Assembly (NCBI RefSeq): GCF_013694365.1
Contig: NZ_CP059275.1
Coordinates: 1,240,001 to 1,304,000, forward strand
DNA length: 64,000 nt
Reading direction: 5' to 3'
Source: Limosilactobacillus reuteri
Lineage (GTDB): Bacteria > Bacillota > Bacilli > Lactobacillales > Lactobacillaceae
This document shows positions 1-64,000 of the stretch, piece after piece (the first letter of the stretch is position 1; every line of letters starts with the position of its first letter). Under the pieces are notes generated by a model. The model was not told the origin of the DNA and made no database searches. It saw nothing but the letters and a program-made list of their open reading frames with translations. A program made the translations under genes and the position numbers.

Positions 1-768
1 TCTACTAAGTACTTGGGCAAGACAATTGATATTCATGCAGGGGGACAAGACCTTGAATTCCCTCACCATGAAAATGAGATTGCTCAAAGTGAAGCAGAAA
101 CAGGCCAAAAATTTGTTCGTTACTGGATGCATAATGGTTTCGTAACAATTGGAAAAGACAACGAGAAGATGAGTAAGTCTCTCCATAATTTCATTACTGT
201 TCATGAAATTATCAAGGAAGTAGATCCTCAGGTTTTACGTTTCTTTATGGCGACTACGCAATACCGGCGTCCAATTCAATATAGCCAGGCAAACCTAACT
301 GATGCGCAAAATAATCTTAATCACATTCAAATAGCCTTTGATAACTTGACTTATCGTGAACAAGATGCCGATGAGGGAGATGTTCAAGAAGTCACTGATC
401 GGCTTGAGCAATTCCATCACCAATTTATTACAGCAATGGATGATGACATCAATGTTCAAAACGGGATTGCCACAGTCTACGAATTAGTTAAATATGCAAA
501 TGTTTATGCTCAACAAGATAATGTTAGCTTAGGTGCCATTCAAGCAATCAAAAAAGAGCTTGTTGAATTGATGAGTATTTTTGGCGTTAAGCTTGAAGCA
601 AGTGACAATCAAATCAATGATGAAAAGATTAAGCAATTGATTGAAGAACGAAATATAGCACGGAAGAATAAAGATTTTGCGCGAAGTGATGAAATTCGAG
701 ACAATCTTAAAAAACAAGGGATTATTCTTGAAGATACTCCTCAAGGAACGCGTTACAAAAAGGAATAG
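1..768 (+). CDS. cysS: Cysteinyl-tRNA synthetase, C-terminal part (cut by window start)
   Basis: Charges tRNA-Cys with cysteine in the cytoplasm. The reading frame is open from base 1, so the N-terminal half, with the HIGH motif and part of the zinc site, lies outside the window. The visible 255 residues carry the conserved HAGGQDL and [11 protein letters not shown] segments, then KMSKS at about residues 56-60, the class I signature loop, and a helical C-terminal tRNA-binding domain. Full-length enzymes have about 470 residues. It is followed by yacL and radA, the reverse of the usual radA-yacL-(gltX)-cysS order in lactobacilli, and no gltX lies between them here. The family is certain. Confidence 0.96.
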
Positions 769-1917
769 ATGCGGCGTAGAATGATTACTCTCATTTATAT
801 TCTAGTTGGCGCGGCAGTGGGATTTTACTATTTGCCATTATTATGGGGGATTTTGAACATCGCTCTTAATCCGGCATTATTAGTATTTATCGACATTATT
901 ATTGGTGCACTTATTTTCTGGCTATTATCCCTCCCATTGGTTAGCGGCACTGAAAAGTTGATCCAGCGAATCGAAAAAGAACTAACAAAGCGTAGTCCTG
1001 TATACCTTTTCTTTGGGACTTTATTAACGATTATTGGCTTAGTTTTAGCAGTTCTTATTTCGATTCCATTGTGGAGAACGAGGATTCCGGTAATTAATAA
1101 TATTCTGCCGATCCTTCTAATGATTGTCTTTAGTTATTTTGGTTTTCGAATTGGTACGACGCGGTTAGATGATTGGCGTAAAGCATTTACCCATGCCAAA
1201 AGTAGTAAAACCGATGGTGGTAATGTGATTGAACGGCAAGATGATAATTATCACCATTATAAAATCCTAGATACAAATATTCTGATTGATGGACGCATTT
1301 ATGATTTAGTCAAAACGGGTTTTCTAGAGGGAACATTACTGGTTCCTAACTTTGTTTTATATGAATTGCAATATATCGCTGATTCTGGCGAAAGTATTAA
1401 GCGTGTTCGTGGGCGCCGTGGCCTTGATATTTTAAACAAGTTACGGAAAGAAAAAATTGTTCCAATCGAAATGTATGATGGAGACTTTGAAGATATTCCA
1501 GAGGTTGATAGTAAATTAATTGCCCTCGCTAAAGAAGTCAATGGGGTAATTGTGACAAATGATTATAACCTTAATAAAGTAATTCAATTCCAAAATGTTC
1601 AAGTATTGAATATTAATAACTTAGCAAAATCATTACGACCACGAGTTATTCCGGGCGAAACGATGACGGTTGTTGTTGTGAAAAAAGGAACTGAACGACA
1701 ACAGGGTGTTGCTTATCTTGACGATGGAACGATGGTGGTTGTTGAAGATGGTCGTTACTTTATGGATAAACAAATTGAAGTTGAAGTAACTAGTGCTCTT
1801 CAAACAGACGCTGGTCGAATGATCTTTGCTCGTCCGCTTCATTCACAACGAGGAATTGACGAGTATACGGATACGGAACATAAAGAAAACCGAAATAATA
1901 AAGATAAGAAAAAATAA
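769..1917 (+). CDS. yacL: PIN/TRAM-domain membrane protein, YacL family
   Basis: Integral membrane protein with a cytoplasmic PIN (RNase-like) domain and a C-terminal TRAM domain; the substrate is unknown. Four hydrophobic segments occupy roughly residues 5-130. The PIN domain begins with LDTNILIDGRI near residue 167, which supplies the first acidic metal ligand, and acidic residues recur around EVDSKLIALA and VTNDYNL. The TRAM domain is about residues 300-355. The tail is lysine and asparagine rich. The 382-residue length fits YacL. It sits next to radA as in most Firmicutes. The family is certain; the biochemical role is not. Confidence 0.9.
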   Translation: MRRRMITLIYILVGAAVGFYYLPLLWGILNIALNPALLVFIDIIIGALIFWLLSLPLVSGTEKLIQRIEKELTKRSPVYLFFGTLLTIIGLVLAVLISIPLWRTRIPVINNILPILLMIVFSYFGFRIGTTRLDDWRKAFTHAKSSKTDGGNVIERQDDNYHHYKILDTNILIDGRIYDLVKTGFLEGTLLVPNFVLYELQYIADSGESIKRVRGRRGLDILNKLRKEKIVPIEMYDGDFEDIPEVDSKLIALAKEVNGVIVTNDYNLNKVIQFQNVQVLNINNLAKSLRPRVIPGETMTVVVVKKGTERQQGVAYLDDGTMVVVEDGRYFMDKQIEVEVTSALQTDAGRMIFARPLHSQRGIDEYTDTEHKENRNNKDKKK

Positions 1918-3291
1918 ATGGCAAAAATTCGAACACAATATGTTTGCCAAAATTGTGGTTACAACTCACCACGCTACTTAGGCCGGTGTCCAAATTGTGG
2001 TGAGTGGAATACTTTAGTGGAAGAACAGGTAGAGACCAGTTCTGCACCAACCAAAAAAGCAACTACCACCTTAACCGGCTTAGTTGCCAAACCACAGAAA
2101 ATTAATGAGATTAATAGTACAGAGACTCCCCGTGTTAAAACAAAATTGAATGAGTTAAATCGCGTTTTAGGTGGAGGAATCGTTCCCGGATCACTAATTC
2201 TAATTGGAGGAGATCCGGGAATCGGAAAATCGACCCTCCTTTTACAAGTTTCCGGACAATTAAGTGATGAGCATCACCGGGTTTTATATGTGTCTGGAGA
2301 AGAAAGTGGGACACAAATTAAAATGCGGGCGGAACGATTAAAAGTTGCTGGGGATGACTTTTATGTATATCCAGAAACGAATATGGATAGTATTCGGGAT
2401 ACTATTCGTGACCTCAAGCCAGAGTATGTCGTGATTGACTCGGTACAAACGATGCAGGCGACTGATGTAAGTTCAGCAATTGGTAGTGTATCGCAAATTC
2501 GTGAAGTTACCGCCCAGTTAATGCAAATTGCTAAAAGTAATAACATTACGATTTTTGTCGTTGGACATGTGACAAAGGGCGGTGCAATCGCTGGTCCAAA
2601 GATCTTGGAGCACATGGTTGATACAGTCTTGTATTTTGAAGGAGACCTGCACCATACATATCGTATTTTGCGATCAGTGAAAAATCGATTTGGTTCAACT
2701 AACGAGCTTGGTATTTTTGAAATGCATACAAATGGGCTGACGGAAGTAAAAAATCCATCAGAAATCTTTTTAGAGGAACGATTACATGATGCAACCGGTT
2801 CAGCGGTGGTTGTTTCATTAGAAGGAACACGACCAATTTTAGTTGAAATTCAAGCGCTGGTAACACCGACCGTTTATGGAAATGCACAGCGAACTGCTAC
2901 CGGTTTGAGCCGAAACCGAGTATCATTGATAATGGCGGTATTAGAGAAACGTGCTAACCTAATGCTTCAAAATCAAGATGCTTACTTAAAAGCAGCTGGG
3001 GGCGTTAAGTTAGATGAGCCAGCAATTGATTTGGCAATTGCAGTAAGTATTGCCTCCAGTTATCGGGATAAAGGAACCAAGCCCACCGATGCGTTTGTCG
3101 GTGAGGTAGGTTTGACTGGGGAAATTCGCCGGGTAAACCGAATTGAACAGCGGGTTGCTGAAGCAGAAAAACTTGGCTTTAAGCGAATCTTTATTCCCAA
3201 AAATAATTTAAAGGGTTGGAAACCGTCAACTAATATTCAAGTAGTCGGTGTCTCAACGCTTAAAGAGGCGTTATATTTAGCGCTGGGGTAA
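1918..3291 (+). CDS. radA: DNA repair protein RadA (Sms)
   Basis: RecA-like, DnaB-like ATPase that promotes branch migration and processing of recombination intermediates. An N-terminal zinc finger uses C10, C13, C24 and C27. Walker A ([10 protein letters not shown]) is near residues 97-106. The RadA-specific KNRFG motif is at about 255-259. A C-terminal Lon-protease-like domain ends the 457-residue protein, which is full length. Neighbours yacL and the dUTPase match the conserved Lactobacillus cluster, in reversed order here. Confidence 0.97.
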
Positions 3292-3828
3292 ATGAAACGT
3301 GGATTTAAGATTGTTTCTAGTAAGAAAGACCAAGATATACATTTACCCCAACGCCAAACAACACGGGCGGCCGGATATGATTTTGAGGCATCGGAAGATT
3401 TCGTTCTGCCATCAATTTGGAAAGGCAATTTCTTAAAGGCGCTTTGGCAAATTCATCAACAAAAAAAGCTAACTGATGAAGAGTTTAAGGCTGCTGATTC
3501 CTGCTTAAAGCCATACTTAGTACCCACCGGCATCAAAGCCTATATGCAACCTGATGAATTTCTCTTATTAGCTAATCGGTCAAGTGGTCCTTTTAAACGG
3601 CGCCTGATTTTACCAAATGGAATCGGCATTGTGGATGCAGACTATTATGATAATGATAGTAATGAAGGGGAAATTTTCTTCCAGCTTATTAACTACGGGT
3701 TACGAGATTATCATATAAAAAAGGGAGAACGGATCGGTCAGGGGATTTTTATGCCTTATTTAACTGCTGATAGTGAAGAGCAACCAACCGCTAAACGGAC
3801 TGGCGGCTTCGGTTCAACAAAAGAATAA
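3292..3828 (+). CDS. dut: dUTP diphosphatase (trimeric dUTPase family)
   Basis: Hydrolyses dUTP to dUMP and pyrophosphate, keeping uracil out of DNA and supplying the dTMP precursor. Recognisable family motifs are AAGYDFEA (motif I), RSSGPFKRR (II), NGIGIVDADYYDN (III), the GERIGQGIFMPY region (IV) and the C-terminal glycine-rich KRTGGFGST (V). At 178 residues it is longer than the usual 145-150; the extra length is an insertion between motifs I and II, around residues 40-75. The gene before it is radA, as in other lactobacilli. Confidence 0.92.
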   Translation: MKRGFKIVSSKKDQDIHLPQRQTTRAAGYDFEASEDFVLPSIWKGNFLKALWQIHQQKKLTDEEFKAADSCLKPYLVPTGIKAYMQPDEFLLLANRSSGPFKRRLILPNGIGIVDADYYDNDSNEGEIFFQLINYGLRDYHIKKGERIGQGIFMPYLTADSEEQPTAKRTGGFGSTKE

Positions 3829-4125
3829 ATGCAATATCGAGTTGATGGTCAGCGGATCATTGCTTTTGACGATCAAGAACCCTTAGTTGGCGAGATCAGT
3901 TTTCCAAAAGTTCCTGATACAAATGATCACGTTGTCGTTGAACGCGTTTTTGTGCAACCAACTTACCGTGGGCAAGGAATTGCAGCTGAACTAGTGCGTC
4001 AATTTGTGGATTATGCAACAAAAGAGCAATATATCGTCAAGCTCATGTGTCCATATGCGGTAGCGCAATTCAAACTACATCCAGAATATCAGCAACTATT
4101 GCCAGTTGCAGATCGCTTTAATTAG
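3829..4125 (+). CDS. Small GNAT-fold acetyltransferase-like protein (YjdJ type)
   Basis: A 98-residue protein matching the short GCN5-related acetyltransferase type. It shows a beta-rich N-terminus, a conserved hydrophobic strand VVVERVFV, then the acetyl-CoA loop PTYRGQGIAAELV, and ends with CPYAVAQF and a short helical tail. Such proteins are thought to acetylate small molecules or to be minimal acyl-CoA binders; the substrate is unknown. It lies between dut and rpiA. Confidence 0.83.
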   Translation: MQYRVDGQRIIAFDDQEPLVGEISFPKVPDTNDHVVVERVFVQPTYRGQGIAAELVRQFVDYATKEQYIVKLMCPYAVAQFKLHPEYQQLLPVADRFN

Positions 4126-4809
4126 ATGGATCAAAATGCATTAAAAGAACAAACAGGTAAGGAATCAGTTAAGTACATTAAATCCGGGATGATCGTCGGT
4201 CTCGGAACTGGATCGACTGTTAAATATATGGTTGATGAACTTGGTAAGCAAGTCCAAGAAGGTAAAATCAAAGACATTATCGGTGTAACAACTTCAAACC
4301 GAACTGCTAAACAAGCACGCGACCTCGGAATTACAATTAAAGATATTGATGACGTTGACCACATCGATTTAACTATTGACGGGGCCGATGAAATCAGTGA
4401 TGACTTCCAAGGAATCAAAGGTGGCGGTGGCGCCCTCCTTTGGGAAAAGATCGTTGCCAATGTCTCAAATAAAGTAATGTGGATTGTCGATGAAAGCAAA
4501 CTCGTCCACAAACTTGGCGCTTTCCCCCTTCCTGTTGAAGTAATTCCATTCGGTTCTCAACATGTCTTTGACCGTCTTGAAAAGAAAGGCTACAAGCCAA
4601 CTTGGCGGATGGATGGAGATGAAAAGTTCCGTACTGATGAAAATAACTATATTATTGACCTTCATCTTGGCGAAATTGATGATCCTAAGGCCTTAGCTGA
4701 CGAATTGATCCACATGGTTGGAATTGTTGAAACTGGTTTATTCTTAAATCGAGTTAACGACGTAATTGTTGGTACTCCAGAAGGTCCAAAGGTATTGCAC
4801 GCCCGTTAA
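4126..4809 (+). CDS. rpiA: Ribose-5-phosphate isomerase A
   Basis: Interconverts ribose-5-phosphate and ribulose-5-phosphate in the pentose phosphate pathway, which feeds the phosphoketolase route used by heterofermenters. The sequence shows the phosphate-binding [11 protein letters not shown] loop, the catalytic DGADEI motif with the nearby [11 protein letters not shown] segment, and ends with the conserved [10 protein letters not shown]. The 227-residue length is normal for RpiA. The phosphoketolase gene at 40679 is the pathway partner. Confidence 0.97.
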
Positions 4810-6150
4810 ATGAGCTTTTCAATTAATAAAGAAGATATCGCTAGTTTTCATAAAAACTACCGTCATCACCCTAACAGCAGTGTCTTAGAAAATACTGTTA
4901 CAAAAAACGGTGTACGGAATGCCAGCTTTAATTGGCATTCAATTGCTGATAATACTCCTCATTTCTCTATTGACCTCAAGACGGGGGACGTTGCTGATCA
5001 AAAACAATCCGGTCGTTGTTGGATGTTTGCAGCACTGAACACAATGCGTCATGATATGCAGCAAAAATTTAACTTACCTGATAATTTTGAACTTTCCCAA
5101 GCCTACCAGTTCTTCTGGGATAAGTTTGAGAAATCCAATTATTTCTACCAAAACGTAATTAAGACTGCTAAAAAGCCTACCGACAGCCGAAAAGTTTCAT
5201 GGTTAATGAACGAACCACAAAACGATGGTGGCCAATGGGATATGCTTTGCGCCCTTATCAGCAAGTATGGGGTTATGCCAAAAGCCGCAATGCCCGAATC
5301 ATTTAACTCTTCTAACTCACGGGGAATTGATGAAGTCTTAAACAACAAGCTTCGTCACGATGCCGTTATTTTGCGAAAAATGATTAACGAAGATCATGCA
5401 AATGAAGAAGCAATTAACGAAACGCGCCGTAAGATGTTGAACGAGAATTACCGGATGCTTGCTTACACATTTGGTGAACCGGTTAGTCACTTTGACTTCG
5501 AATATCGGACAAAGAAGGACAACGAATTCCACTGCGATACTAACCTTACCCCACAAGAATTCTTCAAGAAGTATGTTGGCTGGAATCTTGATGATTATAT
5601 TTCAATTATCCAAGCACCAACTGCTGATAAGAAGTACCACCAAACTTACACCATCGATATGCTTGGTAATGTCGTTGGTGGCCGCGAAATCAAGCACTTA
5701 AACCTACCAATGGATGAATTCAAGCAACTCGCGATTGAACAATTAAAGAATGGCGAAAGTGTTTGGTTTGGTTCAGATGTTATTAAATATTCAGAAACTA
5801 AACTTGGGATTATGGCCCTTAACACCTATGACTACGACAAACTATTTGACGTTGATCTTGAAATGACCAAAGCTGAAGCACTTGATTATGGTGAAAGCAT
5901 GATGGATCACGCAATGGTTATCACTGGTGTTGACCTTGTTGATGGGAAGCCAACCAAGTGGAAAGTTGAGAACTCATGGGGTAATAAGGTCGGCCATAAA
6001 GGTTACTTTGTTATGAGTGATGATTGGATGGACAAATACTGCTACCAAGTCGTTATTAATAAGAAGTACCTTAGCGAAGATCTTAAACGTGATTACGCTA
6101 AGAGCCCTGTTGTTCTTAAGCCTTGGGATCCAATGGGAACTTTAGCATAA
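4810..6150 (+). CDS. pepC: Aminopeptidase C (bleomycin hydrolase family, C1B)
   Basis: Cytoplasmic cysteine aminopeptidase that trims peptides taken up during growth on protein. The papain-type triad is visible: Cys70 in QSGRCWMFAAL, His367 in DHAMVITG and Asn388 in ENSWGN. The 446-residue length is normal and there is no signal peptide, consistent with cytosolic hexameric PepC. A repeat element with two hairpins follows the stop codon directly. Confidence 0.97.
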   Translation: MSFSINKEDIASFHKNYRHHPNSSVLENTVTKNGVRNASFNWHSIADNTPHFSIDLKTGDVADQKQSGRCWMFAALNTMRHDMQQKFNLPDNFELSQAYQFFWDKFEKSNYFYQNVIKTAKKPTDSRKVSWLMNEPQNDGGQWDMLCALISKYGVMPKAAMPESFNSSNSRGIDEVLNNKLRHDAVILRKMINEDHANEEAINETRRKMLNENYRMLAYTFGEPVSHFDFEYRTKKDNEFHCDTNLTPQEFFKKYVGWNLDDYISIIQAPTADKKYHQTYTIDMLGNVVGGREIKHLNLPMDEFKQLAIEQLKNGESVWFGSDVIKYSETKLGIMALNTYDYDKLFDVDLEMTKAEALDYGESMMDHAMVITGVDLVDGKPTKWKVENSWGNKVGHKGYFVMSDDWMDKYCYQVVINKKYLSEDLKRDYAKSPVVLKPWDPMGTLA

Positions 6151-6313
6151 AAAGGGAGCAAGACAGAAGTCACTTGTGACTTCGTTTTTCGACGCGAAGC
6201 TAGCCTCTGGGAGCCCCCGCAAGCAACAATAGGCCTTCAGCGTTCGACTTTGCCGGACGCTGAAGGCCATTGTTGTACTGCGTTGTTCGTATTTTATGGA
6301 AGTAACCTAACTT
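6151..6313. repeat. Non-coding repeat-like element with two hairpins
   Basis: One of the few non-coding stretches left in the window. It begins with a short palindrome, GAAGTCAC (6166-6173) and GTGACTTC (6176-6183), followed by a T run that could act as a terminator. A second, strong stem pairs 6224-6242 with 6258-6275 (GGCCTTCAGCG with CGCTGAAGGCC, plus CAACAAT with ATTGTTG) with one bulged base. The 13-mer GACGCGAAGCTAG (6191-6203) also occurs in the repeats at 47450 and 61531 (there reversed), suggesting a related family. I see no coding potential. The right boundary is uncertain and could lie at 6322. Confidence 0.55.
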
Positions 6314-7114
6314 ATGTCACAGATGAAATTTTGGAAGAAAGCACTATTAACAATTGCAGCCTTAACAGTCAGTACCTCTGCAGGAATCACAAGTGTTTCT
6401 GCTGCTTCATCAGCTGTTAATTCAGAATTAGTTCATAAGGGAGAATTGACAATTGGCCTTGAGGGAACTTACTCCCCGTACTCTTACCGTAAAAATAACA
6501 AATTAACTGGCTTTGAAGTAGACCTTGGTAAAGCAGTTGCTAAAAAGATGGGCTTAAAAGCTAACTTTGTACCAACTAAATGGGATTCACTAATTGCCGG
6601 TCTTGGTTCAGGTAAGTTTGATGTAGTAATGAACAACATTACACAGACACCAGAACGAGCCAAGCAATATAATTTCTCTACTCCATATATCAAGTCACGG
6701 TTTGCATTAATTGTTCCTACTGATAGTAATATCAAGAGCTTGAAGGATATTAAAGGCAAGAAGATTATTGCTGGGACAGGAACTAATAATGCGAATGTGG
6801 TTAAAAAATATAAAGGCAGCCTTACACCAAATGGCGATTTTGCTAGTTCCTTAGATATGATCAAGCAAGGTCGGGCTGCCGGGACGGTTAACTCCCGTGA
6901 AGCTTGGTACGCTTACAGCAAGAAGAACAGTACTAAGGGTCTCAAGATGATTGATGTTTCTAGTGAACAAGATCCAGCTAAGATTTCAGCACTTTTTAAC
7001 AAGAAAGATACTGCTATTCGATCTTCCTACAACAAGGCACTTAAGGAACTTCAACAAGATGGAACAGTCAAGAAGCTATCTGAAAAGTACTTCGGTGCAG
7101 ATATTACTGAATAA
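6314..7114 (+). CDS. Amino-acid (probably cystine) ABC transporter substrate-binding protein
   Basis: Extracytoplasmic solute-binding protein of the polar amino acid family (SBP_bac_3). An N-terminal signal peptide of about 30 residues ends near SVSA-AS and has no lipobox cysteine, so the protein should be released or held non-covalently. The mature part is clearly lysine rich. Family features include LTIGLEGTYSPYSY, FEVDLGKAVA, and the FDVVMNNITQTPER hinge region. The second ATG at 6323 is an equally good start. The ATPase, permease and a cystathionine lyase follow, an arrangement recalling the BspA/Cyu cystine uptake locus of L. fermentum BR11; the cystine assignment is inference. Confidence 0.88.
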   Translation: MSQMKFWKKALLTIAALTVSTSAGITSVSAASSAVNSELVHKGELTIGLEGTYSPYSYRKNNKLTGFEVDLGKAVAKKMGLKANFVPTKWDSLIAGLGSGKFDVVMNNITQTPERAKQYNFSTPYIKSRFALIVPTDSNIKSLKDIKGKKIIAGTGTNNANVVKKYKGSLTPNGDFASSLDMIKQGRAAGTVNSREAWYAYSKKNSTKGLKMIDVSSEQDPAKISALFNKKDTAIRSSYNKALKELQQDGTVKKLSEKYFGADITE

Positions 7115-7864
7115 ATGAAATTAACAAATATTAATAAAAGTTTTGGTAATAAAAATGTCTTGAAAAATACCACGTTAGAGTTTCCTGCAGGTAAAACAAC
7201 AGTAATGGTTGGTCCATCTGGATCTGGTAAATCAACAATTCTCCGCTCACTTAACTTATTAGTAATACCAGAGAGCGGCCAATACGATTTTGATGATCAT
7301 CATTTGGATTTTAGTCAAAAAGTAAGCAATAAAGATAAGTTGGCAATTCGTCAAGAAACAGGGATGGTTTTCCAAGACTACAATCTTTTCCCTAATAAAA
7401 CTGTCCTTGGTAACATTATTGAAGGACCAACACAGGTTTTGAAACAGGCGAAAAAGGAAGCAATTGCAAACGCGCATAATTTACTTGCTAAAGTGGGCTT
7501 AGCAGATTACGGAGATGCCTATCCGAATGAATTATCTGGCGGACAGGCACAGCGGGTGGCGATTGCTCGGGCACTGGCAATGTCACCAAAGTATATCTTA
7601 CTGGATGAACCGACTTCTGCCCTTGATCCGGAATTAGAGCTTAGTGTATTGAAGGTCCTGTTGCAATTAGCTGAAGAAAAACAATCAATGGTAATTGTTA
7701 CTCATAACATGGTCTTTGCGAAACATGTTGCGGATAAGATTATTTTTGTCGAGAACGGCGAAATTTTATATGATGGTACTCCAGACGAGTTTTTTGCTCC
7801 AGATAATCCAAACAAACGAATTAAAAACTTTATCGCCTCGATGACAATGGAAAATTTAAAATAA
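7115..7864 (+). CDS. Amino-acid ABC transporter ATP-binding protein
   Basis: Cytoplasmic ATPase of a polar amino acid importer. The motifs are complete: Walker A GPSGSGKST near residues 30-38, Q-loop VFQDYNLFPN, signature LSGGQAQR, Walker B YILLDEPTSALDPE and H-loop VTHNM. At 249 residues it is a typical single-domain GlnQ-type subunit. It lies between the binding protein and the permease, so the three form one importer. Confidence 0.93.
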   Translation: MKLTNINKSFGNKNVLKNTTLEFPAGKTTVMVGPSGSGKSTILRSLNLLVIPESGQYDFDDHHLDFSQKVSNKDKLAIRQETGMVFQDYNLFPNKTVLGNIIEGPTQVLKQAKKEAIANAHNLLAKVGLADYGDAYPNELSGGQAQRVAIARALAMSPKYILLDEPTSALDPELELSVLKVLLQLAEEKQSMVIVTHNMVFAKHVADKIIFVENGEILYDGTPDEFFAPDNPNKRIKNFIASMTMENLK

Positions 7865-8566
7865 ATGTGGGAAATTATCAAGACATCTTTACCACAACTC
7901 TTAGCAGCGGGATTTAAATATACGATTCCGTTAGCGATTATTTCATTTTTCTTTGGACTGATTATTGCACTAGTAACAGCTTTAATTCGTCTTTCTCGTC
8001 AACGTGGTGCATTCATGATTCTTAAATGGATTGCTAGTCTTTATGTCTGGCTTTTTCGGTCAACACCGCTGTTGGTTCAATTATTTATTGTATTCTTTGG
8101 ACTGCCATATCTGAGAATTAAGGGAGTCCTGCCGCATGGAATAAAATTAGAACCATTTACAGCCGGCATTATTACATTTTCACTTAATACCGGTGCTTAT
8201 GCTTCCGAAACAATTCGGGCAGCGATCAGTTCAGTTCCAACTGGGCAATGGGAAGCGGGCGCAGCAATCGGAATGACGCGGTTGCAAATCTTATGGCGAA
8301 TTATTTTACCACAAGCCTTAAGAGTAGCTTTACCGCCCTTATCAAACAGTTTTATAAGTTTGGTCAAGGACACCTCATTGGCTGCTTCAATTACAATTAT
8401 GGAAATGTTTGCTGTTAGTCAACAGATTGCGGCCGAAAACTATCAACCATTACTTATGTATACTTTAGTAGCTATGGTTTATGCGGTCTTTACGACAGTT
8501 TTATCCTATTTCCAAGGGTATCTTGAGCGGGTAGTAGACCGTCAAGTAAATGCAAATAATAGGTGA
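7865..8566 (+). CDS. Amino-acid ABC transporter permease
   Basis: Membrane subunit of the polar amino acid importer. It has about five transmembrane helices in 233 residues and the cytoplasmic EAA loop EAGAAIGMTRLQILWRI that docks with the ATPase, as in the HisM/GlnP family. RSTPLLVQLF is a conserved segment before the EAA loop. Together with the two preceding genes it completes one importer, with the lyase gene next. Confidence 0.92.
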   Translation: MWEIIKTSLPQLLAAGFKYTIPLAIISFFFGLIIALVTALIRLSRQRGAFMILKWIASLYVWLFRSTPLLVQLFIVFFGLPYLRIKGVLPHGIKLEPFTAGIITFSLNTGAYASETIRAAISSVPTGQWEAGAAIGMTRLQILWRIILPQALRVALPPLSNSFISLVKDTSLAASITIMEMFAVSQQIAAENYQPLLMYTLVAMVYAVFTTVLSYFQGYLERVVDRQVNANNR

Positions 8567-9709
8567 ATGAAATTCAATACACAATTAATTCATGGCGGTA
8601 ATAGTGAAGATCCAACCACTGGTGCGGTCTCAACACCGATTTACCGTTCATCAACATTCCATCAACATGTTCTTGGCGGTGAACCTAAATGGGAATATTC
8701 TCGAACAGGAAATCCAACACGTGCATCTCTTGAAAAATTAATCGCAGAGCTTGAACATGGGACAGCCGGCTTTGCATTTGCTTCTGGATCTGCTGCTATT
8801 CATGCTACTTTTTCTTTATTCTCTCAAGGCGATCATTTTGTAGTTGGTAGTGATGTATACGGGGGAACATTCCGGTTAATCAACAAGGTATTAAAACGCT
8901 TTGGCCTTGAATTTACTGTTGTTGACATGCAAGACCTTGAAGCAGTCGAAAATGCAATTCAAGATAATACCGTTGCAGTTTATTTTGAAACGCCAACTAA
9001 TCCGCTCTTGCAAATCGCTGATATTAAAGCAATTGCTGATATCGCAAAAAAGCATGGAATAAAGACAATTGTTGATAATACCTTTGCTACCCCTTATAAC
9101 CAACAACCGTTAACTCTTGGGGCAGATATTGTTGTTCACTCCGCAACCAAATATTTAGGCGGTCATAGTGATGTTGTTGCCGGATTAGCAGTTACTAACG
9201 ATGATGAGATTGCTGAACAATTAGCATTCCTGCAAAACTCAATCGGTAGTACACTTGGCCCTGATGATAGTTGGCTATTACAACGGGGAATGAAAACTCT
9301 CGGTGCGCGGATGCGAGCTCACCAAGAAAATGCGAATGAAGTTATTAATTTCCTCCAAAGCGATGACCATATTGGAAAAATTTATTATCCAGGCTTAAAA
9401 GATTTTCCTGGTCATGAGATTGCGGCTAAGCAAATGCGGAACTTTGGAGCAATGATCTCCTTTGAACTTAAGGATGGTTTAGATGCGAAGAAGTTTGTTG
9501 AAAGTCTACAATTAATTGATCTTGCCGAAAGTTTGGGAGGAATTGAAAGTTTGATTGAAGTTCCAGCTGTCATGACCCATGGATCTATTCCCCGGGAAAT
9601 AAGATTAGAAAACGGAATTAAGGATGAGTTGATTCGTCTTTCAGTGGGAATTGAGGACCCTGAAGATATTATTGCTGACTTGCAACAAGCACTTAAAAAA
9701 TTAGATTAA
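8567..9709 (+). CDS. Cystathionine gamma-lyase/beta-lyase family PLP enzyme
   Basis: PLP-dependent enzyme of the Cys/Met metabolism family, acting on cystathionine, cystine or related sulfur amino acids. K195 in SATKYLGGHSDVV is the PLP lysine. FASGSAAIHA and SSTFHQH are the phosphate and tetramer regions, and the C-terminal LAESLGGIESL and RLSVGIED blocks are conserved. At 380 residues it is full length. Its place next to a probable cystine importer suggests it degrades or uses imported cystine. Gamma versus beta specificity cannot be read from the sequence. Confidence 0.9.
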   Translation: MKFNTQLIHGGNSEDPTTGAVSTPIYRSSTFHQHVLGGEPKWEYSRTGNPTRASLEKLIAELEHGTAGFAFASGSAAIHATFSLFSQGDHFVVGSDVYGGTFRLINKVLKRFGLEFTVVDMQDLEAVENAIQDNTVAVYFETPTNPLLQIADIKAIADIAKKHGIKTIVDNTFATPYNQQPLTLGADIVVHSATKYLGGHSDVVAGLAVTNDDEIAEQLAFLQNSIGSTLGPDDSWLLQRGMKTLGARMRAHQENANEVINFLQSDDHIGKIYYPGLKDFPGHEIAAKQMRNFGAMISFELKDGLDAKKFVESLQLIDLAESLGGIESLIEVPAVMTHGSIPREIRLENGIKDELIRLSVGIEDPEDIIADLQQALKKLD

Positions 9710-10576
9710 ATGACAATACACGAATTAGCAAATAACCCAACATTAAGCGGTCAAGTACGCTTGATTGAAAATATTGTTTATGGTGCAATGGATGGGGAGG
9801 CATTACATATGTCGATCTTAGCACCGTGGACGCAACGTTTTCCGAAACAATATCAAACTGAACCACGGCCATTGATTGTTTTTGTTCAAGGAAGCTCGTG
9901 GCGAACACCAAAAATGGGAGAAGAAATTCCACAACTGGTTCAATTTGTTCGGGCCGGTTATATTGTAGCGACTGTTCAACACCGTAGTTCAATTGATGGT
10001 CACCCATTTCCTGCGTTTTTGCAAGATGTTAAGACAGCCATTCGTTTCTTACGGGCCAATGCGCAAAAATATGCAATTGATCCGCAACAGGTTGCAATTT
10101 GGGGTACTTCCTCTGGAGCCAATGCGGCAATGCTAGTCGGCTTAACGGGTGATGATCCGCGCTATAAAGTTGACCTTTATCAAGACGAATCGGATGCAGT
10201 AGATGCGGTGGTTAGTTGTTTTGCACCAATGGACGTGGAGAAGACGTTTGAGTATGATGCTAATGTTCCAGGAAATAAGTTACTGCAATATTGCTTATTG
10301 GGGCCTGATGTATCAAAGTGGCCAGAAATTGAAAAGCAAATGAGTCCCCTATATCAAGTCAAAGATGGGCAAAACTATCCACCATTTTTATTGTTCCACG
10401 GAGATGCTGATAAAGTTGTTCCATATGAACAAATGGAAAAAATGTATATGCGGTTGAAGGATAATGGAAATTCTGTTGAAGCGTACCGGGTTAAGGGTGC
10501 GAACCATGAACGAGATTTCTGGAGTCCAACAATTTATAACATTGTGCAGAAGTTTCTTGACGATCAATTTAAATAA
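9710..10576 (+). CDS. Alpha/beta hydrolase, esterase/acylaminoacyl-peptidase-like
   Basis: Serine hydrolase of 288 residues with no signal peptide or membrane helix. The nucleophile elbow is G-T-S-S-G with S134; the acid loop is probably in FHGDADKVVPYEQ and the histidine in ANHERDF. The VQGSSWR segment supplies the oxyanion region typical of the BD-FAE/lipase-like group. Its first 26 nt (9710-9735) are identical to the last 26 nt of the phosphoglycerate mutase gene, so natively it lies directly downstream of that gene and overlaps it. Substrate unknown. Confidence 0.82.
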   Translation: MTIHELANNPTLSGQVRLIENIVYGAMDGEALHMSILAPWTQRFPKQYQTEPRPLIVFVQGSSWRTPKMGEEIPQLVQFVRAGYIVATVQHRSSIDGHPFPAFLQDVKTAIRFLRANAQKYAIDPQQVAIWGTSSGANAAMLVGLTGDDPRYKVDLYQDESDAVDAVVSCFAPMDVEKTFEYDANVPGNKLLQYCLLGPDVSKWPEIEKQMSPLYQVKDGQNYPPFLLFHGDADKVVPYEQMEKMYMRLKDNGNSVEAYRVKGANHERDFWSPTIYNIVQKFLDDQFK

Positions 10577-11287
10577 ATGGCAGAATTAGTAATTGTACGT
10601 CATGGGCAAAGTCAAGCTAACCGTGATAATATTTTTACTGGCTGGACTGATGTTCTGTTGACTCCTAAAGGAATTGAACAGGGTGAATTAGTCGGCAAGG
10701 AATTGCTAAGACTGGGTATCCAATTTAGTGATGCGTATACGTCTTACATGGAACGGGCAATCATGACGACTAATATTATCCTAGAAGAAATTAATCAGTT
10801 ATATATTCCTGTCCATAAAACGTGGCGACTAAACGAACGTCATTATGGAGCATTGAGTGGCCGGAACAAAGATGAAGTGAAGAAAGAGATTGGTGCAGAA
10901 CAGCTTCATAAATGGCGGCGTGGTTTTAAAGATTTACCACCACAATTAAAAGAACGTCAGCATGATCGCCGCTATGATCGCTTAGGAGTTAAGATTCCGC
11001 TTAGTGAGAGTTTAGAAATGACGCTCCAACGACTCCTACCATATTGGCAAGACCATATTGCGCCTCGTTTAATTGACGGACACAATCAGTTAATTGTGGC
11101 CCATGGTAGTTCTTTGCGGGCCCTAATTAAATATTTAGATGGTATTTCAGATGATGCTATTGATAAAGTGGAAGTTCCAAATGGCAAGCCAATTTTATAT
11201 CGCTTTGATGATCATCTTAATGTCATTAAAAAGACTTTTATAACAATGGATGGTGAAATTGATGACAATACACGAATTAGCAAATAA
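10577..11287 (+). CDS. gpmA: 2,3-bisphosphoglycerate-dependent phosphoglycerate mutase
   Basis: Glycolytic mutase interconverting 3- and 2-phosphoglycerate, or a close paralogue. R8-H9-G10 in IVRHGQSQAN gives the phosphorylated histidine, FTGWTDVLLTPKG is a family hallmark, and the second histidine is in VAHGSSLRAL. At 236 residues it fits dPGM. It is somewhat divergent, so a non-housekeeping phosphatase paralogue is possible. The last 26 nt (11262-11287) contain the start of the esterase placed before it here, showing a native order of mutase then esterase. Confidence 0.88.
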   Translation: MAELVIVRHGQSQANRDNIFTGWTDVLLTPKGIEQGELVGKELLRLGIQFSDAYTSYMERAIMTTNIILEEINQLYIPVHKTWRLNERHYGALSGRNKDEVKKEIGAEQLHKWRRGFKDLPPQLKERQHDRRYDRLGVKIPLSESLEMTLQRLLPYWQDHIAPRLIDGHNQLIVAHGSSLRALIKYLDGISDDAIDKVEVPNGKPILYRFDDHLNVIKKTFITMDGEIDDNTRISK

Positions 11288-13057
11288 ATGAAATCTAAAA
11301 TTGCTAATCTAATTAATTGGGGGCTTCCATACTGTGCCATCGCTGCAATGGCCTATTTAATCATGTTCCCCCAGTTTGTATCACATGGAGTTATTTTAGG
11401 GACGGACTCCATTTTTCACTTTAACCGTTTTTACGATGCCGCTAAGCAAATTCAACAGCTTAATTTTAGCTATTTTCAAAGTAATTATAGTTTTCAACAA
11501 AGCGGCCGCATCATCAATGCCGTTTATGGCCCCCTCTTTGCATATTTAAATGGGGCTATTCTCGGCGTAGTAGGAACTTGGTATCAATATCAGATCGTCA
11601 CTACCTTTATCGTCTATCTATTAGGTGGAATCGGTATGTATCAACTTAGCATCCGCGTTCATAGTAAACGGACATTTGCAATTATCTGTGCCCTAATCTA
11701 TATGAACATTGGGTGGCTTCCACGATGGGAATTAGCACAGAACATGAATGCCTGGGGAGCTGCTCTGGCTCCTTATATGGTAATTTGCGGCGTACGCATG
11801 ATTCAGGATCACCAACGACCAGTCAACTGGCTACAATTGATGACCCTGATGACGATTATCATTCAGATCCATATGCTAAGTTCTTTATTTTTTGTGATTA
11901 CACTAACACCGTTCTTTATTATTGGGTTAATTATAACGACTAACCGTAAGAAAATGTGGATCGAAACGCTGAAGGCAGTCGGCGGAACTATTATTTTAAC
12001 GGCTAATGTTTGGGGAGCCTTATTAATGCTTAACCTCCATAATAATATTGCCCATCCTGCCGATTTTAGCCTCGCCGATAATGTGCTACTGCCTTCAATG
12101 TTTAGCAGTACACGCGATTATCTAATCTACGCAATGTGGCTTCTCTTTATCCTTCAACTCATTTACGTATTATTCACCTTCAAAAAATCTCTTACTAATA
12201 CAGTCCTGACGTTACTTGGTTCTTTGGTCCTCCTGCTTAGTTCTTCCCTTACTCCTTGGTCCTTTTTCCAAGATGTGGTCCCTGCACTTGGACACACTTT
12301 GCAGTTTCCTAACCGATTGACAATCATTGCCTTTCCCCTCTTACTCGCAGGAGTTGGGATCAGCGCTACAACCCTTGATAAAAAAGCGCAAGAGATTGAC
12401 TTACGAAATCAATTAATCACCGGTATCCTCTTGCTAATGGTTTTTCTGGTCTTTACTCCTACAACAATTGATGTTTATAAACGCGCAGCACGCTATGACT
12501 CAGAAATTGTTCTTAATAGTTTTAGCGCGATTACCCGCGTAAGTGAAAATAAGGCCGCACTGCGACATTCCGTCCACGACCTTTACCCTGGTCAATTGTT
12601 AACGATGGTTGAGAAGAGAAGTCCTGACTATTTGCCGATTCCTAAGAAGTACATGAATCAAAAATATGTTCGTTCTTACGCTTACGAAGGGCAAATTATT
12701 AATGAAGCCCATAAATATCCTCATACTGTCTTGTCGCATGGAGGATTGCAATTATCATGGGAAGCAGGAAAAGCGGGAAAAGTTCGGTTGCCAATTATTA
12801 CGTATCATGAATCACAATTAACGGCTAATGGTCATCTACTGCGCCACTATCAGCGATCCTCGGTTGGTGCCCCTTACGTTCAGCAACGTAAAGGGAAAAA
12901 TACCGTTACCCTCTACTTTAAGCAAGCTAAATGGTTCACCGCCTTATTAGTGATCTCATTAGTTGGTCTTAGCATACTTGCAATTTATGGCCTTTATTAT
13001 TTCTGTACTCATATTAAGAAATACTTCCAAGGGATTGCAGCTGGACAAATTAATTAA
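11288..13057 (+). CDS. Polytopic membrane protein, GT-C-like (PTPS-related/YfhO-like)
   Basis: A 589-residue protein with about a dozen hydrophobic helices and a C-terminal extracytoplasmic stretch (roughly residues 400-540) before a last helix and basic tail. The first outer loop carries GTDSIFHFNRF, an acidic motif of the type found in GT-C glycosyltransferases and the 6-pyruvoyl-tetrahydropterin-synthase-related membrane family. A role in cell-surface glycosylation is plausible inference; the donor and acceptor are unknown. Confidence 0.65.
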   Translation: MKSKIANLINWGLPYCAIAAMAYLIMFPQFVSHGVILGTDSIFHFNRFYDAAKQIQQLNFSYFQSNYSFQQSGRIINAVYGPLFAYLNGAILGVVGTWYQYQIVTTFIVYLLGGIGMYQLSIRVHSKRTFAIICALIYMNIGWLPRWELAQNMNAWGAALAPYMVICGVRMIQDHQRPVNWLQLMTLMTIIIQIHMLSSLFFVITLTPFFIIGLIITTNRKKMWIETLKAVGGTIILTANVWGALLMLNLHNNIAHPADFSLADNVLLPSMFSSTRDYLIYAMWLLFILQLIYVLFTFKKSLTNTVLTLLGSLVLLLSSSLTPWSFFQDVVPALGHTLQFPNRLTIIAFPLLLAGVGISATTLDKKAQEIDLRNQLITGILLLMVFLVFTPTTIDVYKRAARYDSEIVLNSFSAITRVSENKAALRHSVHDLYPGQLLTMVEKRSPDYLPIPKKYMNQKYVRSYAYEGQIINEAHKYPHTVLSHGGLQLSWEAGKAGKVRLPIITYHESQLTANGHLLRHYQRSSVGAPYVQQRKGKNTVTLYFKQAKWFTALLVISLVGLSILAIYGLYYFCTHIKKYFQGIAAGQIN

Positions 13058-14017
13058 ATGGCTTACACAAATAAATTACGCGTGATATATGGTGATGCGA
13101 CATTAGGACTTAGTGGTGACGGCTTTCATTATATTTTTAGCTATGAGCGTGGTGGACTAGAATCGCTTAAGCTAAACGGTAAAGAATGGCTATATCGTGA
13201 ACCAATGCCGACGTTTTGGCGGGCAACCACTGATAATGACCGAGGAAGCGGCTTTAATATTCGGTCTGCTCAGTGGTTAGCAGCGGACACTTTTCATAAG
13301 TGTGTTGGGATTGACCTGACAGTTGATAATCAACACTTTGCCGAATTACCTATTGCGCCGATAACCAATGAATTTAGTGATCCGGTATCTGCTGAGAATG
13401 TCAAGATTAAGTATACTTTTGAGACGCTAACAGTTCCGGCTACGCAAGTCACTGTAACTTATGAGGTTAACGGACAAGGTGAGATTAAAGTGACAATGCA
13501 CTACTACGGTCATAAAGACTTACCTGGTCTGCCAGTAGTAGGAATGCGTTTTATCATGCCAACCGTTGCTACCGGCTTTGACTATCAAGGATTATCCGGT
13601 GAAACTTACCCGGACCGGATGGCAGGAGCGACTGAGGGTACCTTCCATGTTGACGGCTTACCAGTTACTAAGTATCTAGTCCCTCAGGAAAATGGAATGC
13701 ACATGGATACTCATGCATTAACAATTACCCGCGATTCAACCCAAAATAATGCTGATCATTCTCGGGAACCATTTAGCTTAACTATTAAACAAGACGAGCA
13801 ACCATTTGCCTTCAGTTGTTTACCATATACAGCGGAGGAATTAGAAAATGCAACACACATCGAAGAGCTCCCACTCGCACGACGAACTGTTCTCGTTATT
13901 GCGGGGGCCGTTCGAGGTGTTGGGGGAATTGATAGCTGGGGAGCAGATGTTGAAGAACAGTATCATATTCCTGCCGACCGTGATGTTGAGTTTTCGTTTG
14001 TATTGAATACAAAATAA
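13058..14017 (+). CDS. lacM: Beta-galactosidase small subunit
   Basis: Small subunit of the heterodimeric GH2 lactase; it corresponds to the C-terminal beta-sandwich (Bgal_small_N, domain 5) of LacZ. Visible hallmarks are [25 protein letters not shown] and SGE segments, and the end of the domain at 319 residues. The first 17 nt (13058-13074) also occur as the last 17 nt of lacL at 15888-15904, where they follow a good ribosome binding site. Native order is thus lacL then lacM with overlap, reversed here. Confidence 0.97.
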
Positions 14018-15904
14018 ATGGATGCAGATATCAAATGGCTTGATGAACCGGAAACATTCCGCGTTAATCAATTACCAGCTCATAGTGACCATTATTATTA
14101 CGGTAACTATGATGAATGGCGGCATAATAATAGTCGTTTTGCGCAAAACTTGGATGGGCAATGGCAATTTAACTTTGCTGAAAACCCGCGTGAACGCGAA
14201 GAAGATTTTTATAAGACAGATTACGATAGCAGCAGCTTTGGAACAATCGAAGTTCCTAGTGAGATTGAACTAAATAATTACGCCCAAAATAATTACATTA
14301 ACACTTTGATTCCGTGGGAAGGTAAGATTTACCGTCGTCCTGCATATGCCCTTAGTCCTGATGATGCGCAAGAAGGATCGTTTAGTGATGGGGATGATAA
14401 TACTGTTGGCGAATACTTAAAACATTTTGACCTTGATCCTTCCTTACGGGGAAAGCAGGTTCGCATCCGGTTTGACGGTGTCGAGCGTGCCATGTATGTT
14501 TGGCTTAATGGTCACTTTATTGGTTACGCTGAAGACAGTTTTACCCCCTCTGAATTTGACCTGACTCCTTACATTCAAGATGAAGGTAATGTTTTGGCTG
14601 TGGAAGTTTTCAAGCATAGTACCGCCTCGTGGATTGAGGATCAAGATATGTTCCGTTTTTCTGGAATTTTCCGGAGTGTAAACCTATTAGCCCAACCACT
14701 TGTTCATGTTGAAGACCTTAATATTCGGCCAATTGTTACTGATAATTATCAGGACGGTATTTTTAATGTTGACCTTCAACTTCACGGTGAAAAGACCGGG
14801 AACGTTAATGTGCGGGTTATCGACAATGATGGTAATACGCTCGTCAATGAAACACACCCTGTTGACTCCACGGTAGAAGTTCGGGATCAATTTTTAGAAA
14901 ATGTTCACTTATGGGATAACCACGATCCTTACCTCTATCAATTGTTGATTGAAATTTGTGATGACGAAGGTAATTTGGTCGAACTCGTTCCATACCGCTT
15001 TGGTTTTCGTCGAATTGAAATTAATAAAGATCATGTTGTCTTATTGAATGGTCAACGGCTAATTATCAATGGTGTTAACCGTCACGAATGGAATGCTAAA
15101 CGTGGCCGTGCGATCACGATGGATGATATGACGAGTGATATTCAAACCTTTAAGGAAAATAATATTAATGCCGTTCGGACGTGTCACTATCCAGACCAAA
15201 TTCCGTGGTATTACCTTTGTGATGATAACGGAATTTACATGATGGCCGAAAATAATCTGGAATCCCACGCTACCTGGCAGAAGATGGGAGCAATTGAACC
15301 ATCATATAACGTCCCTGGTTCAGTTCCTCAATGGCGTGACGTAGTAGTAGATCGGGCACGGACTAACTATGAAACATTTAAGAACCACCCGTCGATTTTA
15401 TTCTGGTCTTTAGGTAATGAATCATATGCTGGCGATAATATTGTCAAAATGAATGAATTCTATAAGAAGCATGATGACAGTCGGCTTGTTCACTATGAAG
15501 GAGTTTGTCATACTCCTGAATACCGTGATCGGATCTCAGACGTTGAAAGCTGGATGTACTTACCACCTAAAGAAGTTGAGGAGTACTTGAAGAACAATCC
15601 AGACAAGCCATTTATGGAATGTGAGTACATGCATGATATGGGGAACTCTGATGGTGGAATGGGTTCGTACATTTCTTTACTTGATAAATACCCACAATAC
15701 TTTGGTGGCTTCATTTGGGACTTTATTGATCAAGCCCTCCTTATTAAGGATCCGGTAAGTGGGCAAGAAGTGATGCGCTATGGTGGTGATTTCGATGATC
15801 GTCACTCAGATTACGAATTCTCGGGAGATGGCTTGATGTTTGCTGATCGGACACCAAAGCCAGCAATGCAGGAGGTAAGATACTACTATGGCTTACACAA
15901 ATAA
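14018..15904 (+). CDS. lacL: Beta-galactosidase large subunit
   Basis: Catalytic subunit of LacLM, GH2 family, hydrolysing lactose to glucose and galactose in the cytoplasm. The acid/base is E468 in SLGNESYAG and the nucleophile E536 in FMECEYMHDMGNS. The sugar-binding, immunoglobulin-like and TIM-barrel domains run in order through 628 residues, the usual LacL size. Near its 3' end it carries GGAGGT (15871-15876) followed 11 nt later by the ATG of lacM, which is the native translation signal of the small subunit. Confidence 0.98.
   Translation: MDADIKWLDEPETFRVNQLPAHSDHYYYGNYDEWRHNNSRFAQNLDGQWQFNFAENPREREEDFYKTDYDSSSFGTIEVPSEIELNNYAQNNYINTLIPWEGKIYRRPAYALSPDDAQEGSFSDGDDNTVGEYLKHFDLDPSLRGKQVRIRFDGVERAMYVWLNGHFIGYAEDSFTPSEFDLTPYIQDEGNVLAVEVFKHSTASWIEDQDMFRFSGIFRSVNLLAQPLVHVEDLNIRPIVTDNYQDGIFNVDLQLHGEKTGNVNVRVIDNDGNTLVNETHPVDSTVEVRDQFLENVHLWDNHDPYLYQLLIEICDDEGNLVELVPYRFGFRRIEINKDHVVLLNGQRLIINGVNRHEWNAKRGRAITMDDMTSDIQTFKENNINAVRTCHYPDQIPWYYLCDDNGIYMMAENNLESHATWQKMGAIEPSYNVPGSVPQWRDVVVDRARTNYETFKNHPSILFWSLGNESYAGDNIVKMNEFYKKHDDSRLVHYEGVCHTPEYRDRISDVESWMYLPPKEVEEYLKNNPDKPFMECEYMHDMGNSDGGMGSYISLLDKYPQYFGGFIWDFIDQALLIKDPVSGQEVMRYGGDFDDRHSDYEFSGDGLMFADRTPKPAMQEVRYYYGLHK
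15871..15876 (+). promoter_or_regulatory. Native Shine-Dalgarno site of lacM, inside lacL
   Basis: GGAGGT lies 11 nt before the ATG at 15888 that opens the lacM sequence inside the end of lacL. In this window the real lacM copy was moved to 13058 and has no such site, so this one is stranded. It is direct evidence of the native lacL-lacM overlap. Confidence 0.85.
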
Positions 15905-15990
15905 GCGGCCGTGGCGGAACTGGCAGACGCGTAAGATTAAGGATCTTATGGTCGATTATGACCGTGGAGGTTCAAGTCCTCTCGGCCGCA
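15905..15990 (+). tRNA. tRNA-Leu, anticodon AAG
   Basis: An 86-nt class II tRNA. The acceptor stem GCGGCCG pairs with CGGCCGC at 15983-15989, followed by discriminator A. The anticodon stem TAAGA/TCTTA encloses the loop TTAAGGA, giving anticodon AAG. A long variable arm and the T-arm GGTTCAAGTCC follow. The encoded 3' bases are CTA, not CCA, so CCA is added after transcription. A34 would be expected to be read as A or inosine to decode CUN codons. Confidence 0.93.
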
Positions 15991-15993
15991 CTA

Positions 15994-16446
15994 ATGACTA
16001 ATGCTGAATTACAACAATTGACCGAACAGTGGTCGAAAGAATACTTTGGGCGCGAATTTACGCACAAGGTATTTTTTAATAAGCGGTTAAAAACAACTGG
16101 TGGACGCTATCATTTAAGTGACCATCATATTGATATCAACCTGTTAATGTATACTGAGTTTGATCTTCATAATCTGCGCCAAGTGGTCCTTCATGAATTG
16201 TGCCATTATCATTTACATCTGTTAGGAATGGATTATCACCATCGCAGTAGAGAATTTAAGACTTTACTAGCACAGGTGGGAGGATCAAGATATGCGCCAC
16301 CGACTAGTAAAAGAAAGACAAATTCTAAGAAAAAATGGCATTATATATGTACCGGTTGTGGTGTTGAATTCGCACGACAACGGCGTTTTAACACCCAAAG
16401 ATATATTTGTCGACGATGTGGTCACAAATTTATTTTAAAAAATTGA
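15994..16446 (+). CDS. SprT-like zinc metalloprotease-family protein
   Basis: SprT/Spartan-like protein of about 150 residues. The metal motif HELCHYH is at residues 67-73 (H67, E68, H71), followed by a C-terminal zinc ribbon with C-x2-C pairs in ICTGCG and ICRRCG. I start at ATG 15994 because the frame is open further upstream only through the tRNA-Leu gene. It sits beside tex as in other Firmicutes (YdcK-type annotation). A role in DNA-protein crosslink processing is known for eukaryotic relatives and is only suggested here. Confidence 0.9.
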   Translation: MTNAELQQLTEQWSKEYFGREFTHKVFFNKRLKTTGGRYHLSDHHIDINLLMYTEFDLHNLRQVVLHELCHYHLHLLGMDYHHRSREFKTLLAQVGGSRYAPPTSKRKTNSKKKWHYICTGCGVEFARQRRFNTQRYICRRCGHKFILKN

Positions 16447-18624
16447 ATGGAAGAGGAAACACTTCAGCTTGTTAGCAAACAATTGCCAGATATTCGCCCT
16501 CAACAAATTAAAGCGGCCCTCGGATTAATGGATGAGGGAAATACGATTCCTTTTATTGCCCGTTACCGTAAGGAAATGACGGGCACGCTTGATGAAGTTC
16601 AATTGCAAGCGATCCGGGATGAATATCACCGGGTAACGACATTACGGGAACGTCAAGCAACAGTTATCAATAAAATTAAAGAGCTAGGTAAGCTAACACC
16701 GGCGCTCGAAAAGCAAATTAACAGTGCAACTGAATTGCAAGAAGTAGAAGACCTTTACTTGCCATATAAGCAAAAGCGGCAGACAAAGGCCCAACAAGCT
16801 CGTGAACATGGCTTAGCACCGTTAGCAAATTGGCTGCTATCTTATCCTGATGATGATTTAAGTGCGAAGGCGCAAGAGTTTATTAACGATGATGTTCCTG
16901 ATGCTGAAAGTGCATTAACAGGCGCCCATGAAATTTTGGCTGAAGCAATTAGTGAAATGGCCACGGTACGAAGCTGGTTGCGAAATTATACTGCTCAACA
17001 TGGTCAATTAGAGACAAGCGTAAAACGTGATGGTGAAGAAAGGGATGAACTGGGGACTTACAAGCAGTACTATGAGTTCACTAGTCCAGTTCAGAAATTG
17101 AATTCTTATCAAATCTTGGCTTTTAACCGCGGAGAAAAAGAAGGGATTATTAACGTCAAAATCACTTTAGATGAAGAACCAGTGATGAATTACCTTCGTT
17201 TCCGTTTGATTAAAACTAGCAAGAAAAATGATGCGACTGCCTTTATTGAGGAAGCTTACAAGGATGCTTACAAGCGTTTCTTGGGTCCAGCAATTGAACG
17301 GGAACTGCGGCGACAATTAACAGAGGGCGCTGATGAACAAGCGATTAAGGTCTTTGGTGAAAATCTCTATCATTTATTGATGCAAGCACCAATCAAGGGA
17401 AAAGTTGTATTGGGCTTCGATCCTGCCTACCGAACAGGCTGTAAATTGGCGGTTCTTGATGAAAATGGGAAGTTCTTAACCAAAGCGGTTATTTATCCGC
17501 ATAAGCCAGCGCCAGAAAAGCAACGAGCCGCAGCGGAAGGCGAATTTATTGATTTGCTAGAGAAGTATCATGTTGAAATGATTGCGATCGGTAACGGGAC
17601 AGCTAGCCGGGAATCAGAACAATTTGTTGCGGAAGCTCTTAAAAAGATCAAACGGCCAATCTATTATGTCATCGTAAATGAAGCTGGTGCCTCTGTTTAC
17701 TCTGCAAGTAAGGAAGCGCGTGATGAATTTCCTGACTTGCATGTTGAACAGCGAAGTGCAATTAGTATCGGTCGTCGTTTGCAAGATCCACTTGCCGAAT
17801 TAGTCAAGATTGATCCTCAAGCGGTTGGGGTTGGACAATACCAGCATGATTTGCCGAAGAAAGAATTGAGTGGGGAACTGGAAACGATTGTTGAACGGGC
17901 GGTAAACCGGGTTGGAGTTAACCTCAATACAGCTAGTTACCAATTGTTGACGCGGATTTCCGGGCTTAATAAAACAATTGCTAAAAACATTGTTACCTAT
18001 CGAGATGAAAATGGCCGCTACACAAACCGGACACAGTTAAAGAAAGTGCCACGGTTAGGACCTAAAGCTTATCAACAATCTGTTGGTTTCTTACGGATTA
18101 TTGGTGGCGAAAATCCATTAGATAACACCGATGTTCACCCAGAAAGTTATCAGGTGGCGGAAAAGATTATTCAAGCGGCAGGAATTAATGTCGATGAGTT
18201 GGGAACGCCAAGTGCTGATGATAAGTTAAAGAAAATTGATGTTAAGCAGTTTACGGATGATCAAGTCGGGACTGAAACCGTTACTGATATTATTTCTTCC
18301 TTGCAAAAGCCAGGCCGTGACCTGCGTGATTCAATGCCTGCTCCATTATTACGCCATGATGTAATGACGATTGAAGACCTTAAGCCGGGGATGAAACTTC
18401 AAGGAACTGTCCGGAATGTTGTCGACTTTGGAGTCTTTGTTGATATCGGTGTCAAACATGATGGGTTAGTTCATGTTTCAAAGATGAGTAAGCAGTTCAT
18501 TCGTGATCCGCGGGCAATGGTAGCCGTTGGTGATATTGTGGACGTGTGGATTGATGATGTCGACTTGAAGCGTCAGCGGATTCAATTAACGATGCTTGAA
18601 CCGGAGACAGTCACAAATGACTAA
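16447..18624 (+). CDS. tex: Tex-family RNA-binding transcription accessory protein
   Basis: Conserved 725-residue nucleic-acid-binding protein. In order it has the N-terminal helical Tex domain (NTIPFIARYRKEMTG), a YqgF/RNase H-like domain (GFDPAYRTGCKLAV), helix-hairpin-helix segments (GVGQYQHD, then LNKTIAKNIV), and a C-terminal S1 RNA-binding domain (GTVRNVVDFGVFVDIG). Relatives affect transcription and virulence gene expression. Full length. Confidence 0.95.
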   Translation: MEEETLQLVSKQLPDIRPQQIKAALGLMDEGNTIPFIARYRKEMTGTLDEVQLQAIRDEYHRVTTLRERQATVINKIKELGKLTPALEKQINSATELQEVEDLYLPYKQKRQTKAQQAREHGLAPLANWLLSYPDDDLSAKAQEFINDDVPDAESALTGAHEILAEAISEMATVRSWLRNYTAQHGQLETSVKRDGEERDELGTYKQYYEFTSPVQKLNSYQILAFNRGEKEGIINVKITLDEEPVMNYLRFRLIKTSKKNDATAFIEEAYKDAYKRFLGPAIERELRRQLTEGADEQAIKVFGENLYHLLMQAPIKGKVVLGFDPAYRTGCKLAVLDENGKFLTKAVIYPHKPAPEKQRAAAEGEFIDLLEKYHVEMIAIGNGTASRESEQFVAEALKKIKRPIYYVIVNEAGASVYSASKEARDEFPDLHVEQRSAISIGRRLQDPLAELVKIDPQAVGVGQYQHDLPKKELSGELETIVERAVNRVGVNLNTASYQLLTRISGLNKTIAKNIVTYRDENGRYTNRTQLKKVPRLGPKAYQQSVGFLRIIGGENPLDNTDVHPESYQVAEKIIQAAGINVDELGTPSADDKLKKIDVKQFTDDQVGTETVTDIISSLQKPGRDLRDSMPAPLLRHDVMTIEDLKPGMKLQGTVRNVVDFGVFVDIGVKHDGLVHVSKMSKQFIRDPRAMVAVGDIVDVWIDDVDLKRQRIQLTMLEPETVTND

Positions 18625-19452
18625 GTGCGAAAGTATCAAGAAGAAATAATTAATGCATTAGGCGTTAACTCGCAAATTGATCCCCAAGCAGAAGTAACTA
18701 AACGTATCCAGTTCATCTGTGATTTTCTCCAAACCACTAAGATGAAGGCCCTGGTATTAGGAATTTCTGGCGGTCAAGATTCAAGTTTGGCGGGGCGGCT
18801 TTCACAATTGGCAGTCGAAAAACTGCGGGAAGAGACTGGCGACAATGAATACCAATTTATCGCAGTCCGGTTGCCATATGGTGAGCAAGCTGATGAGTCA
18901 GATGCAATGTTTGCAATTAATGACTTCATTAAACCTGATAAAATAATGCGGGTTAATATTAAGGCGGCTACTGATGCGATGGTAGTATCCTTAAACGAAG
19001 CCGGTACGCCAATTAGCGATTTTAATAAGGGAAACATTAAAGCCCGGGAACGAATGATTGTTCAATATGCTATTGGCGGAGAAAACAAAGGAGCCGTAGT
19101 GGGAACAGACCACGCCGCTGAAGCAGTAACTGGTTTTTATACTAAGTTTGGGGATGGTGGTGCAGATATTACGCCACTTTCTGGATTGGATAAGCGACAA
19201 GGAAAAGCCTTATTACAATACTTAGGAGCACCAGCAAAACTTTATGATAAAACACCAACCGCAGACTTGGAAGAAGACAAACCAATGCGTCCCGATGAAG
19301 AAGCGCTTGGTGTTCGCTATGATGAAATCGACGACTACTTAGAAGGTCGTGAAGTTTCGCCAGCAGCTGCTGAAAAAATTGAAGGCTGGTATCGTCGAAC
19401 CCAACATAAGCGTCACTTGCCGATTGCTCCATATGATACTTGGTGGAAGTAA
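18625..19452 (+). CDS. nadE: NAD+ synthetase, ammonia-dependent
   Basis: Final step of NAD synthesis: amidation of deamido-NAD. The PP-loop GISGGQDS is at residues 46-53, and the family blocks [21 protein letters not shown] and [15 protein letters not shown] are intact. There is no glutaminase domain, so it uses ammonia. At 275 residues it is full length, with a GTG start. The next gene, pncB, supplies the upstream salvage step, so the pair is a nicotinate-to-NAD module. Confidence 0.97.
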
Positions 19453-20919
19453 ATGAAATTTGATTATCCGGATGATAGCCTTACCCCGCATACTGATGCG
19501 TATGAATTGAGTATGATGCAGACCTACTGGAAAAAAGGAATGGGTAACCGCCGTGCTGTCTTTGAGGCCTTCTTCCGTAAAATGCCATTTAATAATGGGT
19601 ACGCTGTTTTTGCCGGGTTAGATCACATTATTCGCTATGTAAAACAATTACATTTTACTGATAGCGACATTGAATACTTAAAGTCTACGAATCAATTTGA
19701 TGATGACTTTCTAGAATATTTACGTAACTTTAAATTTACGGGTTCAATCAACAGCTTTGAAGAAGGAGATCTGGTATTTAACCATGAGCCTATTATTCAA
19801 GTTGATGCGCCGATTATTGAGGGCCAATTGATTGAAACGGCAATCTTAAATATTCTTAATTATCAGATTATGATTGCGACAAAGGCTTCACGGATTAAGT
19901 CAATTGTTGGTAACCAAACTGTAATGGAATTTGGCTCACGTCGGGCACAGGAATTGGATGCAGCTTTGTGGGGAACGCGAGCAGCATATATTGGTGGCTT
20001 CGATGCAACAAGTAATGTCCGTGCAGGTAAATTATTTGGTATCCCGATTTCAGGAACCCATGCCCATGCTCTTGTGCAGGTATACATGAATGATTATGAC
20101 GCATTTAAAGCATATGCAGAAACTCATCATAATTGTGTCTTTCTTGTGGATACTTTTGATACCTTAAAGAGTGGGGTTCCTAACGCAATTAAGGTTGCTA
20201 AGGAATTTGGCGATAAAATTAACTTTATCGGTGTCCGCATTGACAGTGGTGATATGGCCTACCTATCTAAAAAAGTACGCAAAATGTTGGATGATGCTGG
20301 TTTCCCAGACGCAAAAATCATCGCATCTAATGGCTTAGATGAAAAGACAATTCAAAACTTGCAAATGCAAGGGGCGAAGATTGATACATGGGGAATCGGG
20401 ACTAAGCTAATTACTGCCTATGACCAACCAACTTTAGGGGCCGTATACAAATTAGTCGCTATTGAAGATGAAGATGGCCAACTTGTTGATACGATTAAGA
20501 TCTCTAATAATGTTGGTAAAATGTCAACTCCCGGCAAAAAACAAGTATGGCGGATTAACGATCGTGGAGACGGCAAGAGTGAAGGGGATTATATTACATT
20601 AGTTGATGAGGATCCTCGTAATGAAAAGTCACTCAATATGTTCAATCCTAACTTCCCACTCCAGCAAAAAGACGTGGAAGATTTTACTGCCCGGCCAATG
20701 CTAAAGCCAATCTGGCAAGATGGTAAGTATGTTTATGATGAACCGACCTTAGAGGAGAGTCGTCAACACCGTTTCGATAGCTTAAATGCTTTATGGGATG
20801 AATATAAACGCGATTTAAACCCAGAAGTATACCCAGTCGATTTATCACAGAAATGCTATGATAACAAACTTAAATTAATTCACCAAGTTCATGAATATGT
20901 TAAATCATTGAATAAGTAG
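19453..20919 (+). CDS. pncB: Nicotinate phosphoribosyltransferase
   Basis: Converts nicotinate and PRPP to nicotinate mononucleotide, the entry to NAD salvage. Conserved segments include TDAYELSMMQTYW, EFGSRRAQ, SGTHAHALV, VRIDSGDMAYLSK and IDTWGIGTKLIT. The 488-residue length suits the Gram-positive type. It lies next to nadE, with which it is commonly co-transcribed. Confidence 0.97.
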   Translation: MKFDYPDDSLTPHTDAYELSMMQTYWKKGMGNRRAVFEAFFRKMPFNNGYAVFAGLDHIIRYVKQLHFTDSDIEYLKSTNQFDDDFLEYLRNFKFTGSINSFEEGDLVFNHEPIIQVDAPIIEGQLIETAILNILNYQIMIATKASRIKSIVGNQTVMEFGSRRAQELDAALWGTRAAYIGGFDATSNVRAGKLFGIPISGTHAHALVQVYMNDYDAFKAYAETHHNCVFLVDTFDTLKSGVPNAIKVAKEFGDKINFIGVRIDSGDMAYLSKKVRKMLDDAGFPDAKIIASNGLDEKTIQNLQMQGAKIDTWGIGTKLITAYDQPTLGAVYKLVAIEDEDGQLVDTIKISNNVGKMSTPGKKQVWRINDRGDGKSEGDYITLVDEDPRNEKSLNMFNPNFPLQQKDVEDFTARPMLKPIWQDGKYVYDEPTLEESRQHRFDSLNALWDEYKRDLNPEVYPVDLSQKCYDNKLKLIHQVHEYVKSLNK

Positions 20920-21621
20920 ATGAGTTCACCTGTTTATATTCAAATTCATAATCAGTTAAGACAAAACATTGAAGATGGTGAGTGGAAAGTTGGCGATAAA
21001 ATTCCCGCTGAACGCGAACTCGCTAATGATTTTGGCGTCAGTCGAATGACTTTGCGGCAAGCAATTCAAGCATTAGTTGATGAAGGAATTCTTGAACGAA
21101 GAGTTGGCTCTGGAACTTTTGTTGCTAATCGCAAAGTCCAAGAAAAGATGTCAGGAATAACGAGCTTTACTGAATTAATGCACGCGACAGGGAAGAAAGC
21201 TGCTAGTAAGACAATTTCTTACCACTTGACGATCCCTTCGCAAACAGAGGTTGAAAAGCTAAAGTTAGCCCCAGATGAACAGGTTTTACGAATGGAACGG
21301 GTTCGTTATGGAAATGATGTGCCAATTTGTTATGAAATCGCAACTGTTCCTGCTAACCTCGTTCAAAAATTTAGCAAAGAAGAAATTACCACGTCTTTTT
21401 ATCGGACGCTAGAAAAAAAGGCGAACCTCTATCCTGGTCATGCAACCCAGCATATTTCAGCAACGAAGGCGACGGAAAAGATTGCTAATTACTTGCAGAT
21501 TAAACGTGGAGATGCTCTCTTGCGAATGACCCAACTATCTTACTTGCAAGATGGTCGTCCTTTTGAATATGTCCACACTCAATATGTTGGATCACGGTTT
21601 GAATTTGTCTTTGAAAAGTAA
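20920..21621 (+). CDS. GntR-family regulator with UTRA domain
   Basis: Transcription factor with an N-terminal winged helix (residues 1-70; IPAERELANDFGVSRMTLRQAI is the recognition region) and a C-terminal UTRA ligand-binding domain (HutC/FarR subfamily). Length 233 is normal. The next genes are an Asp/Glu-type racemase and an AspT-like exchanger, the likely targets if it acts locally. UTRA ligands are often sugar phosphates or amino acids; the ligand here is unknown. Confidence 0.9.
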   Translation: MSSPVYIQIHNQLRQNIEDGEWKVGDKIPAERELANDFGVSRMTLRQAIQALVDEGILERRVGSGTFVANRKVQEKMSGITSFTELMHATGKKAASKTISYHLTIPSQTEVEKLKLAPDEQVLRMERVRYGNDVPICYEIATVPANLVQKFSKEEITTSFYRTLEKKANLYPGHATQHISATKATEKIANYLQIKRGDALLRMTQLSYLQDGRPFEYVHTQYVGSRFEFVFEK

Positions 21622-22341
21622 ATGCAACAATTTTTTACAATTTTAGGTGGAATGGGGACGCTGGCAACAGAGAGTTATGTACGTCTGTTAGATAAAAGAA
21701 CGCCAATTCATCGTGATCAAGATTACTTAAACTATTTAGTTGTTAACCATGCAACCGTTCCTGATCGTACTACATGGATTCTCGATCATAGTCAACCAGA
21801 TCCTAATGAGGCCCTGATTGAAGATATTAAACAGCAAAGTCTTTTGAATCCTGCATTCTTTGTTTTAATTTGTAATACAGCCCATTACTCTTTTGATAAG
21901 TTACAGGCAGCAACGGAGATTCCAATTCTCAATATGCTGCAAGAAACGGTTAACGAGATCAAGAAGATTAAGCCGGATGCAAAGCGGGTTGGCCTATTAG
22001 CCACTAAGGGAACTTTGGCAGCTAACCTATATGATCCTTATATTGAGAAGGCTGGGTACGAACTTATCAAGCCAACTCCTGAGATTGCCGATATGACAGA
22101 AGGCCTGATTTACCATGATATCAAAGAGGCTGGTCATTCCGATGGCAAGAAGTATCATGAGCTAGTACGGAAAATGATTGAAGAACAAGGAGCAGATGTA
22201 GTAGTTTTGGGTTGTACTGAATTATCTTTTGCAGAAGAGATGGATCCTGAAACTAAGTACCCTGTTGCCGATTCACAATCAATTATTGTTGATCGCTCCC
22301 TTGAACGAGCATTGAAATTACGACAAAATAATAAAAATTAA
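21622..22341 (+). CDS. Aspartate/glutamate racemase family protein
   Basis: Cofactor-independent racemase of 239 residues. The two catalytic cysteines are visible in FVLICNTAHYS and VVLGCTELSF, as in aspartate racemase. The N-terminus FTILGGMGTLATESYVR matches the family. It lies between a GntR/UTRA regulator and an AspT-type exchanger, which fits aspartate metabolism. It is not the cell-wall glutamate racemase MurI, whose N-terminal signature differs. Confidence 0.9.
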   Translation: MQQFFTILGGMGTLATESYVRLLDKRTPIHRDQDYLNYLVVNHATVPDRTTWILDHSQPDPNEALIEDIKQQSLLNPAFFVLICNTAHYSFDKLQAATEIPILNMLQETVNEIKKIKPDAKRVGLLATKGTLAANLYDPYIEKAGYELIKPTPEIADMTEGLIYHDIKEAGHSDGKKYHELVRKMIEEQGADVVVLGCTELSFAEEMDPETKYPVADSQSIIVDRSLERALKLRQNNKN

Positions 22342-23991
22342 ATGATACATTCTATCGTTCACTTTATGGTGAGCAATCAGGTTTTTACGCTGTTTATTTG
22401 TCTTGCAATTGGCTTTTTGATCGGCAACTATAAAATTGCGGGTAAATTTAATATTGGAGCAACGGTGGGAACGTTAATTGTGACCTTAATCGTGGGGCAA
22501 ATTGGGAGTTTTCCCCGGGATGAAATGTTAGGAACGATTTTCTTTGGCGCCTTCATGTTCTCTGTTGGTTATCGGATCGGGCCTCAGTTATTAGTTAGTT
22601 TGAAACTATTTGGGATTCGAATTTTAATCGCTAGTATTTTCTGGATGGTTGTTGCATTCTTAGTTGGGTGGAGTCTTTTTTCCGCCTTTAAGATTGGACC
22701 AGGGATCGCTGCCGGGGTTATTTCAGGAGCCCTCACCCAGTCAGCTACCGTTGCCAGTTCGTTGCAAACGATTGGGTCATTGCCAGTCAGTCAAAGTGTT
22801 AGGGCAACTTATGAGGCTCAACTCCCAGTTGCCTATGCTTTAACATATGTTTTTGGGACATTAGGGGTAATTATCTTTTTACGTGACCTAGCACCTAAAA
22901 TTTTGGGGATTTCAATTGCTGAACAGGGTCCTAAAATGGCTGAACATTATCACTTTCATGCTAAAAACCCGAACCCAACGTGGCGACGAACATATCGCAT
23001 TGCAAATGATTCACCGCTTGTCGGCAAAACGCTTGAGAAATTTAATCGACGGTCTAATTACCGGATTATTGGGTTAGCTGCTTTTCATGATGGCAAAATG
23101 ACTGACCACCTTGAATATCAATTGCAGGCTGGCGACTTGCTAACTGTTATTGGTTACGCTGTTCATTTCGATCGGTTGATGCGAGTACCAGGATTAACAG
23201 AAGTATTGACGCCAACCAATGCGCCGCGTGAACGAGCTTTTGTTCTGGGAAAAAACTTTAAACCGGGTGAATTAGCCCTTCTACGGCAACATGGGGTTTT
23301 TGTGAACATTCAAGACCCAATCAGTGGAAACCAACAATTGATTAACCAGTTGCGACCAGGGGATGTGATTTCATTGACTGGGAATACGTCACGAACCAAA
23401 GCAATCTTAAAAAAGATGGGACACTGGAAAGCTGCAGATACAGCGATGAATTATTCTTTATTCTCTTTAGGAATCGGTTGTGCTTCCCTTTTAGGAATTA
23501 TCGGGCTAAAATTAAATAGTATTCCGTTGCAACTAGGGAATGGAACGGCGGCTTTAATTATGGGACTAATCCTGAGTTCATGGATTGAACGTCACCGTGA
23601 CCGTAAATCAATCCCTGTAACGGTAACTAGCTTTCTTCAGAGTTTTGGACTAACGCTTTTTGTGGGGACAGTTGGTTTACAATCAGCTCAAGCATTTACA
23701 AGTGCAATTAAGTCGTTAGGGATCGGGGTCTTATTTATTGGGGCGATGATTTCAATAATGCCACATTTGCTAACGCTGTTCTTTGGACGCTATATATTGA
23801 AGATGGAACCTCTTGCTTTAATTGGTGCGTTGACTGGTTCAGGAACGATTGCAGCGGCAATGAATGAGATTTCGCAAAAAGCAGGGCCGGAAGGTGGCGC
23901 ATATTATGCGGCTGCCTTTACTCCGGCGTTTGTAGTTGGTAATATTGGAATTACATTACTAGGGCCGATTTTTGTGGCGCTACTATCATAA
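22342..23991 (+). CDS. AspT/YidE-family transporter with RCK_C domains
   Basis: Membrane transporter of the aspartate:alanine exchanger family, 549 residues. It has two homologous membrane halves (about residues 10-185 and 370-549; GAFMFSVGYRIGPQL and TLFVGTVGLQSAQAF) separated by a cytoplasmic part with two TrkA-C/RCK_C-like modules (LEYQLQAGDLLTVIG and LRPGDVISLTG). Each half ends with a conserved GALTxS-type turn. The preceding racemase supports an acidic amino acid substrate, but this is inference. Confidence 0.87.
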   Translation: MIHSIVHFMVSNQVFTLFICLAIGFLIGNYKIAGKFNIGATVGTLIVTLIVGQIGSFPRDEMLGTIFFGAFMFSVGYRIGPQLLVSLKLFGIRILIASIFWMVVAFLVGWSLFSAFKIGPGIAAGVISGALTQSATVASSLQTIGSLPVSQSVRATYEAQLPVAYALTYVFGTLGVIIFLRDLAPKILGISIAEQGPKMAEHYHFHAKNPNPTWRRTYRIANDSPLVGKTLEKFNRRSNYRIIGLAAFHDGKMTDHLEYQLQAGDLLTVIGYAVHFDRLMRVPGLTEVLTPTNAPRERAFVLGKNFKPGELALLRQHGVFVNIQDPISGNQQLINQLRPGDVISLTGNTSRTKAILKKMGHWKAADTAMNYSLFSLGIGCASLLGIIGLKLNSIPLQLGNGTAALIMGLILSSWIERHRDRKSIPVTVTSFLQSFGLTLFVGTVGLQSAQAFTSAIKSLGIGVLFIGAMISIMPHLLTLFFGRYILKMEPLALIGALTGSGTIAAAMNEISQKAGPEGGAYYAAAFTPAFVVGNIGITLLGPIFVALLS

Positions 23992-25392
23992 ATGGCAGAA
24001 AAAAACTATTCACGGATTTATCTCGCAATTGGTTCCCTTGCATTACTAACGTTTATCGGAATTTTGAATGAAACATCGATGAACGTCACATATCCAGAAC
24101 TATCTGCTCAGTTTAATGTATCACTCGATGTTATTCAGTGGATTACAACTGGCTATTTATTGATGGTAACAATTACGATGGGGACAACTGCCTATCTATT
24201 ACGCCAATATCAAGCGCGTTGGTTGCACTTATTTGCAGTATCATTTTTCATTATTGGTGACTTGATGTGTGCTTTGACTGGTAATTTTCCTATTTTGTTA
24301 ACGGGAAGATTGATTCAAGCAATGGCAACTGGGTTAGCAACCCCAATCATGTTCCATTTAATTTTTACGGAGATTCCGCGTGAAAGAATTGGCATGATGA
24401 CCGGAATGGCTGCAATGGTTATTTCGTTTGCACCAGCACTGGGGCCAACATATGGTGGGGTCATTTCAGAAATGCTGTCATGGCGGATGATCTTTTGGAT
24501 TTTACTACCAATTGTTTTGATTAGTCTTGTATGTGGTCAACTTTTTATTCGTAATAAACCGCTTGGAAATGATAAAGCATTTAGTTATGGAAGCTTGATT
24601 ACACTGGCAATTGCCCTTATTAGTATAATTAGTGCAGTTTCTTCAATTGGGAAACAAGGATTTGGCAAGCAGTTTTGGCTTTTATTATTGGTAGCAATTA
24701 TCTTCTTTAGCACCTTTATCTATATCAATAATCATGGTAAATCAGAATTGTTTGACTTAAAGGTGTTTAAGGTTTTCCCATTGCGGCTATCAACTGTCAC
24801 TTATTTTAATTTACAGTTTATTAATATTGGAATTTCGCTTGTTATTCCTATTTACGTTCAATATGTTTTGCACTCTTCGGCAATTGTCGCGGGTCTTATT
24901 TTATTTCCCGGGTCATTAATCGGTGCTTTTATCTCGCCATTTGCTGGAACTTTGGCTGATCGTTATGGTTTTGCTACGCCAGTTATTTCCGGGGGGATTC
25001 TTTTGGTTATTGGGACAAGTTGCTTTAGTATTTTCCAACGTCATTTAACGCCATTACTAATAACGATCTTCTTTGTTATTTTGCGAATTGGGTTTAACTT
25101 TGCTTTTTCTAATACAATTTCCAATGCTTCAATGTTGGTTCAACCGCAAAATGCCCCTGATGTAAACTCAATTTTTAATATGGTCCAACAATTTGCCGGC
25201 TCACTGGGAACTAGTCTTCTTGCCTCCACAATTGCTTTATTCCAAATGGGCAACAGCGGTTCACTGATGGGACGTACATATGCTGGAGGACGATTTGACT
25301 TTATCTTATTGGGCGTTTTGGCAATCATTACTTTATTAACAATGGTTACTAACTATCGCATGCAACAAAAGAAGGAAAGTATTTCTCAATAA
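23992..25392 (+). CDS. MFS multidrug efflux transporter, DHA2 (14-TM) type
   Basis: Proton-driven drug exporter of 466 residues with about 14 transmembrane helices. The motif C-like segment ALGPTYGGVISEMLSWRMIF and LADRYGFATPV fit the EmrB/QacA group. The substrate is unknown. Codon use and composition resemble the neighbours. Confidence 0.88.
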   Translation: MAEKNYSRIYLAIGSLALLTFIGILNETSMNVTYPELSAQFNVSLDVIQWITTGYLLMVTITMGTTAYLLRQYQARWLHLFAVSFFIIGDLMCALTGNFPILLTGRLIQAMATGLATPIMFHLIFTEIPRERIGMMTGMAAMVISFAPALGPTYGGVISEMLSWRMIFWILLPIVLISLVCGQLFIRNKPLGNDKAFSYGSLITLAIALISIISAVSSIGKQGFGKQFWLLLLVAIIFFSTFIYINNHGKSELFDLKVFKVFPLRLSTVTYFNLQFINIGISLVIPIYVQYVLHSSAIVAGLILFPGSLIGAFISPFAGTLADRYGFATPVISGGILLVIGTSCFSIFQRHLTPLLITIFFVILRIGFNFAFSNTISNASMLVQPQNAPDVNSIFNMVQQFAGSLGTSLLASTIALFQMGNSGSLMGRTYAGGRFDFILLGVLAIITLLTMVTNYRMQQKKESISQ

Positions 25393-26037
25393 ATGCCTAA
25401 ACAAGGTCATTTTGCAAAAAGCATGCGAACTAAACAAATAAATGATTTTAAAGTGAAACGCAATGCGACTGGTGCGACCATTGATGATGAACAGTTAACA
25501 GATTTCCTAGTGGTTCGCTTTGCTTTAACAGCTAAGAAGAGGGTTCAATCTGGGGCTCGAGAAACTGCTCAACGGTTCTTGATTGAAATTTGTGATTCTT
25601 TACAAGAAAATGATGGGGATTTACAGGCGATCATTCCAAATTTACTAGTGAGTCTTAATGCCCGGGTACCTTGGCAATTCTATCCAGAAATTCTGGGAGA
25701 GTGGGATTTGCTTCAAAAGTTTTTACAAAAAGAACTTCCTGCAGTTCCGTTAGAAAAACGTCTACGAATTAAGCACCCAGTCACAACCCAGGAAATGGAG
25801 ACGTTAATTGCAAAATTATTGGCCAGAAAGATTACTGCAATTACGTTTATTAATCAGCCGAGAGTTGATCCACATAAAAAAGATCAGATGATGACAATGA
25901 TGCTAACAACGATCTATCATGATCAAACGATTGAATGGGATAAAGTACGGTTATTACTGGCGCCATTTAAGTTTGAAATTGCCCCTAAACTAGACGAAGA
26001 AACAAAAGACTGGTTAAAGAAACTAGCAGAAAAATAA
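25393..26037 (+). CDS. Unrecognised protein, 214 residues
   Basis: I do not recognise this family. The protein is soluble, has no signal peptide or membrane helix, starts basic (KQGHFAKSMRTK) and is predicted mostly helical. It is followed immediately by tRNA-Gln and tRNA-Tyr. It shows no obvious catalytic motif. It is a full open frame with normal codon use, so it is a real gene. Confidence 0.7.
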   Translation: MPKQGHFAKSMRTKQINDFKVKRNATGATIDDEQLTDFLVVRFALTAKKRVQSGARETAQRFLIEICDSLQENDGDLQAIIPNLLVSLNARVPWQFYPEILGEWDLLQKFLQKELPAVPLEKRLRIKHPVTTQEMETLIAKLLARKITAITFINQPRVDPHKKDQMMTMMLTTIYHDQTIEWDKVRLLLAPFKFEIAPKLDEETKDWLKKLAEK

Positions 26038-26109
26038 TGGGCTATAGCCAAGCGGTAAGGCAACGGTTTTTGGTACCGTCATGCGCTGGTTCGAATCCAG
26101 CTAGCCCAA
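26038..26109 (+). tRNA. tRNA-Gln, anticodon TTG
   Basis: A 72-nt cloverleaf. Acceptor TGGGCTA pairs with TAGCCCA (26102-26108) with discriminator A. The anticodon stem ACGGT/ACCGT encloses TTTTGGT, giving anticodon TTG. The T-arm is CTGGTTCGAATCCAG. No CCA is encoded. It abuts tRNA-Tyr with no spacer. Confidence 0.95.
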
Positions 26110-26192
26110 GGAGGAGTAGCGAAGTCTGGTTAAACGCGACGGTCTGTAAAACCGTTCCTTCGGGTTCGGCGGTTCGAATCCACCCTCCTCCA
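26110..26192 (+). tRNA. tRNA-Tyr, anticodon GTA
   Basis: An 83-nt class II tRNA. Acceptor GGAGGAG pairs with CTCCTCC (26185-26191), discriminator A. The anticodon loop CTGTAAA gives GTA, and the variable arm TTCCTTCGGG is long, as expected for bacterial tRNA-Tyr. No CCA is encoded. Confidence 0.95.
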
Positions 26193-27023
26193 ATGAAAAT
26201 CGCAGTAAGCAGTGACCTTCATTTAGATTTAAATCATGCTGATGTTACAGAAATTATTACTCAACAGGCGCATTATTTAACCCGTCAAGAAATTGATCAT
26301 TACTTTTTTGTGGGGGATTCCTTTAATGATTTTGCGCAAACCAGCGTATATTTTGCGGAACTACAATTGCAATTGCCTATCACAAAGGTCCATTATCTTG
26401 CCGGTAACCACGATATGTTAAAAGGGGTCACTTATGAGCAATTAGAAAATTTGGATGATGATCTATATTTTCATAACCGATTTATCGATATTCCCCAAAC
26501 AAACTGGCGGATTATCGGTAACAATGGTTGGTATGATTATTCGTTTTCAACGTATGAAAGTAATGTAAAAGGGGTCGCAAAATGGAAGCGGGCATATTGG
26601 GTGGATCGTCCAATTATGCAGCAAATGAATGATCCAGAACGAATGGCGATTGTTTTACACCAAGTTGAAGAAAACCTAAAACAGGCTCGCAATCAACAAA
26701 AACAGGTTATCTTTATGACCCACTTCGCACCGATTAGAGAAGCTCTCCCGCATCCAATTATTGAGTCAGCACGGCGGCAGCGGATGTGGGAGATGACGAC
26801 AGCAATGTTGGGTAGTAGACACTTAGGAGCATTACTCGCTAAATTCCCGGAAGTAAAAGCAGTTTTCTATGGGCATCTTCATTATGCTCAATCATTAATT
26901 ACTGTTGGAAATATTGAATACCGTAATCAAGCAGTTGGCGTAAGACGCAAAAATAGTGAGAACTGGAAGGGGGAAAGCCTATTAGATCAATGGATTAGCT
27001 GCCTTTATACTAAAAAAATCTAG
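26193..27023 (+). CDS. Calcineurin-like metallophosphoesterase
   Basis: Binuclear-metal phosphoesterase of 276 residues. The metal ligands appear in order: SDLHLD (residues 6-11), GDSFNDF, AGNHDM, MTHFAP and FYGHLHYA. The frame is open further upstream only because it reads through the two tRNA genes, so ATG 26193 is the start. There is no signal peptide, so it is cytoplasmic. The substrate is not predictable. Confidence 0.9.
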   Translation: MKIAVSSDLHLDLNHADVTEIITQQAHYLTRQEIDHYFFVGDSFNDFAQTSVYFAELQLQLPITKVHYLAGNHDMLKGVTYEQLENLDDDLYFHNRFIDIPQTNWRIIGNNGWYDYSFSTYESNVKGVAKWKRAYWVDRPIMQQMNDPERMAIVLHQVEENLKQARNQQKQVIFMTHFAPIREALPHPIIESARRQRMWEMTTAMLGSRHLGALLAKFPEVKAVFYGHLHYAQSLITVGNIEYRNQAVGVRRKNSENWKGESLLDQWISCLYTKKI

Positions 27024-28523
27024 ATGAGTAAACAAAAGAATTTGGATACCTCCTTCTTTGGACAACCGCGTGGATTGTCGACATTGTTCTTCACTGAAAT
27101 GTGGGAACGGTTTAGTTACTACGGAATGCGGGCTATCCTTCTATTCTATATGTACTACGCTGTTACCAAGGGTGGTTTGGGTATGGACCAAGCTACCGCA
27201 GCATCAATTATGTCAATTTATGGTTCATTAGTTTACCTGGCCAGTGTTGTCGGGGGATGGTTATCTGACCGTGTATGGGGATCGCGTCGAACGGTCTTCA
27301 TCGGTGGTGTCCTTATTATGTTTGGACATATCGCTCTGTCATTACCATTTGGTGTGTCAGCACTTTATGTATCAATCGCTTTGATTGTTATTGGTACCGG
27401 GTTATTGAAGCCAAATGTTTCAGAAATGGTTGGGGGCTTATACAGTCCTGAAGATCGTCGTCGAGACTCTGGTTTTAGTATGTTCGTTTTCGGGATTAAC
27501 TTAGGGGCCGCTGTTGCTCCTTGGGCTGTCCCTTGGGCTGCTAATGGCTTTGGCTTAAACCTTTTCCATGGTGAAATGAACTTCCACGCTGGTTTCTCAC
27601 TAGCTGCTGTCGGAATGTTCTTTGGGTTAGTACAATATGTAGTTGACGGCCGGAAGTATCTTTCAAAAGATAGCTTATATCCTGATGATCCGATCGATAA
27701 GGAAAGTTTACGTCCAGTAATTATTTGGTCAATTGTTGGTGTTATTGCATTAGTGATCATTCTTGGATTGCTTGCGGCAATGGGTCAATTAAACATCAAT
27801 AATATCATTACAATCATTACGGTTATTGCTATTGCTTTACCAATCTACTACTTTGTAATGATGTTGAATTCCAAGAAGGTTACAAAGGATGAAAAGTCAC
27901 GGGTTGTTGCTTACATTCCACTTTTCATTGCTGCTGCTATCTTCTGGGCAATTGAAGAATCAGGTTCAGTTGTTTTAGCCCTCTTCGCTGAACAACGGAC
28001 TATTTTACACATTGGTGGCTGGCACTTTGCTGCTGCTAACTTCCAGACGTTGAACCCATTATTCATTATGATCCTAACACCATTTTTCGTTGCACTTTGG
28101 GATCACTGGAAAAAACAACCAAGTGCTCCTGGTAAGTTTGCTGCTGGGTTAGTAATTGCAGGTCTTTCATATGTTTGGATGGCACTTCCAGCAATGATTC
28201 ACGGTACAACCGCTGGACGGGTTAGCCCATTCTGGTTAGTTGGTTCATGGTTCATTGTTGAAATCGCCGAAATGTTAATTTCACCAATTGGTCTTTCAGT
28301 AACTACTAAACTTGCACCAAAAGCATTTAAGTCTCAAATGATGAGTATGTGGTTCTTGGCGGATGCTGCTGGACAAGCGGTTAACGCCCAGGTTGTTAAG
28401 TACTACTCATCAGCTACAGAAGTTCCATACTTCTTAATTATCGGGGCAGTAAGTATCGTCTTCGGATTGATCCTTTGCTTATTCGTTAAGAAGATTCATG
28501 GCTTAATGGATGGTGTAGACTAA
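27024..28523 (+). CDS. dtpT: Proton-dependent di/tripeptide transporter (POT family)
   Basis: Imports di- and tripeptides with protons. The POT signature is clear: TEMWERFSYYGMRAIL at the N-terminus (ExxER motif) and FSMFVFGINLGAAVAP. About 14 transmembrane helices in 499 residues. It complements the peptidases PepC (4810) and C69 (38003) in peptide nutrition. Confidence 0.94.
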   Translation: MSKQKNLDTSFFGQPRGLSTLFFTEMWERFSYYGMRAILLFYMYYAVTKGGLGMDQATAASIMSIYGSLVYLASVVGGWLSDRVWGSRRTVFIGGVLIMFGHIALSLPFGVSALYVSIALIVIGTGLLKPNVSEMVGGLYSPEDRRRDSGFSMFVFGINLGAAVAPWAVPWAANGFGLNLFHGEMNFHAGFSLAAVGMFFGLVQYVVDGRKYLSKDSLYPDDPIDKESLRPVIIWSIVGVIALVIILGLLAAMGQLNINNIITIITVIAIALPIYYFVMMLNSKKVTKDEKSRVVAYIPLFIAAAIFWAIEESGSVVLALFAEQRTILHIGGWHFAAANFQTLNPLFIMILTPFFVALWDHWKKQPSAPGKFAAGLVIAGLSYVWMALPAMIHGTTAGRVSPFWLVGSWFIVEIAEMLISPIGLSVTTKLAPKAFKSQMMSMWFLADAAGQAVNAQVVKYYSSATEVPYFLIIGAVSIVFGLILCLFVKKIHGLMDGVD

Positions 28524-28967
28524 TTGACCTGGAAAAAGGAAAAGAATAATTACATCATTAATTTAAATGATAGTAATTATGATACGCCAATTGATGCGCG
28601 GCTAAATGAAGATAATTTGAGCCTTGTAGGTAACGATGAATGGCCTAATCAGTCATTTAAACGAGTTCATGGGGACTTTGACGTTGATAATTTCTTAAAA
28701 GAACAACATGCGAAAACTAACAGTTCTACAACTAAGGATACTCATTCTAAGGAATCATTGATTCATGCCCGCGCAGCACTTAAAAAATGGGCGAGTGACC
28801 ACCACAAAGACACCAGCAAGATTGATAATTTGAAGGCTACGACTGACCTATCTGAGCCAGATGAAGTTTGGGCCTTTGTTGATGATAATGGAACTGAATA
28901 TGCCATTGTTCGAAATGGAAAAGTTTACCCACGTCCGGTTATTGATGGTGATACGTCATCTAATTAA
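28524..28967 (+). pseudogene. 3' part of a split small gene (probable frameshift)
   Basis: A 147-residue open frame with a weak TTG start and no ribosome binding site. Its first bases TTGA duplicate the last four bases of the 37-codon frame at 28968-29081. That shows the two frames natively overlap, with the shorter one upstream. Joined across the junction the protein would read ...PTQAD then LTWKKEKNN, a coherent small extracytoplasmic-type protein with two similar WKK/YxIxL-style segments. I read it as the distal part of a frameshifted gene. Family not recognised. Confidence 0.6.
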
Positions 28968-29081
28968 GTGGGCTCGTATCGTGATGATGCCGATGGAGCT
29001 GCTATTACCCTTAATTCAGATGGAACTGGGACATATGTAATGGCAAATCCGACGCAGGCTGATATATTCATGATCAATTGA
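28968..29081 (+). pseudogene. 5' part of the same split gene, 37 codons
   Basis: Starts GTG-GGC-TCG and reads GSYRDDADGAAITLNSDG, a glycine and aspartate rich segment, ending FMIN-stop. The final TTGA equals the start of the frame at 28524, so natively this piece precedes it and the stop results from a shift of one or two bases near 29068-29078. The true N-terminus, probably with a signal peptide, is not present. Could also be a separately annotated short gene. Confidence 0.5.
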
Positions 29082-29157
29082 TCCGGCATAGCTCAGTTGG
29101 TAGAGCACCTGACTGTTAATCAGGTTGTCGTCAGTTCGAGTCTGACTGCCGGAGTCA
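29082..29157 (+). tRNA. tRNA-Asn, anticodon GTT
   Basis: The tRNA body is 29082-29154. Acceptor TCCGGCA pairs with TGCCGGA (29147-29153), discriminator G. The anticodon loop CTGTTAA gives GTT. The T-arm is CAGTTCGAGTCTG. The next three bases TCA stand where CCA might be encoded. Confidence 0.94.
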
Positions 29158-29490
29158 ATGGAACAACAATTAGGAAAAAATATTGCTAACCGTCGTCATG
29201 AATTAAATATGACCCAACAACAACTTGCTGAGTTAAGCAATCTATCAATTAATTTTATTTCTCGCCTTGAGCGTGGTGGATCAAACGATGTTAGTTCAAC
29301 TACCCTTTTAAGATTGGCAACTGTTCTCGGCACATCGATGGATTCTCTAATGACTAATCAGGCGTCTACTGGAAACAATTCTCATCGTGGACCACAGTTA
29401 AGGAAATTAATTAATAAGCTTGAAAATTACGATTATTCTAAAACAGAACATTTAAGTAAAATAATATTAGAACTTCTTGAAAACAATTGA
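29158..29490 (+). CDS. XRE-family transcriptional regulator, small
   Basis: A 110-residue DNA-binding protein with a helix-turn-helix at residues 6-62 (RHELNMTQQQLAELSNLSI, FISRLERG) and a short helical C-terminus. Its last nine bases, AACAATTGA, are repeated immediately as the first nine bases of the following IS remnant. This indicates the element natively overlaps the 3' end of this gene. Target unknown. Confidence 0.85.
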   Translation: MEQQLGKNIANRRHELNMTQQQLAELSNLSINFISRLERGGSNDVSSTTLLRLATVLGTSMDSLMTNQASTGNNSHRGPQLRKLINKLENYDYSKTEHLSKIILELLENN

Positions 29491-29979
29491 AACAATTGAA
29501 CTACTCCCACTTAGCTAAACCTACGGTTTAATGCTTGAAGTGGGAGATTCTGGAAACATCGCATACTTACCCTACCGATTCTGAACGAACCTTCGAGCAG
29601 AGGTTACGACTATTAGCCAAGGCTCGTCCCGAGCCTAACTTTATCTATCGAATAGCTAATCCTTTTTGCAAGATGACTTGTGCAGCGTTAATATCACGAT
29701 CTAAATGTTTACCACAGTTTGGACAATCCCACTCACGTACCGCTAACCATTCCGATTTATTTAATCCTAACCGATGATTATTCTTCCCACAATTAGCACA
29801 AATTTGGCTAGTATATGACGGATTGACCTGAATAAGCTTTTTACCGTACCAATCACACTTATATTGCAACATATCTACTAATTTTGACCAGCTAGCGTTA
29901 GCGATTGCTCTAGCTAAATGGTGATTCTTCATCATTCCCTTAGTATTAAGTTTTTCCAACACAATGATGTCGTACTTTT
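29491..29979 (-). mobile_element. IS200/IS605-type element remnant, right end with tnpB 3' part on minus strand
   Basis: Only the right end of an IS605-group element. On the minus strand 29645-29977 encodes the C-terminal 111 codons of TnpB. The remaining 150 nt toward 29491 are non-coding and carry a hairpin of CTCCCACTT with AAGTGGGAG (about 29503-29548), typical of the subterminal hairpin of this group. This segment would overlap the reRNA/omegaRNA region of an intact element. The left end, tnpA and N-terminal two thirds of tnpB are absent. The coding part is repeated exactly, inverted, at 29980-30313. Confidence 0.75.
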
Positions 29980-30313
29980 AAGTACGACATCATTGTGTTG
30001 GAAAAACTTAATACTAAGGGAATGATGAAGAATCACCATTTAGCTAGAGCAATCGCTAACGCTAGCTGGTCAAAATTAGTAGATATGTTGCAATATAAGT
30101 GTGATTGGTACGGTAAAAAGCTTATTCAGGTCAATCCGTCATATACTAGCCAAATTTGTGCTAATTGTGGGAAGAATAATCATCGGTTAGGATTAAATAA
30201 ATCGGAATGGTTAGCGGTACGTGAGTGGGATTGTCCAAACTGTGGTAAACATTTAGATCGTGATATTAACGCTGCACAAGTCATCTTGCAAAAAGGATTA
30301 GCTATTCGATAGA
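29644..30313. repeat. 670-bp near-perfect inverted repeat (two opposed copies of the tnpB fragment)
   Basis: Arms 29644-29977 and 29980-30313 are reverse complements, with a TT centre at 29978-29979. Both arms encode the same TnpB fragment, residue for residue. Such a palindrome is hard to maintain natively, and it is most simply explained by the element being kept once as a whole and once as its reoriented gene. Confidence 0.9.
29980..30312 (+). pseudogene. TnpB (RNA-guided nuclease family) C-terminal fragment
   Basis: Frame open from base 29980 (KYDIIVLEKLNTKGMMKN) to the stop, 110 residues. It keeps the probable RuvC-II glutamate in IVLEKL, a four-cysteine zinc finger (CANCGKN and CPNCGKH) and the RuvC-III aspartate in DRDINAAQ. 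It lacks the RuvC-I aspartate and the guide-binding N-terminus, so it cannot be an active nuclease. No proper start codon or ribosome binding site exists. It is the reverse complement of 29645-29977. Confidence 0.85.
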
Positions 30314-30566
30314 CTCTCTTCTACTTATTTTTTGGGTTACTTAAGTATAACGTGAGAGTTCTTGCGTTTTCTATTTTTTACGCGAGAAAGCCTAGAGTCG
30401 CGGTGGTTAGCCGTGATTCTAGGCTTTCAAGTTTCAGAAACTCTCTTCTACTTATTTTTTGGGTTACTTAAGTATAACGTGAGAGTTCTTGCGTTTTCTA
30501 TTTTTTACGCGAGAAAGCCTAGAGTCGCGGTGGTTAGCCGTGATTCTAGGCTTTCAAGTTTCAGAA
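30313..30566 (+). repeat. Direct tandem repeat, two 127-bp units with a stable stem
   Basis: Units 30313-30439 and 30440-30566 look identical. Each contains a 17-bp stem; in unit 1 it joins 30387-30403 and 30411-30427 (AAAGCCTAGAGTCGCGG with CCGTGATTCTAGGCTTT). The only two mismatches in the stem are G-U pairs, as expected for structure kept at RNA level. ACTCTC near the unit start can also pair with GAGAGT. The second unit is in frame with the downstream fragment. Confidence 0.85.
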
Positions 30567-30676
30567 ACCTCGTTAAAACACTTAGAGAGTTAGATGTAGA
30601 TGAAAGAAAAATTCGTCAAAAAATTAAGGTACGATATAATCTAACCGATAGTGAAGCAGACAAGTATTTAAAATAA
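30440..30676 (+). pseudogene. Fragment of an unrecognised gene joined to the repeat
   Basis: The frame runs from the start of the second 127-bp unit to the stop before the D-lactate dehydrogenase gene. The first 42 codons are repeat sequence. The last 37 look like real protein, helical and charged (LRELDVDERKIRQKIKVRY, LTDSEADKYLK). No plausible start codon or ribosome binding site is present, so I call it a 5'-truncated gene interrupted by the repeat. Family not recognised. Confidence 0.45.
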
Positions 30677-31765
<1,089 letters not shown>

Positions 31766-32224
31766 ATGGCTACTAGTGAAGAGTTAACAAAGGAATTATT
31801 CTCTTTTTCTAATGAGATTCATCAGCGGATTATTCAAAGCCACCGGGCACATAGCGCGTTTATTGGCCGCGGTAAAATTTTGTGGTTATTGGCAAATAAT
31901 GATTATGTTTATCAGAATCAACTTGCTAATCTTGCCAAAATAAAGCCGGGATCGTTAACTCAGATTCTTGAAAAAATGGAACATGAGCAATTAATTATCC
32001 GTAAACGTGACCATAACGATAAACGTTTGATTTATGTTCGCCTAAGCAATAAGGGAAAAGAGCAATTTCAAAAAAACGAAAAGTATCATCGTGATTTTCA
32101 AGAATTTATGACTGCTCCGTTAACACCGGTAGAGATAGATCAGTTTGTCGCGACTTTAACGATATTACGAAAACAATTTAATACATATATTGATCAGCAT
32201 CAAAAGGAGATGAAAAATAATTGA
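31766..32224 (+). CDS. MarR-family regulator
   Basis: A 152-residue winged-helix regulator; the DNA-binding region LAKIKPGSLTQILEKMEHEQLIIRK and wing RDHNDKRLIYVRLS are typical. Its last codons carry AAAGGAG (32203-32209), and the terminal TTGA is natively the start of the next gene. So it is translationally coupled to the two MDR ABC genes, a common arrangement for a repressor of a drug exporter. Confidence 0.92.
   Translation: MATSEELTKELFSFSNEIHQRIIQSHRAHSAFIGRGKILWLLANNDYVYQNQLANLAKIKPGSLTQILEKMEHEQLIIRKRDHNDKRLIYVRLSNKGKEQFQKNEKYHRDFQEFMTAPLTPVEIDQFVATLTILRKQFNTYIDQHQKEMKNN
32203..32209 (+). promoter_or_regulatory. Native Shine-Dalgarno site for the first MDR ABC gene
   Basis: AAAGGAG lies 11 nt before the TTG at 32221, which natively starts the ABC gene now placed at 32225. 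The four bases TTGA are present twice, at 32221 and 32225, because the overlap was duplicated. Confidence 0.7.
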
Positions 32225-33967
32225 TTGATACGGATAGCACGAAAAAATTTAGCTTTATGGGCAACCTTAGGAGCAGTTCTCTTTTTACTAATTCAAGTTT
32301 CCTGTGATTTATATTTGCCAACGGTTACTGCAGATCTTGTTAATCGTGGAATTGTCCAAAAAGATATGGGCGTGATTTGGAGTAAGGGAATTAAGATGCT
32401 GATTGTCGTAGCAATCGGTCTTCTCGCTGCGGGGCTTAACGTTTACTTTGCGGCCACCCAATCAATGAGGGTTGGTGAAAAATTAAGGGGCCAAATTTAT
32501 CATAAAGTTTTACGTTTTTCTAATCGTGAGATGGATGAATTCGGGGACTCTTCATTAATTACGCGTTCGACTAATGACATTGTGCAGATTCAAAACGTAA
32601 TGGTTCAAATGCTACGGATGATGCTTCAAGCGCCGGTTATGCTGGTTGCTGCGTGTGTTTTGGCTTATATTCGCGAACCGCGGCTGACAAAAGTGTTCTT
32701 TATCAGTTTGCCTATCTTAGCGATTATTGTAATGATGGTGATGTACTTTGCAGTGCCATTATTTAAGAGTATTCAGAAAAAGACGGATCGCATTAATCTG
32801 ATCTTCCGTGAAGGGCTCACAGGAGTACGTGTTATTCGGGCCTTCCGCCAAGATGAACGCGAACAAAAACGTTTTAAAACTGCTAATGAAGATTACACGC
32901 AAACCGGGATCAAGGCTTTTACGATTGTTTCGACATTATTTCCGGTTGTAACGCTGATTTTAGGGATGACTAATGTTGCTATCATCTTACTTGGTGGTCA
33001 CCTTGTGGCAAGTATGAATATGCAGGTCGGTGATTTAATTGCTTTTATGACCTATGCTACTCAAATTATGATTAGTTTTATGATGCTTTCAATGATTTTT
33101 GTTTTTGTTCCACGGGCTTCGGCATCTGCTGCACGGGTTAACGCTGTTTTAGACCAGCCAATTAGTATCCATGATGCAGCTAAAAAAGACCAGGAGAAGA
33201 TTTCAATCGATCAACCAGCATCCCTAGAATTTAAGGACGTTGACTTCCGCTTTAACGGTGCGGAAAGACTTGCATTACAGGATTTGAACTTTAAAATTAC
33301 TGCGGGACAGACTTTAGCAATCATCGGTGGAACCGGCTCTGGTAAATCAGCTTTAGTTAACTTAATTCCGCGTCTTTTTGATGTCGAGAGTGGTGAAATT
33401 AAAGTTAACGGAGTACCAATTAAAAAGCTCAGTCAGCATGACCTTCATAAAGTTATTTCAATTACGCAACAGCAAGCAGTTCTCTTTAGCGGGACAATTC
33501 GTTCTAATCTTCAATTTGGTTATGAAGATGCAAGTGACGAGCAGATATGTCGTGCACTGGAAATTGCACAAGCAGCAGATTTTGTTCTTGAAGAGGGCGG
33601 ACTAGATGCTGTCGTAGAGCAAAATGGAAGCAACTTCTCTGGCGGACAGCGTCAACGACTGGCGATTGCGCGGACGATTATTAAACCGGCTTCAATTTAT
33701 ATTTTTGATGATTCATTCTCCGCGCTGGACTTTGAAACTGATGCTAAATTGCGGGCTGCTTTGGCTAAAGACCCGCAAATTCAGCAGGCGGTTACGGTAA
33801 TTGTTGCCCAACGGATTTCAACGGTTGTCGATGCTGACCAGATTATTGTTCTTGAAGAAGGCCGGGTAGTTGGTCAAGGGACTCACCAAGAATTGAAGGC
33901 CCATAATAAGACTTACCAGCAAATAATCCAGTCACAGGTTGAAAAAGGGGATGTCGATCGTGCGTAG
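32225..33967 (+). CDS. Multidrug ABC half-transporter, first subunit
   Basis: Exporter with an N-terminal six-helix membrane domain and a C-terminal ATPase, 580 residues. Walker A is GGTGSGKSALVN, signature FSGGQRQR, and Walker B reads SIYIFDDSFSALD, so the catalytic glutamate is replaced by aspartate followed by serine. It is therefore probably the degenerate half of a heterodimeric BmrCD/LmrCD-type exporter. Weak TTG start, coupled to the MarR gene. Its last 17 nt are repeated as the first 17 nt of the partner gene. Confidence 0.92.
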   Translation: MIRIARKNLALWATLGAVLFLLIQVSCDLYLPTVTADLVNRGIVQKDMGVIWSKGIKMLIVVAIGLLAAGLNVYFAATQSMRVGEKLRGQIYHKVLRFSNREMDEFGDSSLITRSTNDIVQIQNVMVQMLRMMLQAPVMLVAACVLAYIREPRLTKVFFISLPILAIIVMMVMYFAVPLFKSIQKKTDRINLIFREGLTGVRVIRAFRQDEREQKRFKTANEDYTQTGIKAFTIVSTLFPVVTLILGMTNVAIILLGGHLVASMNMQVGDLIAFMTYATQIMISFMMLSMIFVFVPRASASAARVNAVLDQPISIHDAAKKDQEKISIDQPASLEFKDVDFRFNGAERLALQDLNFKITAGQTLAIIGGTGSGKSALVNLIPRLFDVESGEIKVNGVPIKKLSQHDLHKVISITQQQAVLFSGTIRSNLQFGYEDASDEQICRALEIAQAADFVLEEGGLDAVVEQNGSNFSGGQRQRLAIARTIIKPASIYIFDDSFSALDFETDAKLRAALAKDPQIQQAVTVIVAQRISTVVDADQIIVLEEGRVVGQGTHQELKAHNKTYQQIIQSQVEKGDVDRA

Positions 33968-35797
33968 ATGTCGATCGTGCGTAGAGGACCACGTGTACCT
34001 GAACAAGCGCAGCATTTTTGGCCAACTACTAAGCGTTTGATTGCTTACTTACGGCCTTGGCGTGTGGGTGTTATTGTATCGATCTTTCTGGCAATTGTTT
34101 CAGTTATCCTCTCAATCTTGGCACCTAAAATTTTAGGTGAAGCCACTACTATTATTTATGATGGAATGTTAAAAGGATATGCGGAAATAAAAGCAGGAGA
34201 ACACCTAAGCACGCTTCCCATTAATTTCAACCGCATTTGGCAGATTGGAATTACTGTTATCTTGCTATACCTTTTTTCCGGTTTGTTCAGTTTCTTGCAA
34301 TTACAAATCATGACACGGGTATCACAGCGTGTTGTGTATAATTTGCGACAAGACTTTGAAGAAAAGATGCGACGGGTACCTATTAAATACTATGATACCC
34401 ACAATAACGGGGATATTATGAGTCGAATGGTTAACGATATGGATAATATTGCCGGAACACTCCAGCAAAGCCTAATTCAGATTATTACCAGTGTATTAAC
34501 GGTTATTGGCGTCTTTATCTTAATGCTAACCATTAGTTGGAAGTTAACCATTATTGCGCTTGTGACGATTCCGCTGAGCATTTTAGTTGTTGCGTTTGTT
34601 GCGCCTACTTCACAACGATTATTTGGCCGCCAGCAAGCAGCCTTAGGAAAAATCAATGACCAGGTCGAAGAAACCTATGCTGCTCATACAATTGTTCGGA
34701 CGTTTAATAAAGAAGAGGACGAAGAAAAAGAATTTAATCGGCGTAACCATCAATATTATCAATCAGCGTGGAAAGCGCAATTCTTTTCTAGTCTAATGAT
34801 GCCGATGATGATCTTTATTCGAAATGTCGGCTATTTAGTTGTTGCAGTTGTTGGTGCAATTCAGGTTATCCACGGCCAAATTACACTTGGTAATGTTCAA
34901 GCGTTTCTGCAATATACCAACCAGTTTTCACAACCAATTGCGCAAATTGCCAATCTTAGTAATACCATCCAGCAGACAATTGCTTCTGCTGAACGGATTT
35001 TTGAAGTGCTTGATGAGCCGGAAATGGACGATAAGATTAAAGAGACGCCAGTATTGGCAGGCACAAACTTGCCAAAGGTTGAGTTTAAAGATATTCAATT
35101 TAGCTATACTGATGAACCGCTTATTCAAGACTTTAACCTTAAGGCGCCACGGGATAAGATGGTTGCGATTGTTGGTCCAACCGGTGCCGGAAAGACAACT
35201 ATCATTAACCTTTTAGAGCGCTTTTACGACCCTCAAGGCGGGCACATTTATCTCAATGGACAAGATATTAGCTCTATGACCCGCGATGATTTGCGGAAAC
35301 ATATCGCAATTGTTCTTCAGGATACGTGGCTCTTTACGGGGACAATTTTTGAAAATATTAAGTATGGGAACGAAAATGCATCAGATGAGGAAGTTTATCA
35401 TGCGGCAAAAATGGCACGGGCTGACGCGTTTATTCGTGAATTGCCTGATGGTTATCAAACAGTGCTGGATGAATCGGCATCTAATATTTCGCAAGGGCAG
35501 CGTCAACTACTAACGATTGCTCGGGCATTTTTAGCTGATCCAGAAATCTTGATATTAGATGAAGCTACGAGTTCTGTTGATACACGGACAGAGGTATTAA
35601 TTCAAGAAGCAATGAATGCATTACAGCAGGAACGAACTAGTTTCGTTGTTGCACACCGTTTATCAACAATTCGCAAAGCTGATCAAATTGTAGTTGTTAA
35701 TCATGGGAAGATTATCGAAACCGGTAATCATGAATCATTGATGAATCAAAAGGGATTCTATGCGGCACTTTATAATAGCCAATTTGCAGGAAATTAG
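33968..35797 (+). CDS. Multidrug ABC half-transporter, second subunit
   Basis: Partner exporter of 609 residues with a membrane domain and ATPase. Walker A is GPTGAGKTT, Walker B LILDEATSSVD with the catalytic glutamate present, and H-loop VAHRLST. The signature is ISQGQRQ, where the usual S-G-G is S-Q-G. Together with the preceding subunit, which lacks the glutamate, this is the classic asymmetric heterodimer with one consensus ATP site. Confidence 0.93.
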   Translation: MSIVRRGPRVPEQAQHFWPTTKRLIAYLRPWRVGVIVSIFLAIVSVILSILAPKILGEATTIIYDGMLKGYAEIKAGEHLSTLPINFNRIWQIGITVILLYLFSGLFSFLQLQIMTRVSQRVVYNLRQDFEEKMRRVPIKYYDTHNNGDIMSRMVNDMDNIAGTLQQSLIQIITSVLTVIGVFILMLTISWKLTIIALVTIPLSILVVAFVAPTSQRLFGRQQAALGKINDQVEETYAAHTIVRTFNKEEDEEKEFNRRNHQYYQSAWKAQFFSSLMMPMMIFIRNVGYLVVAVVGAIQVIHGQITLGNVQAFLQYTNQFSQPIAQIANLSNTIQQTIASAERIFEVLDEPEMDDKIKETPVLAGTNLPKVEFKDIQFSYTDEPLIQDFNLKAPRDKMVAIVGPTGAGKTTIINLLERFYDPQGGHIYLNGQDISSMTRDDLRKHIAIVLQDTWLFTGTIFENIKYGNENASDEEVYHAAKMARADAFIRELPDGYQTVLDESASNISQGQRQLLTIARAFLADPEILILDEATSSVDTRTEVLIQEAMNALQQERTSFVVAHRLSTIRKADQIVVVNHGKIIETGNHESLMNQKGFYAALYNSQFAGN

Positions 35798-38002
35798 ATG
35801 CAAAAAATCACACTTAAAGAATCATTTATTGATCAAGCTACTAAAAAAATCACACCACATTGGGGTCCGCTCGGTTGGGTTACATATAAGCGGACATATG
35901 CTCGGTGGCAAGCAGATAAGGATCGAACTGAAGAATGGAAAGAAACCGTTAAACGCGTTATTGAAGGAAACATTAACCTTGATCCCCGTCTTAATGATAA
36001 CCCATCCCAAGCTGTTATTGATGAGTTAACAACTGAAGCAGAACAGTTATTCAAATTAATCTACGGTCTCGGTGCAACACCATCTGGGCGAAATTTATGG
36101 ATTTCAGGTACTGATTACCAGAAACGGACCGGTGACTCACTAAACAATTGCTGGTTCATTGCTATTCGTCCCCAGAAATATGGTGATAGTCACATTCAGC
36201 CAAGCTACTTAAATAATGAGCAAGTAGCAGTATCAATGCCTTTTGCTTTTCTCTTTGACGAATTAATGAAGGGTGGCGGTGTCGGCTTTTCTGTGACAGA
36301 CGATAACATTAATCAAATTCCAAGCGTAGATCACAAAATTAACTTATCCATCGTAATTGATAAAAGCAGTGCTTCTTATGATGAATCAATTAGTGCTGGC
36401 GCTTACGATCGAAATGATATCAAAAAGCCGCTCCAGGAAAATGAAATTTACTATCAGCTTCCCGATACCCGTGAAGGCTGGGTACTTGCTGTTGCTCAAT
36501 TAATTGACCTTCACTTTAAAAACACCAACCAAAATAATGTAAATAAGCTTATTTTGGATATGACCAATATCCGTCCACGTGGTGCTAAAATCCACGGCTT
36601 TGGCGGTACTGCTTCTGGCCCTACACCCCTAATTGAAATGCTTCAAGATGTTAACAAGGTGCTTAACGCTAAAGACGGTACGAACCTAAGCGCCGTTGAC
36701 TGTACCGATATCTGTAATCTAATCGGCAAAGTTGTCGTCGCTGGTAACGTTCGTCGTTCAGCTGAACTAGCTCTTGGTTCAGGAAATAATCACCAATTTA
36801 TTACAATGAAGCAAGACCAAGAAAAGCTCCAGCATCACCGGTGGGCATCAAATAACAGCATTAGTATTGATAAGGATTTTGACCACTTCCAAGAGGTCGC
36901 TGATTCCATTCAAGAAAATGGTGAACCAGGAATCGTCAATACTAGCCTATCGAAAAATTATGGCCGAATAGCTGATGGCTACCAGAAAAATATCGATGGC
37001 GACGTTGAAGGAACTAACCCGTGTGGCGAAATTTCTCTTGCTAACGGCGAACCTTGTAACCTGTTTGAAGTTTTCCCGCTTGTCGCTGAAAAACAAGGCT
37101 GGGACCTTAATGATGCTTTTCGGCTTGGCGTTCGTTTTGCAAAGCGGGTTACATTTAGTCACTATGATTGGGAAGTCTCCCGTAAAATGATCCAGAAAAA
37201 CCGGCGCATTGGGATTTCAATGTCAGGAATACAAGATTGGATTTTAAACGACTTTGGTAACCGCGTAGTAACCGGCTTTGCAAAAAATAATGATGGAGTA
37301 ATGGAACCTGTCTACGACCAACGAGTAATTGACAAGTTCAACACCCTGTATCAAGCGGTAATTAACGCCGATAAGGAATACTCTGCTGAATTGAATTGTA
37401 ATCTGTCAATCAAACATACTACTGTTAAACCTTCTGGAACAGTAGCAAAATTAGCTGGTGTTTCTGAAGGAATGCACTTCCACTATGCTGGCTACCTTAT
37501 TCAACGGATTCGTTTTCAGGATACTGATCCGCTGCTTGATGCATTAAAAGAATGCGGCTATCGGATGGAACCTGATATTTATACTGACCATACTATCTGT
37601 GTTGAATTCCCGGTTAAGGCAACTAATGCTGAAAACAAAAACTTTGCTTCTGCTGGAAATGTATCAATTGCAGAACAATTCGCTACTCAGGCGTTCTTAC
37701 AGAAATACTGGTCTGATAATGCCGTTAGCTGTACCATTACCTTCCAAAATAAAGAAGCTGCCCAAATTCCGGTACTATTAAAGCAGTACCTTAACGGAAT
37801 CAAATCTACTTCACTATTACCTTATTATGGCGGTTCGCTAAAACAAGCACCTAAAGAACCAATCACTAAAGAATTTTTCGTTAAACGACAAGCCGAAATT
37901 ACTGGTAATGTAATTGATGTATTTAACGCGCAACAACAGGATAAAGCACTTGACCTTGTTGATCAGTCCGACTGTGCTGGCGGTGCATGTCCAATTCGTT
38001 AA
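35798..38002 (+). CDS. rtpR: Adenosylcobalamin-dependent ribonucleoside-triphosphate reductase (class II)
   Basis: Monomeric class II RNR that makes dNTPs from NTPs using coenzyme B12. C118 and C420 form the reducing pair and C409 (NPCGEISL) is the thiyl cysteine. The C-terminal swinging pair is C726 and C731 in DCAGGACPIR. It has 734 residues and is close in layout to the L. leichmannii enzyme (739). It makes DNA synthesis depend on cobalamin without needing oxygen, which fits a B12-producing L. reuteri lineage. Confidence 0.97.
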   Translation: MQKITLKESFIDQATKKITPHWGPLGWVTYKRTYARWQADKDRTEEWKETVKRVIEGNINLDPRLNDNPSQAVIDELTTEAEQLFKLIYGLGATPSGRNLWISGTDYQKRTGDSLNNCWFIAIRPQKYGDSHIQPSYLNNEQVAVSMPFAFLFDELMKGGGVGFSVTDDNINQIPSVDHKINLSIVIDKSSASYDESISAGAYDRNDIKKPLQENEIYYQLPDTREGWVLAVAQLIDLHFKNTNQNNVNKLILDMTNIRPRGAKIHGFGGTASGPTPLIEMLQDVNKVLNAKDGTNLSAVDCTDICNLIGKVVVAGNVRRSAELALGSGNNHQFITMKQDQEKLQHHRWASNNSISIDKDFDHFQEVADSIQENGEPGIVNTSLSKNYGRIADGYQKNIDGDVEGTNPCGEISLANGEPCNLFEVFPLVAEKQGWDLNDAFRLGVRFAKRVTFSHYDWEVSRKMIQKNRRIGISMSGIQDWILNDFGNRVVTGFAKNNDGVMEPVYDQRVIDKFNTLYQAVINADKEYSAELNCNLSIKHTTVKPSGTVAKLAGVSEGMHFHYAGYLIQRIRFQDTDPLLDALKECGYRMEPDIYTDHTICVEFPVKATNAENKNFASAGNVSIAEQFATQAFLQKYWSDNAVSCTITFQNKEAAQIPVLLKQYLNGIKSTSLLPYYGGSLKQAPKEPITKEFFVKRQAEITGNVIDVFNAQQQDKALDLVDQSDCAGGACPIR

Positions 38003-39439
38003 ATGAAAAAGAATTTATCTGCTTGTACCACTGTCCTTGTGGGTCGCAACGCAACGATTGATGGTTCAACAATGGCAGCACGGAATGACGATACATTTGG
38101 TCCACTTACGCCCCAACGCTTCGTTACTTATCCCGCATATCATAATCACCCTAACCAAGTAAAGGCATACTTAAATAAATGTGTAATTGATCGCCCTGCT
38201 GATGGTTATCGTTATCAAGGTACTCCTAATGTTGATTATCGAACTGAAGGGGTATTCGATGAGAGCGGCTTTAACGAAAAAAATGTTGGAATGAGTGCAA
38301 CCGAAAGTGTTTATGCAAATGAACGCGTCCTTGCCTGCGATCCGCTTAATACCGAAACCGGAATCAATGAAGATCTTGTGGTTGCTGCTACCCTTCCCTT
38401 TATCGATAGCGCTCGTGACGGGGTTGCATACCTTGGTAAACTAGTCGCCAAATACGGTTCTGCTGAAGGAAACGGTATTATATTCAGCGACAAAAAAGAT
38501 GTATGGTATATGGAAATCGTCACTGGTCACCACTGGGTTGCTCAACGGATCCCCGATGACTCTTATGCCGTAACTGGAAATCGAGTAGCAATCCAGCAAG
38601 TTGACTTTAATGACCCTGATAACTTTATGTGGTCTGACGGCATCCAAGAATTCGTTGAGAAAAACCACCTCAACCCTGATAAATATGGTTGGGACTTCCG
38701 CCATATCTTTGGGACTGCTGACGTATTCGACCAACATTACAACACACCACGTCAATGGTATGGTCATAAGGTATTAAACCCCAGCGTAGAATTCGATCCC
38801 TTGGATTTTGATATTCCATTTATCATGCAAACCAATCACCGTGTTACCCTTGAAGACGTGCAAAAAATCCTCAGCAGTCACTACCAAGGAACTCCTTACG
38901 ATCCCCTCGGTCACGAAGGAACTGAACAGCAAAAACAGCTTTTCCGGCCAATTTCTCTAAATCGAACACAGAATTCCCATATTCTGCAGGTTCGGAATGA
39001 TTTGCCAGAAGCTGCTTCAACTATTATGTGGATGAGCTTTGGCGTACCAACATTTACTCCTTATATTCCATTTTTCGGAAACGCCGAAGATATTGATGTC
39101 AGCTACCGTGAAACACCAGAAAAACTCAACATGGATCTTAAGAGTGCTTATTGGATGTACCGTACCCTTTCAATGCTTGTTGAATCACACCACGCTGAGT
39201 TCTCTAAGGAAGACTTAGATTACCTCAAAGATTCACGCGAATATTTGTACCGCTGGGTTAATGAAATTGCTCCACAAGTTAAGGGGATGGCACCTAGTGA
39301 AGTTAGCGACTTTTTGAGTTCCAAGACTCATGAGATGGTTGCTGAAATGGCTAAGCGAACTAAGAACCTAATGGCTGAATTAGTTATGCACGGGTTAGAG
39401 CTTTCTAAACTTACCTTCAAAATCGACAAGAACCTATAA
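38003..39439 (+). CDS. pepD: Dipeptidase, family C69
   Basis: N-terminal-nucleophile dipeptidase of broad specificity, 478 residues. C8 in SACTTVLVGRNATIDGST is the expected catalytic cysteine, exposed after removal of the short N-terminal piece. DGSTMAARNDD and the central WYMEIVTGHHWVAQRIPDD block are family hallmarks. No signal peptide, so probably cytosolic, finishing peptides delivered by DtpT. Confidence 0.93.
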   Translation: MKKNLSACTTVLVGRNATIDGSTMAARNDDTFGPLTPQRFVTYPAYHNHPNQVKAYLNKCVIDRPADGYRYQGTPNVDYRTEGVFDESGFNEKNVGMSATESVYANERVLACDPLNTETGINEDLVVAATLPFIDSARDGVAYLGKLVAKYGSAEGNGIIFSDKKDVWYMEIVTGHHWVAQRIPDDSYAVTGNRVAIQQVDFNDPDNFMWSDGIQEFVEKNHLNPDKYGWDFRHIFGTADVFDQHYNTPRQWYGHKVLNPSVEFDPLDFDIPFIMQTNHRVTLEDVQKILSSHYQGTPYDPLGHEGTEQQKQLFRPISLNRTQNSHILQVRNDLPEAASTIMWMSFGVPTFTPYIPFFGNAEDIDVSYRETPEKLNMDLKSAYWMYRTLSMLVESHHAEFSKEDLDYLKDSREYLYRWVNEIAPQVKGMAPSEVSDFLSSKTHEMVAEMAKRTKNLMAELVMHGLELSKLTFKIDKNL

Positions 39440-39946
39440 ATGAGTAAAAAAAATAAAAAAAGCAAAATGAAAAAAACACAGGTAGAACAAATCCTCGATA
39501 AAAATAACATTGCTTACGAGCAAGCTGAATTTCCGACTCACCAAGATGGCGATGTACGTTCAATGAGTGTTGATCATACCGGGGTTGACGAACATATTAT
39601 TTATAAGACCCTAGTATTAACCGGTAACGTAACCGGACCGCTAGTTGGCGTCATCCCAGTCGATACACACTTAGATGAGAAAAAGCTTGCTAAGGTTTCG
39701 GGCAATAAAAAGGTTAATATGGTGCCGCTAAAAAATCTTCTCAAAACTACCGGATATGTGCATGGTGCTAACACCCCTGTAGGAATTTACGAGAAGTTTG
39801 AATACCCTATTTTTATTGATAACGAGGCCAGAGAACAAGGCGATATTTTCGTTTCGTCAGGTAAAGTGGGCCGTTCTATTAAATTAAATGCCGAAGATCT
39901 TGCCACCCTAGTTCATGCTACTTTCGCTGATTTAGAACAAAAGTAG
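39440..39946 (+). CDS. ybaK: YbaK/EbsC-family aminoacyl-tRNA deacylase
   Basis: Trans-editing protein of 168 residues that hydrolyses mischarged tRNA, typically Cys-tRNA-Pro. Core segments are IYKTLVLTGN, VVPVDTHLDEKKLAK-like, and the C-terminal IFVSSGKVGRSIKLNAEDLATL. The N-terminus is very lysine rich. Substrate preference within the family cannot be told from sequence. Confidence 0.9.
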   Translation: MSKKNKKSKMKKTQVEQILDKNNIAYEQAEFPTHQDGDVRSMSVDHTGVDEHIIYKTLVLTGNVTGPLVGVIPVDTHLDEKKLAKVSGNKKVNMVPLKNLLKTTGYVHGANTPVGIYEKFEYPIFIDNEAREQGDIFVSSGKVGRSIKLNAEDLATLVHATFADLEQK

Positions 39947-40678
39947 ATGGCAGACTTAGTATATCGCTCAGTGATGCGTGATATAAAACAAAAAATACTA
40001 GACAATAAATACCAAGGGATGCGTTTACCTGATGAACGAAGCTTAAGTGAAATCTATCAGGTAAGCCGCAGTTCCATAAAACGGGCATTGGGAGTGCTCG
40101 CTCAGCAAGGAATTATTTTTAAGAAACGCGGATCCGGTACATTTATTAATCCGTTATACCTAAAAAACCAGTCATTGTTCCATTATGAAGGTAGTAATTT
40201 GGGTGTAACGGACAGTTTCCAAGTAGATGGTAAAAAGCAAGGAATAAAATTACTTGATTACCAAGTTGTTCCTGCAAGTAAAGATGTTCAAGAAGAACTA
40301 TTTCTTAATGATAACGACTTTGTTTATCAGATTAAACGGCTACGGTTAATTGATGATCAGCCGTTTATGATTGAAACGGGTTTTATTCCAATTAGAATTA
40401 CGCCCACTCTTTCTCCCGAAGTTGTTAATGGGTCAATTTTTAATTATTTAGAAGATATGATGGGGAAAAGGGTTACAAAGTCATTTATGACGATTGGTGT
40501 TTCGCCGTCAACAAATGAAGATCAAGACTTATTGAAGTTGAATGAAACAGAGCCGGTTGGAACAATTGAAGGGATTTTCTTTTTGGATGATGGGACGCCG
40601 TTTGAAGTTTCTAATATGCGAATTCACTATAAATACATGAAATATAGTACTTTTGTTAGCCTAGACCAAGAAAACTAG
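39947..40678 (+). CDS. GntR-family regulator with UTRA domain
   Basis: Winged-helix regulator of 243 residues: DNA-binding domain 1-70 (LPDERSLSEIYQVSRSSIKRAL), then a UTRA sensor domain. It lies next to the phosphoketolase gene, so control of pentose or phosphoketolase metabolism is possible, but promoter regions are missing and native direction is unknown. Confidence 0.9.
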   Translation: MADLVYRSVMRDIKQKILDNKYQGMRLPDERSLSEIYQVSRSSIKRALGVLAQQGIIFKKRGSGTFINPLYLKNQSLFHYEGSNLGVTDSFQVDGKKQGIKLLDYQVVPASKDVQEELFLNDNDFVYQIKRLRLIDDQPFMIETGFIPIRITPTLSPEVVNGSIFNYLEDMMGKRVTKSFMTIGVSPSTNEDQDLLKLNETEPVGTIEGIFFLDDGTPFEVSNMRIHYKYMKYSTFVSLDQEN

Positions 40679-43090
40679 ATGGCAGTAGATTACGATTCCA
40701 AGAAGTATTTGGAAAGTGTTGATGCTTACTGGCGTGCAGCTAACTACCTTTCAGTTGGTACTTTGTTCTTAATGGGTGATCCATTATTACGCCAACCATT
40801 AAAGGCTGAAGACGTTAAGCCTAAGCCAATTGGTCACTGGGGTACTATTGTTCCTCAAAACTTCATTTACGCACACTTAAACCGTGTAATTAAGAAGTAT
40901 GACCTTGATATGTTCTACATTGAAGGTTCAGGTCACGGTGGTCAAGTTATGGTTAACAACTCATACTTGGATGGTTCATACACTGAAATTTATCCTGAAT
41001 ACACACAAGACACTAAGGGAATGGCTAAGTTATTCAAGCACTTCTCATTCCCAGGCGGTACTGCATCTCACGCCGCACCTGAAACTCCAGGTTCAATCCA
41101 CGAAGGTGGGGAACTTGGTTACTCACTTTCACACGGTGTAGGTGCTATCTTAGATAACCCTGATGTTATCGCCGCTGTTGAAATTGGTGATGGTGAAGCT
41201 GAAACTGGTCCATTAATGGCATCATGGTTCTCAGACAAGTTCATCAACCCAATCAAGGATGGTGCGGTATTACCAATCATCCAAGTTAACGGATTCAAGA
41301 TTTCTAACCCTACTATTCTTTCACGGATGAGTGACGAAGAACTTACTAAGTACTTTGAAGGTATGGGCTGGAAGCCATACTTCGTATCAGCTTACAAAGA
41401 AGCTGACCGTGATGGTGAATTCGATGGTTACAAGCCACACATGGAAGTTCACGAACAAATGGCTAAGACTATGGATAAGGCTGTTGAAGAAATCAAGGCT
41501 ATCCAAAAGAACGCTCGTGAAAACAACGATGATTCATTACCACAATGGCCATTAATCATCTTCCGTGCACCTAAGGGTTGGACTGGTCCTACTAAGGATC
41601 TTGATGGTAACCCAATCGAAAACTCATTCCGTGCTCACCAAATTCCTATTCCGGTATCACAAGATGACATGGAACACAAGGACATGCTTATTAACTGGAT
41701 GAAGTCATACAAGCCAGAAGAATTGTTTGACGAAAACGGTCACCCAGTTGCTCTTGTTGAAGAGAACACACCAGAAGGTAACCGTCGTATGGCTATGAAT
41801 CCTATCACTAATGGTGGTATCGATCCTAAGCCACTTGTATTACCAAACTACCGTGACTTTGCTGTTGACGTTCAAACTCCAGGTTCTGTTGTAAAGCAAG
41901 ATATGCTTGAATGGGGTAAGTACCTCAGCAAGATGGCTGAATTGAACCCAACTAACTTCCGTGGATTTGGTCCTGACGAATCTAAGTCAAACCGTCTTTA
42001 CGCATTCCTTGACAACCAAAAGCGTCAATGGATGGAAGGCATTCACGAACCAAACGATGAAAACGTTGCTCCACAAGGTCGGATGATTGATTCTCAATTA
42101 TCAGAACACCAAGCTGAAGGATTCCTTGAAGGTTACACATTAACTGGTCGTCACGGATTCTTCGCAACTTATGAAGCATTCGGTCGTGTTGTTGATTCAA
42201 TGCTTACTCAACACATGAAGTGGTTACGTAAGGCTAAGGATCTTTACTGGCGTCGTCAATACCCAGCATTGAACTTTGTTGATACTTCAACTGTATTCCA
42301 ACAAGATCACAACGGTTACACTCACCAAGATCCAGGTCTATTGACTCACTTATTTGAAAAGGAACGTCCAGACCTTGTTAAGGAATACTTACCTGCTGAT
42401 ACTAACTCACTTATGGCTGTATCAAACAAGGCATTCCGTAACCAAGAATGTATCAACCTCTTTGTAACTTCAAAACACCCACGTGCACAATGGTTCTCCA
42501 TTGATGAAGCTACTGAATTAGTTGACAATGGTCTTGGCTACATCAACTGGGCATCTACTGACCAAGGTAGCGAACCAGATGTTGTATTTGCTTCAGCTGG
42601 TACTGAACCTACTGAAGAAGCTCTTGCAGCTATTGACATTCTTCATGACAACTTCCCTGAATTGAAGATTCGTTACATCAACATCATTGAAATCATGAAG
42701 TTAATGAAGCAAGACAAGAACCCAGAAGGTTTGTCTGACGCAGAATTCAACCGTTACTTCACTACTGACAAGCCAGTTATCTTTGCATGGCATGGATTCC
42801 GTGACATGATCCAAGCATTGTTCTTCGATCGTGCAAACCGTAACGTTCACATTCACTCATACGAAGAAAATGGTGACATCACCACTCCATTCGACATGCG
42901 TGTATTAAACGAACTTGACCGGTTCCACTTAGCTAAGGATGCTATCCAAAGCGTTCCTGGTTACGAACAAAAGAGTGCTGCATTTGTTGCCAAGATGGAC
43001 AACATGATTAACAAGCACAACCACTACATTCGTTCAGAAGGTAAGGACTTACCAGAAGTTACTAACTGGACTTGGAAGGGTCTTAAGTAA
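40679..43090 (+). CDS. xpkA: Xylulose-5-phosphate/fructose-6-phosphate phosphoketolase
   Basis: Central enzyme of heterolactic fermentation, splitting xylulose-5-phosphate with phosphate into acetyl phosphate and glyceraldehyde-3-phosphate, with thiamine diphosphate. Conserved blocks include [24 protein letters not shown]-type GSGHGGQVM, the ThDP motif [12 protein letters not shown] and NGFKISNPT. Length 803 is standard. Codon use is strongly skewed to a few preferred codons (GGT, CCA, TTC, AAC), unlike its neighbours, which indicates very high expression. Confidence 0.98.
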
Positions 43091-44446
43091 GTGGAGCTTA
43101 TCAATACGAAAAAGAAAAATCCTAAAAAGTTATCGTTCATTTCAATTTACTTTTTAGGTATTAATGGTGTTATTGGGTCAGGTGCTTTTTTGCTACCACA
43201 AGTTATCTATAAAGATATGGATTTAGCAAGTGTCCTTGTCTTACTCTGTGCCGCTATTACGGTTAGCATGGTTGCGTTATGTTATGCGGACCTTTCTAGT
43301 TGTTTTACAGGATCAGGTGCGGCTTGGCTTTATTCATATAATGCATTTGGCCGGTTTACTGGCTATGAGCTCGGCATCTTTACGTGGCTTTTAGGATGCT
43401 GTACTTTATCTGCCGAAGTGGTAGCCTTATTGACAACTCTCCGAAGCTTTTTATCACTTTTTAATACTCATTGGGTATACTATGTTTCTGTTTTTGGCTT
43501 AATTTTATTATTTTCAATCATTAACTTCTTCGGCCGGACGCTTGTTAAGTTGGTCGATAACCTCTCTTCAGCTGCAAAAATGATTACGATCCTTGCTTTT
43601 ATTGTTATTGGCGTTTTTTGTATTCACTTTGCTAATTTTTCACCGGTAATCCCTCATGCAGCAACCACCGGGGCAATGCCGCTTGCCAAACATTTTGGAG
43701 CAGCCTTTAGTGTTGTCTTCTATATGTTTACTGGCTTTTCCTTTATCCCAATTGCTGCAAAACAAATGACCGATCCAGAGAAAAATATTCCGCGCGTATT
43801 AATTGCCGTAATGGTTAGTGTAACGATTATGTATTCGCTAATGATGCTAGTAGCAATCCGTATTTTAGGAACTAGGATGTCAAAGTATAGTACACTAATT
43901 GCCAATGCTTTTGGAACTGGTGTCGGTAAATGGGGGTACATTTTAGTGATTGTGGGAATGTTGATCAGTATTTTTGGGGTAGCGTTTGCGGCCTCCTTTA
44001 ACACTCCGTCATTAATTTTCTCACTAGCGAATGAACACGCAATGTTACCAAAGTGGGTTGGTAAAAAGAACCGCCATGATGCACCATGGGTAGCGATTAT
44101 CCTGACAGCCGTTGTTTCGATGGTGTTAGTTACTCAATCTTACCTCTTTCTTGTTTCTTGTATTGTGCCTGCTTCGTTTGTTCAATATGTTCCATCAATT
44201 TTAGCAGTAATTAAGTTTAAACATACTAATGAATTCCCTAATCACGGGTTTAAGCTTCCAGGAAAATATATCATTCCAGTGTTAGCACTCTTAATCTCAT
44301 GCTATATGGTAACCAATTTTACAATTAAGACGATTACAGTTGGTGTTGTAGTTGCCGTATTGGCTGCGGTTTCTTACTTCTTTATCAAGGTGGATGAGAA
44401 ACACGAGGCACACCACCGTGCAATGTTGGAGAAGCTAAAACATTAA
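43091..44446 (+). CDS. APC-family amino-acid permease
   Basis: Membrane transporter with 12 predicted helices in 451 residues. The first helix has the unwound GINGVIGSGAFLLP motif that binds the amino or carboxyl group in this family. A basic C-terminal tail ends HEAHHRAMLEKLKH. GTG start. Substrate not predictable; the histidine-rich tail is unremarkable. Confidence 0.9.
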   Translation: MELINTKKKNPKKLSFISIYFLGINGVIGSGAFLLPQVIYKDMDLASVLVLLCAAITVSMVALCYADLSSCFTGSGAAWLYSYNAFGRFTGYELGIFTWLLGCCTLSAEVVALLTTLRSFLSLFNTHWVYYVSVFGLILLFSIINFFGRTLVKLVDNLSSAAKMITILAFIVIGVFCIHFANFSPVIPHAATTGAMPLAKHFGAAFSVVFYMFTGFSFIPIAAKQMTDPEKNIPRVLIAVMVSVTIMYSLMMLVAIRILGTRMSKYSTLIANAFGTGVGKWGYILVIVGMLISIFGVAFAASFNTPSLIFSLANEHAMLPKWVGKKNRHDAPWVAIILTAVVSMVLVTQSYLFLVSCIVPASFVQYVPSILAVIKFKHTNEFPNHGFKLPGKYIIPVLALLISCYMVTNFTIKTITVGVVVAVLAAVSYFFIKVDEKHEAHHRAMLEKLKH

Positions 44447-45193
44447 ATGGAAATAACAATCAAACGAGATGGTCTAAAGCTATATGGTCTTCTTGAGGGA
44501 ACAACGACGATTATAAACGATACAGTCGCAATTCTGATGCATGGCTTTAAGGGCAATCTGGGATATGATGATTCTAAAATTCTGTATGCTCTTTCGCACT
44601 ATTTAAATCAACAAGGAATTTCAACGTTACGCTTTGACTTTGATGGAACTGGTCATAGTGATGGTGAATTCAAGGATATGACAGTTTTTAGTGAAATTCT
44701 GGATGGAATAAAAATCATTGACTATGCTCACACAACTATGCAAGCAAAGAAGATTTACCTAATTGGTCATTCGCAAGGTGGGGTAGTTGCTTCGATGCTG
44801 GCGGCTTATTATCGCGATATTATTACAAAACTAGTACTGCTGGCACCTGCTGCAACCTTGAAAGATGATGCATTAAAAGGAGTTTGTCAGGGAAGCCAAT
44901 ATGACCCTAACCATATACCAGAAACGGTTGATGTGCATGGCTTTACCGTTGGCGGTGACTACTTCCGAACGGCGCAGCTTTTACCAATTTACGAAACAGC
45001 GCAACATTATAGTGGCCCCACACTGCTAATTCATGGGTTAGCTGATAATGTGGTTTCCCCTGAAGCATCAAAGAAATATAATGTAATCATGCCTAACAGT
45101 GAGTTGCATTTAATTCCTGGAGAAGGGCATATGTTTAATGGCTCACGACGCCAAGAAATTTTGGAACTAGTAGCTAACTTTTTAAAAAATTAG
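44447..45193 (+). CDS. Cinnamoyl/feruloyl esterase-like alpha/beta hydrolase
   Basis: Cytosolic serine esterase of 248 residues. The nucleophile is S109 in GHSQGGVVASML, the acid in GLADNVVS, the histidine in GEGHMFNG. The first oxyanion loop is MHGFKGN. Overall similarity from memory to the L. johnsonii LJ0536 cinnamoyl esterase is high, including VLLAPAATLK and the insertion domain around residues 130-165. Such enzymes release ferulic, caffeic and p-coumaric acids from plant esters. Specificity is inference. Confidence 0.85.
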   Translation: MEITIKRDGLKLYGLLEGTTTIINDTVAILMHGFKGNLGYDDSKILYALSHYLNQQGISTLRFDFDGTGHSDGEFKDMTVFSEILDGIKIIDYAHTTMQAKKIYLIGHSQGGVVASMLAAYYRDIITKLVLLAPAATLKDDALKGVCQGSQYDPNHIPETVDVHGFTVGGDYFRTAQLLPIYETAQHYSGPTLLIHGLADNVVSPEASKKYNVIMPNSELHLIPGEGHMFNGSRRQEILELVANFLKN

Positions 45194-46546
45194 ATGAACT
45201 CAATTAAAGCAGCGTGTAAAACCTACTTGGTAATTGGGTCGCTAATTTTTGGAATGTTATTTGGGGCAGGAAATTTAATTTTTCCTGTACATTTAGGACA
45301 ATTAGCCGGTAACCAGTGGATAGCAGCAACGGGCGGATTCTTGCTTTCCGGTGTTCTTTTACCGCTATTTGCATTACTTGCGATTAGTATTACACATGCA
45401 AATGGATTATATGAACTAGCTTTACCAAATGGGAAAAGGTTTGCCCTTATTTTCCTTATCCTGGTTCAAATAATTATTGGACCTTTATGTGCAACCCCGC
45501 GTACGGCAACTGTTCCTTATACGATTGGAGTTGCGCCATATTTAAGTAAAGGGATGCAAGGCTGGGGATTATTAGCCTATACCGGAGCATTTTTTCTAAT
45601 TGTTTACTTTTTTGCAACGTGTGAAGGAAAAATCACCGAAATAATTGGTAAGGTTTTAAATCCAATTTTCCTTATTATGTTATTTTTGATCTTTCTTCTC
45701 GCCTTTGTTCATCCAATGGGAAGTACAACTACTCCCCAACCAACTCCAGAATATGTTAATCATGCCTTTAGTAATGGTTTTATTCAAGGATATAATACTG
45801 TTGATGCATTAGCAGCATTGGTTTTTGGCGTTACGATTATTACCGCAATTCGCCAACTTGGTTTTAAATCTCAACAATCAGTTTCACTTGCTACTACCAA
45901 GGGTGGAATGATTGGAATTTTGGGAATTGGGATTTTGTATATTGGACTAATTTATTTGGGAACAACGAGTCGGCATCAATTCGCAATCGCAGCCAATGGG
46001 GGAACAACATTAAATCAAATTGCTCATTATTATATGAGAGAGTTTGGAAATGTATTATTGTTAACCCTTGCGACAATCACGTGTATGACAACGGCGATGG
46101 GGTTAGTAGTCGCTTTTGCTCAGGACTTCCACTATCGTTTTCCCCAGATTTCTTATAAAGCCTTTTTGCGGGGCAATTGCCTGTTGTCATTTTTAGTTGC
46201 TAACATGGGACTGGACCGGATCGTTTCATGGTCGATACCAGTTTTAATGTTTCTTTACCCGCTAGCCATTGTGTTGATCCTACTAGGTATTTTTTCGCCC
46301 CTATTCAAGGGAGCTTCGTTAATTTACCGAATCACGACAGGTATAACAATGATTCCTGCATTTTTTGATATGGTAAATACTTTCCCACCGGTTTTACGGG
46401 ATACCACATTTAGCATGTCATTAATCCATTTTGCAGAAAAATACTTTCCCTTGTATCAACTTGGCTTTAGTTGGTTGCCTTTTACCCTGGTGGGCTTATT
46501 CATCAGTATTTGTATTTGGTACCTTCAACAGCGGAGTCGTGTATAA
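45194..46546 (+). CDS. brnQ: Branched-chain amino-acid transporter, BrnQ/LivS family
   Basis: Sodium- or proton-coupled importer of leucine, isoleucine and valine, 450 residues with about 12 helices. Family hallmarks are LFGAGNLIFPVHLGQLAG near the N-terminus and ATPRTATVPYTIGV. Full length. Confidence 0.93.
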   Translation: MNSIKAACKTYLVIGSLIFGMLFGAGNLIFPVHLGQLAGNQWIAATGGFLLSGVLLPLFALLAISITHANGLYELALPNGKRFALIFLILVQIIIGPLCATPRTATVPYTIGVAPYLSKGMQGWGLLAYTGAFFLIVYFFATCEGKITEIIGKVLNPIFLIMLFLIFLLAFVHPMGSTTTPQPTPEYVNHAFSNGFIQGYNTVDALAALVFGVTIITAIRQLGFKSQQSVSLATTKGGMIGILGIGILYIGLIYLGTTSRHQFAIAANGGTTLNQIAHYYMREFGNVLLLTLATITCMTTAMGLVVAFAQDFHYRFPQISYKAFLRGNCLLSFLVANMGLDRIVSWSIPVLMFLYPLAIVLILLGIFSPLFKGASLIYRITTGITMIPAFFDMVNTFPPVLRDTTFSMSLIHFAEKYFPLYQLGFSWLPFTLVGLFISICIWYLQQRSRV

Positions 46547-47449
46547 ATGCAACGACAGTATTTGAGTATTGATATTGGTGGGACAGAGATAAAGAGTGCA
46601 TTAATTGATCACTCTGGTAATATTTTTGAGAGAAACCATGTCCCAACTCCTCATCAAAAAGAAGCGTTTCTGGCTGCAATCTTTGCTGTGGTTGAGCCAG
46701 TTTTAGAAAAGGTTACTGCGATTTGTGTCAGTCTTCCAGGAGTCGTTAATCCAACGACTGGAGAGGTAAAGTTTACTGGTACCCTTGGCTTTATGGGGAC
46801 CTTTAACTTTGCGGCCTATCTGGAATCACGAGCTCATTGCCCAGTATATGTTGGTAATGATGCTAATTGTGCGACATTAGCAGAAATGTGGCTTGGCAAT
46901 CTCAACGGTATCAGTAATGGTGCTGTAATTACATTAGGAACTTCCGTTGGCAGCGGGATTGTTATTAATAATCAGCTCTTGCATGGACCACATTTTCAGG
47001 CCGGTGAATTAAGTGCCATGATCATTGATAATGATGCGCCTGAACTTCACTATTCGACGATGGGGGCTGCTACTTCAGCAGTTAAGATGATTGAAACCAT
47101 GGCTGATATTTGTGATATTAAGGATAAAACTGATGGCCGACGAGTATTTAAAGAAATTAATTGTCATAATCCAGTTATTTGGTCCTTATTTGAAGGATTT
47201 TGTCGGCGAGTAGCTGTTTTGATTTTAAATATTCAGACAGTTGTTGACCTTGAACGTGTGCTCATTGGTGGTGGCATTAGTACGCAAAAAATTTTAATTG
47301 ATGAAATAAAGAAGCAATTTATGATTCTGCAGAAGAGTGATTACCGTCTTCATGATGATGTTACGATGCCAGAAATAATGACCGCAAAGTTTGGCAATGA
47401 GGCTAATTTATTAGGTGCATTGTATGGATTGCTATTGACAATTGAATAA
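46547..47449 (+). CDS. ROK-family sugar kinase-like protein
   Basis: ATP-dependent hexose kinase fold, 300 residues. DIGGTEIKSALID (residues 7-19) is the phosphate-1 loop; GNDANCATLAEMW and TLGTSVGSGIVIN are the connect and phosphate-2 regions, with the catalytic aspartate in GNDAN. The ROK zinc motif with its CxCGxxGC cluster is missing: the stretch after GELSAM reads IIDNDAPELHYSTMG. This places it in the zinc-less branch. It has no DNA-binding domain. Substrate unknown. Confidence 0.87.
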   Translation: MQRQYLSIDIGGTEIKSALIDHSGNIFERNHVPTPHQKEAFLAAIFAVVEPVLEKVTAICVSLPGVVNPTTGEVKFTGTLGFMGTFNFAAYLESRAHCPVYVGNDANCATLAEMWLGNLNGISNGAVITLGTSVGSGIVINNQLLHGPHFQAGELSAMIIDNDAPELHYSTMGAATSAVKMIETMADICDIKDKTDGRRVFKEINCHNPVIWSLFEGFCRRVAVLILNIQTVVDLERVLIGGGISTQKILIDEIKKQFMILQKSDYRLHDDVTMPEIMTAKFGNEANLLGALYGLLLTIE

Positions 47450-47624
47450 AGTGAGTGGGAATTAACCTTCTCGACAAGGCGGTGGGCTAAGGATAGAACG
47501 GTGATTAGCAAGGCACGGGCTGATTAGCGTTCGAACTTAGCCTCGAGCCTTGTGGTTACGACGCGAAGCTAGTTCCGCGATATCTTAAATAATGTTCGTA
47601 TAAATAAAGAGGCTGTTGAAAAAA
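47450..47624 (-). repeat. Interspersed structured repeat, copy A
   Basis: A 175-nt non-coding element, reverse complement of copies B (51036) and C (61531). The outer stem ACAAGGC (47474-47480) pairs with GCCTTGT (47547-47553), with nested GGCTAAG-type arms inside. It contains GACGCGAAGCTAG (47560-47572), shared with the element at 6151. It ends in CTGTTGAAAAAA next to the GTG of the Tet(M)-like gene. Not coding on either strand. Confidence 0.85.
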
Positions 47625-49553
47625 GTGAAACAAATTGTTACTGGCATCGTTGCTCATGTCGATGCTGGAAAAACGACTTTAACCGAAGCACTCATGTATG
47701 AAACCGGCGCTATTCGAAAGCTAGGTCGCGTGGATAATGGAGATGCTTTTTTAGATCCTAACACACTCGAAAAGCAACGTGGAATCACTCTTTTTACTCA
47801 TCAAGCTGAGCTAACATATAATGACCTTGCGCTTACCCTTCTCGATACCCCAGGACACGTCGATTTTGCTAGTCAAACAGAACAAGTCTTACCAGTTCTT
47901 GATTATGCAATTCTTGTCGTTTCAGCTACTGATGGCATTCAGGGATACACGCGCACATTATGGGATCTTCTTGCGCGTTATGATATCCCGACCTTCATTT
48001 TCATTAACAAAGAAGATGTGATTGGTGCTGATCCTAGCAGTGTTATCAAACAACTGCAAAAAGAATTTTCGCCGGCTTGCCTTAATTTTGATGATCCATT
48101 AACTGATGAAGTTCGTGAAACAATTGCCATGCAAGATGATAAAGTTTTAGAAAACTACCTCAGTACTGGTAACCTTAGCGATCAAACAATTCAGCAATTG
48201 ATTAAACAACGTAAAGTGTTCCCCTGTTATCGTGGAGCAGCCCTAAAGTTAACTGGAATCACTAAATTCTTAAAGGGACTTGAGAAATGGACTGTTACGC
48301 CTAAGTTCGCTGATGAGTTTGCGGCGCGGGTATTTAAGATTTCCCATGATGACAAGGGTAATAGGCTTAGTTGGGTTCGCGTATTCGGTGGCAAAATTCC
48401 AGCTAAAGCAGTTTTGTTAAATGAAGAAAAAGTGAACCAAATCCGAATATATAACGGGGCTAAATTTACCCCAACTCAGGTTTTAAACGCAGGTCAAGTC
48501 GGTGCTCTTACTGGACTAACTTCTACATCCCCTGGGCTTGGCCTTGGTAAAACAAAGCCACTCCCGGCGCCAGTCATAAAGCCCGTTTTAAATTATGCCG
48601 TTAAAGTTGCTAAAGAAGATCTTCATGCTTGTCTCAACGCCTTAAAAGAGCTTGAAGATGAAGATCCGCAACTACAGATTTCTTGGCATCCCCACATCCA
48701 AGAGATCCATGTCCAAATTATGGGAGAAGTCCAACTTCAGATCCTACAACAATTACTTCAGAAACGTTACCAACTAGAAGTTACATTTGACGAGGGAAAT
48801 GTTCTCTACCAGGAAACAATTACTAATAAAGTTGAGGGGGTCGGTCACTTTGAACCCTTGCGTCATTATGCCGAAGCCCACCTTCTTTTAGAACCAGGAA
48901 AACAAGGCTCTGGAATTACTATTAGTAGTGATTGCAGTCTTGATATCCTGGATCGTAATTGGCAACACCAGATCTTAACTAGTTTACAGACCAAAGAACA
49001 TTTAGGGGTTCTTACAGGAGCTCCCCTTACCGATGTCAAAATCACCCTCATTGGTGGTCGCGGCCATATTAAACATACAGTTGGTGGAGATTTTCGTCAG
49101 GCTAGTTGGCGAGCGGTTCGCCAAGGATTGATGGAGTTGAAAAAACAAAACGAATGTCAATTATTAGAGCCTTGGTATGCTTTTCATCTTAAAGTCCCGA
49201 ATGACCAAGTAGGACGTGCAATTAATGATATTCAACAAATGCATGGTACGTTCGCGCTTGATGAAGCTAATAGTCAAGACCTAACCCTGATTACGGGAAC
49301 TGCTCCTGTTGTGGGCATGCGCGACTATGTCCAAAGCGTTCGCACCTACACTCACGGCCAGGGTCAGCTCGAGCTTGTTGTTGCTGGCTATTATCCATGT
49401 CATAATGCTGAAGATGTTATTAAAGATGTTAATTATGATCCGGTTGCTGACCTAAAGAACACTCCTGATTCTGTCTTCTGTGCTCATGGTGCTGGTTTCC
49501 CCGTTCCATGGAATGAAGTCCCCGCAATGGCGCATTATCCGTATAGAAAATAG
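47625..49553 (+). CDS. Tet(M)-like ribosomal-protection GTPase, divergent
   Basis: Translational GTPase related to EF-G and Tet(M)/Tet(O). G1 is AHVDAGKTT (residues 10-18), G2 RGIT, G3 DTPGHVDF and G4 NKED instead of the usual NKID. Domains II to V follow, and GEVQLQILQQLL is the domain III block. I start at GTG 47625 because the repeat ends just before it; TTG 47616 is also in frame. Length about 642 agrees with ribosomal protection proteins. It may be a housekeeping relative rather than a resistance gene; no mobile element surrounds it. Confidence 0.88.
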   Translation: MKQIVTGIVAHVDAGKTTLTEALMYETGAIRKLGRVDNGDAFLDPNTLEKQRGITLFTHQAELTYNDLALTLLDTPGHVDFASQTEQVLPVLDYAILVVSATDGIQGYTRTLWDLLARYDIPTFIFINKEDVIGADPSSVIKQLQKEFSPACLNFDDPLTDEVRETIAMQDDKVLENYLSTGNLSDQTIQQLIKQRKVFPCYRGAALKLTGITKFLKGLEKWTVTPKFADEFAARVFKISHDDKGNRLSWVRVFGGKIPAKAVLLNEEKVNQIRIYNGAKFTPTQVLNAGQVGALTGLTSTSPGLGLGKTKPLPAPVIKPVLNYAVKVAKEDLHACLNALKELEDEDPQLQISWHPHIQEIHVQIMGEVQLQILQQLLQKRYQLEVTFDEGNVLYQETITNKVEGVGHFEPLRHYAEAHLLLEPGKQGSGITISSDCSLDILDRNWQHQILTSLQTKEHLGVLTGAPLTDVKITLIGGRGHIKHTVGGDFRQASWRAVRQGLMELKKQNECQLLEPWYAFHLKVPNDQVGRAINDIQQMHGTFALDEANSQDLTLITGTAPVVGMRDYVQSVRTYTHGQGQLELVVAGYYPCHNAEDVIKDVNYDPVADLKNTPDSVFCAHGAGFPVPWNEVPAMAHYPYRK

Positions 49554-50021
49554 ATGACAGAAATTTATCCATACAAACACATTCTAGTTGCTGTCGATGG
49601 CTCAAAAATTACTAGTAACGTCTTAGAAAGTGCCATTGATTCTGCACTACGGAATCATGCTAGCCTTGATATCTTACGGATCGTTCAAGTAACGCAACTA
49701 ACAGATGGCTATAGTAATGCGGCCCTTAGCAACGAAGAAACATATAACATTGTTAAAACTACCAAGGAACGACTCGATGACTTGAAAAAGCGCGCGGTCG
49801 ATGCGGGGGTTGAAGATGTTAACGTTCATATCCGGTTTGGAAATCCAAAACGTGTTATTGCTCATGAATTTCCGTCAGATCACAACACCGACTTGATTAT
49901 TCTCGGTGCGACTGGTGTATCTGGTCTTGAACGCTTTGTTCTTGGCTCTGTTACCCACTATGTTAGTCGGATGGCAAAATGTGATGTTCTTGTTGTTCGC
50001 AAAAACGACCATGTTAACTAG
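49554..50021 (+). CDS. Universal stress protein, UspA family
   Basis: ATP-binding stress protein of 155 residues. The N-terminal strand HILVAVDGSKITSN and the C-terminal GATGVSGLERFVLGSVTHYV (the G-x2-G-x9-G-S nucleotide motif) are intact, so it should bind ATP. Precise role unknown. Confidence 0.93.
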   Translation: MTEIYPYKHILVAVDGSKITSNVLESAIDSALRNHASLDILRIVQVTQLTDGYSNAALSNEETYNIVKTTKERLDDLKKRAVDAGVEDVNVHIRFGNPKRVIAHEFPSDHNTDLIILGATGVSGLERFVLGSVTHYVSRMAKCDVLVVRKNDHVN

Positions 50022-51035
50022 ATGCGTTATGTTTCAATGACTTCTCATAATATTGGAATGAATTTAGCTACAGAACAATATTTAATGAATAATAAGGATT
50101 TTGGGAAAGAGCCTTTAGTACTATTTTATTATGAAGAACCATGTATTATCGTGGGCCGGAACCAAAATACGCTTGAAGAGATTAATCATGATTATGTAAA
50201 GGAACACAATATCCGGGTAACCCGACGTTTATCAGGCGGTGGTGCTGTTTATCAAGACTTAGGGAACCTCTGTTTTAGTTTTGTGGTCCCAAGTGATAGT
50301 GAAGAATTCGGTAACTTTAAATCGTTTACCCAGCCAATTGTTAATGTTCTTCATCAAATGGGTGCTACTAGTGCAGAAGTCAGCGGTCGTAATGATATTT
50401 TAGTTGATGGTAAGAAATTCTCGGGGAATGCGATGTATTCACGTAATGGAAAGACGTTCTCCCATGGAACTTTAATGCTTGATGTTGACTTAAGTGTCGT
50501 CGCGGATGCCCTTCATGTGGCAAAAGATAAGATTGCTTCAAAGGGGATCAAATCAGTTCGATCACGGGTTACGAATCTTCGTCCATACTTGGATGAAAAG
50601 TACCAAGATATTGATGTGCCAACATTTAGGAATGAATTGCTAAAAGGTCTCTTCCATGTTGACGACCTTGAGGAGATTAAGGATAAGCAATACATGGTTA
50701 CCCCTGAAGATCAAAAAGAAATTGATAAGATCTATGAGCAGTACTATAACAACTGGGATTGGGTCTATGGTAAGTCGCCAGAGTTTACGGTTAAGCGGCG
50801 GAAACACTTTGATATGGGGACAATTGATGCCCGCTTTGATATTAAAGATGGCGTAATCAAAAACGTGAAATTCTATGGCGATTTCTTTGGCCCACAGGAT
50901 ATTAACCAACTGGCAGAAAAGCTCCAAGGGATTAAGTATGACCATGATGAAATTGCTAAAGTCCTTGAAGCGGAAGGAACCCAACAATATATTACGGGAA
51001 TTCCAACCGCTGAAGTAGCTGATTTACTCGCATAA
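50022..51035 (+). CDS. lplA: Lipoate-protein ligase A
   Basis: Activates lipoate and attaches it to E2 or H-protein lysines. Motifs RRLSGGGAVYQDLGN and GRNDILVDGKKFSGNA form the substrate pocket, and a C-terminal accessory domain (residues about 250-337) is present. At 337 residues it is a two-domain LplA. The target 2-oxoacid dehydrogenase is not in the window. Confidence 0.95.
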   Translation: MRYVSMTSHNIGMNLATEQYLMNNKDFGKEPLVLFYYEEPCIIVGRNQNTLEEINHDYVKEHNIRVTRRLSGGGAVYQDLGNLCFSFVVPSDSEEFGNFKSFTQPIVNVLHQMGATSAEVSGRNDILVDGKKFSGNAMYSRNGKTFSHGTLMLDVDLSVVADALHVAKDKIASKGIKSVRSRVTNLRPYLDEKYQDIDVPTFRNELLKGLFHVDDLEEIKDKQYMVTPEDQKEIDKIYEQYYNNWDWVYGKSPEFTVKRRKHFDMGTIDARFDIKDGVIKNVKFYGDFFGPQDINQLAEKLQGIKYDHDEIAKVLEAEGTQQYITGIPTAEVADLLA

Positions 51036-51198
51036 TTTTCAACAGCCTCTTTATTTATACGAACATTGTTTAAGATATCGTGGAAATTAACCACAAGGCT
51101 CGAGGCTAAGTCCGAACGATAATCAGCCCGTGCCGTGCTAATCACCGTTCTATCCTTAGCCCACCGCCTTGTCGAGAAGGTTAATTCCCACTTACTTT
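51036..51198 (+). repeat. Interspersed structured repeat, copy B
   Basis: A copy of the same family as 47450 and 61531, in the same orientation as copy C. The stem ACAAGGC (51093-51099) pairs with GCCTTGT (51166-51172). It lacks the short segment with CTAGCTTCGCGTC present in copies A and C, reading GTGGAAATTAACC in its place. It begins directly after the lplA stop codon. Confidence 0.85.
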
Positions 51199-51606
51199 AT
51201 GAAGAATAATGAAAAAGTTGTTATTGTAACATCAGTAGCAGCAGTAATTGCATTAGTCCTTGATGCTTTTATGTTTGTTCAGCATGGTCACTCGCTGACA
51301 TCATCATCTGTATGGCCGCGGCTGCTCCTCTTTATCGTTTTAGCAATCATTGTTAACGGATTATCGTTTTTAAAGATGCGCTTTTGTGGATATGCAACGA
51401 TTTTAGTAAATCTTTATTTTGCAATCGCTAGTTTAGCCGCATTTCAAATGGTAAGTCCACGAGAAAGTGCATACGGATTATTTATTCAAGCACTAAGTAT
51501 TGTTGGGATTTTAGTAGGAGCTGCTGGTGTTTATTATGGTGCAAAACAGCGTGCAGACTATACAAAAGCTAAAATTGAAAAAATGAAGGAGCAAATGAAA
51601 AAATGA
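51199..51606 (+). CDS. Small membrane protein of unknown function
   Basis: A 135-residue protein with four predicted transmembrane helices and a basic, helical C-terminus (YTKAKIEKMKEQMKK). The start is ATG 51199; the frame extends upstream only through the repeat. Its last bases ATGA natively start the next gene, with AAGGAG at 51586-51591 serving it. The family is not recognised. Confidence 0.72.
   Translation: MKNNEKVVIVTSVAAVIALVLDAFMFVQHGHSLTSSSVWPRLLLFIVLAIIVNGLSFLKMRFCGYATILVNLYFAIASLAAFQMVSPRESAYGLFIQALSIVGILVGAAGVYYGAKQRADYTKAKIEKMKEQMKK
51586..51591 (+). promoter_or_regulatory. Native Shine-Dalgarno site of the gene now at 51607
   Basis: AAGGAG lies 11 nt before the ATG at 51603. 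This ATG overlaps the stop of the upstream gene (ATGA), and the same four bases start again at 51607. It shows the native four-base overlap of the pair. Confidence 0.7.
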
Positions 51607-52065
51607 ATGAAGATGTCAGTAGCTGATTATTTGTCACAGTTGACGAGCGATCAGGTTGTGACAGAAGAAGTTGAAAAAACTGCTGCCCAATCACAGCAAA
51701 AAACAGTATTAACAACTGCAATTAATTTTATGATTGAACAGCTTGATACGGGACACCTTGGTCAATATAAGATGAATATTAAAATGAAAAAAGGTGATCC
51801 AGTTAGCTTTCGCTTAGAAACCAACCTAATCAACATACCGATGGATGAGGCAGAGCGATTAGATGTTAAATTATTGGATAAAGAGATCGAGTACCCTGTT
51901 AATCTTTATTTAGTAATGGAGAGTGAAGATATTAATAAAACGGGATTGCGGATCGATGAATTAGCAAATGAAACCGATCAAAGTGGAAAGACAACTGATT
52001 TGATTACTAAAGCTCAAGAATGGGTAGCCGAACACCTTGCAGATATAATGGAAGCAAGAGCATAA
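51607..52065 (+). CDS. Unrecognised soluble protein, 152 residues
   Basis: No family recognised. Acidic, soluble, no signal peptide; it starts with a helical segment (MSVADYLSQLTSDQVV) and ends with another (ITKAQEWVAEHLADIMEARA). It was natively coupled to the upstream four-helix membrane protein, so the two probably act together. Confidence 0.65.
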   Translation: MKMSVADYLSQLTSDQVVTEEVEKTAAQSQQKTVLTTAINFMIEQLDTGHLGQYKMNIKMKKGDPVSFRLETNLINIPMDEAERLDVKLLDKEIEYPVNLYLVMESEDINKTGLRIDELANETDQSGKTTDLITKAQEWVAEHLADIMEARA

Positions 52066-52776
52066 ATGAGCATCATAGCAATTCAACTAAAACAAGTTTT
52101 GCGCAATCGTTGTTTCTTTCTTTTTACTATTCTACTGCCAGGTATTTGGTATGTGTTTATGATTCAAGTTGCTAGTACATCCCTCCCCGCCACTGGCAAC
52201 TTCCAGCTCGCTTTACTTTTGCTTGCTCTCTTGATGGGAATACTCGATAATTCGATCGTTACTTTCAGCAAACGGATTTGTATTAATAAGGACTTCTATA
52301 TTCTTCAATCGCACATTAGCCATTATTCTCTGTGGAACTATTTATTTTCGCAATTAATTACCCAAGTCATCATCAATTTGTTCATCACCATCGTAATTAT
52401 GATTCTTGCTATTTTCCTTCATACTATCGAGTTCAACTTCATTACTATCACTAGTATTCTGTTAACCAATATCATCGGAATATATCTAAGCGTGATCGGG
52501 TTTGCAATTGGGCTTTCCTTTGACGCACCAACTATCGATGCCGCTGGAACCTCAATCCTATTTATAATCGCAACTTTTATTATTCCTTGGAAACACCTCT
52601 TACCAGCTAATTCTTTTATTGATTTCTTTACTAATGTTCAAAAGCTATTTCCAACTTATTATCTTTACGCCGACCTTGACCATCTATCGGTTAGTCATCT
52701 TGGACTACTATTTGTAACTGCGATTATTACTCTGCTACCTTGGCTTAGCTTTATCTATCGAAAATTAATCAACTAA
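52066..52776 (+). CDS. ABC-2-type transporter permease
   Basis: Membrane protein of 236 residues with six predicted helices, ABC-2 exporter type. It has the short N-terminal cytoplasmic segment and large hydrophobic blocks typical of drug or peptide exporters. The next gene is a fused regulator-ATPase, its likely partner. Confidence 0.83.
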   Translation: MSIIAIQLKQVLRNRCFFLFTILLPGIWYVFMIQVASTSLPATGNFQLALLLLALLMGILDNSIVTFSKRICINKDFYILQSHISHYSLWNYLFSQLITQVIINLFITIVIMILAIFLHTIEFNFITITSILLTNIIGIYLSVIGFAIGLSFDAPTIDAAGTSILFIIATFIIPWKHLLPANSFIDFFTNVQKLFPTYYLYADLDHLSVSHLGLLFVTAIITLLPWLSFIYRKLIN

Positions 52777-53658
52777 ATGCCGTATTCTTTTCCGCATCAA
52801 CTGCTCAAATTGCGGACTGAAAAACAATTATCACAAGCTGAACTAGCTACGCGTCTATTCGTTCCCCGCCAGGCCGTCTCTAAATGGGAAAATGGGGATG
52901 CTGAACCAAGTATCGATAAGCTAATTTTGCTTGCCAAAGTTTTTAATGTTTCATTAGACCGCCTTATCTTGGGAACAAACGACTTTAATCAACCAGTGGT
53001 AAAACTTAATAATATTGTTAAAACTTTTAACTCACCAGTTCTCAACAGCCTTGATTTAACTATTCACAATAATGAACGCATTGCCCTTCTTGGTAGCAAT
53101 GGCGCTGGTAAAACAACTTTAGTAAAAATAATTGAAGGTGCTTTGAAACCCAACAAAGGTACTGTTAAATGGTATTTTAGTAAAAATGATTCTTTAAATA
53201 TCATGTCTCAAGAAAATATTTTAATTCCAACCCTAAAAGTTAAAGAGCAGATTATCTTGACAGCCGCCATAACTAAGGTCGGTTCAAAGCAACGAATCAA
53301 TTATCTTCTTGATCAATTCAAATTATCATCCCAGCAAAATACAATTATTGCGAAATTATCAGGTGGACAAAAACGTCGCCTTTCGCTCTTGCTTAGTGTC
53401 CTCCGTCAGTCCAAGCTTCTGATCCTAGACGAGCCAACTGTTGGGATGGATTTAGAATCAATTGACTATTTTTGGCATTTTATTGAAAAGGTTTCGGGAA
53501 GTATTTTAGTTATTACTCATGATTTCAATCAAATTGATAAATTCTTTTCCCGTGTTCTGCTCCTTAAAGATGGCCAAATCTCTCAAGACATCCCTGTTAA
53601 GGAAATCCACCAACATAATCAGACAATCGAACAATGGTATCGTCAACACAATCGTTAG
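52777..53658 (+). CDS. XRE-type DNA-binding domain fused to an ABC ATPase
   Basis: A 293-residue fusion. Residues about 8-62 form a helix-turn-helix (KQLSQAELATRLFVPRQAV, SKWENGDAEPS), and 70-290 an ABC ATPase with Walker A GSNGAGKTT, signature LSGGQKRR, Walker B LLILDEPTVGMD and H-loop VITHDF. The permease at 52066 is the natural partner. The fusion could couple transporter activity to control of its own promoter; this is inference. Confidence 0.88.
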   Translation: MPYSFPHQLLKLRTEKQLSQAELATRLFVPRQAVSKWENGDAEPSIDKLILLAKVFNVSLDRLILGTNDFNQPVVKLNNIVKTFNSPVLNSLDLTIHNNERIALLGSNGAGKTTLVKIIEGALKPNKGTVKWYFSKNDSLNIMSQENILIPTLKVKEQIILTAAITKVGSKQRINYLLDQFKLSSQQNTIIAKLSGGQKRRLSLLLSVLRQSKLLILDEPTVGMDLESIDYFWHFIEKVSGSILVITHDFNQIDKFFSRVLLLKDGQISQDIPVKEIHQHNQTIEQWYRQHNR

Positions 53659-54828
53659 ATGAAATATCGTTTACAAGCTATTATTTTTGTCTTCGTTGCC
53701 TTTATGCTCGGGTGTAACGAATATATGATTGTCGGCGTTTTACCTGATATAGCTCACGAATATCATGATTCGCTTGGTAAGTTAGGCCTACTTGTAACTG
53801 TATTTGCCTTGGTTTATGCTATTTTCACTCCGATTATTACTTCAATGGCAAATCGGTGGCGACGACATCATGTTTTATTAGTTCTCATGGTCATCTTCTT
53901 TATCGGCAATACGTGGACAGCAATGGCGCCAAACTTTATTTCAATGTTGCTTTCGCGGATCCTAACTGCTAGTGTTGCCGGTGCGATTATCTCAATGGTC
54001 CTCGTAATGGCGAGCTATGTTGCGCCGCGTGAAAAAAGAGCAAGCCTGGTTTCATGGGTTTTTGCTGGATTTAGTATCGCGTCAGTTATCGGCATTCCAA
54101 TCGGGACCGTTATCAGCACTACCCTTACTTGGCATGACAGTTTTTGGATGATTTCTGGAATTACGATCATTGTTTTTGTCGCCTTGATTTGGCTCGTCCC
54201 ACGTGATACGCCTCAATTTAAGAGCACCCTTAGTAAACAGTTTGTGTTATTTAAGGATTCACGAATTATTCTTGGTGTTAGTTTCATTGTTGCTATTTGT
54301 GCGGCCGACTACACAATTTATACCTATATTCGTCCTTTAATCACTAACGAAATGGGCTTTGATAACATATGGTTGAATTGGCTCCTATTCGGAATGGGAA
54401 TCTTCTTTATTATTGGTAATAAATTTGGTGGATACTTGGCTGACCGTGGCGGAATTCATCGTCTCAGTGGAATCTACGCGGCAATGACAATCTTATTTCT
54501 CATCTTTGGTCCCGTCTTACCATTCAAGTGGGGTGCCATTATTATTGTGGCTGTCTTATGTATTGCCTTTTCATGCTATGGTTCTTCCACCCAATTAATG
54601 TTCCTTGATATTGCCGAAAAACAATATCCTCAATCACTTGACTTAGCTTCATCCTTAAACTCAATTTTTGCTAATATTGGTATTTCACTAGGCTCTTTTA
54701 CTGCCTCTCAGGCTGTCACCTTCACTGCCATGAAAAACCTCGGTTACGTTGGCGCAGTCTATGGGCTTATTGCAACAATACTAGTCATAGTCCTGAGTAA
54801 AAAATATACGGGAATGCGCAATTATTAA
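53659..54828 (+). CDS. MFS efflux transporter, AraJ/12-TM type
   Basis: A 389-residue, 12-helix major facilitator. MLGCNEYMIVGVLPDIA near the start and GIPIGTVISTTLTWHDSFW (antiporter motif) place it with sugar or drug exporters of the AraJ/YdhP group. Substrate unknown. Confidence 0.87.
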   Translation: MKYRLQAIIFVFVAFMLGCNEYMIVGVLPDIAHEYHDSLGKLGLLVTVFALVYAIFTPIITSMANRWRRHHVLLVLMVIFFIGNTWTAMAPNFISMLLSRILTASVAGAIISMVLVMASYVAPREKRASLVSWVFAGFSIASVIGIPIGTVISTTLTWHDSFWMISGITIIVFVALIWLVPRDTPQFKSTLSKQFVLFKDSRIILGVSFIVAICAADYTIYTYIRPLITNEMGFDNIWLNWLLFGMGIFFIIGNKFGGYLADRGGIHRLSGIYAAMTILFLIFGPVLPFKWGAIIIVAVLCIAFSCYGSSTQLMFLDIAEKQYPQSLDLASSLNSIFANIGISLGSFTASQAVTFTAMKNLGYVGAVYGLIATILVIVLSKKYTGMRNY

Positions 54829-56241
54829 ATGCTTCAAGAAATTAATGCTATTTTTCAAACTTTTGGCGCGAGTGTAGTTGTCCCAATAATAATTTTTATC
54901 ATTGCTTTATTACTACGAGTGCAGCCTAAGACAGCAATGATGAGTGCTTTCTATGCTGGTGTCGGTTTAACTGGTTTTACCTGGATTATCACAGAATTTA
55001 CGCCAGTGGTGACTAAGATTGTCCGCCAAATGGTTGATAATACGGGGATTAAACTACCAGTGGTTGATATCGGCTGGCAAGCAGGGTCATTAGCAGCGTT
55101 TGGATCAACGGTTGGTTTATCGTTTTTTGTTTTTGGATTACTAACTGAATTAATTTTATTTGCGCTTGGCGTTACCAAAGTATTTCTGCCTTCTAATATT
55201 TGGAATAATTTTGGGTATATGATTTGGGGCACGCTAGCTTTTTATGTAACTCATAATTATTGGCTATCATTAGGGCTGGAATTTTTTATGCTCCTGTACT
55301 CACTAGTCTTAGCGGAAATTCAAGCAGATCGGTGGGCAGACTATTATGGAATTGAGAATACCACCGTCGACTCCTTACATAATATCGAGCAAGTGGTTCC
55401 AGCGATTATTTTAGATCCGTTATGGAATTTACTGGGATTTAACAAAGTGAAAATGACTCCTAAAGATTTTCAGAAAAAACTAGGTGTCTTTGGGGAACCA
55501 ATTACAATGGGAATTATCCTGGGATTAATAATTGGGATCTTGGGTAATTTATCTTCACTGGGGAAAATAAGCGCTTGGGGACAGATTACTAAATTTGCGA
55601 TTCAATTAGCTGCCGTTATGGCGATCTTTCCCCTTGTTACAAACGTATTCGCAAAGGCATTTATTCCCATCGCGAATGAAATTGATGAGCAGCAGAAAAA
55701 ACGACATGGCGAAAATAAAAATAGCCGTTATGATAAAAAGCGGTGGTTCCTAGCTGTTGATGATGGCGTTGGCTATGGAGAATCAGCCACTTTAATTTCA
55801 GGAATCATTTTAATCCCGATTATGGTTTTAATTGCTTTTATTCTTCCTGGCAATAAGACCCTTCCGGTAGTTGATTTAATTGCAATTCCGTACATGATTG
55901 AATCAATTGTCGCGGTGACTCGTGGAAATATCTTAAAAGTAATTGCGACGGGAATTGTGTGGTTTAGTTTAGGCTTATATGCGGCCAGTTGGCTCAGTCC
56001 GGTCTATACTGCAGCAGTGGCCCACTATGGCGTTGCAATTCCAACCGGGGTAGTCCTGGTAACAAGCTTTAACTTAGTAGCACGACCATTGAATGCATTG
56101 GTTTTTGCTGCCTTTATATCAGAAAGTCCCGTTTGGATTTCACTAGCAGTTATCATTTACCTTGTGATGTTGTTCGGATTACGGAAATATCGTTCGCAAA
56201 TTTGGCACTACCTTAATAAGATGGCTATGAAGAATGCCTAG
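54829..56241 (+). CDS. PTS IIC component, galactitol (GatC) family
   Basis: Sugar-transporting membrane subunit of 470 residues with about 12 hydrophobic segments. GFTWIITEFTPVV and DIGWQAGSLAAFGSTVG match GatC-type IIC proteins. No IIA or IIB gene lies in the window, so it is an orphan here; it may work with subunits encoded elsewhere. Confidence 0.85.
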   Translation: MLQEINAIFQTFGASVVVPIIIFIIALLLRVQPKTAMMSAFYAGVGLTGFTWIITEFTPVVTKIVRQMVDNTGIKLPVVDIGWQAGSLAAFGSTVGLSFFVFGLLTELILFALGVTKVFLPSNIWNNFGYMIWGTLAFYVTHNYWLSLGLEFFMLLYSLVLAEIQADRWADYYGIENTTVDSLHNIEQVVPAIILDPLWNLLGFNKVKMTPKDFQKKLGVFGEPITMGIILGLIIGILGNLSSLGKISAWGQITKFAIQLAAVMAIFPLVTNVFAKAFIPIANEIDEQQKKRHGENKNSRYDKKRWFLAVDDGVGYGESATLISGIILIPIMVLIAFILPGNKTLPVVDLIAIPYMIESIVAVTRGNILKVIATGIVWFSLGLYAASWLSPVYTAAVAHYGVAIPTGVVLVTSFNLVARPLNALVFAAFISESPVWISLAVIIYLVMLFGLRKYRSQIWHYLNKMAMKNA

Positions 56242-56433
56242 ATGAAAGCATTAGTAGTTGAAAAAGCGTCAGCTCGTTCATTGCAAGATTTGAATTTTGC
56301 GGAAGTCTCGGTTCCTACGCCAGCTGAACATAAAGTTCTAATCAAGGTGCATGCTGCTGGGCTTAATCCGGTCGACTATAAAATTGTTGAAGGCGGCGTT
56401 AGTGCTTGGCAGTATCGCTATCCAACTTGCTAA
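56242..56433 (+). pseudogene. Zinc-type alcohol dehydrogenase (quinone oxidoreductase-like), N-terminal fragment
   Basis: The first 63 codons of an MDR-family oxidoreductase: MKALVVEKAS through the GroES-like start, HAAGLNPVDYKIVEGG, then SAWQY followed by out-of-frame residues and a stop. The central catalytic-domain part is missing. It overlaps the next fragment by 32 nt natively, and the overlap appears twice in tandem (56402-56433 and 56434-56465). Confidence 0.85.
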
Positions 56434-56958
56434 GTGCTTGGCAGTATCGCTATCCAACTTGCTAAACTTCATGGTTGTAAGGTGTTTACAACTGTTTCAT
56501 CTAGTAAATATGACTATGTAAAGCAGCTTGCTCCAGATACAATCATCAACTATCAAACTGAAGATGTGGATAAAAAGTTAGCCGATCTCACCGATGGGCT
56601 TGGCATTGATTTGATCATTGATACGGTAGGTAAAAAAGAAGCAGAACTTGATTTGTGGCGGTTAGCCTATAATGGACGCTTAGTAACGATTGTTGACGTT
56701 CCTTCACTTGATAATGTTCCAATGTTTGATCGCGGTCTAGGGATAGATGTCGTTAATCTTGGTGGGGCGCATCTCAGTGGCAACCCATATCAGCAAGCTG
56801 ATTTGGGCCGAATGAATGCGGAAATGTTAAAATTAATAGCTAATGGGGATGTAAAGCCTTTGATTGAGAAGGTGATTCCGTTTGATCAAATTATTGAGGG
56901 TTTAACAGCGATTAAAAATCATGAAGTAGTCGGAAAATTAGTGGCTAAAATTGATTAA
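56434..56958 (+). pseudogene. Same alcohol dehydrogenase, C-terminal fragment
   Basis: A 174-codon frame starting GTG that encodes the cofactor-binding domain from the middle of the Rossmann fold (GSIAIQLAKLHGCKVFTT) through DLIIDTVGKKEAE to a complete C-terminus. The usual A-x-G-G-V-G start of this domain and roughly 80 to 100 residues before it are gone. With the 63-codon fragment it is one gene broken by an internal deletion and frameshift, so inactive. Confidence 0.85.
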
Positions 56959-57816
56959 ATGAATCCTAAAAAATTAAAACAGCTAAAAAAGCGGGTAAAA
57001 AAAGCTCATCAAATTGTTAATGAGCCTTCATATATTCAAGAACTAAATACTTACCGCGACCTATTCGATGACTTTCCTCCTGTAAAATACCTCATTAATA
57101 ATGTTTTAGAAAGTGATCGATTACTCAAAAACGGCTTATTGCCACAACCTCTACCAAAATTATTATTGCCGGATAACATTCAAGATGCCATTTTCAAAAA
57201 GGTTAATGAACAGTTCCCACAAGGTGATCCACGTGGCGATAAACTTTGGAATAAATATAGTGAGGCGTTGCCAAAATTAGATAAGGCGTTGCGCAACTAT
57301 CGTGATTATCTCGAGGAAACATACGGAATGTGGTCATACGTCAATGCACCTTTTGCCAATGCACTTTCTGATTATTTAGGTGGGGCACCGACATTAGAGA
57401 TTATGGCCGGTAATGGTTATATTTCTAAGGGATTACGCAATAACAATGCCACCCAAAAGATTTATACTACCGATAGTCAGGCATGGATAAAAGAAAATGA
57501 AACGGGCAAACACCCTGTCACTAAGATTGAGAAGTTGGACGCTCTAGAAGCGATCAAAAAGTATGGTGACGAGGTCGAATATGTCATTATGTCATGGGCT
57601 CCCGACAAGGGTGAAATTGACTGGGAGGTCCTGCAACTTCTTCGTTCAACATTCCCTGAAGTCAAATTATTAGTTATTGGCGAAAAAGATGGCGCAACTA
57701 ACTCTAAGAAATTCTGGCAAGAAGCCCAATTGAGTCAAGACGATGAGTTACAGAAAGTTAATGCTAACTTGCACTCGTTTGACTTGATTGATGAACAGAT
57801 TTATCTAGCGAAATAA
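56959..57816 (+). CDS. SAM-methyltransferase-like protein
   Basis: A 285-residue soluble protein. The central segment LEIMAGNGYISKGLR resembles a class I methyltransferase SAM-binding loop, followed by an acidic strand and VEYVIMSWAPDKGEID in the position of motif IV. An N-terminal helical, lysine-rich region of about 130 residues precedes it. The target is unknown. It lies next to an XRE regulator. The methyltransferase label is motif based and moderate. Confidence 0.65.
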   Translation: MNPKKLKQLKKRVKKAHQIVNEPSYIQELNTYRDLFDDFPPVKYLINNVLESDRLLKNGLLPQPLPKLLLPDNIQDAIFKKVNEQFPQGDPRGDKLWNKYSEALPKLDKALRNYRDYLEETYGMWSYVNAPFANALSDYLGGAPTLEIMAGNGYISKGLRNNNATQKIYTTDSQAWIKENETGKHPVTKIEKLDALEAIKKYGDEVEYVIMSWAPDKGEIDWEVLQLLRSTFPEVKLLVIGEKDGATNSKKFWQEAQLSQDDELQKVNANLHSFDLIDEQIYLAK

Positions 57817-58230
57817 ATGTTTCCAGAACGCCTACGAGCACTTCGCAAAGGACAAAAGATAACCTTAAAGGAGCTTGCTACCCATCTCAATGAAAACCTT
57901 GGCCCCAATGAAAAACCAAACACTGCTTCACAAATCGGTAACTGGGAACGCGGTATTCGGACCCCGTCATACGTTGAAGCACGAAAACTAGCCGAATTCT
58001 TTGATGTCAGTCTGGACTATCTTACCGGAAAAACTGATCGTGATGATTTTGACTTAGCAAAATTATTTTTCTCTAGTAAGAACCTGTCGTTTAATCAAAC
58101 TGTACTTTCAAGTGATGATCGATATGAAATTTTTCAACTAATCGATGGTTACTTAAAGGGACGACATAATCGCCGGGATACGGACACCTTCTATGGTAAG
58201 CAAGAGCAACTAGATTTAAAACTTAAATAA
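57817..58230 (+). CDS. XRE-family transcriptional regulator
   Basis: A 137-residue regulator. HTH at residues 5-65 (ITLKELATHLNENLG, ASQIGNWERGIRTPSYVEA, FFDVSLDYLTGKTDR), then a helical C-terminal region of unknown role. Similar to phage-type and stress regulators. Target unknown. Confidence 0.88.
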   Translation: MFPERLRALRKGQKITLKELATHLNENLGPNEKPNTASQIGNWERGIRTPSYVEARKLAEFFDVSLDYLTGKTDRDDFDLAKLFFSSKNLSFNQTVLSSDDRYEIFQLIDGYLKGRHNRRDTDTFYGKQEQLDLKLK

Positions 58231-59211
58231 ATGGGGTTAATTATTTTGGAAACAAAGACAAAAAAGAAACGGCGGCATCCTTGGCGATGGCTCATTGGAA
58301 TTGTAGTTGTAATCGCTGTGGCAATCTTTGCCGCTAGTAGCTATTTTTTCTCGGTGGCAATGGTACCGGGGCATAAGGATTTTATTAATAATTCAACTAA
58401 AATTTCACGAAATGATCCATTGTATGAGCAGAAAATGTGGTTTAAGCATGCCAAAAAAGAAAAATGGACAATGAAATCGGCTAGTGGAAATTATAAACTA
58501 GTTGCTGATTACATCCCTGCTGCTAAACCGACAACTAAAAATGTGGTAATTGCCCATGGATTTATGGGTAACAAAGAGAAGATGGGCGAATATGCCGCGC
58601 TTTTCCATCAGATGGGGTATAATGTTCTAATGCCAGATGCGCGTGCTCATGGTCAAAGCCAAGGGAAATACATTGGTTATGGATGGCCAGAGCGTTACGA
58701 TATTCGCAAATGGATTAATAAACTTATTCGGCATAATGGGGAAGATAGCCAAGTAGTCTTATTTGGTGTTAGCATGGGTGGTGCGACAACAATGATGACT
58801 AGTGGCATTAACCTTCCGTCACAAGTAAAAGCATTTGTCGAAGATTGTGGATATACGAGTCTTAATGATGAATTGAATTATGAAGCCGGTAATTTATATG
58901 GGATTCCGAAGTTTTTACGGGTGCCATTAATAAGTACGATGAGTTTAATTAATCGGGTGAAGAATGGTTTTTACATTCATGAAGCTAGCTCCTTAAATAT
59001 GCTGCATCATAATCATCGTCCAATGCTATTTATCCATGGAGCAAAAGATAATTTTGTTCCAACTGAAATGGTTTATCGCAATTACCGTGCAACAGAGGGA
59101 AGTAAAGAATTGTGGGTAGTGCCAGGAGCAGCGCACGCGAAGTCATATGCGACCCATCCTAGCGAATATCGGCGCCATTTGACAAAATTTTTAGATCACT
59201 ATATTAAATAG
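58231..59211 (+). CDS. Membrane-anchored alpha/beta hydrolase
   Basis: A 326-residue serine hydrolase with a basic N-terminus (KTKKKRRHPWRW) and one transmembrane helix at about residues 21-45; the catalytic domain is probably outside the cell. The nucleophile is in FGVSMGGATTM, acid in HGAKDNFVP, histidine in AAHAKSY. HGFMGNK is the oxyanion loop. Related to BAAT/peptidase S9-like hydrolases common in lactobacilli. Substrate unknown. Confidence 0.88.
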   Translation: MGLIILETKTKKKRRHPWRWLIGIVVVIAVAIFAASSYFFSVAMVPGHKDFINNSTKISRNDPLYEQKMWFKHAKKEKWTMKSASGNYKLVADYIPAAKPTTKNVVIAHGFMGNKEKMGEYAALFHQMGYNVLMPDARAHGQSQGKYIGYGWPERYDIRKWINKLIRHNGEDSQVVLFGVSMGGATTMMTSGINLPSQVKAFVEDCGYTSLNDELNYEAGNLYGIPKFLRVPLISTMSLINRVKNGFYIHEASSLNMLHHNHRPMLFIHGAKDNFVPTEMVYRNYRATEGSKELWVVPGAAHAKSYATHPSEYRRHLTKFLDHYIK

Positions 59212-59568
59212 ATGCTTGCAATTATTGTTACGATGTTTGTTGCAATCGAACATTTAGGTATTATGGCCTTAGAAATCTTTGGTAACCCGGCACAGCAAGC
59301 CAAGGCGTTTGACTTACCGCTTAAGTTTACGCAACAGCATGAAGCACGGGTTTCATTTGCTAACCAGGGGATTTATAACGGCGCCTTAGGAGCAGCTATC
59401 ATCGCCAGTTACTGGTTATTTAGTGGGGCAACCTTAGTATTAGTATGGCGAATGCTCTTGGTTTTTGTGATGGTTGTTGCATTATTTGGTGCACTTACTG
59501 CAACCAAAAAAATTATTCTAATTCAATTTTTACCAGCATTGATTGCTTTTTTACTTACATTTCTTTAA
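59212..59568 (+). CDS. DUF1304-family membrane protein
   Basis: A 118-residue protein with four predicted helices and the family pattern EHLGIMALEIFG near the start and NQGIYNGALG in the middle, matching DUF1304. Function unknown. Confidence 0.85.
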   Translation: MLAIIVTMFVAIEHLGIMALEIFGNPAQQAKAFDLPLKFTQQHEARVSFANQGIYNGALGAAIIASYWLFSGATLVLVWRMLLVFVMVVALFGALTATKKIILIQFLPALIAFLLTFL

Positions 59569-61530
59569 ATGGAAATGATTTTAGGCATTGTTCTTCTATT
59601 GACTGCTGTTGTTGCAGCTAATGTTGTTCATCTTGTTTACCCTAAGATTCCACTATCCATCTATCAAATTATTGCAGGAATTCTTTTAGCATCCCTGCCT
59701 ACTGAGGCCACTAACTTTACCATGCATCCAGAATTATTCATGATGGTGATCATTGCTCCTTTAATGTTTAATGACGGGCAGAACCAATCATTCCGTTATC
59801 TTTCAAGCAATATCAAATCGATCCTATCAATGACTGTTGGATTAGCACTTGTAACGGTTTTGATTACTGGTAGTTTTTTACACTGGCTTCAACCAGGAAC
59901 GTTCTCCTTAGCACTCGCCTTTATGTTGGCTGCGATTGTTACGCCGACTGATGCGGTCGCTGTAAAGTCAATTACTACTAATATGAAAGTACCGAAAAAC
60001 GTTAATGGTGCTCTGGAATATGAATCCCTCTTTAATGATGCATCGGGAATTGTGCTTTTAGATTTGGCGCTGGAAACCTACCGTTCTGGACAATTTTCGC
60101 TTGGTCATGGAATCTGGATCTTTGTTTATGTTTTCTTTGGCGGAATTATCTTCGGAGCAGTGTTAGGGAGTCTGTTAATTAGTCTCCGTACTAGTTTGAT
60201 GCGAAAACATGTTGATATTGGCTCCATCGTTATTCCGATCAACGTAATGACTCCCATCGTTGTTTACTGGTTAGCTGAAGAACTACACCTTTCAGGAATC
60301 CTAGCCGTCGTTGCAGCGGGAGTTGTTCATAGTATCCTCTATGATCGAATGCGGCTTACATCTACTAAAGTGCAAATGTCTACTACCACTATTTGGAACA
60401 TCATTAGCGATGCGTTAAACGGGTTAGTATTTGTTCTTTTAGGGGTGATGCTTCCGCCGGTACTTGGAAGGACTTCTTGGCAAAATCTGGGTGCAATCGT
60501 TGCCTTAGCCTTTGCTATCTATATTATTACAACCCTTTTAAGATTCTTATGGGTCCGGTTTAAGCTCGTCAACATTCAATCGACTAACCTCAACCGTGAT
60601 AGTCTCTTAATGGCGTTAGGAGGAATTCACGGAACAATCACTCTGGCATTGGCTTTCTCGCTGCCAGTTCTGATTAACAACCATCAATTTGCGTTCCGTA
60701 ATTCAATGATCTTGATTGCCGCAATTGTTATTTTGATTAGTATTGCTGTTGGCGCAATTGGGTATCCAATTATTTTACCGCCTAAATCTAAGAGTTATTC
60801 GAAGAGTGAATTTCAAAAAGAACTTATTAAAACAGTTCAATATGCTATTAATGAGCTACGGACTTCAGAAAAATATTCCCCAGAAAAAGCCGTTGTTATT
60901 GACCAATTGAGTAGTCAAATGACGCAATACCACGAATTTAATCGTAATGTTTATAGTCAATTAATGGGTAAAGCTCATCAAATTGAATTAGCTACCTTAG
61001 ACCGACTTAACGAAGAAGGCCGAATCTCTGACAAGGAGGCCAAATTCCTCGTTAATTTTGTTACGCGGTCGATTTTCCGCGTAAATAAACACAGCTTTCT
61101 TGAATTATGGATCATCTTATGGCACCGGTTAAAATGGCGTTTTATTCGCTACCGCCATCTCAAAAAAGGATCCCGCTATAATGTGGGACCAAAATATCAA
61201 TTAACCAAGGAACAGCGCGCTGAAACAGCTGAGATCCTAGAAATAATTAATCGTGAAATCGATAAATACCTTCATTTGATTGAAACTCCACAAAACGCGA
61301 ATGAAGTTGCCATGGTACGACGGACGTACTTCCAACGAAAACGATTCTTCCTCCACGATATTTCGATGGATACCGACCTCATTACTTCTTTATTTATTGA
61401 GGCATTTCAGCTTGAACATAGTTATGTTCAAATGCAACTTGCCGATGACCAATTTTCACAAGAATTAGCAAACGCATTAAACGAACAGATCTCAACTGAT
61501 GAATTGGTTTATACTCAATCATTAGACTAA
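59569..61530 (+). CDS. Na+/H+ antiporter, NhaP/CPA1 family
   Basis: Cation-proton antiporter of 653 residues. About 12 helices occupy residues 1-410, with TPTDAVAVKS and FNDASGIVLLD carrying the ion-binding acidic residues (the N-D motif). A long, charged, helical cytoplasmic C-terminus of some 240 residues follows, rich in lysine and arginine. This is the size of CPA1 antiporters used in pH and salt homeostasis. Confidence 0.92.
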   Translation: MEMILGIVLLLTAVVAANVVHLVYPKIPLSIYQIIAGILLASLPTEATNFTMHPELFMMVIIAPLMFNDGQNQSFRYLSSNIKSILSMTVGLALVTVLITGSFLHWLQPGTFSLALAFMLAAIVTPTDAVAVKSITTNMKVPKNVNGALEYESLFNDASGIVLLDLALETYRSGQFSLGHGIWIFVYVFFGGIIFGAVLGSLLISLRTSLMRKHVDIGSIVIPINVMTPIVVYWLAEELHLSGILAVVAAGVVHSILYDRMRLTSTKVQMSTTTIWNIISDALNGLVFVLLGVMLPPVLGRTSWQNLGAIVALAFAIYIITTLLRFLWVRFKLVNIQSTNLNRDSLLMALGGIHGTITLALAFSLPVLINNHQFAFRNSMILIAAIVILISIAVGAIGYPIILPPKSKSYSKSEFQKELIKTVQYAINELRTSEKYSPEKAVVIDQLSSQMTQYHEFNRNVYSQLMGKAHQIELATLDRLNEEGRISDKEAKFLVNFVTRSIFRVNKHSFLELWIILWHRLKWRFIRYRHLKKGSRYNVGPKYQLTKEQRAETAEILEIINREIDKYLHLIETPQNANEVAMVRRTYFQRKRFFLHDISMDTDLITSLFIEAFQLEHSYVQMQLADDQFSQELANALNEQISTDELVYTQSLD

Positions 61531-61704
61531 TTTTTTCAACAGCCTCTTTATTTATACGAACATTGTTAAGATATCGTGGAACTAGCTTCGCGTCGTAACC
61601 ACAAGGCTCGAGGCTAAGTCCGAACGATAATCAGCCCGTGCCGTGCTAATCACCGTTCTATCCTTAGCCCACCGCCTTGTCGAGGAGGTTAATTCCCACT
61701 TACT
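61531..61704 (+). repeat. Interspersed structured repeat, copy C
   Basis: The most complete copy: 174 nt following the antiporter stop. A long hairpin spans 61601-61680: ACAAGGC with GCCTTGT, GGCTAAG (61612-61618) with CTTAGCC (61663-61669), and GAACG with CGTTC further in. The first two pairs share one exact axis. It contains CTAGCTTCGCGTC at 61582-61594. AGGAGGT at 61683-61689 lies 15 nt before the next GTG and could be a weak ribosome binding site. Confidence 0.87.
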
Positions 61705-62046
61705 GTGAACGATAATAATTTAACGGACCGGATCGTTAATGCTTTATCCTATTTAAGCATCTTATTTTTACCAGTTATCTTTCCACTAATCGTGTGGATA
61801 ATTGCCAAAAGCAGTGATCGACCAACTATTGCTAAAAACGCTCGCTATGCATTTTGGAGTCAAATTTTCCCATTGTTATATGTAATAGGCGCAATTTTAG
61901 TCTTTAGTGTCTTTTCATTAAACCCCGCTAACTTCCACGGGGGCGCATTGTTTGGAATTCTCCTAACATTTGCTCTTTTATTAGCCCTTTTGTTATTTAT
62001 TTATAATATTGCCATGGCCGTGAAAATGCTGATTGGCCGTGAGTAA
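61705..62046 (+). CDS. DUF4870-like small membrane protein
   Basis: A 113-residue protein with three predicted helices and the pattern VNALSYLSILFLPVIFPLIVW plus NARYAFWSQI, resembling DUF4870 proteins. GTG start directly after the repeat. Function unknown. Confidence 0.75.
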   Translation: MNDNNLTDRIVNALSYLSILFLPVIFPLIVWIIAKSSDRPTIAKNARYAFWSQIFPLLYVIGAILVFSVFSLNPANFHGGALFGILLTFALLLALLLFIYNIAMAVKMLIGRE

Positions 62047-62700
62047 ATGAATCCTAGTTTAAAATTATTACTTGTTATTTTGCTTTCACTTGAGCTGACT
62101 TTTGTAACTAAGCTGTGGATTAACCTGATTGTCATTGTAATGTGTTTGCTAATCCTTATTCATCAGCGATTTCACTGGCGACAATTTTGCTGGTTGGCTT
62201 TTGTCCCCCTCTTTCCGGCACTAGCTATTTTTATTACAATTGTCTTCTTCAGTCCTAGTCACAGTTTTTTTGATGGAACTGCTCTTTTTAGTCGACTTTA
62301 CGTTTATGTCTGCCTTGGAACGGCCTTTACATTTACAACCGATACCTTAACGCTTGCTCGCTCATTAGAACAAAATTGTCACCTTCCTAGCAAATACGCT
62401 TATGGGGTGCTCGCCGCTCTTAATCTGATTCCGAAAATGAAACAAGCCGTTACAACTATTTATACGGCCGGACAAATGCGGGGTGTTAATTTACATTGGT
62501 GGTCACCAACGCTCTACTTCAAAGCGATTCTGGTTGCTATTCAATGGTCGGATCAATTAGCACAAGCCATGGAATCACGCGGTTTCGTAGAAGGACAAGC
62601 ACGAACAGCTACCGTAAATATCCCGATTACCAGCCACGATTGGCTTTCTTTTTTAAGTATTATTTGCCTTGTACAGATAATTGTAATTGCGTTCCCTTGA
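62047..62700 (+). CDS. ECF transporter transmembrane (T) component
   Basis: CbiQ/EcfT-type scaffold subunit of 217 residues with four to five helices. The two cytoplasmic arginine-glycine motifs, AGQMRGVN and AMESRGFV, couple the membrane to the ATPases. The next gene is a double-domain ECF ATPase. No substrate-binding S component is identifiable in the window. Confidence 0.88.
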   Translation: MNPSLKLLLVILLSLELTFVTKLWINLIVIVMCLLILIHQRFHWRQFCWLAFVPLFPALAIFITIVFFSPSHSFFDGTALFSRLYVYVCLGTAFTFTTDTLTLARSLEQNCHLPSKYAYGVLAALNLIPKMKQAVTTIYTAGQMRGVNLHWWSPTLYFKAILVAIQWSDQLAQAMESRGFVEGQARTATVNIPITSHDWLSFLSIICLVQIIVIAFP

Positions 62701-64000
62701 ATGCGATTTAATGATCTTTCATTTAATTTTGATCAGCAACCAATCCTTAAAAATATCACCGCTGAATTTACGGCCGGAAAGATTCACTTACTTACCGGGG
62801 TTTCGGGGAGCGGTAAATCCACCATTCTCAAGTTAATCGCTGGTCTCCTGCCTAAATATGGTGGTGAAATAGTTGCGGGAGCAGTCGATGTACCAACAGA
62901 TGCCCAAATTGGGATGGTATTTCAAGATCCGTTAATGCAATTTGCCCTTGATACGCCACGCCACGAATTAGAATTCACCCTAGAAAATTGCCAAGTACCA
63001 ACCGACAAAATCCCAGAACGTGTTAAAAAAGCTTTACGATTTGGTAAAGTTGATGATCTTGCTAATCGATTAATCACCACTCTTTCTGGTGGGCAACAGC
63101 AGCGCGTGGCTTTAGCAGCTGCTACGGCAATACAACCAAACGTGCTTTTATTAGACGAACCCTTTGCCAATATTGATGAAGAAAACCGCCAACTTATCCT
63201 TAAACAATTAGTCCGCCTCAGCAGTGACTATCACACAACAATTATCATTACTGACCACGATTTGCATGGTTACGAGCAACTACATCCACTGGTTTGGCAA
63301 TTAACTAAGGGACACCTTGCCCAGCTTTCCAGTAAAAATAGAAACCAACTTTTGACAGCGAGCGCTACTCCTCAAATTACCACTGTCCTTCCCCTGTCAA
63401 CATTGCCCGCGATTATCAAATTTGATGAATTAGCAATAAAACGAGATAATCATTCCTTACTTTTACCAACCAATTTAGGCATTGTTAAAAATAAAATAAC
63501 TTTATTAACGGGACCAAATGGGATTGGTAAATCTACCCTTCTAAAGGCAATTGCCCGGCTTTTGAAATATGAAGGAAAAATTGACTATGAGGGGGAAAAC
63601 ATTCAAAAAATATCACCTGGGAAATATTACAAGCATCTGGGACTAATTTTTCAACATGCAAACGATCAATTCCTAAATGTAACTGTTGGCGAAGAACTGG
63701 CATTAGGCTTTAAAACTTGCCAGAACCCCTATTTTAATCAACAACAAGTCAACGAAGCATTAGCAGCTCTTGGTCTGAACGGAAGAGAAGATCAAGTTGT
63801 TTATTCTTTGAGTGGTGGTCAAAAGAAAAAGCTGCAAATCCTGCTGATGTTAATGCGCGGACAAGAAACCTTATTGCTTGACGAACCATTTACTGGTTTA
63901 GATCCAACATCTTTAAAGACTGTCCTGCAACTAATCAAAGCATCCCAAAAAGAAAAGCCACAAACTTTGTTGATTGTTAGTCATCAATTAAGCGGACTTG
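62701..64000 (+). CDS. ECF transporter ATPase with two fused domains (cut by window end)
   Basis: Two ABC ATPase domains in one chain, YkoD-like; 433 codons are visible and the frame is open at the window end. Domain 1 has Walker A GVSGSGKST (about residue 33), signature LSGGQQQR and LLLDEPFANID. Domain 2 has GPNGIGKST (about residue 271), signature LSGGQKKK and LLLDEPFTGLD. It pairs with the T component before it to energise uptake of an unknown vitamin or metal. Confidence 0.92.
   Translation, partial: MRFNDLSFNFDQQPILKNITAEFTAGKIHLLTGVSGSGKSTILKLIAGLLPKYGGEIVAGAVDVPTDAQIGMVFQDPLMQFALDTPRHELEFTLENCQVPTDKIPERVKKALRFGKVDDLANRLITTLSGGQQQRVALAAATAIQPNVLLLDEPFANIDEENRQLILKQLVRLSSDYHTTIIITDHDLHGYEQLHPLVWQLTKGHLAQLSSKNRNQLLTASATPQITTVLPLSTLPAIIKFDELAIKRDNHSLLLPTNLGIVKNKITLLTGPNGIGKSTLLKAIARLLKYEGKIDYEGENIQKISPGKYYKHLGLIFQHANDQFLNVTVGEELALGFKTCQNPYFNQQQVNEALAALGLNGREDQVVYSLSGGQKKKLQILLMLMRGQETLLLDEPFTGLDPTSLKTVLQLIKASQKEKPQTLLIVSHQLSGL

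What the first reader, a model, noticed from the sequence alone, without database searches (positions are those of the whole stretch)
1..64000. Window looks like concatenated, re-oriented features rather than native chromosome
Seen directly: at dozens of junctions the stop codon is followed at once by a start codon (TAAATG, TAGATG), all genes read on +, and no Shine-Dalgarno site precedes them. Where genes overlap natively, the shared bases occur twice. Natural genomes do not have zero spacing at almost every gene while keeping tRNAs and repeats. All order-based operon inferences must allow for lost strand and spacing.
Basis: partly seen in the sequence, partly recalled or inferred. Interest (0 to 1): 0.85.

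Follow-up and report, generated by a model that had tools for sequence, protein, structure and literature searches.

The report
Genome record of glued annotated features
This stretch is not a real chromosome but a file artefact: the annotated genes, tRNAs and repeats of a Limosilactobacillus reuteri-group bacterium appear to have been cut out, each gene turned to read forwards, and joined end to end without the DNA that lies between them.

Summary
In the window 52 of 61 neighbouring genes abut with zero spacing; the 9 other gaps hold tRNAs or repeat DNA, one with a truncated gene end. Of 67 features, 64 match native stretches of a relative (G046, 94.7% identity), one of them over 11% of its length. 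Of 56 abutting pairs mapped, 0 abut there, 11 lie on opposite strands and 7 overlap; 16,173 native spacer bases are missing, 11,620 of them in five gaps over 1 kb that may be gene-content differences. Duplicated overlaps, missing Shine-Dalgarno sites and a missing small-RNA gene agree. It affects the whole 2,085,667-base record: 19 of 20 sampled 20-kb stretches show it; the last is a pile of repeat pieces. T-box matches fall from 26-28 in four relatives to one weak match. New here: the surviving non-coding DNA is repeats, so the source was probably a feature list that included repeat regions, from a draft assembly. Not biology; a data-quality warning.

The parts
1..29490 (+). First block: features of one parent contig in contig order, genes each turned to + (genes, tRNA-Leu, tRNA-Gln, tRNA-Tyr, tRNA-Asn, one repeat piece). 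Up to 29157 it corresponds to native G046 C3 about 328 to 368 kb, descending
3829..6150 (+). Three genes natively on the opposite strand to their neighbours; strand information lost
   Evidence: native - between native + neighbours
9710..11287 (+). Two genes that natively overlap by 26 bases; the shared bases occur twice (start of the first, end of the second)
13058..15904 (+). Two genes with a 17-base native overlap written twice
6151..6313 (.). Retained non-coding dispersed repeat (163 bases), probably exported as a repeat feature; G046 has no copy at this place
   Evidence: 24 matches in G000, 28 in G046 (some are short or inverted part-matches)
29491..30312 (.). Repeat-type piece 29491-29979 followed at once by an open frame 29980-30312 that is the reverse complement of its end; probably one native stretch written twice
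   Evidence: both map to G046 C3:1777458-1777943 in opposite senses; G046 has a second copy at 1794332, so two different native copies are not excluded
30313..30578 (.). About 130 bases present twice head to tail (repeat-type pieces) near the junction of two parent contigs
   Evidence: native position jumps from C3 about 328 kb to about 1,872 kb
30677..64000 (+). Second block: features of another parent contig, genes all turned to + although the native strands alternate
47450..47615 (.). Retained non-coding dispersed repeat, inverted relative to the copies at 51036 and 61531; G046 has a copy at the same place (between its homologues of 46547-47449 and 47616-49553)
51036..51168 (.). Retained non-coding dispersed repeat; G046 has a copy at the same place
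61531..61704 (.). Retained non-coding dispersed repeat; G046 has no copy at this place
   Evidence: 10 matches in G000, 26 in G046
52065..52066 (.). Zero-spacing junction where the native relative has 233 bases holding a small-RNA gene (Ref68/Lacto-3 family); absent here

Best explanation
The record to which the window belongs is a concatenation of annotated features, not a chromosome. Shown: genes, tRNAs and repeat pieces stand in contig order, genes each in their own reading orientation, without between-gene DNA and with overlaps written twice, in the window; the same zero spacing is seen in 19 of 20 stretches sampled over the record. Inferred: a draft assembly of an L. reuteri-group strain was annotated with a pipeline that also lists repeat regions (RAST or a similar one); someone exported the nucleotide sequences of all features, removed the headers, and deposited the joined text as one 'chromosome'. 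Contigs or ends rich in repeats became the repeat pile at the end of the record.
For: G046: 0 of 56 abutting pairs abut natively, 11 change strand, 7 overlap. L002 at 96.7-100% identity: 17 junctions, 15 gaps, 2 overlaps; blocks run backwards in order while genes align forwards. Overlap duplication 4 of 61 against 2 of 3,422. SD-like motifs 2 of 27 against 19 of 27. T-box matches at E <= 0.001: 1 (40.6 bits) in G000, against 27, 28, 26 and 26 in four relatives. A Ref68/Lacto-3 small-RNA gene lies in the native gap at a zero-spacing junction. GC skew positive in 20 of 20 own stretches, while 5 of 15 G046 chromosome stretches are negative. End of the record: 98.3% of the last 20 kb has another copy in the own sample, 78.6% an inverted copy.
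Against: Nothing found contradicts the concatenation itself. The pipeline (RAST) and the act of deposition are inferred; no record title or accession was available. Retained repeats include pairs of only about 88% identity, lower than the 95% cut-off that I recall for the SEED repeat caller, so the caller may be another. Three features found no match in the fetched native stretches (29995-30312, 31766-32224, 35798-38002) and one matched over 11% only (29158-29490). Of the 16,173 native spacer bases missing, 11,620 lie in five gaps over 1 kb that may be gene-content differences or a match to another tRNA copy. Only about 25% of the record was read.
Confidence: 0.985

Rival explanations
1. Only genes were concatenated (CDS and RNA export), and the non-coding pieces are short unannotated contigs kept whole.
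For: Repeat pieces are densest at the end of the record and at the contig junction near 29,491-30,676. The doubled stretch at 29491-30312 could be two contig-end copies of one repeat, since G046 has two copies.
Against: Repeat pieces also lie inside gene blocks: 47450 and 51036 stand between the same neighbour genes as their copies in G046, which stray contigs would not do. The pieces at 6151 and 61531 are inside blocks too, but G046 has no copy there, so they do not add to this point.
Confidence: 0.15
2. A real, extremely compacted genome with one-directional, gapless genes.
For: Taken alone, the window has 52 of 61 zero-spacing junctions, and the unguided count puts 60 of 61 ORFs on +.
Against: Relatives at about 95-99% identity have normal spacing and both strands. 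Flipped genes, exact duplicated overlaps and absent SD sites would need dozens of precise events at once; T-box matches fall to one weak one.
Confidence: 0.002
3. The window was altered by the scan's own preparation, not in the public record.
For: No accession could be seen, and the own genome bears no title.
Against: The held genome itself (G000, 1 contig of 2,085,667 bases) contains the window at 1240001-1304000 and shows the same structure elsewhere. The repeat pile at the end and the contig-break structure do not look like a masking or shuffling step. The other genomes examined, from the same collections, look normal.
Confidence: 0.03

Closest known systems
Feature-sequence FASTA export (for example an .ffn file or a RAST/SEED feature DNA file; recalled, no call names it) joined into one sequence
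   Same: Genes in coding orientation, in contig order, no between-gene DNA, overlaps duplicated, RNA genes included
   Different: Repeat-type pieces are included, so this is more than a plain CDS file; the exact pipeline is not identified
Native L. reuteri-group chromosome (G046, unnamed; L004 titled Limosilactobacillus reuteri WF-AA1-C)
   Same: Gene content and order over the mapped stretches, 94.7% nucleotide identity to G046
   Different: Native spacing, both strands, cis-regulatory RNAs, and a GC skew that changes sign

Membership tests
Concatenated-feature artefact | Zero spacing at most junctions, far above native relatives | tested here: met
   52 of 61; relatives 4 junctions in 28 loci
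Concatenated-feature artefact | Natively opposite-strand neighbours both read + | tested here: met
   11 of 56 abutting pairs, one on a weak match that L002 backs
Concatenated-feature artefact | Native overlaps duplicated | tested here: met
   4 of 61 exact, at least 8 bases; control 2 of 3,422; 4 of the 5 G046 overlaps of at least 9 bases
Concatenated-feature artefact | Non-feature DNA (leaders) absent over the whole record | tested here: met
   T-box: 1 weak match against 26-28 in four relatives; other leader families were not searched genome-wide
Export from a repeat-calling annotation pipeline (RAST-like) | Retained non-coding pieces are repeats elsewhere in the genome | tested here: met
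   The 6 non-tRNA gaps hold DNA with further copies; for 30313-30578 the only other copy seen is its own double beside it
Export from a repeat-calling annotation pipeline (RAST-like) | Feature table of the record naming RAST | not testable with these tools
Native Limosilactobacillus chromosome | Collinear with native relatives through gene junctions | tested here: not met
   0 of 56 junctions
Native Limosilactobacillus chromosome | GC skew changes sign between replichores | tested here: not met
   20 of 20 own stretches positive (L093-L095 not computed); G046 10 positive, 5 negative of 15 chromosome stretches

The most novel reading that the evidence does not exclude
A feature-concatenated record stands as the single held genome of its species in a reference set built from GTDB. 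It carries good quality values (100% complete, 0.96% contamination), as gene-based checks would give. Any large-scale study of spacing, strand, regulatory RNAs or GC skew that uses it inherits false 'losses', and further such records may exist unflagged (none was looked for here beyond the relatives examined).
Probability: 0.5. Interest if true: 0.3.

Novelty: not a real feature. Interest (0 to 1): 0.15.

Why it matters
Every claim from this window that rests on spacing, strand, promoters, terminators, leaders or overlaps is unsafe; claims about single gene sequences are not affected. The record has good gene-based quality values, so it can enter reference sets unnoticed. T-box count, GC-skew sign or zero-spacing fraction would flag such records quickly.

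Tried and rejected
A 34.9-kb query was over the length limit; it was run as two shorter queries. Naming the public record: a paper search for the exact length gave 0 papers, and a search of genome announcements listed 10 of 17 papers, of which only the listing and abstract starts were seen, none recognisably this record. Searches for prior reports of such concatenated records (10 of 41 papers listed; 2 of 3 listed; listings only) showed nothing on point. A search for L. reuteri palindromic intergenic repeat elements gave 0 papers. GC skew of the window alone does not discriminate (0.056, within the native range); only the sign over the whole record does. The Rfam scan of the window found only 4 tRNAs. 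In the native counterpart the L10 leader and the TPP riboswitch lie outside the mapped span, so only the Ref68/Lacto-3 gene counts as a removed element there.

Full report
What was checked. The window is bases 1240001-1304000 of a one-contig assembly of 2,085,667 bases, listed as 100% complete. Reading the first 6 kb shows stop codons followed at once by ATG. Tiling the + strand ORFs by hand gives 62 genes and 61 junctions, 52 with zero spacing. The 9 remaining gaps hold tRNAs (15905; 26038 and 26110; 29082) or repeat-type DNA, one with a truncated gene end. A mechanical count of 'stop, then start of another long frame' gives 51 of 70 in the window, 319 of 458 over 20 stretches of 20 kb spread over the record, and 4 in total, both strands, in 28 loci of relatives, all around one gene. 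Nineteen of the 20 own stretches hold 9 or more such junctions; the last 20 kb holds 1.

Comparison with native DNA. Five loci of the L. reuteri group or nearby (L002-L006, including L. reuteri WF-AA1-C and L. balticus) align to window 13-29 kb in blocks that end at or within some bases of the gene borders. Native between-gene DNA is absent, and the block order runs backwards while the genes align forwards (the exceptions are the gene at 29158 and some repeat hits in L003 and L005). This is what results if genes of a minus-strand region are each reverse-complemented but kept in contig order. L002, 96.7-100% identical, shows 15 gaps of 7-339 bases and 2 overlaps at 17 junctions. In G046 (unnamed, 3 contigs, chromosome-sized contig of 2,074,924 bases), 64 of 67 features map to the fetched stretches, 43 on + and 21 on -, at 94.7% length-weighted identity; one (29158-29490) maps over 11% only. 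Of 56 abutting window pairs with both members mapped, none abut in G046, 11 change strand, 7 overlap, and 16,173 bases of native spacing are absent. Five gaps over 1 kb make up 11,620 of these; they are probably gene-content differences or, at the tRNA-Asn, a match to another tRNA copy, so the sum is an upper figure.

Independent signs. Shine-Dalgarno-like motifs of 5 or more bases precede 2 of 27 starts in the window and 19 of 27 of the same starts in G046. Overlaps of 26, 17, 17 and 32 bases are written twice (4 of 61 neighbour pairs; 2 of 3,422 control pairs). At 52065/52066 the relative has 233 bases that hold a Ref68/Lacto-3 small-RNA gene at the Rfam gathering score; the window has none. 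Over whole genomes, T-box matches number 27, 28, 26 and 26 in four relatives, and the own record has one weak match. GC skew is positive in all 20 own stretches tested, while 5 of 15 G046 chromosome stretches are negative, as expected when every gene is turned to +.

The non-coding DNA that survived is repeat DNA. The pieces at 6151-6313, and at 47450, 51036 and 61531, belong to two dispersed families with many copies in both genomes. Two of the four (47450, 51036) stand between the same neighbour genes as copies in G046; the other two have no copy there. At 29491-30312 a repeat piece is followed by the reverse complement of its end, as an open frame; both match G046 C3:1777458-1777943, in opposite senses. 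This is most simply one native stretch exported twice, as a repeat and as a gene, but G046 has a second copy, so two native copies are not excluded. The last 20 kb of the record are almost wholly repeated pieces (98.3% with another copy in the own sample, 78.6% with an inverted copy), including a 5S rRNA gene followed after 3 bases by its own reverse complement. The simplest account is an export of all features from a pipeline that also lists repeat regions. RAST-type annotation is my guess from memory; no call names it. Between 29157 and 30677 the native position jumps from about 328 kb to about 1,872 kb, next to the native rRNA and tRNA cluster, where short-read drafts usually break (general knowledge). 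The parent was therefore probably a draft.

Verdict. Gene sequences remain usable, and order within a block is contig order; strand, spacing and most regulatory DNA are lost. No paper describing this record was found in the searches made (listings and abstract starts only).

Noticed in passing
window 6151-6313; 47450-47615; 51036-51168; 61531-61704: Two dispersed non-coding repeat families (about 163 and 174 bases) sharing a short core (CGACGCGAAGCTAG on one strand; not in the shortened copy at 51036). Matches, part-matches included: 24 in G000 and 28 in G046 for the first, 10 and 26 for the second. As RNA the first folds far better than shuffles (z -5.77), the second moderately (z -2.66). Possibly REP- or MITE-like elements; function not studied.
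   Followed up: partly
window 28524-29081: Two adjacent frames (28524-28967 and 28968-29081) are one contiguous stretch in G046, overlapping by 4 bases; probably a disrupted gene called as two features.
   Followed up: no
window 30677-40678: Identity of the mapped genes to G046 drops to about 80-83% here, against mostly 92-99% elsewhere, and two genes (31766, 35798) find no match; in keeping with a divergent or exchanged segment.
   Followed up: no
L067 (record 2065668-2085667): End of the record is a pile of repeated and inverted pieces: group II intron parts and 5S rRNA in both senses, and, named by eye, transposase fragments and adhesin-type repeats.
   Followed up: partly
G000:C1:1768127-1768277: The only T-box-like match in the own record (40.6 bits, below the family cut-off); it may have survived inside a called feature.
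   Followed up: no
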